Of a stretch of 21,729 bases of DNA, positions 1 to 21,729 are shown piece after piece. Within the stretch, counting starts at the first letter, position 1; every line of letters starts with the position of its first letter. Both the position numbers and the translations under genes were made by a program. This DNA comes from a virus, in the IMG/VR virus record IMGVR_UViG_3300047386_000085, positions 1 through 21,729 of that record; one strand, 5' to 3'. The notes beneath the pieces are model-generated. The model worked only from the letters and a program-made list of their open reading frames with translations. It was not told the DNA's origin and did not search any database.

Positions 1-15
1 TTGTCTCTTTTATAA

Positions 16-855
16 TTAAGCTGCACTACTCATTCTCCCTTCAATCTCGGACACATTGTCCTCTCCTATTGCATCGTCGCAATATGTTACTAAATCCATC
101 AACTCATAGTTTTGCAATAATGTTTCGCCATTCTGATTTAACTCTTGTATGTACTTGTATTTCCCATCAAGAGGTATATTATCATAGATAGTCATCGCAT
201 CACCATACTCACTAATAAGTTGCTCAGCTCGTTTCGGCCCAATACCACTGATTCCAGGTACGTTATCCCCTTTATCGCCAGTCAGGCACTTGAAAGAAAT
301 ATATTCTTCTGGAGAGACGTTATAATGCTCGTTCCAGTTATCTATAGTTACTTCTTTCCTTGTTACATATGAGAAGCGATTTACACTTTCTTGTATTAGT
401 AAATCCCAGTCTCGGTCACTTGATATCAGCCAAATTTCTTCTAGTCCATAATCTACTTTACGTTTTACAAGGTGGGCAGCAAGATCATCTGCCTCTACAC
501 CTTTGAAACGAAGAACTTGATAATCTTCAGCCAATAACTCTAGTGTTTCTTCATACTCTTCAAAGAAGTCAATAAATGCTTGCTTCTCTGCTTCAGTTTG
601 TGTTGCATATTTATCTTTTCGATTCTGTTTGTACTCAGGTAAAATCTCTTTTCTATAACTAGAAGATCCCCAGTCTGCCGTAATAATTATATTACCACAG
701 TTGTAAGAGTTTGCTAATGACTTTACTACTGCTACATAATCGTGTCGAAAATCTGTTCTGCCTTGATGCTTCCAACGGAATGCTAGGTTGAGTGCATCTA
801 CTATGAGTGCTGTACCTGCGTTTCCGCTCATTCTTTCTTCAAAATCAAAAGCCAC
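16..855 (-). CDS. 5'-3' exonuclease / flap endonuclease, T5 D15-like
   Basis: A structure-specific 5' nuclease that removes RNA primers and 5' flaps during phage replication. The 279-aa product has the family acidic residues: D20 in IVDALNLAFR, D61 in ADWGSSSYR, E121/D123/D124 in VEADD, D147/D149/D151 in SSDRDWD, and D194/D197 in TGDKGDN. A helix-3-turn-helix follows at about 198-214 (GISGIGPKRA). LPEYKQNR at 72-79 is the DNA-contact motif of T5 D15, and colinearity with D15 as I remember it is high over the whole length. The start used is GTG, with GGAG seven bases upstream and an 11-base overlap with the preceding resolvase-like gene. An ATG at 831 (residue 9) is an alternative with a weaker GAAG-type site. 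It is the last gene of the P1 transcription unit. Function is near certain; only the start is open. Confidence 0.95.
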   Translation of the reverse strand: MAFDFEERMSGNAGTALIVDALNLAFRWKHQGRTDFRHDYVAVVKSLANSYNCGNIIITADWGSSSYRKEILPEYKQNRKDKYATQTEAEKQAFIDFFEEYEETLELLAEDYQVLRFKGVEADDLAAHLVKRKVDYGLEEIWLISSDRDWDLLIQESVNRFSYVTRKEVTIDNWNEHYNVSPEEYISFKCLTGDKGDNVPGISGIGPKRAEQLISEYGDAMTIYDNIPLDGKYKYIQELNQNGETLLQNYELMDLVTYCDDAIGEDNVSEIEGRMSSAA

Positions 856-1288
856 CTATCCACTCCACTTCTTCTCGTAAAAAATCTTCGGCTAATAATA
901 TGTAGCAATCTAGAAACGCTATCCACATATAATCTTCTGTGGTTTCTGGCATTTCTTGTGTAGCTACAAACACCTTAGATCTATCATATTTAAAAAATAA
1001 CAAAGGCTTCTGATCTCCGCCTTCTGCTTGTATTACAATCTTTTTCCACCAACGTATAAGATTATTCGTCTTTTTAGCCGTAAATATCTTATCATTGAGC
1101 GGTGAATCTTTATAGTTTTTTACTTCGATGCAAAAATGGTTTCTCTGATTGGGGACATATAAGTCCCCTTTCAGATATTCCAATGCACCAGAAGCAGGCA
1201 CTCGTTCAAACTTTAACCCTGTGGCTTCTCGAAGCATATCTCTTACAAGATACTCGCCACGCGCTCCTTTTGCTCTCGAATCTACCAT
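845..1288 (-). CDS. Holliday junction resolvase-like PD-(D/E)XK nuclease (T5 D14 position)
   Basis: A 147-aa protein with the core of an archaeal Hjc-type / PD-(D/E)XK resolvase. It has an N-terminal GARGEYLVRDML helix with E12, the acid D42 in LKGDLYVP, and an E-x-K pair, E55 and K57, in CIEVKNYK. RVPASG at 29-34 resembles the Hjc loop before the catalytic strand. It would cut branched recombination intermediates produced by the adjacent gp46/gp47 pair. It begins with ATG two bases after the gp46-like stop, with GGAG five bases upstream, so it is translated within the same operon. Its place between the gp46-like nuclease and the flap endonuclease matches T5 D14. The fold call is strong from the motifs. 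True junction specificity is inferred; a VRR-NUC-like or general flap nuclease cannot be excluded. Confidence 0.8.
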   Translation of the reverse strand: MVDSRAKGARGEYLVRDMLREATGLKFERVPASGALEYLKGDLYVPNQRNHFCIEVKNYKDSPLNDKIFTAKKTNNLIRWWKKIVIQAEGGDQKPLLFFKYDRSKVFVATQEMPETTEDYMWIAFLDCYILLAEDFLREEVEWIGGF

Positions 1289-1290
1289 GC

Positions 1291-3081
1291 TTACTCCAAT
1301 CTGCTAATGTTTTCTTCTTTTACTACTTCAATCTTTTCTAGCAACGGATGAGACCATCCATGCGATACTAAGTAAGTATTAAGATCTTCTCGAAGTAGAA
1401 CTTCTACTAGTCTTTCTTTTCCTGCGTCATCTAGTACGCTTATTACTTCGTCCAAAAACAGTATGTTGATTTTAGACTTAGATATACTACTCATTAGCTT
1501 ACGAATTGCTAGTAGAGTTGCAGTGTTCACGCGGGCTAATTCACCCGATGAAAGAGCAAGAATGTCAATAACATTGCCTGCATCAGTGATTTGCACGTTT
1601 AATTTATCATTCGATACAATAAACTCAAGTGTAAATCTACCATCAGAGAGTTCAGCCAAATAAACATTAGCCATTTCTTCGAGCTCTCCGACAAGGTTTT
1701 CTATCTTGTAAGCTAGTAATCCGTTTGTGCTGAAAGACTTCTTCAGTATGTCCAGATTTGACTCCAACTTACGATTATTTTGTAACTTTTCCGAATATTC
1801 TTCAAGTTGTGCAAGAAACTCATCGGTCTGCTCTTGTATCACCTGTATTCGGGTATTTCGACGAGTTATTCGCTCGTTTTCTGCTCCGATTCTTGAAAGT
1901 TCTTCTTTTGACTCTCGTAAGCGCCTTTGCACGTCTGACAGCCTACTCTCAAGCTCTTGCTGATCCAGCAAATCCGTCTGCAAACTGCGATCGATGCTTC
2001 TGTACAAATCTTCCCAATCTTTTTGCATCTGCTGATTCCGTTCATAGTCAGCATTTTCAGATTTGATGTCGCTAATTTGTCGTTGAAGATCTTTAACTCT
2101 TCCTGTAGCTTCTTCATATTTAGCCTCTTCTGCTTCTTTCATAGCTTTTTCAGCAGAGCTGTCAAGCGGCCCACCGCAGGTTGGACAAGTGTCCCGAATA
2201 TCTCCTAATTGCTTGATAATTCGTTGAGCACCCGTAGCGGCTGCTTTCTCAGATCCTAGTTCTGACTGTAAATCATCGTAAGATCTATACTGTGCTGTCG
2301 AGGAATTGACTGCACTAATGTCAATGGACTCGAGTTGCTTTTTGTATACATTGTTGTTTTGAATTTTTTTATTTTTTTCCGAAATATTTTCAATTTCTAT
2401 CGTAAGTGAACGTAAAGTCTTTTCATCTTTAGATGTATCAATTTCTAAATCCAACAAGGGTAGTATGGATGTATCACTCAATTTATTATCTTCTAACCAC
2501 TTTTCAACAGTTGCAAGTTTCCCTGCTATTGTAGTTGACGTAGAAGTTACCTCTTTTGAAGCACTTTTAAATAATTCAAATAATTCAACATACTTTTCTA
2601 GGTGTAACAAATCAATAAGAAACTTCTTACGGTTTGCATCTGTAGCAGTCAAAAACTGTAAACTCGCATTTGTATTTTGATATACTAGCTGAGAGAAAGT
2701 TTTAAAATCTACACCGATTACTTCTTGTAGAGTCTTATAAGTATTTGTAGCCGTATGGCTGGAAATATCTTCGCCATTACACTCTAGTTTTACTTTGATA
2801 TTGTTTTTACGATTTATTGTTATTTCGTATCTATCTGTGTCCTTTGTAAAAGACAAATAGATATTGTAACCATTATTAACATAACGGTTGGGAATGTCTG
2901 CTTTTTTGATCCCTTTTGAGTTTTTATTAAACAACGCCTCTTCTATAATCAAAGGTATAGACGACTTGCCCATACCGTTTGTTCCCAAAATCTGGGTTAC
3001 TGTGTTGTCGTCTAAATGTAACTCATTACCAGAACCATAACTAAAGCAGTTATCCCATCTCAACGTTTGTAGTGTAATCAT
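1291..3081 (-). CDS. SbcC/Rad50-like recombination nuclease subunit (T4 gp46, T5 D13)
   Basis: The ATPase subunit of the phage Mre11-Rad50 type complex, acting with the neighbouring gp47-like phosphoesterase in DNA end processing and recombination-dependent replication. The 596-aa protein shows Walker A GTNGMGKSS at 33-41 and long coiled-coil stretches at about 165-290 and 310-455. Between them is a CPTC zinc hook at 299-302. The ABC signature LSSGELARVN is at 510-519, Walker B ILFLDE at 540-545, and the switch histidine H574 is in LVSHG. The length is close to T4 gp46 and much shorter than cellular SbcC because the coils are short. The start overlaps the end of the gp47-like gene by 32 bases, and its SD is weak (AGGCAC), suggesting translational coupling. 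All catalytic motifs are intact. Confidence 0.96.
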   Translation of the reverse strand: MITLQTLRWDNCFSYGSGNELHLDDNTVTQILGTNGMGKSSIPLIIEEALFNKNSKGIKKADIPNRYVNNGYNIYLSFTKDTDRYEITINRKNNIKVKLECNGEDISSHTATNTYKTLQEVIGVDFKTFSQLVYQNTNASLQFLTATDANRKKFLIDLLHLEKYVELFELFKSASKEVTSTSTTIAGKLATVEKWLEDNKLSDTSILPLLDLEIDTSKDEKTLRSLTIEIENISEKNKKIQNNNVYKKQLESIDISAVNSSTAQYRSYDDLQSELGSEKAAATGAQRIIKQLGDIRDTCPTCGGPLDSSAEKAMKEAEEAKYEEATGRVKDLQRQISDIKSENADYERNQQMQKDWEDLYRSIDRSLQTDLLDQQELESRLSDVQRRLRESKEELSRIGAENERITRRNTRIQVIQEQTDEFLAQLEEYSEKLQNNRKLESNLDILKKSFSTNGLLAYKIENLVGELEEMANVYLAELSDGRFTLEFIVSNDKLNVQITDAGNVIDILALSSGELARVNTATLLAIRKLMSSISKSKINILFLDEVISVLDDAGKERLVEVLLREDLNTYLVSHGWSHPLLEKIEVVKEENISRLE

Positions 3082-4009
3082 TGTATGTGCCTATTATGTC
3101 TGGTATTTTATCAGGATTAATTTCAAGTATATAAGCCAGGTACTCTGATAACTCTTCTTGTATGGACATTTCTTTATCCATAATGAGTGTAGCTTCTGAC
3201 TTTCTTTTTACTACTTTTTTATCCAACAGCTCTGAGTTCTTTACTGTTGCAAGGTCTTGTATATCTCCTTCTATCTCATAGATAGTATGGTCGTAGTCTG
3301 TAGGTATCATATCATCTTCTGTTACTACTGTTTTACGCAATAGCTGAGGAAGGCGAAACTCTTCCCACATCCAATCCCAGTTATTTTCATTAATCAATAG
3401 ATACCCGGTTTTTACCTTTGTTCTATGAAATGACGTAGTCATGGGACTGCCTGGATATACAATATTTCTTTGTGTATTACTGTGACTATGTAAGTCTCCT
3501 GCGAATACGACAGGGAAATCTTCTAGTAAGTCTAGGTCGATCTCTGGTTTAACGTGTGGTGGAATCTCTCCTCGGACATGGGTGAACAAGGGCTGACTCT
3601 TATCAAAGTGATCTATAGCACCTTTTCTGTGCAGATCAGCGTAGGGCAATATGCCGTAGCCTAAATCGTTGTCTATATACGATATATCTACTATATTTAT
3701 AAGAGGGTTAATATCTCTGGATACTTGTTTAAGCTGTGTAAAGAACGTCTTGTTCTTCTTTGTAGCTTCATGGTTCCCATCATAAATAATAGTTGGAATC
3801 TTTACTCCACGAATAAACTTGAAGTAAAGTTCCAACTCTTCCATATTCGGGAGACGATCAAAGAGATCGCCCCCGATTATGTGCATATTACACTCTTTCT
3901 CTAACTCATAGATCTGGTCAAAGAACATTTGATAACGGTTTGTAGCCCACTTGACTGGGACATTTTTCTGACCCAGTTTTATGTGCCAGTCTGCCGTAAA
4001 GAGAATCAT
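3050..4009 (-). CDS. SbcD/Mre11-like phosphoesterase (T4 gp47, T5 D12)
   Basis: The calcineurin-like nuclease subunit paired with the downstream SbcC-like gene. The 319-aa protein carries the metallophosphoesterase motifs in order: D7 and H9 in TADWHIK, GGDLFDR at 46-52, YDGNHE at 76-81, H144, and GDLHSHS at 171-177 followed by YPGSP at 185-189. This is the standard two-metal Mre11 active site. The C-terminal 100 residues would hold the ATPase-binding region. It begins four bases before the SSB stop (ATGA overlap) and ends 32 bases inside the gp46-like gene. The three recombination genes are therefore translationally linked. No motif appears damaged. Confidence 0.96.
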   Translation of the reverse strand: MILFTADWHIKLGQKNVPVKWATNRYQMFFDQIYELEKECNMHIIGGDLFDRLPNMEELELYFKFIRGVKIPTIIYDGNHEATKKNKTFFTQLKQVSRDINPLINIVDISYIDNDLGYGILPYADLHRKGAIDHFDKSQPLFTHVRGEIPPHVKPEIDLDLLEDFPVVFAGDLHSHSNTQRNIVYPGSPMTTSFHRTKVKTGYLLINENNWDWMWEEFRLPQLLRKTVVTEDDMIPTDYDHTIYEIEGDIQDLATVKNSELLDKKVVKRKSEATLIMDKEMSIQEELSEYLAYILEINPDKIPDIIGTYNDYTTNVEMG

Positions 4010-4632
4010 CCTACATTAAACTCTTCGTCAAGTAACTCGTCATCTGCTTCGTTAGCTGCACCACGAACACGATCAAGAAGCTCTTTCTGAGCGTCAGGTG
4101 TTGGGCGTGACATTACATCATCCATAGATTTTAGATCAGCAACTAAGGCACGCTCTTCGTCTGTTAATGGACGAGGCTTGCACTTCAATGCTTGTAGTTG
4201 ATATTCAACATTGTAAGGCAAGGGCCCAGTCTTGACGCGTTTGAAACAAATGTCCCAACCAGTATCAGGATCAGTAGGATCACCTAGATCTTCGGCAGCA
4301 GTAATAATTTGTTCCCACAATTTTTTCTTGAGGTTTACAACTTTTACTTTATCGCCTTCAATGCACTGTGTAGCATAGCTCCACCCACATTTAAGATCAG
4401 GATAGTACTCTCGTACCCAGTCTTTTTCTACGTTGTTGAATCGTTCGGAATTTCTATCAAAAGATAGACACTCCATTGGAATATTTTTATCGTTCTCGCC
4501 TTTGATCCAGTAAACATAGCGTGCAAGAATGTCGCCAACTACGCGCATTTTATTGTCGCCGTCTACGTATTGAAAGGTGTCGATTGATGATTTTTGGGCT
4601 CCGCCCGTTTGTTTGTTAAATGATAATGCCAT
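4006..4632 (-). CDS. Single-stranded DNA-binding protein, gp32-like
   Basis: A 208-aa protein that most likely coats ssDNA at the fork. The evidence is pattern-level. A central basic and aromatic region (KVKVVNLKKKLWEQI followed by WDICFKRVKTG) resembles the gp32 OB fold around its KIWDKI helix. The C-terminal tail is strongly acidic (EADDELLDEEF), as in SSBs that recruit replication partners by their tails. The CxxC/H zinc site of T4 gp32 is not seen, so this is a zinc-free variant. It sits between a small unknown gene and gp47. Its start codon overlaps the upstream stop by one base (TAATG), and it ends in an ATGA overlap with gp47. The SSB role also fits as the one replisome component otherwise missing from the window. 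The alternative is an unrelated acidic-tailed protein. Confidence 0.72.
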   Translation of the reverse strand: MALSFNKQTGGAQKSSIDTFQYVDGDNKMRVVGDILARYVYWIKGENDKNIPMECLSFDRNSERFNNVEKDWVREYYPDLKCGWSYATQCIEGDKVKVVNLKKKLWEQIITAAEDLGDPTDPDTGWDICFKRVKTGPLPYNVEYQLQALKCKPRPLTDEERALVADLKSMDDVMSRPTPDAQKELLDRVRGAANEADDELLDEEFNVG

Positions 4633-5033
4633 TAGTGTAAGGTCTCCAAAGTGGCTTCTTCATAGATAAAGGTAATTTCATCCTCTAATACTATGAGTAG
4701 TCTGTTGTCTTTAATGTCATCCAAATCCACAGGACAATGTAGTGGATCTAGCGTCGTTTTATTTGATGCATAGTAGTCTGACAGGCTTCGTAGAGAAGCG
4801 AGTGCATAATACATACATATTTCTTTTTGCTCATACTTATAAGAGTGGTACAGAAGAAACTCTGGGTGTACCAGAAAGGAGTTGCCTGAAAAGTTTTTCT
4901 GAGAAAATTTATAGATAGGGTCATACTTGTTTTTAGGGATTGAACCCCTAATAAGCATCTCCATAATCATATTACAATTATAGATGCTACCAGCCGCCGT
5001 ATCGAAAACCTTCTTCCAATCAAATAAGAGCAT
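4632..5033 (-). CDS. Hypothetical protein, first gene of the P1 unit
   Basis: A 133-aa protein of no family I can name. It begins with an aromatic and basic segment (LLFDWKKVFDTA), has three closely spaced methionines at 22-26, and a tyrosine-rich middle (YHSYKYEQKEICMYYAL). It ends in an acidic stretch (VLEDEITFIYEEATLE). There is no signal peptide or membrane segment. The ATG lies only two bases after the TATAAT of promoter P1, so a transcript from P1 would begin at or inside the first codons. Either the mRNA is leaderless, or translation depends on longer readthrough mRNA, or it starts at M22-M26. No Shine-Dalgarno sequence is visible before any of these. It overlaps the SSB gene by one base, suggesting a replication-linked role, which is inference only. 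Confidence 0.75.
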   Translation of the reverse strand: MLLFDWKKVFDTAAGSIYNCNMIMEMLIRGSIPKNKYDPIYKFSQKNFSGNSFLVHPEFLLYHSYKYEQKEICMYYALASLRSLSDYYASNKTTLDPLHCPVDLDDIKDNRLLIVLEDEITFIYEEATLETLH

Positions 5034-5035
5034 AT

Positions 5036-5075
5036 ATTATACCGAAGTTTAAGTAAGTTGTCAAGAAATATTTTT
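5036..5075 (-). promoter_or_regulatory. Promoter P1 (sigma-70 type) upstream of the 133-aa gene and SSB
   Basis: Read on the minus strand, TTGACA (5064-5059) and TATAAT (5041-5036) are separated by exactly 17 bases. An A-rich stretch (AAAAAAATATTTC) precedes the -35 element. It belongs to a family of six such promoters in the window. The whole element fits in the 42-base gap after the SF2 helicase stop. The -10 box ends two bases before the next ATG, leaving no room for an ordinary leader. Confidence 0.9.
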
Positions 5076-6359
5076 TTAAAGGTATTTCATGTTCCAGCCT
5101 TGTTTCATATAAAATCCAACCCTATTAGAAGCCTGCTTGCGAGCAGTATTCCCTTTGAGGTGAATATCAATGATGACTGGATCAATCTTACCTTCCTTTT
5201 TACGAATTACCCTGCCCACTAGCTGCGTGAGTAAGGGTTCATTGTTTACAGGTGTACCAAGTATAAGACAGCTTAGCGTGTCTACTGATATACCCTCTGA
5301 GAAAATTGCCTGCGTTCCGTAGAGAACCTCTTTATCCCCGTAGAGAATTTCTTCTACAAGCGTTTCTCGATCTTCGTGAGATACTTCACCAGTTACACAA
5401 ATTGCTTTGTCTCCAGTGAGTTCTGCACATCTTTTCAAAAAGCTAACACGATCACTTACTACTAGCACTTTATGCCCTCTTGCGGCGTAGGCCGCGGCAA
5501 GCATACTTATTGTATGTTGATACTCTTCATCAGTAGCTAGTTTTGTTACTCTGTTAGCCCAGGGGATCTTTGCACCATCCATGAAACGAATCTCTGATGG
5601 TACAATATGTACTGTAGGGGTCATATAGTTTTCTTTAGGTGGTTTAAAAAGAGTATTACCAAAGTAATCTCTGAACACAACGTGCTTTCCATCCTTTCTT
5701 TCTATAGTGCCTGATAGACCAATCTTATATCTACAGTAATTTGTATCTAAAAGTTTACTAAAGGTGGGACTACTAACGTGGTGCATCTCATCAAGTATGA
5801 TAGTTCCAAATTCCTTACGAATCTTCTCGATATTGCGGTATAAAGTCTGAGTATTGCCAATCACGATAGGAGCGTCAATTTCAAATCTACCACTGCCTAT
5901 GATGCCTGGTTCAAAACCATAGACTTTCTTTACTTCTTTTGCCCACTGATTTCGCAGAGGGACAGTATGGGTAATAACAAGAGTCTTTTGACCTAGCTTG
6001 CCTGCGATTGCAAGACCTGTAAATGTCTTACCCCAACTGACCCATGCGTTAATTATACTATTGTCTTCGATTTCATCATAGACCTTCTTTTGGCTGGGTC
6101 GTAACTCAAACTTAAATTCAGGAAAGTCCACAGGTTTGTTCACTCGCTTATCGACTATTTCGTAGTGCGCCGGTATCAAATCCGTGCGTCCTATTGGTAG
6201 TGATACTAACCCGTTACGAATAATGCCCATATTCTTAATGATCTGGGGCGGATCTAAAGGGTTGTGCGTAGGGATTGAATATGTAAGCTCTTTGTCGATC
6301 TTCTCTTGGAGATCAGCACCGCATTCCATATAAATTCTGTGGCTTATGACTGCCTTCAT
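5076..6359 (-). CDS. SF2 DNA helicase, UvsW / T5 D10-like
   Basis: An ATP-dependent branch-migrating or unwinding helicase of the UvsW/RecG-like SF2 group, expected to act on recombination intermediates and stalled forks. The 427-aa protein has a Q-like LRPSQKK at 87-92 and motif I at 104-113. Motif II is DEMH at 190-193 (DExH type), motif III is LSGT at 215-218, and motif IV is VSDRVSFLKR at 301-310. Motif V lies around EGISVD and motif VI is QLVGRVIRK at 379-387. The P-loop is unusual: it reads AWVSWGKT rather than GxGKT, with bulky residues where glycines are normal but the lysine and threonine kept. The N-terminal 85 residues form a small accessory domain, as in UvsW. It starts in an ATGA overlap with the PhoH gene. 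Family is certain; ATPase strength is open. Confidence 0.92.
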   Translation of the reverse strand: MKAVISHRIYMECGADLQEKIDKELTYSIPTHNPLDPPQIIKNMGIIRNGLVSLPIGRTDLIPAHYEIVDKRVNKPVDFPEFKFELRPSQKKVYDEIEDNSIINAWVSWGKTFTGLAIAGKLGQKTLVITHTVPLRNQWAKEVKKVYGFEPGIIGSGRFEIDAPIVIGNTQTLYRNIEKIRKEFGTIILDEMHHVSSPTFSKLLDTNYCRYKIGLSGTIERKDGKHVVFRDYFGNTLFKPPKENYMTPTVHIVPSEIRFMDGAKIPWANRVTKLATDEEYQHTISMLAAAYAARGHKVLVVSDRVSFLKRCAELTGDKAICVTGEVSHEDRETLVEEILYGDKEVLYGTQAIFSEGISVDTLSCLILGTPVNNEPLLTQLVGRVIRKKEGKIDPVIIDIHLKGNTARKQASNRVGFYMKQGWNMKYL

Positions 6360-7015
6360 AGATTAAGTTCATTCTTAGCAATAATATAAGTTTTGACAAA
6401 CTCGGATCGCACAATGTCTTCAACCTCAAACTCAACAAAGTCGAATAGACCCATACGCTTTAGAACTTGAAAGAAATCTTTTATTCCGTTTCCTCTCAAA
6501 TCAGCTTGCCGGAAATCTCCACAAAATATAACTCTACAGTTCTCACCCATACGAGTAATAATAGAGTCTAGTTCGTGAAAGGACATATTTTGGCACTCAT
6601 CAATTAAGATTACAGCATCTCGTAGAGTTATACCTCGAATAAACGAAGTAGTCATAAACTCTACTAAATTTTTTTGTTTAAGTATTTCGTAAGCATCTCC
6701 ACGACTAAACAAGTCGTTTGCAATATCCTTATAAGGCTCTTCATAAACAGAGGCTTTCTCTTTCTCTGTACCTGGCAGAAACCCGATATCTCTCGTAGGT
6801 ACTGCACTTCGTATAATTACTAGCTTTTGATGCTCTCCCTTTGTCATATCATCGAATGCTAGATATGAGGAGATGAAAGTTTTACCTGTACCTGCAAGTC
6901 CATGCAGTACAAGATTTTTACTTGACTCAAATGCTGTTAGTTGGTTACGTGTTAAAGGTTCTATCTCTCTTAGGTCAAAATTTACACCTGCAAGAGTTTT
7001 ACGTCTTTTAGCCAT
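6356..7015 (-). CDS. phoH: PhoH-family P-loop ATPase
   Basis: A 219-aa PhoH-like ATPase, common in marine phages. The exact phage role is unsettled and may be RNA-related, since cellular PhoH proteins are tied to RNA metabolism. Walker A is GLAGTGKT at 39-46. Walker B is VILIDECQNM, then a sensor-like VIFCGDFRQAD, which is typical of the family. I use the ATG at 7015 (MAKRRKTLAG) because it follows the preceding stop by one base. The frame stays open upstream to 7117, with an in-frame ATG at 7063 (MSTQTRN) that would overlap the preceding gene by 47 bases. Neither start has a strong SD. The 3' end overlaps the SF2 helicase by four bases, so the two are coupled within the polymerase operon. 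Confidence 0.92.
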   Translation of the reverse strand: MAKRRKTLAGVNFDLREIEPLTRNQLTAFESSKNLVLHGLAGTGKTFISSYLAFDDMTKGEHQKLVIIRSAVPTRDIGFLPGTEKEKASVYEEPYKDIANDLFSRGDAYEILKQKNLVEFMTTSFIRGITLRDAVILIDECQNMSFHELDSIITRMGENCRVIFCGDFRQADLRGNGIKDFFQVLKRMGLFDFVEFEVEDIVRSEFVKTYIIAKNELNL

Positions 7016-7016
7016 A

Positions 7017-7511
7017 TTATACTTTTCTTCTAGTGTCTTTGAGTTTCTCGTCTGAGTACTCATAAAGCATCCACGGTATTCCATGTAGATGCAGAACCCC
7101 TGCCCATGATTTTTCATCTTCGGGAGGGCGTGGTACGGTGAAAGGAGCGTTGTGCCCCTTTACCCATATTAGTGTCGCATATTCCTTACGCTCTACTTTT
7201 TTAATCTTCATATATTTGAGAGGTACTAGCTTAGTCTTTTCGTAAATAAAAGGCTTGCCTTTGCTATCTACGAAATAAGGAGTTGTCTGCTTCATGAGTC
7301 CGTTCGGGGCAGTAACAGCTTTCTTTAACTCATACTTATCTTTAAAAGGAGTCTGCATACGTCTAGCTCCAATGGTAGTACCCATCTGATTATAGTCATC
7401 TACCAACTTACCTTCACAGAATAATAGTCCGTCTGTAGTTTCCCAGTTTCCTGAGTCCATCAAGAATGCAGGAAAAGTAATCCTTGTAAAGTCTCTAAAT
7501 GTAATTATCAT
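7017..7511 (-). CDS. Hypothetical protein in the replication operon
   Basis: A 164-aa protein with no motif I recognise. It is mixed alpha/beta in character, rich in K, P and aromatic residues (FTRITFPAFLMDSGNW near the N terminus, WVKGHNAPFTVPRPPEDEKSW near residue 125). It has no membrane segment, signal peptide or catalytic signature. The ATG at 7511 lies two bases after the stop of the 58-aa gene, and its own stop lies one base before the PhoH start. This places it firmly in the primase-polymerase-PhoH-helicase operon. A replisome accessory role is a guess from position only. Confidence 0.8.
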   Translation of the reverse strand: MIITFRDFTRITFPAFLMDSGNWETTDGLLFCEGKLVDDYNQMGTTIGARRMQTPFKDKYELKKAVTAPNGLMKQTTPYFVDSKGKPFIYEKTKLVPLKYMKIKKVERKEYATLIWVKGHNAPFTVPRPPEDEKSWAGVLHLHGIPWMLYEYSDEKLKDTRRKV

Positions 7512-7513
7512 AC

Positions 7514-7690
7514 TTATTCAGCTAAACCTAGCTTTGCTTCTGTGTCTAGTATTTGCTGGGATGCTTCTACCCACCTCTCAACAGTGGGATTATAATCTGT
7601 TCGATCTTGAAAGTTGTCTACAACCCACTGAGCCATATTTTTACCTTTTCCATGGGGCGATAACAACCATATTAAACTTGTGTCTGTCAT
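7514..7690 (-). CDS. Small hypothetical protein, 58 aa, between polymerase and the 164-aa gene
   Basis: A short open frame fills the space between the polymerase and the next gene. Its ATG (7690-7688) overlaps the polymerase stop in an ATGA tetranucleotide, and its TAA ends two bases before the next ATG. The overlap at one end and the tight fit at the other argue that it is translated. The 58-residue product starts MTDTSLIWLL, has a short basic loop (HGKGKN) and an acidic C-terminal helix (VERWVEASQQILDTEAKLGLAE is its tail region in part). It has no known family, signal or membrane segment. The role is unknown. Confidence 0.72.
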   Translation of the reverse strand: MTDTSLIWLLSPHGKGKNMAQWVVDNFQDRTDYNPTVERWVEASQQILDTEAKLGLAE

Positions 7691-9966
7691 ACTATTCTAT
7701 CTCCGTACATTTTGTCAAACTTACCGCCTGAATAATCTTCGTGAACAATCTCGAAGTCACAACCTACTGGAGCACCAGGAATAGATAAACCTCTATCCAT
7801 CTGTATGTACTCTGCGAGTTTCTGCATATACTCTTCTACTTCACCTTCGGGCACTTCTGCAAGAATTGAATCGTGTACTAGTGCAAAGATACGAGCCTTC
7901 TTGTTGTTGGCTTTGATCCATGCGTTCATGTCTATAGCACCTAAGAGGTTAATATCAGAAGCAGCAGACTGCACCAGAAAATTAAGACCAGACCTAATGC
8001 TATGACTCTGTATGCCTTTGTCCGTCGAAGCGACATTTGGTAATCTCCTTTTTCTTCCGAAGAAGCTGTAAATGAATCCATTTTGTTTAATGAACATTTG
8101 GTTTTCCTCAATCCAAGATTTCAACTTATGGAAGGCATTGAAGTATTCGTCAATAACATCCTGAGCATCTGATCTGGTAAAAGGTTTACCACTATCTTTT
8201 GTAACTTGTTCACTGATCTTGTTAGCACCTGCACCGTACATGATGCCGAAGGTTACGGCTTTTGCCGCCTGTCTTTGTGTACTAAATTTCTCAGCTACTT
8301 CTTCGACAGGGCAAGGTAGTCTAAATACTTTCTTAGCGATTGTACTGTGGAAGTTGCCTCCCGACTTAAATACGTCCATCAATGCTTTGTCTTTTGCTAA
8401 GATAGCTGCTACATATACTTCTGCTGTTGTCAAATCCATTGCAACAATTTTATTGCCTGGAGCTGCTTTGATACAGCCTTTTACAATGGGATTATCTCTA
8501 GGCAGTTGCTGCATATTAAGTTTACCACTAGAGCTAAGCCTGCCACTAGTAGTACCATGGAGGTTGAAACCTGTACGGAGTCTGCTATCTCTATCCAACT
8601 GCGGTAAGATCTTGTCCAGATAAGTATTTTTAATCTTGGACTTTTGTCGAATGTTGAGGATAAGTCCGGGGATGTGGGATTGCTCACCGAGTGCCTCAAG
8701 AACTTCTGCATCTGTAGAATGTGCTCCAGTGCCAGTCTTTTTGCCAGTAGGATTGAGACCAACAAAGTCGAACAGCAAGCTACGAAGCTGAACAGTAGAG
8801 TTAGGATTAAAATCTTTTCCATTAATTTTCTCAAATTTACTAATGGCAGGGTCTTTGTATAGTTCTACAACTGCTTCATCTATCTGCTCTTGCATAAGAG
8901 ACTGAGACTTTACTAGTCGTAATTTATCAAAGGGTACGCCATTGTCTTGGATGTCCGTTAAGAAACGGCAACCAGGTATTAATATGTTGTCATATACTTT
9001 TGCTAAACGTTTATTCTGTTTGATCTTGATAAACTTCTCGTAAAGCAAGTATGTAACAGCGGCGTCCATACCAGCATATAGTTTCATAATGTCAAAGGGA
9101 ATATCTCCCCAGCTAAAATCATTTTTGAGTATACCATGTTGCTTACGATAGTTATCTATCCAATCATACATTGGCTTCTCATAGTCCCCGTACTTTGTGT
9201 ACTTGATAGCTAACTGCTTCAAGCCGTGTGTACCAGGATTTTCATCAATTAGGTAGTGTAGTAGCATTGTATCCTCGAAGTGAGGAAACTTAAAGTTGAA
9301 ATGATACTCAAAGAAAGCCAAGTCAAACTTTGCGTTATGGAATACTACTGCTTTTTTGTTAAAGAGTTCTTGCAATAGACGCTCAGACTCTTCGTCTAAA
9401 CACTCTGTGTCTATGTATGCACCACGATCTTGCTCATAAGATAGCGATAAACCAAGCATATGCCCATCACGTGGGTATAGTCCTGTAGTCTCCGAATCGA
9501 GTGCAATATAAGCACTAGGAGCGTCTATAGCTGCTTGAAAGAAAGCGTTGGCTTCTGTTGTATCTTGAATACCCCAAGCGTTGTACTCGGTAATAACCGT
9601 ATCTTCTATTTCGCCTTTGATATATCCAATGATACTTGCTTTTGAATCTTCCCATGTTCTTTTCGCCTCTGGTTTAAATGCGAGCATGGCGGGGTTAATG
9701 ACAGGTAAGAACTTCTCTTCTACTTTCTTACCAGAATATTCTGTAACTGAGTTGATGGGGGTGAAGTATTTAAGAGCATCACTTCCCACTAGAATTACCC
9801 AGTCGTAGTCGTCTGTATTGATATCAATGTCACAATCTCGTTTCAATACTTTTTTGAGGGTAGAGTCGGAGCAAAGCTGATACTGATCAAACTCAAATGC
9901 GTCATCGAACTCTCTTTTAAAATTTGTTTTACTTGGTTTAGTTTCTACTAATGCAACTTTAGGCAT
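7687..9966 (-). CDS. Family A DNA polymerase with 3'-5' exonuclease and UDG-like N terminus (T5 D9-like)
   Basis: The replicative polymerase, 759 aa. The proofreading domain has D157/E159 in ALDSETTG, N211/D215 in HNAKFDLAF, and Y297/D301 in YAGMDAAVTY, so ExoI-III are intact. The polymerase domain has motif A around D511 and E516 (MDLTTAEVYVAAIL, a T5-like departure from DYSQIELR). Motif B is RQAAKAVTFGIMYG at 565-578, with Phe at the discriminator position (F573), and motif C is LVHDS at 697-701. Residues 1-125 precede the exonuclease. Within them, DWVILVGSDAL and FLPVINPAMLAFKPEAKRTW look like the last half of a uracil-DNA glycosylase, with the catalytic His-Pro changed to Asn-Pro. The gene overlaps primase by eight bases and the 58-aa gene by four. 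Confidence 0.96.
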   Translation of the reverse strand: MPKVALVETKPSKTNFKREFDDAFEFDQYQLCSDSTLKKVLKRDCDIDINTDDYDWVILVGSDALKYFTPINSVTEYSGKKVEEKFLPVINPAMLAFKPEAKRTWEDSKASIIGYIKGEIEDTVITEYNAWGIQDTTEANAFFQAAIDAPSAYIALDSETTGLYPRDGHMLGLSLSYEQDRGAYIDTECLDEESERLLQELFNKKAVVFHNAKFDLAFFEYHFNFKFPHFEDTMLLHYLIDENPGTHGLKQLAIKYTKYGDYEKPMYDWIDNYRKQHGILKNDFSWGDIPFDIMKLYAGMDAAVTYLLYEKFIKIKQNKRLAKVYDNILIPGCRFLTDIQDNGVPFDKLRLVKSQSLMQEQIDEAVVELYKDPAISKFEKINGKDFNPNSTVQLRSLLFDFVGLNPTGKKTGTGAHSTDAEVLEALGEQSHIPGLILNIRQKSKIKNTYLDKILPQLDRDSRLRTGFNLHGTTSGRLSSSGKLNMQQLPRDNPIVKGCIKAAPGNKIVAMDLTTAEVYVAAILAKDKALMDVFKSGGNFHSTIAKKVFRLPCPVEEVAEKFSTQRQAAKAVTFGIMYGAGANKISEQVTKDSGKPFTRSDAQDVIDEYFNAFHKLKSWIEENQMFIKQNGFIYSFFGRKRRLPNVASTDKGIQSHSIRSGLNFLVQSAASDINLLGAIDMNAWIKANNKKARIFALVHDSILAEVPEGEVEEYMQKLAEYIQMDRGLSIPGAPVGCDFEIVHEDYSGGKFDKMYGDRIV

Positions 9967-10786
9967 ATAATTTACTCTTTAGTTTCTGTACTGTTTGTAA
10001 GGGTAGAGCTCCTGGATCACGATCCTTGAGGCTCACATTTCTACTAGCTAAGCCTACTCGCTCAGCCATCTCTTGAACTTCTTTGGAGGCGTTCTGTCCT
10101 GCCTCATCTCCATCAAAGAATACAATTACTTCATCTACACCTTGTATAGAAAGCATACGTAATTTATCCTCATTAATGTTCTTTGTGCCGAAGCAACAAA
10201 TTGCATTATCTAATCCTTTGTCATGCAAGTTTACCATATCATATATACCTTCCACTAGTACAACAGAACCTTGTATCGGCTCTACTACAGGGAATAGAGG
10301 CATCTTCGCACCCGCAGGCGAGATCATATACTTAGGCGTTCCGCCTGTGGTATGACGACCATTGAATGCTACTATACGACCTGATATATCTCTTACAGGG
10401 AATACAATCCTGCCGATATGATCAGGGTCATGATGCTGAAACGCTTCAAACTTCTTGTACGTCTCAGGCTTAATATCTCTCCAGTTGCCTACATAAGGTG
10501 TAATATTTCGAGGAAAAGACAAACCAACACTCTCAGACCTCTTATGTCGAATAGTCTTTTTTAATAGTTCTCGTCTTAGTTGTAGTTGGTTCGCCTTTTC
10601 TCCGAAATGAGTAAAAATGTTGCCCTTGAAACCGCACGAAAAACACTGAAATATGCCTGTGATTTTATCAATCCGCATACTAGGGTTTCTATCGTCATGG
10701 TCTGGTGACAAGCAGCATACCAAAAAGTCTCCGCCTTTTGGTATAAAATAAATTCCTTTAGCTACGAGTAGTTCTTCTACTGTCAA
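9959..10786 (-). CDS. DnaG-like DNA primase (zinc finger plus Toprim, no helicase domain)
   Basis: Synthesises RNA primers for the neighbouring polymerase. At 275 aa it is about half the size of bacterial DnaG. The N-terminal CHC2-type zinc site uses C24/C25, H30, C48 and C51 (CCLSPDHDD, then FQCFSCGFKGN). The catalytic core shows RIVFPVRDISGRIVAFNGR at 126-144, the RNA-polymerase-like basic motif. The Toprim acids follow: E179 in VLVEGIYD and D225/D227 in FFDGDEAG. There is no C-terminal helicase-binding or helicase domain. The DnaB-like helicase is encoded separately upstream, unlike the fused T7 gp4. It overlaps the preceding 93-aa gene by four bases and polymerase by eight, forming a coupled unit from promoter P2. 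Confidence 0.94.
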   Translation of the reverse strand: MTVEELLVAKGIYFIPKGGDFLVCCLSPDHDDRNPSMRIDKITGIFQCFSCGFKGNIFTHFGEKANQLQLRRELLKKTIRHKRSESVGLSFPRNITPYVGNWRDIKPETYKKFEAFQHHDPDHIGRIVFPVRDISGRIVAFNGRHTTGGTPKYMISPAGAKMPLFPVVEPIQGSVVLVEGIYDMVNLHDKGLDNAICCFGTKNINEDKLRMLSIQGVDEVIVFFDGDEAGQNASKEVQEMAERVGLASRNVSLKDRDPGALPLQTVQKLKSKLYA

Positions 10787-11064
10787 CGTCCTATATCCTT
10801 TACATTTTCACTACTGATTACTTGGTATGCACCTTTATTATAAGCAGGTGCTACTGTGAAGGAAGCATTCTCCGCATAACTGCGGTCAGGGGCTTCGCAA
10901 GTACCTACACCATCATCCGCAGATTTATAGTGAACTGTATCTCTACGATAGGTATTGGCAACCTCTAAGGGCTCAAACTTAGGAGTATAGGTCTTAGACT
11001 TCGGTAAAGGCTTGCGCTTTCTACCTGAAGCTGTATGTCGTAAACTGCCGAATGTAAGTGCCAT
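10783..11064 (-). CDS. Small basic hypothetical protein, first gene of the primase-polymerase operon
   Basis: A 93-aa protein of unknown family. The N terminus is strongly basic (RHTASGRKRKPLPKSK) and the rest is polar with little hydrophobic core, so it may be partly disordered and nucleic-acid binding. That is inference from composition. I place the start at the ATG at 11064 because AAGGAG lies eight bases upstream and promoter P2 lies 30 bases before it. A longer frame to 11106 would begin inside the promoter and has no ribosome site. Its stop overlaps the primase start by four bases. It is the only gene in this operon with a well-formed leader and SD, so it should set translation of the coupled genes behind it. 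Confidence 0.8.
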   Translation of the reverse strand: MALTFGSLRHTASGRKRKPLPKSKTYTPKFEPLEVANTYRRDTVHYKSADDGVGTCEAPDRSYAENASFTVAPAYNKGAYQVISSENVKDIGR

Positions 11065-11094
11065 ATTGCTTCTCCTTCTTGTAAATGTCCGTAT

Positions 11095-11135
11095 ATTATA
11101 CGCCATATCACATGAGAAGTCAAGAACTATTTTTA
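11095..11135 (-). promoter_or_regulatory. Promoter P2 (sigma-70 type) upstream of the 93-aa/primase/polymerase operon
   Basis: On the minus strand, TTGACT (11123-11118) and TATAAT (11100-11095) are spaced by 17 bases, with AAAAATAGTTC directly upstream of the -35. The A-rich segment overlaps the last codons of the DnaB-like gene. The spacer is the most divergent of the six promoters, and the -35 has one mismatch. It is expected to be strong but weaker than P3-P5. Confidence 0.85.
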
Positions 11136-12485
11136 AATATCATCAATTTCTTCACCAGTTTTATGGGAAGAATCTTCACGTTCTTTAGGAGTGAGTGCAG
11201 ACTCGGGGCCAATCTTTAGGCTGTCCCAATCTACTTCTGAGGTGAATGACTTCATAGAGGCTGAACGCATCTTCACACAATTTAATGTGATACAGGCATC
11301 TTCATGATCCCACGTTTCCAACGTGTAAGCGGCGTCTGCCGCATCAAGAATACCTTTAGCGAATCTAGCTTCTCCACTAGCATCTGTTTGGTAGGGTGAG
11401 AATACGGTACAATCGTACTCCTGTGCCATAGACTTCAATGCTTTACTAACTTCAATCTGCTCTGTCCAGTCATACTGTCCGCCAGTACGAGAGGGTAGAC
11501 TCGACCGCTTTACCTGATTAATATAGTCAACGATAATGACACCAACATTCAGAGGTTTGACTTTTTTGTCAAGCTCGGCACGAATTTTGGATAATGTTAA
11601 AGCTGGCTCATATACTACATCTAACTGCTGAGTCGGGAGGAGCTCATGGTTAGCTTTCAGTACATTATGCAACTTCTCAAAGTCACGATGTTCTCTATAT
11701 TCCTTCAAGCGGTCTTGTCCATCAACATAACGAGCTGTCCACCAATTAGCCACTTGTTCCCACTCAGTAACATTTAAGTTCTGAGTACGCAGACGCGCAA
11801 AAGGAATTTTAGTGGCAATTGAGCAACATCTCTGAAGGATAGATCGACTATCCATCTCAATAGTGAAATAGATAGCCGACTTACCTGAAGCGTAAACATT
11901 GTTGGCAATGTTTGCACAAATAACAGATTTACCTGCACCACGTCGTCCACCGACCATAACCAAATCTCTAGGAGAGAACTGGATTTCATGATCGTACTCA
12001 TCATTGAGTCCGAACTTCATGTAACGGGCTAAATCTTCTTCTGGCTCAAACAGTTCAATACGTTGCATACTTTCCTGCGGGTCTTCAAGATCAACCTTAT
12101 CTTCAATGTCTAAGACAATCTGATGAAGGTGGTCTACTGACTCTTGAGCATCCTCGAATGCTACAGAGTGTTCAACATAATCTTCTAGTGAGTCCAGAAT
12201 TTCTTTCTGAGTATATTCGTTTTTAAGATACTGAAGAAGCATCTCAGGGTCGGCATCGACCTCGACAGCTTCAATCGCAAAAAGTTTTTCACGAGTAGCA
12301 GAATCACGAATCTCATACTTGAGATCTTCAACTGTGGGCATTTTATGAAAGTCTTCGCAATGCTTATCAATAATCTTATAAAGACTATGATACTCACTTG
12401 GCAGATAATGCCTGTGCGTTACACTCCAGGTCTGAAAGTCCTGTAGCTCAAGCACTTGCTTTATTAGCGCAGATGCGATATTCAA
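11133..12485 (-). CDS. DnaB-like replicative DNA helicase
   Basis: The 5'-3' replicative helicase, 450 aa. The N-terminal part (1-150) is helical and acidic, as in DnaB N-terminal and linker regions. The RecA-like domain has Walker A GGRRGAGKS at 179-187, FTIEMDSRS with the catalytic-glutamate region at 207-214, Walker B VIIVDY at 316-321 and a sensor FSPYQTDASGEA near 362. The start is TTG, with GGGAGGG at an ideal distance. No upstream ATG keeps the domain, and the next in-frame ATG is about 50 codons in. No promoter is visible in the 70-base gap ahead of it. A stable hairpin lies there instead, so it is likely transcribed by readthrough from P3. Low-level expression is inferred from hairpin plus TTG. 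It lacks a primase domain. Confidence 0.92.
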   Translation of the reverse strand: MNIASALIKQVLELQDFQTWSVTHRHYLPSEYHSLYKIIDKHCEDFHKMPTVEDLKYEIRDSATREKLFAIEAVEVDADPEMLLQYLKNEYTQKEILDSLEDYVEHSVAFEDAQESVDHLHQIVLDIEDKVDLEDPQESMQRIELFEPEEDLARYMKFGLNDEYDHEIQFSPRDLVMVGGRRGAGKSVICANIANNVYASGKSAIYFTIEMDSRSILQRCCSIATKIPFARLRTQNLNVTEWEQVANWWTARYVDGQDRLKEYREHRDFEKLHNVLKANHELLPTQQLDVVYEPALTLSKIRAELDKKVKPLNVGVIIVDYINQVKRSSLPSRTGGQYDWTEQIEVSKALKSMAQEYDCTVFSPYQTDASGEARFAKGILDAADAAYTLETWDHEDACITLNCVKMRSASMKSFTSEVDWDSLKIGPESALTPKEREDSSHKTGEEIDDI

Positions 12486-12513
12486 TTATAAACCCTCCCA
12501 AGTTTAAAGATAT

Positions 12514-12537
12514 GGGCAGACCCCGAAGAGCCTGCCC
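12514..12537 (-). terminator. UUCG-tetraloop hairpin between the four-HTH gene and the helicase
   Basis: On the minus-strand RNA the arms GGGCAGGCUC and GGGUCUGCCC pair over ten positions, with two G-U wobbles that would be A-C mismatches on the other strand. A UUCG loop closed by C-G caps the stem. The following bases (AUAUCUUUAAA) are not a clean U-tract. It is therefore either a leaky terminator or a 3' mRNA-stabilising and processing structure that separates the HTH gene from the helicase gene. Confidence 0.7.
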
Positions 12538-12556
12538 GTAATAGTACTAAGTTAGA

Positions 12557-13279
12557 TTAAGCGGATGCTTTTTCTTTCTTAGCTGCGCCATCATAGTCAG
12601 AAGCGGTTAAGCCACGACGAGTTAGCATAGTCTTAACGCCACGAGCAGTTTTACCAATTGACTCAGCAATTGCTTCAACAGTCATGTCGCCGACTGAAAG
12701 GTCAGCCAAAGGATCTTCTTTAGAAGCGCCTTTAGTTACTTCTTGCTTAGGAATAGCGTTGATGTCGCCAGAACGTAACAAGCTAAGAGCTTTACCACGT
12801 ACTGAGTTTACAGAGCGACCTAGAGCTTCAGCGATAGCTTCTACGAAAGCACCGTCGTTTACCAACTGTACAAAAGTAGCTTCTTCGTCTGGGCTGTAAG
12901 TACGAACTGCTTCAACTTTAGGAGCAGGCTTAACGTGCTCTGTAAGTTCCATAGACAAGATTTTACCTTGAATAGACTTAGGAGAGTATGCGCCATCTTC
13001 GAAGATGCCTGCAATCTCTGCATAAGTGTATTGACCGCTGTTATCAGAAACAAAAGCAGCTAGAGTAGCTTCTTGAGCGTCTGTGAACGCACGGCTTGCA
13101 GATGCTGAAGCAAGTTCAACATCAAAACCCATTTTACGAAGTTTGCTAGAAACTGAACGGGTTGAAGTTTCAAGCTGTTCTGCTGCTTCTGCAACAGTAG
13201 CTTGGCTCACAGGTGATTCATCACCTACGAAATTTGTAAGAGCGTCTGTACGCTCGTCTGTCCACTTAGGAAGTGCCAT
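12557..13279 (-). CDS. Multi-repeat helix-turn-helix DNA-binding protein (T5 D5-like candidate)
   Basis: A 240-aa protein made mostly of four related HTH/Myb-like repeats: 6-53 (WTDERTDAL...RSVSSKLRKMGF), 65-113 (FTDAQEATL...KSIQGKILSM), 128-172 (YSPDEEATF...NSVRGKALSLL) and 188-226 (lacking the aromatic first helix; AIAESIGKTARGVKTMLTRRG). Each keeps the pattern AIAExLxxSxxSVxxKLxxxG. The C-terminal tail is basic (KKEKASA). It follows LigB by three bases, with GGAG eight bases before its ATG, and ends just before the UUCG hairpin. Its size and its place between ligase and replicative helicase fit T5 D5, an abundant dsDNA-binding protein involved in late transcription and early shut-off. That equivalence is inference from position and character. 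A nucleoid-coating role is the main alternative. Confidence 0.82.
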   Translation of the reverse strand: MALPKWTDERTDALTNFVGDESPVSQATVAEAAEQLETSTRSVSSKLRKMGFDVELASASASRAFTDAQEATLAAFVSDNSGQYTYAEIAGIFEDGAYSPKSIQGKILSMELTEHVKPAPKVEAVRTYSPDEEATFVQLVNDGAFVEAIAEALGRSVNSVRGKALSLLRSGDINAIPKQEVTKGASKEDPLADLSVGDMTVEAIAESIGKTARGVKTMLTRRGLTASDYDGAAKKEKASA

Positions 13280-13282
13280 GTT

Positions 13283-14032
13283 TTATTCTCCAATAAAATC
13301 TAATAAATTAGTTATGATTTCTACGCCAGATTCTCTGGCTTTCTTAGTTTTAGCGGACTCGACTCCGCTTTCGTTAACCAGTATTGTAACATCCTTTGTT
13401 AGACTAGTCTTTGTTACATATCCGAGTTCTTGTAGTTTAACATTCGCTTCCGATTTAGTTTTGAAACTATTCAGTTTACCACTAATACATACAGTACCTT
13501 TCGACTCAACGACTGCTCTAGGGCTGTCGAACCTGAAACTAAAAGGTAGAAGGCTAACATAATAAAACTCGTCCTCAATCCATGAGGTAAGATTACTACT
13601 CGCTTTATCGCCAAGACCAGCCTTACGGCACAAATCATAGTCTATTTCTTCAATGTCTTTGCAGACTCTCGATAGCTTTTCCGCGGCACTTTTGCCGATA
13701 AGCGGGATGCTGAATGCAGGTAATAACACATTCAGGGGTGCAGAGCGAGATCTCTGTAACTCATCTACTAACTTGACAGAAAGACGATCTGAAGCTAGTG
13801 CTTCGGCTATATCTTCAAAAGACAATTCATAAAGCTCCTCTAGGGAGACAATGTTGAGCTTCTTGATAGTAGCAGGACCTAAGCCCTTGATCTTTAAAGT
13901 CTTGGCAAAGTGTTCGATAAGTTTCAGAGACTTCTCTCCGCATTTGGGGTTTCTACAATACAGAAGATGATTGACATCTTCAAGAACCGAATCACAGCTT
14001 GGGCAATTCTTGGGCGGTTCGATGAATGTCAT
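13283..14032 (-). CDS. ligB: NAD+-dependent DNA ligase, C-terminal subunit (zinc finger, HhH, BRCT)
   Basis: The second half of a split LigA-type ligase, 249 aa. A four-cysteine zinc finger (C10, C13, C26, C31) is followed by helix-hairpin-helix motifs: LKIKGLGPATIKKL at about 46-59 and FSIPLIGKSAAEKL near 107-120. A BRCT domain occupies about 178-249 (GTVCISGKLNS, then TKDVTILV). These are the domains after the OB fold in cellular LigA, with no nucleotidyltransferase. It should join with the LigA subunit encoded just upstream, as in phage T5, where ligase is also made as two subunits. It has its own promoter (P3) and a strong SD (AGAGGAGA) before the ATG. The promoter gap makes separate genes, not a frameshift, the right reading. 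Confidence 0.9.
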   Translation of the reverse strand: MTFIEPPKNCPSCDSVLEDVNHLLYCRNPKCGEKSLKLIEHFAKTLKIKGLGPATIKKLNIVSLEELYELSFEDIAEALASDRLSVKLVDELQRSRSAPLNVLLPAFSIPLIGKSAAEKLSRVCKDIEEIDYDLCRKAGLGDKASSNLTSWIEDEFYYVSLLPFSFRFDSPRAVVESKGTVCISGKLNSFKTKSEANVKLQELGYVTKTSLTKDVTILVNESGVESAKTKKARESGVEIITNLLDFIGE

Positions 14033-14058
14033 GGTCTCTCCTCTGAAATTGAAATAGT

Positions 14059-14099
14059 ATTATACGCAAATTTAAGGTTTCTGTCAAGAATTATTTTTT
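14059..14099 (-). promoter_or_regulatory. Promoter P3 (consensus sigma-70) upstream of ligB and the four-HTH gene
   Basis: On the minus strand, TTGACA (14087-14082) and TATAAT (14064-14059) have a perfect 17-base spacing, preceded by AAAAAATAATTC. The spacer contains CTTAAATTTGCG, and the start of the transcript reads ACTATTTCAATTTCAG into an AGGAG ribosome site. Similar stretches occur at P4 and P5. Confidence 0.93.
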
Positions 14100-14105
14100 C
14101 ACAGG

Positions 14106-15038
14106 TCACGAAGGATTTATCCTTCTGACAATGCGAGGTATAATCTCACCAGAACGTATAACTTCTACTCTACATCCGATCTCCAGATCTAGGTCGCGTA
14201 TGTACTCAATGTTGTGCAATGTGGCTCTAGACACTGTCGCTCCGCCTATCTCAATGGGATCAAGAACCCCAACTGGACTGACTACACCACTTTTGCCTAG
14301 CTGCCACACTACATCTAAGAGAGTTGTTTCTACACCCTGCTTCTGCTCTTTGAGAGCAAACGCACCTCGTGGGTGATTAGAGGTATGACCCAGCTCTTCA
14401 AACTTGAAGTTATCTCGCAGACGATATACTATACCATCTGTGGGATATCCAGTGCAATCAAAAGAAAGTGCTGTATTGAAACCCATACGTTCCAACCCTT
14501 CAAGAGTTGCATCAAAGTTTCGATTTACAACTTTCTCTTGACCGTACGCTACGAACCACAACTCTTTAGAACGCTCAAAGAACTCGTCGTGGTCTTTCAA
14601 GTTGAGAGACCCCGCAGCGTAGTTACGAGCGTTAGGAATAGAGTCTGGAGCAACTACTTCACCAGTTATCTGTACCATTGCAGTCATACTGATTTGGTCA
14701 GGTACTAGTAAGCGCATCTTATCAGTGATGTCTCTACCTTGTATGCCATCGCCTCTGGTAAGAGCCAACTGGAGAAAACCCGCAACATACAACAGCGAAA
14801 CAGCTGCTCCGTCAAGTTTAGGAGTTTCAATACATTCTTCTACCGCCAAAGGAGCATCCGCAAGATCAAAACATTTCTTGAGGGAATACATACGATAGGT
14901 GTGCGGAACTGCATCAGTAACCTGGTACCCAACCTTGTTATACTGGTGCTTTTCTGCAAGAAGATCAAACTCGTCGTCAGTAAGTTGAGGACGACCTTCA
15001 TAGTAATCTATACAGGCTTGGTCTAAAAAATCTCGCAT
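14106..15038 (-). CDS. ligA: NAD+-dependent DNA ligase, adenylation subunit (Ia-like, NTase, OB fold)
   Basis: The catalytic half of the split ligase, 310 aa, sealing nicks with NAD+. It starts with an Ia-like helix pair (DYYEGRPQLTDDEFDLL at 11-27), which holds the NMN-binding elements. The nucleotidyltransferase follows with nucleophile K74 in ETPKLDGA, TRGDG at 94-98, GEVV at 126-129, NARNYAAGSL at 136-145, PTDGIV at 199-204 and AFALK at 226-230. Residues 243-306 are the OB fold (LGKSGVVSPVGVLDPI). The protein ends where cellular LigA would continue into the zinc finger. It starts with ATG seven bases after AGGAG, under promoter P4. Every catalytic motif is intact, so it is a working subunit, not a truncated relic. 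The Ia domain is shorter than the cellular one. Confidence 0.93.
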   Translation of the reverse strand: MRDFLDQACIDYYEGRPQLTDDEFDLLAEKHQYNKVGYQVTDAVPHTYRMYSLKKCFDLADAPLAVEECIETPKLDGAAVSLLYVAGFLQLALTRGDGIQGRDITDKMRLLVPDQISMTAMVQITGEVVAPDSIPNARNYAAGSLNLKDHDEFFERSKELWFVAYGQEKVVNRNFDATLEGLERMGFNTALSFDCTGYPTDGIVYRLRDNFKFEELGHTSNHPRGAFALKEQKQGVETTLLDVVWQLGKSGVVSPVGVLDPIEIGGATVSRATLHNIEYIRDLDLEIGCRVEVIRSGEIIPRIVRRINPS

Positions 15039-15064
15039 ATTGGTTCTCCTAAAATTGAAATACT

Positions 15065-15105
15065 ATTATACGGGATTTCAGGAACTCTGTCAAGAACTAT
15101 TTTGT
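15065..15105 (-). promoter_or_regulatory. Promoter P4 (consensus sigma-70) upstream of ligA
   Basis: On the minus strand, TTGACA (15093-15088) and TATAAT (15070-15065) have a 17-base spacing, with CAAAATAGTTC ahead of the -35. The leader AGTATTTCAATTTTAGGAG matches that of P3. The upstream part overlaps the last codons of the MptE-like gene. Confidence 0.92.
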
Positions 15106-15891
15106 TATACTTCTTTTATTTCCTGAAAGTTTCTTTTGAAGAGTGTAAGCATTCCAGCAAGTAGCAGGCTCAGGAAGATCCTCCTCAACAACAGAGTTTA
15201 GTTCATCTAAAGATCTATAAGTCATAAAGTCATTTATAGAAGCGTTGGGATTAGCAGAGTAAAAATGGATACCCCTATTTCGGCACTCTTTATTCAACCA
15301 CTTTAACCAGGCGTATATGTCTCCATACAATCTTGTATTCCTGCTTTTTTCCACATCGTTTAATATTATATCGTTATGGTAGTCGGATTTCGTATTATCT
15401 AAGTCGCAACCTACTAAGGTTATGTCTTTAAATCCCATATGTATTAAGAGATTCATGGCTACTGCCATTACATGGTTGTGCCATATAAAATGCTTAGCCC
15501 CTTTCTCAGCTCTTCTAAATATCTCGTCTCGCTTTCCTTTCTTAACATTTATAAAATGAACATTGTTCATGTTTATAGGGAATACATCTTGAAAGCCTCT
15601 ATCCTGATAACCTCCCCGGAAAAACTTCGGAAAAGCCTCAAACACAACTCGTCTGTCATAACACTTTGGATCGTCCATACCCATCCACATATCGGGGATT
15701 ACAAAAGGGTATGTGTTGTTCATACCTAACACAACCTTTCCGGGACCTCTTAGCAGGGATGTATCTACACTTTTCAAGGAAGGCCCTCCACACACTAATA
15801 TGGCTCGGGCAGAGTTAACCTCTCTGAAGAAGTTTGACAACTTCCATTCTGAACCTGTCCAATGTACCACTGAATGTGCTTGTGTCGCCAT
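15097..15891 (-). CDS. MptE/DUF115-like or GT42-like Rossmann-fold protein
   Basis: A 264-aa protein with a nucleotide-binding Rossmann start, ARAILVCGGPSLKSVD at about 28-43. GMNNTYPF (56-63) and MWMGMDDPKCY (69-78) follow, and later ITLVGCDLDN. This layout (GGPSL, then a conserved N-N, then a G-D pair) is shared by the MptE-like pyrophosphokinase/DUF115 proteins and the GT42 sialyltransferase-like fold. Phage copies often lie near genes for surface or nucleotide-sugar chemistry, but here the neighbours are PC4 and ligase. It begins in a TAATG overlap with PC4 and ends at promoter P4. Substrate cannot be read from the sequence. A nucleotide-linked transferase is the most that can be said. 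Confidence 0.6.
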   Translation of the reverse strand: MATQAHSVVHWTGSEWKLSNFFREVNSARAILVCGGPSLKSVDTSLLRGPGKVVLGMNNTYPFVIPDMWMGMDDPKCYDRRVVFEAFPKFFRGGYQDRGFQDVFPINMNNVHFINVKKGKRDEIFRRAEKGAKHFIWHNHVMAVAMNLLIHMGFKDITLVGCDLDNTKSDYHNDIILNDVEKSRNTRLYGDIYAWLKWLNKECRNRGIHFYSANPNASINDFMTYRSLDELNSVVEEDLPEPATCWNAYTLQKKLSGNKRSITK

Positions 15892-16190
15892 TACTTATAT
15901 AAGTCTCGGATTAGATCTCCGAAAGTCTCCTCTACTAATTGTTTTGATTCTGCAAGAGACAGTATCTCTACTAAACCTGCGAAAAGTTCTCTGGAATTTG
16001 TTAGATCAAGAGGCATCGCTACACCTTCTGGAGTAGGCTTCCACTCCTCGTTGAAGTCTAAGTAATACTTACGCAAGTGTATGTACTCAATATCTCGAAA
16101 AGTATTGATGGTAAGTCTTACCTGTACTTCTTTTACTTCGTCGTAGTGTATTACTCGAGAATATGCTTCAGGTGCTTGATGTAATTCCAC
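15891..16190 (-). CDS. PC4-like ssDNA-binding transcription/recombination cofactor
   Basis: A 99-aa homologue of the eukaryotic coactivator PC4, a dimeric ssDNA and duplex-melting protein. The family pattern is clear: EVQVRLTINTFRDIEYIHLR at 21-40 (strand, glycine-less hairpin and the invariant IxxR), YYLDFNEEWKPTPEGVAMPL at 42-61 (the PTxxGv motif), and a final helix at 64-78. T5 is known to encode a PC4 homologue linked to recombination-dependent replication, and this protein fits that role with the gp46/gp47 pair. The start is GTG, overlapping the upstream stop (TAGTG), with GAGGG nine bases before. The residues beyond 80 form an extra helix absent from the minimal PC4 core. The family call is from the pattern only. 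Confidence 0.78.
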   Translation of the reverse strand: MELHQAPEAYSRVIHYDEVKEVQVRLTINTFRDIEYIHLRKYYLDFNEEWKPTPEGVAMPLDLTNSRELFAGLVEILSLAESKQLVEETFGDLIRDLYK

Positions 16191-16462
16191 TACCTTCTAC
16201 CCTCGTTCTTTAAGATTGACGATAAAGGTACTACACTCGACACGTTGGCAGGGCGTAATAAACGATAAGAATCAGTATCCCAACAGAAAAATAAAAGTGT
16301 ATCTGTGGTTTCTTTTGCTCTATTCTTTTTCTTCTGTATATAAGGCGTGGAAAAATCCAAAGTACATACGTTGTACTTTAGCTTTCTTGATTGCTCACTA
16401 CGATATGTAATGATTGCGTCCCCGTACTCTGTTACGAGGTTAGCTAGTTCTTGCTTTTTCAC
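16190..16462 (-). CDS. Hypothetical 90-aa protein upstream of PC4
   Basis: A small protein of unknown family with a basic centre (SRKLKYN, then YIQKKKNRAKE), a hydrophobic strand (TLLFFCWDTD) and a basic C-terminal end (NEGRR). I choose the GTG at 16462 because AAAGGAG lies five bases upstream. The frame continues to a TTG at 16492 with no ribosome site. No consensus promoter is visible between it and the terminator on its 5' side. It may rely on readthrough or on a weak promoter that I cannot identify. Its stop overlaps the PC4 start, suggesting the two are made together. A modulator of PC4 is possible but unsupported. Confidence 0.72.
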   Translation of the reverse strand: MKKQELANLVTEYGDAIITYRSEQSRKLKYNVCTLDFSTPYIQKKKNRAKETTDTLLFFCWDTDSYRLLRPANVSSVVPLSSILKNEGRR

Positions 16463-16540
16463 TTTAGCTCCTTTGTAGTAATTCAGCAACAATTATTGTG
16501 AGGTTACATACTGTTAGGTGCTTTTGCTAGATGCAAGAAA

Positions 16541-16566
16541 GCCCCGCTAGTCGAAACTAGCGAGGC
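16541..16566 (-). terminator. Intrinsic terminator after the single-HTH gene
   Basis: On the minus strand the arms GCCTCGCTAG and CTAGCGGGGC pair over ten positions (one U-G) around a six-base loop TTTCGA, and TTTCTT follows. It begins seven bases after the stop of the single-HTH gene. The G-U pair is a mismatch on the other strand, so it acts on leftward transcripts. Confidence 0.85.
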
Positions 16567-16573
16567 GAGTATT

Positions 16574-17020
16574 TTAGCCTTCGTTGATCGCTGTGATAAC
16601 TTTGGTGAAATACTGTGATGCTTTACCAGTCAGCTTGCCGATGATTTCCTCATCAACTTCTTGACCTGCATCACCAAGTGCCGCGATAAGAGCTTCTGCA
16701 GCTGCTGCTTTAGATACTCGTGTACCACCGCCACCTTTAGAACCGCCACTAGATTTAGCAGCAGGAGTTTTCTTAACATAAACGCCAGCTTTGGTTAAGA
16801 TCATACGAACACCATTTGGTGATTCGTCTAGTTCTTCAGCAATATCTTTAACAATCTCCATGCTGGTCTCTGGAGTTGGTTCTGCTTCTTCGTACATTGA
16901 TACTGCTTGTGCTTTTTTATCGTCGTCCCAAGCCACTTTTCTTTTCCTCTTGTTTGGGTTTTTGTTACCTGGGCAATCACCCAGAGCTTTAAGTTGTTGA
17001 AGGTAGAATCTTTCCGACAT
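16574..17020 (-). CDS. Single-HTH DNA-binding protein related to the four-HTH protein
   Basis: A 148-aa protein with a basic N-terminal arm (NKNPNKRKRKVAW) and then one HTH/Myb-like unit at 31-82: WDDDKKAQAVSMY, a helix IVKDIAEELDES, and a recognition helix PNGVRMILTKAG. It keeps the same IAEEL-x-S-xxGVRxxLxxxG spacing as the repeats of the 240-aa protein. A Gly/Ser linker (89-100) joins a separate C-terminal helical domain at 101-148. The gene is a self-contained transcription unit: promoter P5 is about 30 bases upstream, AGGGG precedes the ATG, and a terminator follows the stop. That arrangement suggests high, independent expression. Candidate roles are early-gene regulator or nucleoid protein. 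Target and partner are unknown. Confidence 0.82.
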   Translation of the reverse strand: MSERFYLQQLKALGDCPGNKNPNKRKRKVAWDDDKKAQAVSMYEEAEPTPETSMEIVKDIAEELDESPNGVRMILTKAGVYVKKTPAAKSSGGSKGGGGTRVSKAAAAEALIAALGDAGQEVDEEIIGKLTGKASQYFTKVITAINEG

Positions 17021-17048
17021 TTGGTTATTCCCCTAAATTTGAAATGAT

Positions 17049-17090
17049 ATTATACGGCAATTTAAGGACTTCTGTCAAGAAATATTTTTT
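17049..17090 (-). promoter_or_regulatory. Promoter P5 (consensus sigma-70) upstream of the single-HTH gene
   Basis: On the minus strand, TTGACA (17078-17073) and TATAAT (17054-17049) are 18 bases apart, with AAAAAAATATTTC before the -35. The TGA stop of the methyltransferase is the TGA inside TTGACA. The leader ATCATTTCAAATTTAGGGG resembles those of P3 and P4. Confidence 0.91.
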
Positions 17091-17626
17091 TGATCCTGTA
17101 AATTTTTTGGTCTAACCACTACATCTAAAAACTGTCCTTCTTCTATAGTCTTGTTCTGTATGGTAAAATAGGCTTTTAATTTTTGAAGCCACCACTCAGA
17201 GCTTTCTATAATTAGGTGTGCATTGCGTCCGTCAGGTAAAACTTTTTTTGCCTTCTTCAAGGATATAGTGAATAAACCTTTTTCTAGAGTAACTCTATGT
17301 AAATCTTGTAGTACGTTATCTAGTAAGTCAGGCTCTATATGTTCTAAAACATCTATGCATACTACAAAATTATGGGGTATATTATTGTGTACTAATTTTT
17401 CATTAGCAGGCTCATAGCTAGTTACTTTTATTCCGTCTTTACGCATTGATGTTTCTAGGTAGCAACGACCTGCTCCGTAATCTAGTAGGTCTTTGTATCC
17501 GTCTTTTTTAATAATATTTGAAATATATGCCTGTATCTTCGGTGTTTTTGCTGTTGCCCCGAATTTATATTTTTTGTGGGTTTCTTTCATAGCCTCTAAA
17601 TAATTACTTGATATTAGCTCTGTCAT
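17075..17626 (-). CDS. Class I SAM-dependent methyltransferase
   Basis: A 183-aa protein with the Rossmann methyltransferase core: motif I DLLDYGAGRCYLE at 46-58, an acid at E72 (TSYEPANEK) for the SAM ribose, and motif IV-like VVCIDVLEHIEPD at 88-100. This is the signature of the Methyltransf_11/23 group, often acting on small molecules or lipids. No N-x-P-P/Y DNA-methylase tetrapeptide is present and there is no target-recognition domain, so a restriction-type DNA methylase is unlikely. It begins in an ATGA overlap with the HTH gene and ends inside the -35 of promoter P5. The substrate is not readable. Confidence 0.78.
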   Translation of the reverse strand: MTELISSNYLEAMKETHKKYKFGATAKTPKIQAYISNIIKKDGYKDLLDYGAGRCYLETSMRKDGIKVTSYEPANEKLVHNNIPHNFVVCIDVLEHIEPDLLDNVLQDLHRVTLEKGLFTISLKKAKKVLPDGRNAHLIIESSEWWLQKLKAYFTIQNKTIEEGQFLDVVVRPKNLQDQKNIS

Positions 17627-18342
17627 AATCTGTCAATCCTTACTCCATACTGTTTCAAATGTTCTAGCTTACAAAGTTCATATGCTGGAACATATGCAGA
17701 GAAACCGCCTGCTGTTACGTTTGAAAAGAAAGTATCATCGCTGTCAACCTTCTGTTTAATATATACTGCATACACAGGACACCCATACTTACTCTCATAG
17801 TCAGTGTTTGCTAGACCTGGCTTACTTGCAATATACTCTGGAGTGAGTCGTGCGTGTACTTCTACCGCGCCATGATACGACGCCGACCACGCAACCTCCC
17901 CTTCCGCATAGTCATCTGACAAGAGAGCATCCGGATAATAGTGCGACCCAAGTTTTTCTTCTTTATTCGCAGGACGCTGGGGTACGCCGACCTTTTCGAG
18001 TAATGCTCGAACAAAGGAAGGTGATCTGAAAAGGGACTTAGAAATCTCTGAAATCGTCCCGCCTTGCAGGTAGCTTTCGCAAGCCTCCGCAATTTCAGCT
18101 TGAGACGCGGGTCGACCCCGTAGCTTTTTCTTGCGTTGTGCAGTGTATGCTTTCTTTTCATGGTATTCCTCAATAATCTTATTTAGCCTAGTAGTATTGT
18201 AGGCTATATTTAGAATATCACACGCTTCCTTTTTGGTTATAGGTTTCTGAGAAGAACTGGGGTTTAGAAGTCCTATTACTTTCTCGATGTTTTGAGTCGA
18301 TAAGTTTTCGTAGTCCTTCTTCTTTACTATCTTTCGTGCCAT
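17623..18342 (-). CDS. Two-HTH regulator-like DNA-binding protein
   Basis: A 239-aa protein with a basic N terminus (ARKIVKKK). A first HTH lies at about 34-57 (ITKKEACDILNIAYNTTRL). A basic AT-hook-like linker (KKKLRGRP) at 71-78 leads to a second HTH at 79-118 (QAEIAEACESY...SEISKSLFRSPSFVRALLEKVG). Residues 131-239 are a separate C-terminal domain of unknown fold. The ATG has GGAG seven bases upstream, which fixes the start despite a 125-base overlap with the DUF3310 gene. No later ATG is available. It is followed at once by the methyltransferase. A transcription regulator is the likely role, inferred from the HTHs; the site bound is unknown. Confidence 0.75.
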   Translation of the reverse strand: MARKIVKKKDYENLSTQNIEKVIGLLNPSSSQKPITKKEACDILNIAYNTTRLNKIIEEYHEKKAYTAQRKKKLRGRPASQAEIAEACESYLQGGTISEISKSLFRSPSFVRALLEKVGVPQRPANKEEKLGSHYYPDALLSDDYAEGEVAWSASYHGAVEVHARLTPEYIASKPGLANTDYESKYGCPVYAVYIKQKVDSDDTFFSNVTAGGFSAYVPAYELCKLEHLKQYGVRIDRL

Positions 18343-18598
18343 ATTCTAACTCCAATAATAATTCGCAATAATGTATAATTTTCTTTATGTCCTCGGCACC
18401 GTTCTTAGCTTTGTGTCGAGTCGCATACTTTATGATGTTTCCTTCGATGTATCCTAAACCATTTGCGTGTATATACTCTAATGGTTGTATAGGCAGATCG
18501 TAGTGCGATCCACCTTCTTGCCGCTCTAACGGTCTTTGTTCTTCGTGATCTTCTGCTACCCACACTGGTAATTCTCCTGAAGCTGCAATGTTTTTCAT
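18218..18598 (-). CDS. DUF3310 family protein
   Basis: A 126-aa protein with the DUF3310 core: GGSHYDLPIQPLEYI at 29-43, GYIEGNIIKYATRHKAKNG at 49-67 and AEDIKKIIHYCELLLELEYG at 68-87. These small helical proteins are widespread in phages and have been called nucleotide kinase-like, but no function is established that I know of. The core ends at residue 87, and from codon 86 on the DNA is also used by the start of the next gene in another frame. The C-terminal tail (KLIDSKHRESNRTSK) is polar and may be tolerated simply because of that overlap. It starts in an ATGA overlap with the 74-aa membrane protein. Confidence 0.85.
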   Translation of the reverse strand: MKNIAASGELPVWVAEDHEEQRPLERQEGGSHYDLPIQPLEYIHANGLGYIEGNIIKYATRHKAKNGAEDIKKIIHYCELLLELEYGTKDSKEEGLRKLIDSKHRESNRTSKPQFFSETYNQKGSV

Positions 18599-18819
18599 AA
18601 AATATAATCTTTAACTAAACCACTTAATAGCGTGAAAGCCATCACTGCATTAAGAAGTATTAGTGCTTTATCTTTCCATGCGAAAGATACTACTAACCAC
18701 AGAGTCGTGCCTGTGAAACTAAAGATGAGATCATACATATGATACTCATCTCCTGAGGCTCTGAGCATTACTGCTATAATAATTACTATAGATGCTGCCC
18801 ACTTGACTACATCTATCAC
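18595..18819 (-). CDS. Small membrane protein, three predicted helices
   Basis: A 74-aa, very hydrophobic protein with segments at about 5-20 (VKWAASIVIIIAVMLR), 29-47 (YDLIFSFTGTTLWLVVSFAW) and 52-72 (ALILLNAVMAFTLLSGLV), separated by short charged turns. It starts with GTG overlapping the upstream TGA in a GTGA tetranucleotide, with a weak ribosome site, so coupling is likely. It could be a holin by size and topology, but it sits 1.4 kb downstream of the lysozyme among early-type genes. An inner-membrane protein of unknown role is the safer call. Confidence 0.72.
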   Translation of the reverse strand: MIDVVKWAASIVIIIAVMLRASGDEYHMYDLIFSFTGTTLWLVVSFAWKDKALILLNAVMAFTLLSGLVKDYIL

Positions 18820-19415
18820 TTAGCAGTAATCCGTTTCTCGTAGTCTGCATAGTCATCGCTCCACCAGGGTGGTCTTTCTCGATACTTCCACTCTGCAAAC
18901 GTACCCTTGTCGAGGTGATAATAATCACGATACGACTGGATTGGATTGTCATAGTCTTTTAACTCGTCAGGCATAGCTAGACCGAAAGTAGTGAACCCCT
19001 TGCGAGGCATATTCTCAGGCTCAGGTAGTTTATTTACTACTTGTGCAATCGACTTGTGGTCTTTACCATAGCGATAACGATACTCTTCATTCAAAGCATT
19101 ACCATAACAGTGAGTCCACTCAAAATTATCTAGTGATGAACGTACCCAGATTGTGCAAGGGTGATTGTACATCATTGGCAGATAAGGTGTGAGTGGTCGC
19201 TCTTCTGGTGGAAGATGCTTGATTTCTTTTTTCAAAGCGTTTAGATGATCTCTCTCGTCTTTCTCAAGAGCGCGTGGTATAAAGCCTAGATGCTTGTCAA
19301 CCCATATGGCTGTACATAGCAACTGTGCTACCTCAAGAGGCATCTTCACGATATGCTTGTCTACATGATACTCGGCACACTTGTCGAGATCTTTGTCAAG
19401 GTAAAATAAATTCAA
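18816..19415 (-). CDS. Conserved phage protein of unknown function
   Basis: A 199-aa protein of a family I know only from marine phages. Conserved-looking blocks are MNLFYLDKDLDKCAEYHVDK, KMPLEVAQLL, YNHPCTIWVRSSLDNFEW, ALNEEYRYRYGKDHKS and a tail with YRDYYHLDKG and W-rich RPPWWSDDYADYE. The several histidines, Tyr-Arg pairs and tryptophans suggest an enzyme acting on DNA or nucleotides. Database names such as pyrimidine-dimer glycosylase have been attached to similar proteins, but I see no DenV catalytic N terminus. The start is TTG, with GGAG seven bases upstream. The ATG at codon 25 would remove the conserved beginning. Promoter P6 lies just before it, making it the first gene of its unit. 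Confidence 0.8.
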   Translation of the reverse strand: MNLFYLDKDLDKCAEYHVDKHIVKMPLEVAQLLCTAIWVDKHLGFIPRALEKDERDHLNALKKEIKHLPPEERPLTPYLPMMYNHPCTIWVRSSLDNFEWTHCYGNALNEEYRYRYGKDHKSIAQVVNKLPEPENMPRKGFTTFGLAMPDELKDYDNPIQSYRDYYHLDKGTFAEWKYRERPPWWSDDYADYEKRITAK

Positions 19416-19442
19416 TGCTTTTCTCCGTAAATTTAGACAACT

Positions 19443-19480
19443 ATTATACTAAACTTCAAGAAAAGTGTCAAGAACTATTC
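19443..19480 (-). promoter_or_regulatory. Promoter P6 (consensus sigma-70) upstream of the 199-aa gene
   Basis: On the minus strand, TTGACA (19471-19466) and TATAAT (19448-19443) have a 17-base spacing, with GAATAGTTC before the -35. The spacer has CTTGAAGTTTAG, a variant of the element seen in P3 and P5. It starts three bases after the o-spanin stop, separating the lysis genes from the early-type operon. Confidence 0.9.
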
Positions 19481-19894
19481 TTCAACTGCTACACCAATAG
19501 CACCCGCAGGGTCGTCATTGATGGTTACGTTTCTGTAGTAAACGACTACTTCTCCTAACTGATTTATATATCTCTTGAGTTCTTGTGTGTTGTATGACAT
19601 CAGTTCGTAGTCTGCAATACTCATGGCAATAAAGACTACATCTCCACCATGTTGCTTTTTAATATCTTCTAGGAATTTTTCAAGATAGGTACGATCTTCG
19701 CCCGCTATCTTTGAGTCTGATACGACATACCATCGAGGCTCTTTCAATTCGACAGGTCGTGGTAGGGTAGGCTGGATTATATCCAGTTTGATTGGTTTAG
19801 TGACGATCTCTATTTCCCTAGCTTCCTGAGGAAAAAGAGAACAGCCACTAATTGTTAAGATTGCTAATGCGCTGAGTATCGGCTTCAATCGCAT
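19475..19894 (-). CDS. Lipoprotein, probable o-spanin
   Basis: A 139-aa outer-membrane lipoprotein. The N terminus is a lipoprotein signal (MRLKPILSALAILTISGC) with the lipobox cysteine at C18, so it is lipidated in the outer membrane. A Pro-rich stretch follows (IIQPTLPRPVELKEPRW), then a globular part with an aromatic helix (TQELKRYINQLGEVVVYYRN). It starts 47 bases inside the i-spanin gene in another frame, with AGGAGG six bases before the ATG. This is the overlapping arrangement of Rz/Rz1. It should connect with the i-spanin to fuse the two membranes at lysis. It is longer than Rz1, and the extra domain is unexplained. A longer frame to 19951 begins inside i-spanin and would hide the signal peptide, so I reject it. 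Confidence 0.8.
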   Translation of the reverse strand: MRLKPILSALAILTISGCSLFPQEAREIEIVTKPIKLDIIQPTLPRPVELKEPRWYVVSDSKIAGEDRTYLEKFLEDIKKQHGGDVVFIAMSIADYELMSYNTQELKRYINQLGEVVVYYRNVTINDDPAGAIGVAVEE

Positions 19895-20240
19895 CGAAAA
19901 CCTCCTGTGTTCTAGCATTCGCTTTCTTTGTAATAAGTCCAGGCTTTGCACTGGCTAGCTTTGCTAAGTTATGTCTACGAAAGATATCGAGGTACTCTGA
20001 CATCTGACTTTCGTACTGTTGGTTTTGGGTTGACAGCGTAGTAAGACTTTCCTGTGCAACTTTTAAATTATTCTGTATAGATACGATAGTATCTTTCTGA
20101 GTTTCGATTGTCAACTGCTGTGCAGTATTCATATCTCTCAGCTCTTGATTCTGCACTTTAAGTGGTGCAACACTTAAAAAGTAATAGGCGTAACCAGTTA
20201 CTGCCATAGCACCGATTACGCCCATTAAGATTTTAGACAT
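19848..20240 (-). CDS. i-spanin-like protein with N-terminal membrane anchor
   Basis: A 130-aa protein with one N-terminal membrane segment at about 3-24 (KILMGVIGAMAVTGYAYYFL). A long periplasmic coiled coil runs through about 28-85 (QNQELRDMNTAQQLTIETQ onward, with heptad-spaced L, I and V). This is the standard inner-membrane spanin layout. The C terminus (FDAIEADTQRISNLNN) is polar. It overlaps the lysozyme stop by eight bases and the o-spanin start by 47. The lysozyme, i-spanin, o-spanin order is a textbook lysis cassette. The assignment rests on topology and context, as spanins share little sequence. Confidence 0.85.
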   Translation of the reverse strand: MSKILMGVIGAMAVTGYAYYFLSVAPLKVQNQELRDMNTAQQLTIETQKDTIVSIQNNLKVAQESLTTLSTQNQQYESQMSEYLDIFRRHNLAKLASAKPGLITKKANARTQEVFDAIEADTQRISNLNN

Positions 20241-20673
20241 TCTCTAAACGCCCCATGAGTCTCTCTGCTCTGTTTCCTACTTGTCGATACCAACGTGAAT
20301 CACGTCCTTCGACCGCTGCAGTAGCCCAATCTTCGTTGTCGATTGCCTTTCTCATATTTTTGAATTTTGATAAGCGGGTACGACCAAGATTAAACATCAT
20401 GTTTACTAGTATCTCTTGAACTTCCCCTGGAAAGCCGTCCCATTGGTCATAGAGAGCTTGACACTCGCTAATCGCAATATCTAAGTCTGCTTGAAAGGCT
20501 TCTGTTACACGCTCTTCGGATACAGGTGTATCCACCTCTAGTCCATATTCTGGATCATCATCTTTGATGAGGTGTCCTATCCCGAAGGTTGGATACCCCA
20601 AATGGTCTAGGTATACTGCGTGAACTATACCTTCATCTATTGCTAACTGGCTTTGAACTTGTTCTCTATTCAT
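20233..20673 (-). CDS. Phage lysozyme (GH24, T4 gpe-like)
   Basis: A 146-aa muramidase that cuts the beta-1,4 bond of peptidoglycan. The catalytic triad of the T4 family is visible: E14 in IDEGIVHA, D23 in VYLDHLG and T29 in YPTFGIGHLI, with the same E-8-D-5-T spacing as T4. The C-terminal WYRQVGNRAERLMGRL also matches. There is no signal peptide or SAR anchor at the N terminus, so release to the periplasm needs a holin. The only small membrane gene beside it is the 39-aa one just upstream. The start ATG has AAGGAG five bases before it. Confidence 0.94.
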   Translation of the reverse strand: MNREQVQSQLAIDEGIVHAVYLDHLGYPTFGIGHLIKDDDPEYGLEVDTPVSEERVTEAFQADLDIAISECQALYDQWDGFPGEVQEILVNMMFNLGRTRLSKFKNMRKAIDNEDWATAAVEGRDSRWYRQVGNRAERLMGRLENV

Positions 20674-20685
20674 GGGATCTCCTTA

Positions 20686-20805
20686 TTAAATTCCGTAATG
20701 TAAACTGGCGAAATAAATCACTGGTATTGGAAGCGTCATGGCTACTAATGCACCCAAAAGGTTGCAAAATAAACACACACGCTCGTCTTCTCGAAAGTTT
20801 TTCAC
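20686..20805 (-). CDS. Very small membrane protein, candidate holin or antiholin
   Basis: A 39-aa open frame immediately upstream of lysozyme, with a GTG start and AGGAG eight bases before it. It has a charged N terminus (KNFREDERV) and then one hydrophobic stretch through the end (CLFCNLLGALVAMTLPIPVI and beyond, about 22 apolar residues). The stop lies 12 bases before the lysozyme ATG. A cytoplasmic lysozyme needs a pore, and this is the only membrane protein beside it. Single-helix (class III) holins exist but are usually longer. Two prolines in the helix are unusual for one. It is equally possible that it regulates another holin outside the window. The reading frame is convincing; the role is a guess. 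Confidence 0.6.
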   Translation of the reverse strand: MKNFREDERVCLFCNLLGALVAMTLPIPVIYFASLHYGI

Positions 20806-20835
20806 TCCAAGTTCTCCTATAAGTTTTGACCCTTG

Positions 20836-21252
20836 TTAATCTATATTAACGTATTTTGGTAGTTCAGATTCTGGAGTATTTTGTACTAGGTTGATACATA
20901 AGAGACCGCGCTCCATGTATGCTTTGTCTAGTTCAATATATTCTCCAACTTTGAAGGTTCGTGTAAAGCACTTGCCACTCAAGCCTTTATGAAGGTATAC
21001 TTCATCGCTTGGTGACTGTTGCTTACGCTTGCCCTGAATCTGTAATACGTTTTTATGTAGGCTGATTTCTAAATCCTTCTTATCCCAACCTGGTATAGCA
21101 AGCTCAATTAAGTAGCCTGTTTCACCGGTCTTTACGATGTTGTATCGTGGGTAGCCGTTGTCAAAAGTATTATTAAGGAACTGGTCGTGCATTCGGTCAA
21201 ACCCTAGAAAAAATTTCGGCAGGTCTGCCATTGATAACTGTTGTGTAGTCAT
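20836..21252 (-). CDS. Small heat-shock protein, Hsp20/IbpA-like
   Basis: A 138-aa alpha-crystallin-type chaperone of the kind carried by many marine T4-like phages, where it may protect phage proteins during assembly. The crystallin domain runs from about residue 33 to 127: YPRYNIVKTGETGYLIELAI, PGWDKKDLEISLHKNVLQIQG, and the later GLSGKCFTRTFKVGEYIE and GLLCINLV. The C-terminal tail (SELPKYVNID) lacks a clear I-x-I motif. The ATG at 21252 has GGAG seven bases upstream. A longer frame to 21321 has no ribosome site and runs through the region after a terminator, so I reject it. No consensus promoter is seen in its 60-base leader. Confidence 0.92.
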   Translation of the reverse strand: MTTQQLSMADLPKFFLGFDRMHDQFLNNTFDNGYPRYNIVKTGETGYLIELAIPGWDKKDLEISLHKNVLQIQGKRKQQSPSDEVYLHKGLSGKCFTRTFKVGEYIELDKAYMERGLLCINLVQNTPESELPKYVNID

Positions 21253-21313
21253 TTTATATCTCCATGCGCCCTTGCGGAACGCTCTGTGTCTCCTTTCGGT
21301 AGACGGGTTAAAA

Positions 21314-21337
21314 CAGCGCACAGTTGCCCGTGCGCTG
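21314..21337 (-). terminator. Intrinsic terminator between the 27-aa gene and hsp20
   Basis: On the minus strand, CAGCGCAC and GTGCGCTG form a perfect eight-base-pair stem around an eight-base loop, and TTTT follows directly. It lies five bases after the stop of the 27-aa gene. It should limit transcription entering hsp20 and the lysis genes. Confidence 0.88.
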
Positions 21338-21342
21338 GTATG

Positions 21343-21426
21343 TTATTTAGAGGCTTTCTTTACGCCACTCACAGGTTGTACTGTTTTAACGTATTTTACA
21401 CCTCTATATGTCATAGTATAGTTCAT
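21343..21426 (-). CDS. 27-aa DUF4278-like micro-protein
   Basis: A very short open frame with ATG at 21426, GGAG nine bases upstream, and a strong terminator just after its TAA. The product is MNYTMTYRGVKYVKT followed by a short basic tail ending KKASK. The YRG-x-x-Y motif near the N terminus is the hallmark of the small DUF4278 proteins, whose function is unknown. The complete set of signals (SD, ATG, stop, terminator) argues that it is expressed, although the reading frame alone is too short to prove it. Confidence 0.6.
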   Translation of the reverse strand: MNYTMTYRGVKYVKTVQPVSGVKKASK

Positions 21427-21518
21427 CGTATTTTTCTCCGTTAACCCCGAAGGGATCTGGTTTCTTTTACGATTCTTTTAACGCATGAACCAATGCGAGC
21501 CCTTATAAGTGTGCTAGA

Positions 21519-21713
21519 CTAATAATATCCTCGTAGTACTTTGTACTTTACGGGGGTGTATCCTGGTTTTGTTCTGGGATCGTATTCATCTATTGAGTAA
21601 CCTTCCTTCCGTGCGTCCTGCACTGTATCCCAAAACAACTGCTCTAATTCTTTATCTGCATGAGGCTCATGAACGCCATCAAACCATGAAGGCTTCCACG
21701 GCTGTGTTAGCAT
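21519..21713 (-). CDS. Hypothetical protein, possibly the C-terminal part of a longer gene
   Basis: The frame encodes 64 residues from an ATG at 21713, ending in a basic and aromatic segment (PVKYKVLRGYY). Its N-terminal half is aromatic and acidic (WFDGVHEPHADKELEQLFWD). There is no ribosome site before that ATG, and the frame stays open to the window edge (five more codons), so the true start may lie outside. The 92 bases after its stop hold a short stem (CGCAT/ATGCG at 21482-21497) followed by TTAAAA, a weak candidate terminator. No family is recognised. Confidence 0.55.
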   Translation of the reverse strand: MLTQPWKPSWFDGVHEPHADKELEQLFWDTVQDARKEGYSIDEYDPRTKPGYTPVKYKVLRGYY

Positions 21714-21729
21714 ATTCGTAAAGTGTAGT

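Follow-up and report, generated by a model that had tools for sequence, protein, structure and literature searches.

Why should six promoters of one phage resemble each other not only in their -35 and -10 hexamers, but also in the bases before, between and behind them? The question is raised by the window, i.e. the whole stretch of 21,729 nucleotides analysed here, which by its gene content and order is the replication module of a T5-like, Demerecviridae-like phage from an uncultured branch. Its genes follow each other in the order flap endonuclease-like, D13/D12-like, D11-like, D10, polymerase, primase, DnaB-like, D5, ligB, ligA and D3, and the same order is found in T5 and pVp-1. The identity to the T5 proteins amounts to 52% for D5, 49% for D3 (over 104 aa), 44% for D10, 43% for ligA and 37% for ligB, roles beyond these five being assigned by position and open reading frames alone; the DNA polymerase is 45% identical to those of T5-like phages of Aeromonas and Vibrio. 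A phage collection searched with the window DNA gave no near match, and an Rfam search of the window gave no match. Two good terminator-like hairpins are present on the minus strand, at 16541-16566 after the D3-like gene and at 12514-12537 after the D5-like gene.

The six leftward promoters, designated A to F and each situated ahead of a gene, all have their -10 ends at the positions, and on the minus strand, given in an earlier note on this DNA:

5036..5073, minus strand: promoter A, after the D10-like helicase gene; AAATATTTC at 5073-5065, -35 box TTGACA at 5064-5059, -10 box TATAAT at 5041-5036
11095..11132, minus strand: promoter B, flanked by the DnaB-like helicase gene and a 93-aa gene that precedes the primase; AAATAGTTC, -35 box TTGACT, -10 box TATAAT
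14059..14096, minus strand: promoter C, before ligB; AAATAATTC, TTGACA, TATAAT
15065..15102, minus strand: promoter D, before ligA; AAATAGTTC, TTGACA, TATAAT
17049..17087, minus strand: promoter E, before the gene of the D3-like DNA-binding protein; AAATATTTC, TTGACA, 18-base spacer, TATAAT
19443..19480, minus strand: promoter F, before a 199-aa gene that weakly matches pyrimidine-dimer glycosylase; GAATAGTTC, TTGACA, TATAAT

The spacing is 17 bases at five sites and 18 at 17049, and the -35 box reads TTGACT at 11095 and TTGACA at the other five, both as claimed; a strict promoter pattern gave 5 matches versus 0.06 in shuffles, the 18-base site alone being missed. The AAATAnTTC element reported for all six sites directly before the -35 box is exact at five, 19443 having GAATAGTTC instead of AAATAGTTC, while the CTTAAATTT-like spacer core was indeed present at five sites and missing at 11095, and ATTTCAA(A)TTT was found at the transcript start at 14059, 15065 and 17049. 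The likeness beyond the hexamers is real, with upstream element, spacer and leader each exceeding shuffles of themselves: over the six sites, the 12 bases before the -35 box have a mean identity of 83% (z=14), the spacer of 50% (z=8.8) and the leader of 49% (z=8.1). Stop codons of upstream genes lie inside promoter elements, namely TAG in AATAGTTC at D (15097-15099, minus strand) and F (19475-19477, minus strand), and TGA within TTGACA at E (17075-17077, minus strand). At site A (5030-5041, minus strand), a 133-aa gene has its start codon, ATG or GTG, 1-2 bases past the -10 box in 31/31 distinct relatives. As this codon lies upstream of the expected start site, transcripts from promoter A should lack it; the 133-aa gene may be translated from read-through RNA alone, or promoter A may serve the next gene. 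For the 199-aa gene downstream of promoter F (18816-19415, minus strand), the Pfam match to pyrimidine dimer DNA glycosylase is borderline, with 23.4 bits at a cut-off of 23; the gene has relatives in cyanophages and other phages.

The closest parallel is provided by the strong sigma-70 promoters of T5 (N25, N26, H207, P31A/B, K28a; Markadamsvirinae). Four of the window promoters have annotated T5 counterparts at the same junction between genes: P31A/P31B after D10 (A), P-K28a before ligB (C), 65284 before ligA (D) and N26 before D3 (E). Common to both sets are the TATAATA -10 box with 17-18 spacing that characterizes the T5 type, the A-tract before the -35 box, a cct.aaattt-like spacer and an AAATT-like transcript start. 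The consensus of 36 T5 promoters aligned on the -10 box, ttAAAAaTttA. TTGCtt ...cct.aaatttt.g TATAAT Attt.taTaAatT..agaga, is matched by the window sites in the upstream A-tract, the spacer core (cct.aaattt) and the leader core (taAatT..aga), and on T5 matrices the sites exceed their own shuffles with z=3.4 upstream, z=4.3 in the spacer and z=6.7 in the leader. T5-like promoters have been described, for phage AKFV33, as carrying two blocks, AAAAATT near -43 and TAAATT after +1 (PMC3326045). An AT-rich block near -43 is present at the window sites (T5 matrix z=3.4), and an AAATT-like block just past +1 reaches z=3.0 over the six sites, with A and B low; many near-identical host-type promoters with such blocks are likewise found in AKFV33 and other T5-like sets. 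On the other hand, the -35 box is TTGCTw in AKFV33 and mostly TTGCTT/A in T5, whereas TTGCTw does not occur at the six sites, which have TTGACA/T, and the upstream block reads AAATAnTTC in the window and AAAAaTttA in T5. By their -35 box, the six sites are thus a variant of the T5 type and not strict T5 promoters. In relatives, the consensus of sites C-F is AaAAATA.TTC TTGACA .....ttaaA.tt.cG TATAAT At.ttTTcaaatttaggggaa.

Judged by sequence, the six sites are almost certainly T5-type sigma-70 promoters, very likely used by host RNA polymerase. Since upstream region, spacer and leader match the T5 consensus, the extra similarity is largely inherited T5-type architecture, with a -35 box and an AAATAnTTC element of the clade's own, rather than a new operator. 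The premise of the earlier note, that host RNA polymerase needs the hexamers and the A-tract alone, fails for the T5-like family in view of the two additional blocks (PMC3326045) and of N25, whose initial transcribed sequence influences productive initiation (PMC12464699). A-tract, spacer core and transcript-start core probably serve polymerase binding and escape.

The alternative put forward in the earlier note, a common operator read by the phage's own HTH proteins, can be formulated as a repressor or activator, e.g. the D5-like 240-aa protein, acting on the spacer plus leader or on AAATAnTTC. The 240-aa HTH protein is D5-like and the 148-aa HTH protein D3-like, both being relatives of DNA-binding proteins; HTH-type matches were obtained in the D5-like protein, and T5 D5 is annotated as DNA-binding and needed for late transcription. 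In line with such a reader, AAATAnTTC stands at a fixed distance from the -35 box in 75-98% of the distinct sequences at five sites. The promoters themselves are stable: allowing at most two mismatches, they are missing from 0/50, 0/130, 0/186, 0/193, 18/223 and 20/135 orthologues of A-F, counts which take in overlapping loci of one contig, the distinct sequences numbering 31, 45, 58, 66, 75 and 67. Among these relatives (31-75 distinct sequences per site) the hexamers and AAATAnTTC stay and most spacer and leader letters drift, which comes close to the outcome that the earlier note had named as speaking against its proposal, i.e. loss of the spacer and leader likeness with the hexamers kept. 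An operator common to the spacers and leaders was rejected for this lack of conservation, and it is not needed either, the T5 promoter type accounting for most of the likeness. Against an operator also stand the absence of the core at B, the retention of the full AAATAnTTC element in only 27% of the distinct sequences at F, the similar A-tract in T5, and the occurrence of the element before a gene resembling those for L-shaped-tail-fibre assembly in a relative (L607); taken together, a phage regulator on a common operator seems quite improbable. The tail-fibre-assembly-like gene also rules out AAATAnTTC as a tag specific for early genes. The element further precedes the gene of a 621-aa protein without PHROG match (L606), and the largest T5-like fragments carry 15-20 strict promoters each, 6-9 of them with the element. 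In a viral scan for the element, 57-59 among the 80 matches listed encode at least one window gene, where the upper count may include two bacterial-MAG loci from the same list.

Spacer and leader are complementary to each other at three sites, B, D and F, and RNA reading through these sites is predicted to fold as follows:

11066..11123, minus strand: predicted read-through hairpin B; 5' arm from -35 box and spacer, -10 box in the loop region, 3' arm over GGAGAAGC
15046..15084, minus strand: predicted read-through hairpin D; 5' arm spacer 15084-15075, 3' arm leader 15055-15046 (ATTTTAGGAG, Shine-Dalgarno (SD) sequence inside)
19418..19465, minus strand: predicted read-through hairpin F; 5' arm spacer 19465-19449, -10 box in the loop, 3' arm leader 19436-19418 (GGAGA inside)

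The arrangement in which the 5' arm precedes the start site and the 3' arm includes the SD is predicted at B, D and F, and not at A and C. In the window copies, hairpin B (-14.4 kcal/mol) shows no excess over shuffles (p=0.27), the duplexes at D (-10.0) and F (-12.1) differ from shuffles with p=0.02 and p=0.004, and site E gives a duplex of -9.4 (p=0.03); at F, the predicted unpaired fraction of the SD is 0.79 in the own transcript versus 0.24 in read-through RNA. Single relatives beat their shuffles at p<0.05 in 16-33% of cases at B, D and F. Given the AT-rich, nearly palindromic cores of spacer and leader, part of the complementarity comes free. A swap test pooled across genomes may be confounded by composition, bacterial control promoters also giving z=-2.9, which is why the argument is built on tests within a class, controlled by reversed spacers. 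When partners were swapped among the relatives of one class, a procedure which removes relatedness incompletely, native arms paired better at B (z=-5.0), D (-4.7) and F (-6.6), with a marginal effect at E (-1.7) and no signal at A (+1.5) and C (+2.2). Reversed spacers at B, D and F gave z of +1.1, -2.1 and -0.7, substitution of an upstream or coding segment for one arm gave -1.6 to +1.7, and the swap-test controls as a whole (reversed spacer, upstream 17 bases, coding sequence) lay between -2.3 and +1.8. The antisense strand performed more weakly than the sense strand (z -3.5, -2.9 and -4.2), which is what a contribution of G-U pairs would lead one to expect. Disjoint sister pairs deal better with relatedness but form a weaker test; pooled over B, D and F, native pairing was better in 44 and worse in 19 (p=0.001), with weak results site by site (p=0.005, 0.02 and 0.05). 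The tests were picked during exploration, and all six sites are reported.

Arms altered together are found, for example, in L068 (CTCTTCCTAAAA/TTTTTAGGAAGAG), L050 (AGCCTCCTCTA/TAGAGGAGGCT) and L132 (TGTCTCCATT/AATGGAGACA). On compensatory pairing the approaches disagree, the swap and sister-pair tests being positive and consensus-structure prediction negative: RNAalifold on MAFFT alignments gave no common structure at F or D and, at B, a 4-pair stem alone that falls short of the SD. The pairing register slides by a few bases among relatives. The predicted SD accessibility in relatives of B, D and F is 0.70, 0.53 and 0.46 in own transcripts and about 0.20 in read-through RNA (0.20 at B), where native spacers give 0.17, 0.20 and 0.22 and shuffled spacers 0.29, 0.31 and 0.35; at C and E it is little changed (E 0.41 versus 0.37). 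Site A, where the position of the start codon leaves no room for an SD leader, serves as a natural control without complementarity signal.

It could be argued that the sites are extended T5-type promoters and nothing else, their letters being retained to let the polymerase bind, melt the DNA and escape, and the complementarity being a functionless by-product. The match of the window sites to the T5 consensus, the promoter description for AKFV33 (PMC3326045), the effects of the N25 initial transcribed sequence (PMC12464699) and the existence of A and C, promoters without hairpin signal, agree with this. Yet B, D and F combine drifting letters with a pairing of native arms that exceeds that of swapped arms, the controls stay mostly flat, and the paired changes are left unexplained by polymerase preference; a by-product is rather unlikely on this showing. 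A hairpin that terminates or attenuates read-through transcription instead of blocking translation appears highly improbable. The 8 bases that follow the 3' arm contain at least five T in 11/40 D and 6/40 F sequences, a minority at both sites, and in 1/39 B sequences, on which grounds the terminator reading was rejected; the loops, moreover, are long, since they contain the -10 box. In L050, the B-site hairpin (L050:6258-6311) consists of a perfect stem rich in G and C, with TTTTT behind it, as the terminator reading would have it, and may act as a terminator there.

From the promoters, their conservation, the T5 synteny and the covarying complementarity, all read from the sequences, we infer start sites, read-through and a translational effect, as follows. 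Host RNA polymerase very likely starts at the T5-type promoter, whose spacer at 11095, 15065 and 19443 would also encode the 5' arm of an RNA hairpin, with the leader and its SD as 3' arm and the -10 box in the loop. Read-through RNA from an upstream promoter would hold both arms, such that the ribosome-binding site (RBS) is hidden and the RNA remains untranslated. RNA from the own promoter would start downstream of the 5' arm, lack it and be translated, and the own promoter would account for most of the expression of each such gene. T5-type promoters combined with RBS-masking read-through hairpins at B, D and F represent the best explanation of the locus, one we consider fairly probable, and a function of the hairpins at three of the six sites, the spacer doubling as an antisense arm against read-through translation, is modestly favoured by the folding predictions and swap tests. 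The shut-off signal suggested in the earlier note would thus survive in another form at three sites, as spacer-leader complementarity with predicted translational shut-off, and not as a common operator.

A precedent exists in T4, where RBS-masking hairpins in the leaders of e, soc, 49 and I-TevI silence RNA initiated upstream (PMC3014915). In T4 gene e, as predicted here, the promoter lies in the region encoding the 5' strand, the SD is located in the downstream arm, and the own transcript lacks the 5' arm. In contrast, T4 e has a late promoter and a measured effect, whereas host-type sigma-70 promoters, several genes and predicted hairpins are concerned here. The cases of such insulation described so far are a few T4 genes. 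In T5 itself, the hairpins occur at genes other than those in the window. At promoter 46337 before gene 090, AAAGCCCTC pairs with GAGGGCTTT; at the same place in Serratia phage Kamaji, AAACCTCC pairs with GGAGGTTT through compensatory changes, and the T5.090 stem is preserved in an Epseptimavirus. Among gene-proximal T5 promoters, 6/25 have a duplex of -10 kcal/mol or below versus 2.3 with swapped partners (p=0.01); the average over all annotated T5 promoters gave p=0.09, and pVp-1 and AhSzq-1 showed neither an average effect nor an excess of such duplexes. In the open-licence literature, no paper on RBS-covering hairpins in T5 was found, and the description of AKFV33 does not mention a hairpin (PMC3326045). 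Strong spacer-leader hairpins are also seen in T5 (AY543070) at 26722 (minus strand) before T5.053 (-15.4 kcal/mol) and at 28597 (minus strand) before T5.058 (-14.0 kcal/mol).

That one short segment serves T5-like phages in general in two roles, for the polymerase as a promoter spacer and against the downstream RBS as an antisense arm, is possible, though somewhat less likely than not. If true, many genes of long operons would be expressible solely from their own host-type promoter, so that expression units would be insulated throughout the family. T5 promoters are in heavy laboratory use, and a spacer that silences read-through RNA could be useful as an insulated promoter-RBS part. All gene classes of T5 use host sigma-70, and the mechanisms of switching between them have been stated to remain unknown (PMC7472727); silencing by the spacer would offer a simple partial explanation. 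As to the host, a contig (L352, L387; NZIJ01000061.1) binned in the MAG Halieaceae MED611 carries many window genes and the same promoters, which weakly hints at a gammaproteobacterial host, or at a free phage binned along.

Follow-up and report, generated by a model that had tools for sequence, protein, structure and literature searches.

T5 D5 and D3 orthologues encoded by an uncultured T5-like phage: a predicted four-bead DNA-binding protein and its apparent single-bead relative

How are two HTH proteins encoded in the same early region of a phage related, and what might an array of four HTH units do on DNA? The initial annotation of the window, by which is meant the whole stretch of 21,729 nt analysed here, described open reading frames at 12557-13279 (minus strand, 240 aa) and 16574-17020 (minus strand, 148 aa), likening the first, with four repeats, to T5 D5 and treating the second as an extra, one-repeat relative. 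Judged from its genes, the window is the replication and recombination early region of an uncultured T5-like phage. The gene order ligA-ligB-D5-D6 helicase-primase-polymerase matches that of T5, with ligA, ligB, D5 and the helicase assigned by profile (the helicase also by tblastn) and the primase and polymerase by place and by eye only. The gene for NAD DNA ligase subunit B, ligB (13283-14032, minus strand; phrog_3498, E = 2.7e-59), is the first gene of the D5 unit and occupies the T5 ligB position, so that D5 adjoins a ligase and a helicase as in T5, as had been proposed.

The likening of the 240-aa protein to T5 D5 was borne out by its match to the phrog_323 ('D5-like') profile (residues 2-237, E = 1.3e-45), by the gene order and by its closest relatives, with 51.3% identity over the full 240 aa to D5 of Vibrio phage VCPH. 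It aligns along its entire length with T5 D5 (T5.118; phrog_323), the third helices of the two are near-identical by eye, and in T5 too the gene lies right after ligB and ahead of the D6 helicase; they differ in that bead 1 of the T5 protein is lengthened by two inserts, one of 4 and one of 6 residues, and the window protein has approximately 50% identity to the nearest phage records. In tblastn searches 898 phage records matched D5, and in 895 of them a single place covered at least 80% of it; among the best 60 of 914 records (E <= 10) only chance-level matches, such as Streptococcus phage Javan583 (E = 1) and Pantoea phage Kyle (E = 5), were found below the T5-like phages. The T5 GenBank record, in the part available, describes D5 as a DNA-binding protein that is required for replication and late transcription and has a part in the shutoff of expression, and the accessible text of PMC3326045 terms a D5 homologue an XRE-type HTH protein.

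D5 is predicted to be a chain of four HTH beads joined by linkers. The AlphaFold2 model (59 sequences) has an HTH at each of the four repeats with a pLDDT of 89.1, and its pTM of 0.38 leaves the placement of the beads relative to one another unfixed. On the minus strand, bead 1 (residues 6-53; 13121-13264) has helices at residues 8-18, 26-35 and 40-49, bead 2 (65-113; 12941-13087) at 67-79, 86-96 and 100-109, bead 3 (128-172; 12764-12898) at 130-141, 146-153 and 157-169, and bead 4 (188-226; 12602-12718) at 201-208 and 212-222, its first helix being reduced to a turn at 195-197. The predicted helix triplets fit the repeats of the initial annotation, which had been placed at the same residues, and the tandem array is further supported by comparison of the D5 profile with itself in hhalign, which laid residues 63-224 onto 4-172 (probability 97.2, E = 3.2e-11). 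The statement that the four repeats match one another stands for five of the six bead pairs, which scored 65-95% (bead 2 with bead 3, 94.5; bead 2 with bead 1, 84.8) and whose scores were each reached by 0 of 200 column-shuffled controls; it fails for beads 2 and 4 (3.7%).

Resemblance of the beads to known structures may be generic. Among solved structures the D5 profile came closest to 1y66, annotated 'engrailed homeodomain' (E = 0.0012), followed by 8vd6, annotated 'CAP repeat' (E = 0.0033); either match spans one bead or less, and a whole-chain Foldseek search gave nothing at E <= 0.001 (best 0.012). The GcrA DNA-binding domain is similar via bead 3 (Z 7.2, 48 aligned, rmsd 3.4) and Pit-1 is similar to bead 1 (Z 6.6, 51 aligned, rmsd 2.7), values below 8 which, for GcrA, Myb and homeodomain folds alike, possibly reflect just a common arrangement. 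The GcrA model PF07750 scored below its cutoff on D5 (17.3 bits against 26.9) and reached E <= 0.01 in 5 of 59 D5 members; Myb (PF00249) did so in 4 of 59 (best 0.00067) and was unlisted for the window protein. Bead 4 passes Sigma70_r4_2 (PF08281; 32.3 bits, cutoff 25.7) over just 26 residues, 196-221, and 57 of 59 D5 relatives match it at E <= 0.01; the match reflects an HTH in common, and D5 is not classed as a sigma factor.

Conservation within D5 is concentrated in the recognition helices. Across 59 sequences, 21 of the 35 invariant columns lie in the four third (recognition) helices, which make up 44 of the 240 positions (6.4 expected, P = 1.3e-9), and in the window protein, of net charge -9, these helices carry 13 K/R and no D/E. 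Because the invariant residues concentrate in all four third helices, several recognition helices would be used simultaneously; we infer that all four beads are engaged at once, so that each monomer might cover some 25-35 bp. Most likely, D5 binds dsDNA multivalently and takes part in the switch from early to late expression. A long repeated operator, as had been suggested, was sought by word counts in T5 and the window and by a repeat search of the window, and was not found. In T5 no word of 7-10 nt was clearly prominent (z <= 3.4), the longer ones being AT-rich or -10-like, and word counts in the window likewise gave weak candidates. The window has at least 60 direct-repeat families; of the 20 largest, only the early promoter, a 55-nt family of six copies, exceeds two copies.

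The 148-aa protein is an orthologue of T5 D3, with a single HTH and a helical C-terminal domain, both of which are covered by its match to phrog_1725 (residues 27-147, E = 1.3e-30). AlphaFold2 (pLDDT 77.4) predicts a trihelical HTH at residues ~28-84 (16769-16939, minus strand) with helices at 33-45, 53-64 and 68-78. Its best fold match was TnpE (Z 6.3, 50 aligned, rmsd 1.7), and no solved relative by sequence fell below E 0.13. T5 D3 (T5.113; phrog_1725) has the same architecture and is likewise encoded between D2 and the ligase genes; the window protein is ~24 residues longer at the N-terminus, and the loop that follows its first HTH helix is shorter. Of 137 loci that allowed the test, 133 had D3, which is therefore no accessory competitor, and the description of it as extra was not upheld: the D5 and D3 pair is ordinary for the T5-like group and neither member is new. 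A 306-aa protein at the D3 place in VCPH was suspected of carrying extra beads; it proved to be D3 preceded by a long N-terminal extension without an alignable counterpart in the window or T5 protein.

The two proteins are similar by profile comparison, as had been claimed from their repeats. Residues 22-95 of D3 matched bead 1, the closest bead, with a probability of 96 (hhalign, E = 3.8e-9), and the D3 HTH matched bead 4 at 94% and bead 3 at 82%; the claim does not extend to bead 2 (2.7%). Shuffled controls reached these scores in 0, 0, 0 and 1 of 200 cases for beads 1, 4, 3 and 2, respectively. The two outcomes that the initial annotation had named as refuting it, repeats that are not predicted as HTH units and a lack of profile similarity between the proteins, were thus both contradicted. 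An HMM of the D3 region found 57 of 60 D5 proteins (E < 0.01, Pfam-sized library); HMMER filters were off for such HMM-to-sequence kinship searches and on for Pfam scans. D3 is, by profile, also related over most of its length to T5 A2 (T5.006), a pre-early protein of DNA transfer: A2 residues 6-109 matched D3 26-131 (probability 97.9, E = 5.6e-13), and phrog_1725 takes both T5 A2 (E = 4.3e-52) and T5 D3 (E = 6.8e-50). A2 belongs to another stage and region, the terminal repeat beside A1 and dmp, and none was seen in the window. Since direct A2-D5 matches are weak (31.6% for T5 A2 against full D5; 2 of 60 D5 proteins found by the A2 HMM and 0 of 10 A2 by the D5 HMM), the link between them runs via D3 and a family of free-standing single-bead, A2-like genes, of which environmental T5-like contigs carry up to five each. 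The HMM of this family found 60/60 D5, 53/76 D3 and 9/10 A2 proteins, with 0/85 D2 and 0/71 PC4, and a pattern scan of genome contigs from 84,980 species confirmed it at five loci, on contigs of 3.4-10.9 kb. D5, D3 and A2 thus appear to belong to one family sharing the same bead. The PC4 neighbour was considered as a D5 relative and matched it neither by profile comparison nor by HMM search.

The D2 orthologue (17623-18342, minus strand, 239 aa; phrog_3611, E = 1.5e-38) carries a more distant HTH at residues ~72-124 (17971-18129, minus strand). Its N-terminal part matched the D3 HTH with a probability of 93, a likeness that is weak in HMM-to-sequence search, and profile comparison of D2 with A2 gave no match (0.4%). 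The helicase label of phrog_3611 was rejected for D2, as no helicase is among the nine Pfam families matched by 42 members (E <= 0.01), the commonest being HTH_58 (20) and HTH_23 (11).

Both genes had been described as expressed from consensus promoters and bounded by hairpins. D3 has its own early promoter (17049-17078, minus strand; TTGACA-18-TATAAT, 12/12). D5 begins 3 nt after ligB with no minus-strand promoter listed between them and is therefore transcribed via the equally perfect promoter of ligB (14059-14087, minus strand; TTGACA-17-TATAAT, 12/12), so for D5 the description holds only through ligB. The promoter scan as a whole was no richer than chance (20 sites against 18.1 ± 4.9 in shuffles), and the perfect 12/12 sigma-70 boxes are the sole part of it that stands out. 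Terminator-like stems do follow both genes, one of 11 pairs with a T-rich tail after D3 (16541-16566, minus strand) and one of 10 pairs after D5 (12514-12537, minus strand); the window has 10 such sites against 6.2 ± 2.7 in shuffles.

The reading that we favour, at a probability of roughly 0.7, is that these are the T5 D5 and D3 orthologues, and that the four-bead D5 acts on duplex DNA and so helps to turn early expression off and late expression and replication on. D5 would probably grip the phage duplex with more than one recognition helix at a time and occupy early DNA, including its promoters, and this occupation would help to end early transcription and to start late transcription and replication. 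The expression that D5 shuts off we take to be that of the early genes. It is rather unlikely that D5 is instead a non-specific histone-like coat along phage DNA, its four beads serving cooperativity and affinity only, which would suit the lack of a candidate operator word in T5 and, in the top 20 of the window's repeat families, of any above two copies other than the promoters. Histone-like proteins are basic, unlike the 60 D5 proteins (median net charge -7, range -15 to +9), and the near-invariance of the recognition helices would exceed the needs of a backbone-only binder. According to PMC8624392, D5 is one of the main proteins associated with virions of phiR2-01, a T5-like phage, but has not been identified in the T5 virion. 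A sequence-specific repressor with the early promoter box as its operator, also a somewhat improbable reading, would account for the six-copy promoter family, for the AAAAATA-n-TTC before -35 and ATAT after -10 that relatives' perfect promoters share, for the resemblance of bead 4 to sigma-70 region 4 and for the shutoff role in the T5 record. UP elements and RNA polymerase, however, explain the extra promoter conservation at least equally well, PMC7472727 in its accessible text ties the early discriminator ATATT to gpT5.026 rather than D5, and TTC is absent from the nine T5 promoters listed, although the recognition helices of T5 D5 are, by eye, almost those of the window protein.

That the D5 beads and the D3 HTH are unrelated, and alike only as all HTHs are, is very improbable. 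Column-shuffle controls leave such generic likeness possible, and the 59 D5 members between them match 37 Pfam families at E <= 0.01, including many HTH families, but no Pfam HTH family was matched by more than one of 74 D3 members, the D3 HMM recovers nearly all D5 proteins, and the free-standing-family HMM recovers all of them while passing over D2 and PC4, and the scan of genome contigs confirmed that family at just five loci, all on the short contigs given above. An accessory role for D3, as a decoy in competition with D5 or as its partner in mixed filaments, is improbable too. The shared HTH and the T5 escaper changes in both genes (PMC13405049, available part) fit such a role, whereas D3 is near-universal in the loci tested, is at least as near to A2 as to D5 and, in the same source, caused no growth arrest with retron-Kva2, under which toxic D5 grew more toxic.

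More tentatively, and beyond the favoured reading, one HTH module (A2, D3, D5, the free-standing proteins and perhaps, in a distant form, D2) may serve T5-like phages at successive infection stages, its versions competing for or handing over the same DNA and so timing DNA entry, early shutoff and late expression, with its fold being what type IX retrons sense. PMC7472727 states that the means by which T5 switches between gene classes, all of them read by the host sigma-70 polymerase, are unknown. No report of the tandem D5 array or of A2-D3-D5 kinship was found in the titles and abstract openings of the papers listed; the recognition-helix conservation, the A2-D3 kinship, the kinship of the D3 HTH to the D5 beads and the free-standing genes are added here.

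The available text of PMC13405049, a 2026 preprint, reports that T5 escapers of retron-Kva2 bear changes in D2, D3 and D5, the same escapers being changed in other genes as well, and the kinship of the modules would bring these three into one frame. One escaper lists a nonsense change in D5, which fits badly with D5 being required for replication. That source names D5 as the trigger of retron-Kva2, predicts that it engages the retron msDNA via an HTH, and finds by mass photometry that it remodels the retron complex. It proposes that T5 D5 mimics the winged-helix protein of this type IX retron on msDNA; that protein is a host defence component. The bead structure of D5 raises the question of which bead the retron senses, and if D5 is four copies of the D3/A2 module, bead-by-bead mutants give a direct test. 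According to the preprint, D5 was toxic alone and more so with the retron, and co-expression of T5 D3 with the retron altered colony shape only mildly.

The minus-strand genes of this 21.7 kb virus record follow the order of phage T5 (AY543070): D2 (17623-18342), D3 (16574-17020), a phrog_3696 protein, a PC4-like protein, ligA, ligB, D5 (12557-13279) and, next after it, a D6-type DnaB helicase, beyond which a primase, polymerase, helicase, D12/D13-type subunits and a D15-type nuclease were assigned by place and by eye. Vibrio phage VCPH has an identical order around D5. As the window genes are in T5 order, the finding covers the D5-D3 stretch of a T5-like phage, and the D5 and D3 genes here are ordinary members of their families. 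The PC4-like gene (15891-16190) lies near the place of T5.114/T5.115 and carries a PC4-type ssDNA-binding coactivator domain (PF02229; 35.5 bits, cutoff 25.0). The same strand encodes a 264-aa MptE-like / sialyltransferase-like protein with weak profile matches (15097-15891), located between the PC4-like gene and ligA; a search of the window plus 221 loci (E<=1e-3) found it in the window only. A methyltransferase-like gene (phrog_24759; 17075-17626, minus strand) is located between D3 and D2, whereas T5 has a small gene of unknown function at this place.

The description of the 240-aa D5 protein as four HTH repeats in the initial annotation was borne out by structure prediction, by self-comparison of the family profile and by column shuffles. 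For an alignment of 59 sequences drawn from IMG/VR loci and the window, AlphaFold2 gave a mean pLDDT of 89.1 and a pTM of 0.38; D5 is confidently predicted as four HTH units, or beads, whose mutual orientation is not fixed by this pTM, and bead 4 was modelled without a proper first helix. Against itself, the profile shifted beads 2-4 onto beads 1-3 (probability 97.2, E 3.2e-11; each hhalign E-value refers to one comparison). Five of the six bead pairs matched at 65-95%, with observed scores never reached in 200 column shuffles; the pair of beads 2 and 4 scored 3.7%. The alignment of 59 sequences has 35 invariant columns, 21 of which fall in the four third helices (44 of 240 positions; 6.4 expected, P 1.3e-9). 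In the window D5 these helices contain 13 K/R and zero D/E, the net charge of the entire protein is −9, and by eye they are nearly identical to those of T5 D5. The recognition helix is intact in every bead, and that none has decayed argues, on sequence grounds, for the use of all four.

The kinship proposed between the 148-aa and 240-aa proteins also holds, as the D3 HTH scored 96, 94, 82 and 2.7% against D5 beads 1, 4, 3 and 2, and 0, 0, 0 and 1 of 200 shuffles attained the observed scores. AlphaFold2 places this HTH at residues 33-78, with a three-helix C-terminal part (pLDDT 77.4). As a control for generic HTH similarity, HMM-to-sequence searches were run with filters off and E-values scaled to Pfam (Z 24,736); of 60 D5 proteins, 57 were matched at E<0.01 by the HMM of the D3 HTH (best 1.6e-13), and the reverse search was weaker, the D5 HMM matching 17/76 D3 proteins at E<0.01 and 72/76 at E<1. 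With filters on, none of the Pfam HTH families matched more than one of 74 D3 proteins. The smaller protein had been regarded as an extra, but it is D3, and was present in 133 of the 137 testable loci, many of which are closely related and so not independent cases. These are the loci that extend 4.8 kb upstream, from the 216 IMG/VR loci with D5; D3 was not found at E<=1e-8 in four of them (L117, L118, L128 and L133), D2 occurred anywhere in the locus in 130/137 and the PC4-like gene in 136/137. At the D3 place of VCPH (locus L083, 6331-7251), D3 follows an N-terminal part of ~170 residues which by eye looks like a homing-endonuclease-associated domain.

A D5 profile search of 11 chosen T5-like IMG/VR records found one full D5 apiece and extra single-bead ORFs in six. 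Eight stretches fetched around these contained ten stop-to-stop frames of 106-142 aa, each combining a single HTH with a helical tail, and the best PHROG was that of D5 or D3 in all five members searched. This free-standing family was confirmed in at least 573 stretches of viral contigs, and in five loci from 116 candidate stretches of genome_contigs, all on contigs of 3.4-10.9 kb. This large family of single-HTH, A2-like proteins occurs in environmental T5-like contigs, at loci L225-L312 and in records G006, G007, G009, G015, G021, G022, G029 and G031. For two members, tblastn at E 1e-3 and 1e-2 found no match in a set of 50,697 phage records; T5 A2, the pre-early DNA-transfer protein, matched 890 of these records and is taken to be the cultured relative. 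Among 22 records selected for carriage of the family, nine had a full D5, including 7/7 of at least 70 kb. On 23 chosen records, the family profile matched T5 at A2 in both terminal-repeat copies and T5 D5 weakly, the 'A2-A3' gene in VCPH, and D5 only in record G002 and Aeromonas phage AhSzq-1. Four or more free-standing copies (maximum five) were present in 11 of the 23, of which two pairs look near-identical; the count omits matches that fall within D5, as well as three at the place of D3 (G009, G010, G012). A homologue of T5 dmp, the pre-early neighbour of A1 and A2, was found in 64/88 family loci, and none of the remaining T5 proteins tried, A1 included, had a match within the flanks of these 88.

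Profile comparison, using an A2 alignment of 10 sequences, matched T5 A2 to the free-standing family (probability 97.9, E 5.2e-13) and to D3 (97.9, E 5.6e-13); the probabilities were 77% and 51% for D5 beads 1 and 3, <8% for beads 2 and 4, 31.6% for the entire D5 and 0.4% for D2. One existing PHROG profile covers both A2 and D3. The family HMM matched 60/60 D5, 53/76 D3, 9/10 A2, 0/85 D2 and 0/71 PC4 proteins. The HTH of D2 matched D3 at 93% and the free-standing family at 87%, and the D2 HMM at E<0.01 matched 1/76 D3, 13/76 free-standing, 0/60 D5 and 0/10 A2 proteins; from its sequence, D2 is possibly a distant relative at most. It is called 'helicase' in PHROG and in a preprint legend (PMC13405049). 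No Pfam helicase family matched 42 D2 relatives, and their matches were mostly to HTH families.

The initial observation was confirmed overall. That A2, D3, D5 and perhaps D2 are one module, used singly or as a four-bead chain, may be a new reading, as may the multiplication of the module in environmental T5-like phages; no published report of the one-module reading of A2, D3 and D5 was found in the accessible literature searched, the scope of which stops short of older T5 work, and the words 'tandem' and 'paralog' are absent from the available text of PMC13405049.

Four perfect minus-strand promoters lie within 11,000-19,600 (19471, 17078, 15093 and 14087), although the scan overall was no richer than shuffles (20 vs 18.1 +/- 4.9). 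Of the consensus promoters claimed for both genes, that of D3 stood (perfect box at 17078), whereas D5 is expressed via the ligB promoter or read-through. In related loci, excluding the T5-close L086-L115 and named records, 353 perfect boxes were found in 149 loci, all on the D5-coding strand. The relatives' promoters share AAAAATA-n-TTC upstream of −35, and the extended early promoter AAAAATA-n-TTC-TTGACA-N17-TATAATATAT occurs in the window at 5064, 11123, 14087, 15093, 17078 and 19471 (minus strand). This element is compatible with UP elements and fits the AT-rich −43 region that PMC3326045 reports in a T5-like phage. Across 182 distinct promoters from relatives the C preceding −35 is nearly invariant, but the nine T5 promoters listed lack it.

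The T5 record (AY543070) describes D5 as a DNA-binding protein needed for both replication and late transcription, with a part in the shutoff of expression; D5 is putatively a multivalent duplex-DNA binder that would act in the early-to-late switch. Word counts in the T5 genome gave no clear outlier as a D5 operator (z at most 3.4), and among the 20 largest of at least 60 repeat families in the window, the promoter was the sole one with more than two copies. PMC8624392 lists D5 among the major virion-associated proteins of the T5-like phage phiR2-01, and states that it was not identified in the T5 virion.

Retron escapers of T5 are described in the preprint PMC13405049. Escaper T5.1 carries D5 G53D, W74*, V149I and G232D with D2 E76Q, escaper T5.2 carries D3 E30Q and G85D, and polymerase and terminase genes were also changed; D5 was toxic alone and more so with retron-Kva2, D2 alone was toxic, and D3 caused no growth arrest. 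Mapped by eye onto T5 D5, G53 belongs to the third helix of bead 1 and V149 to the first helix of bead 3; W74 stands where bead 2 starts, and G232 just past the third helix of bead 4. By the same mapping, the D3 changes lie outside the HTH helices (E30 in a loop, G85 in a glycine-rich linker). As reported there, W74* is a nonsense change in a plaque-forming escaper, yet the T5 record has D5 as required for replication.
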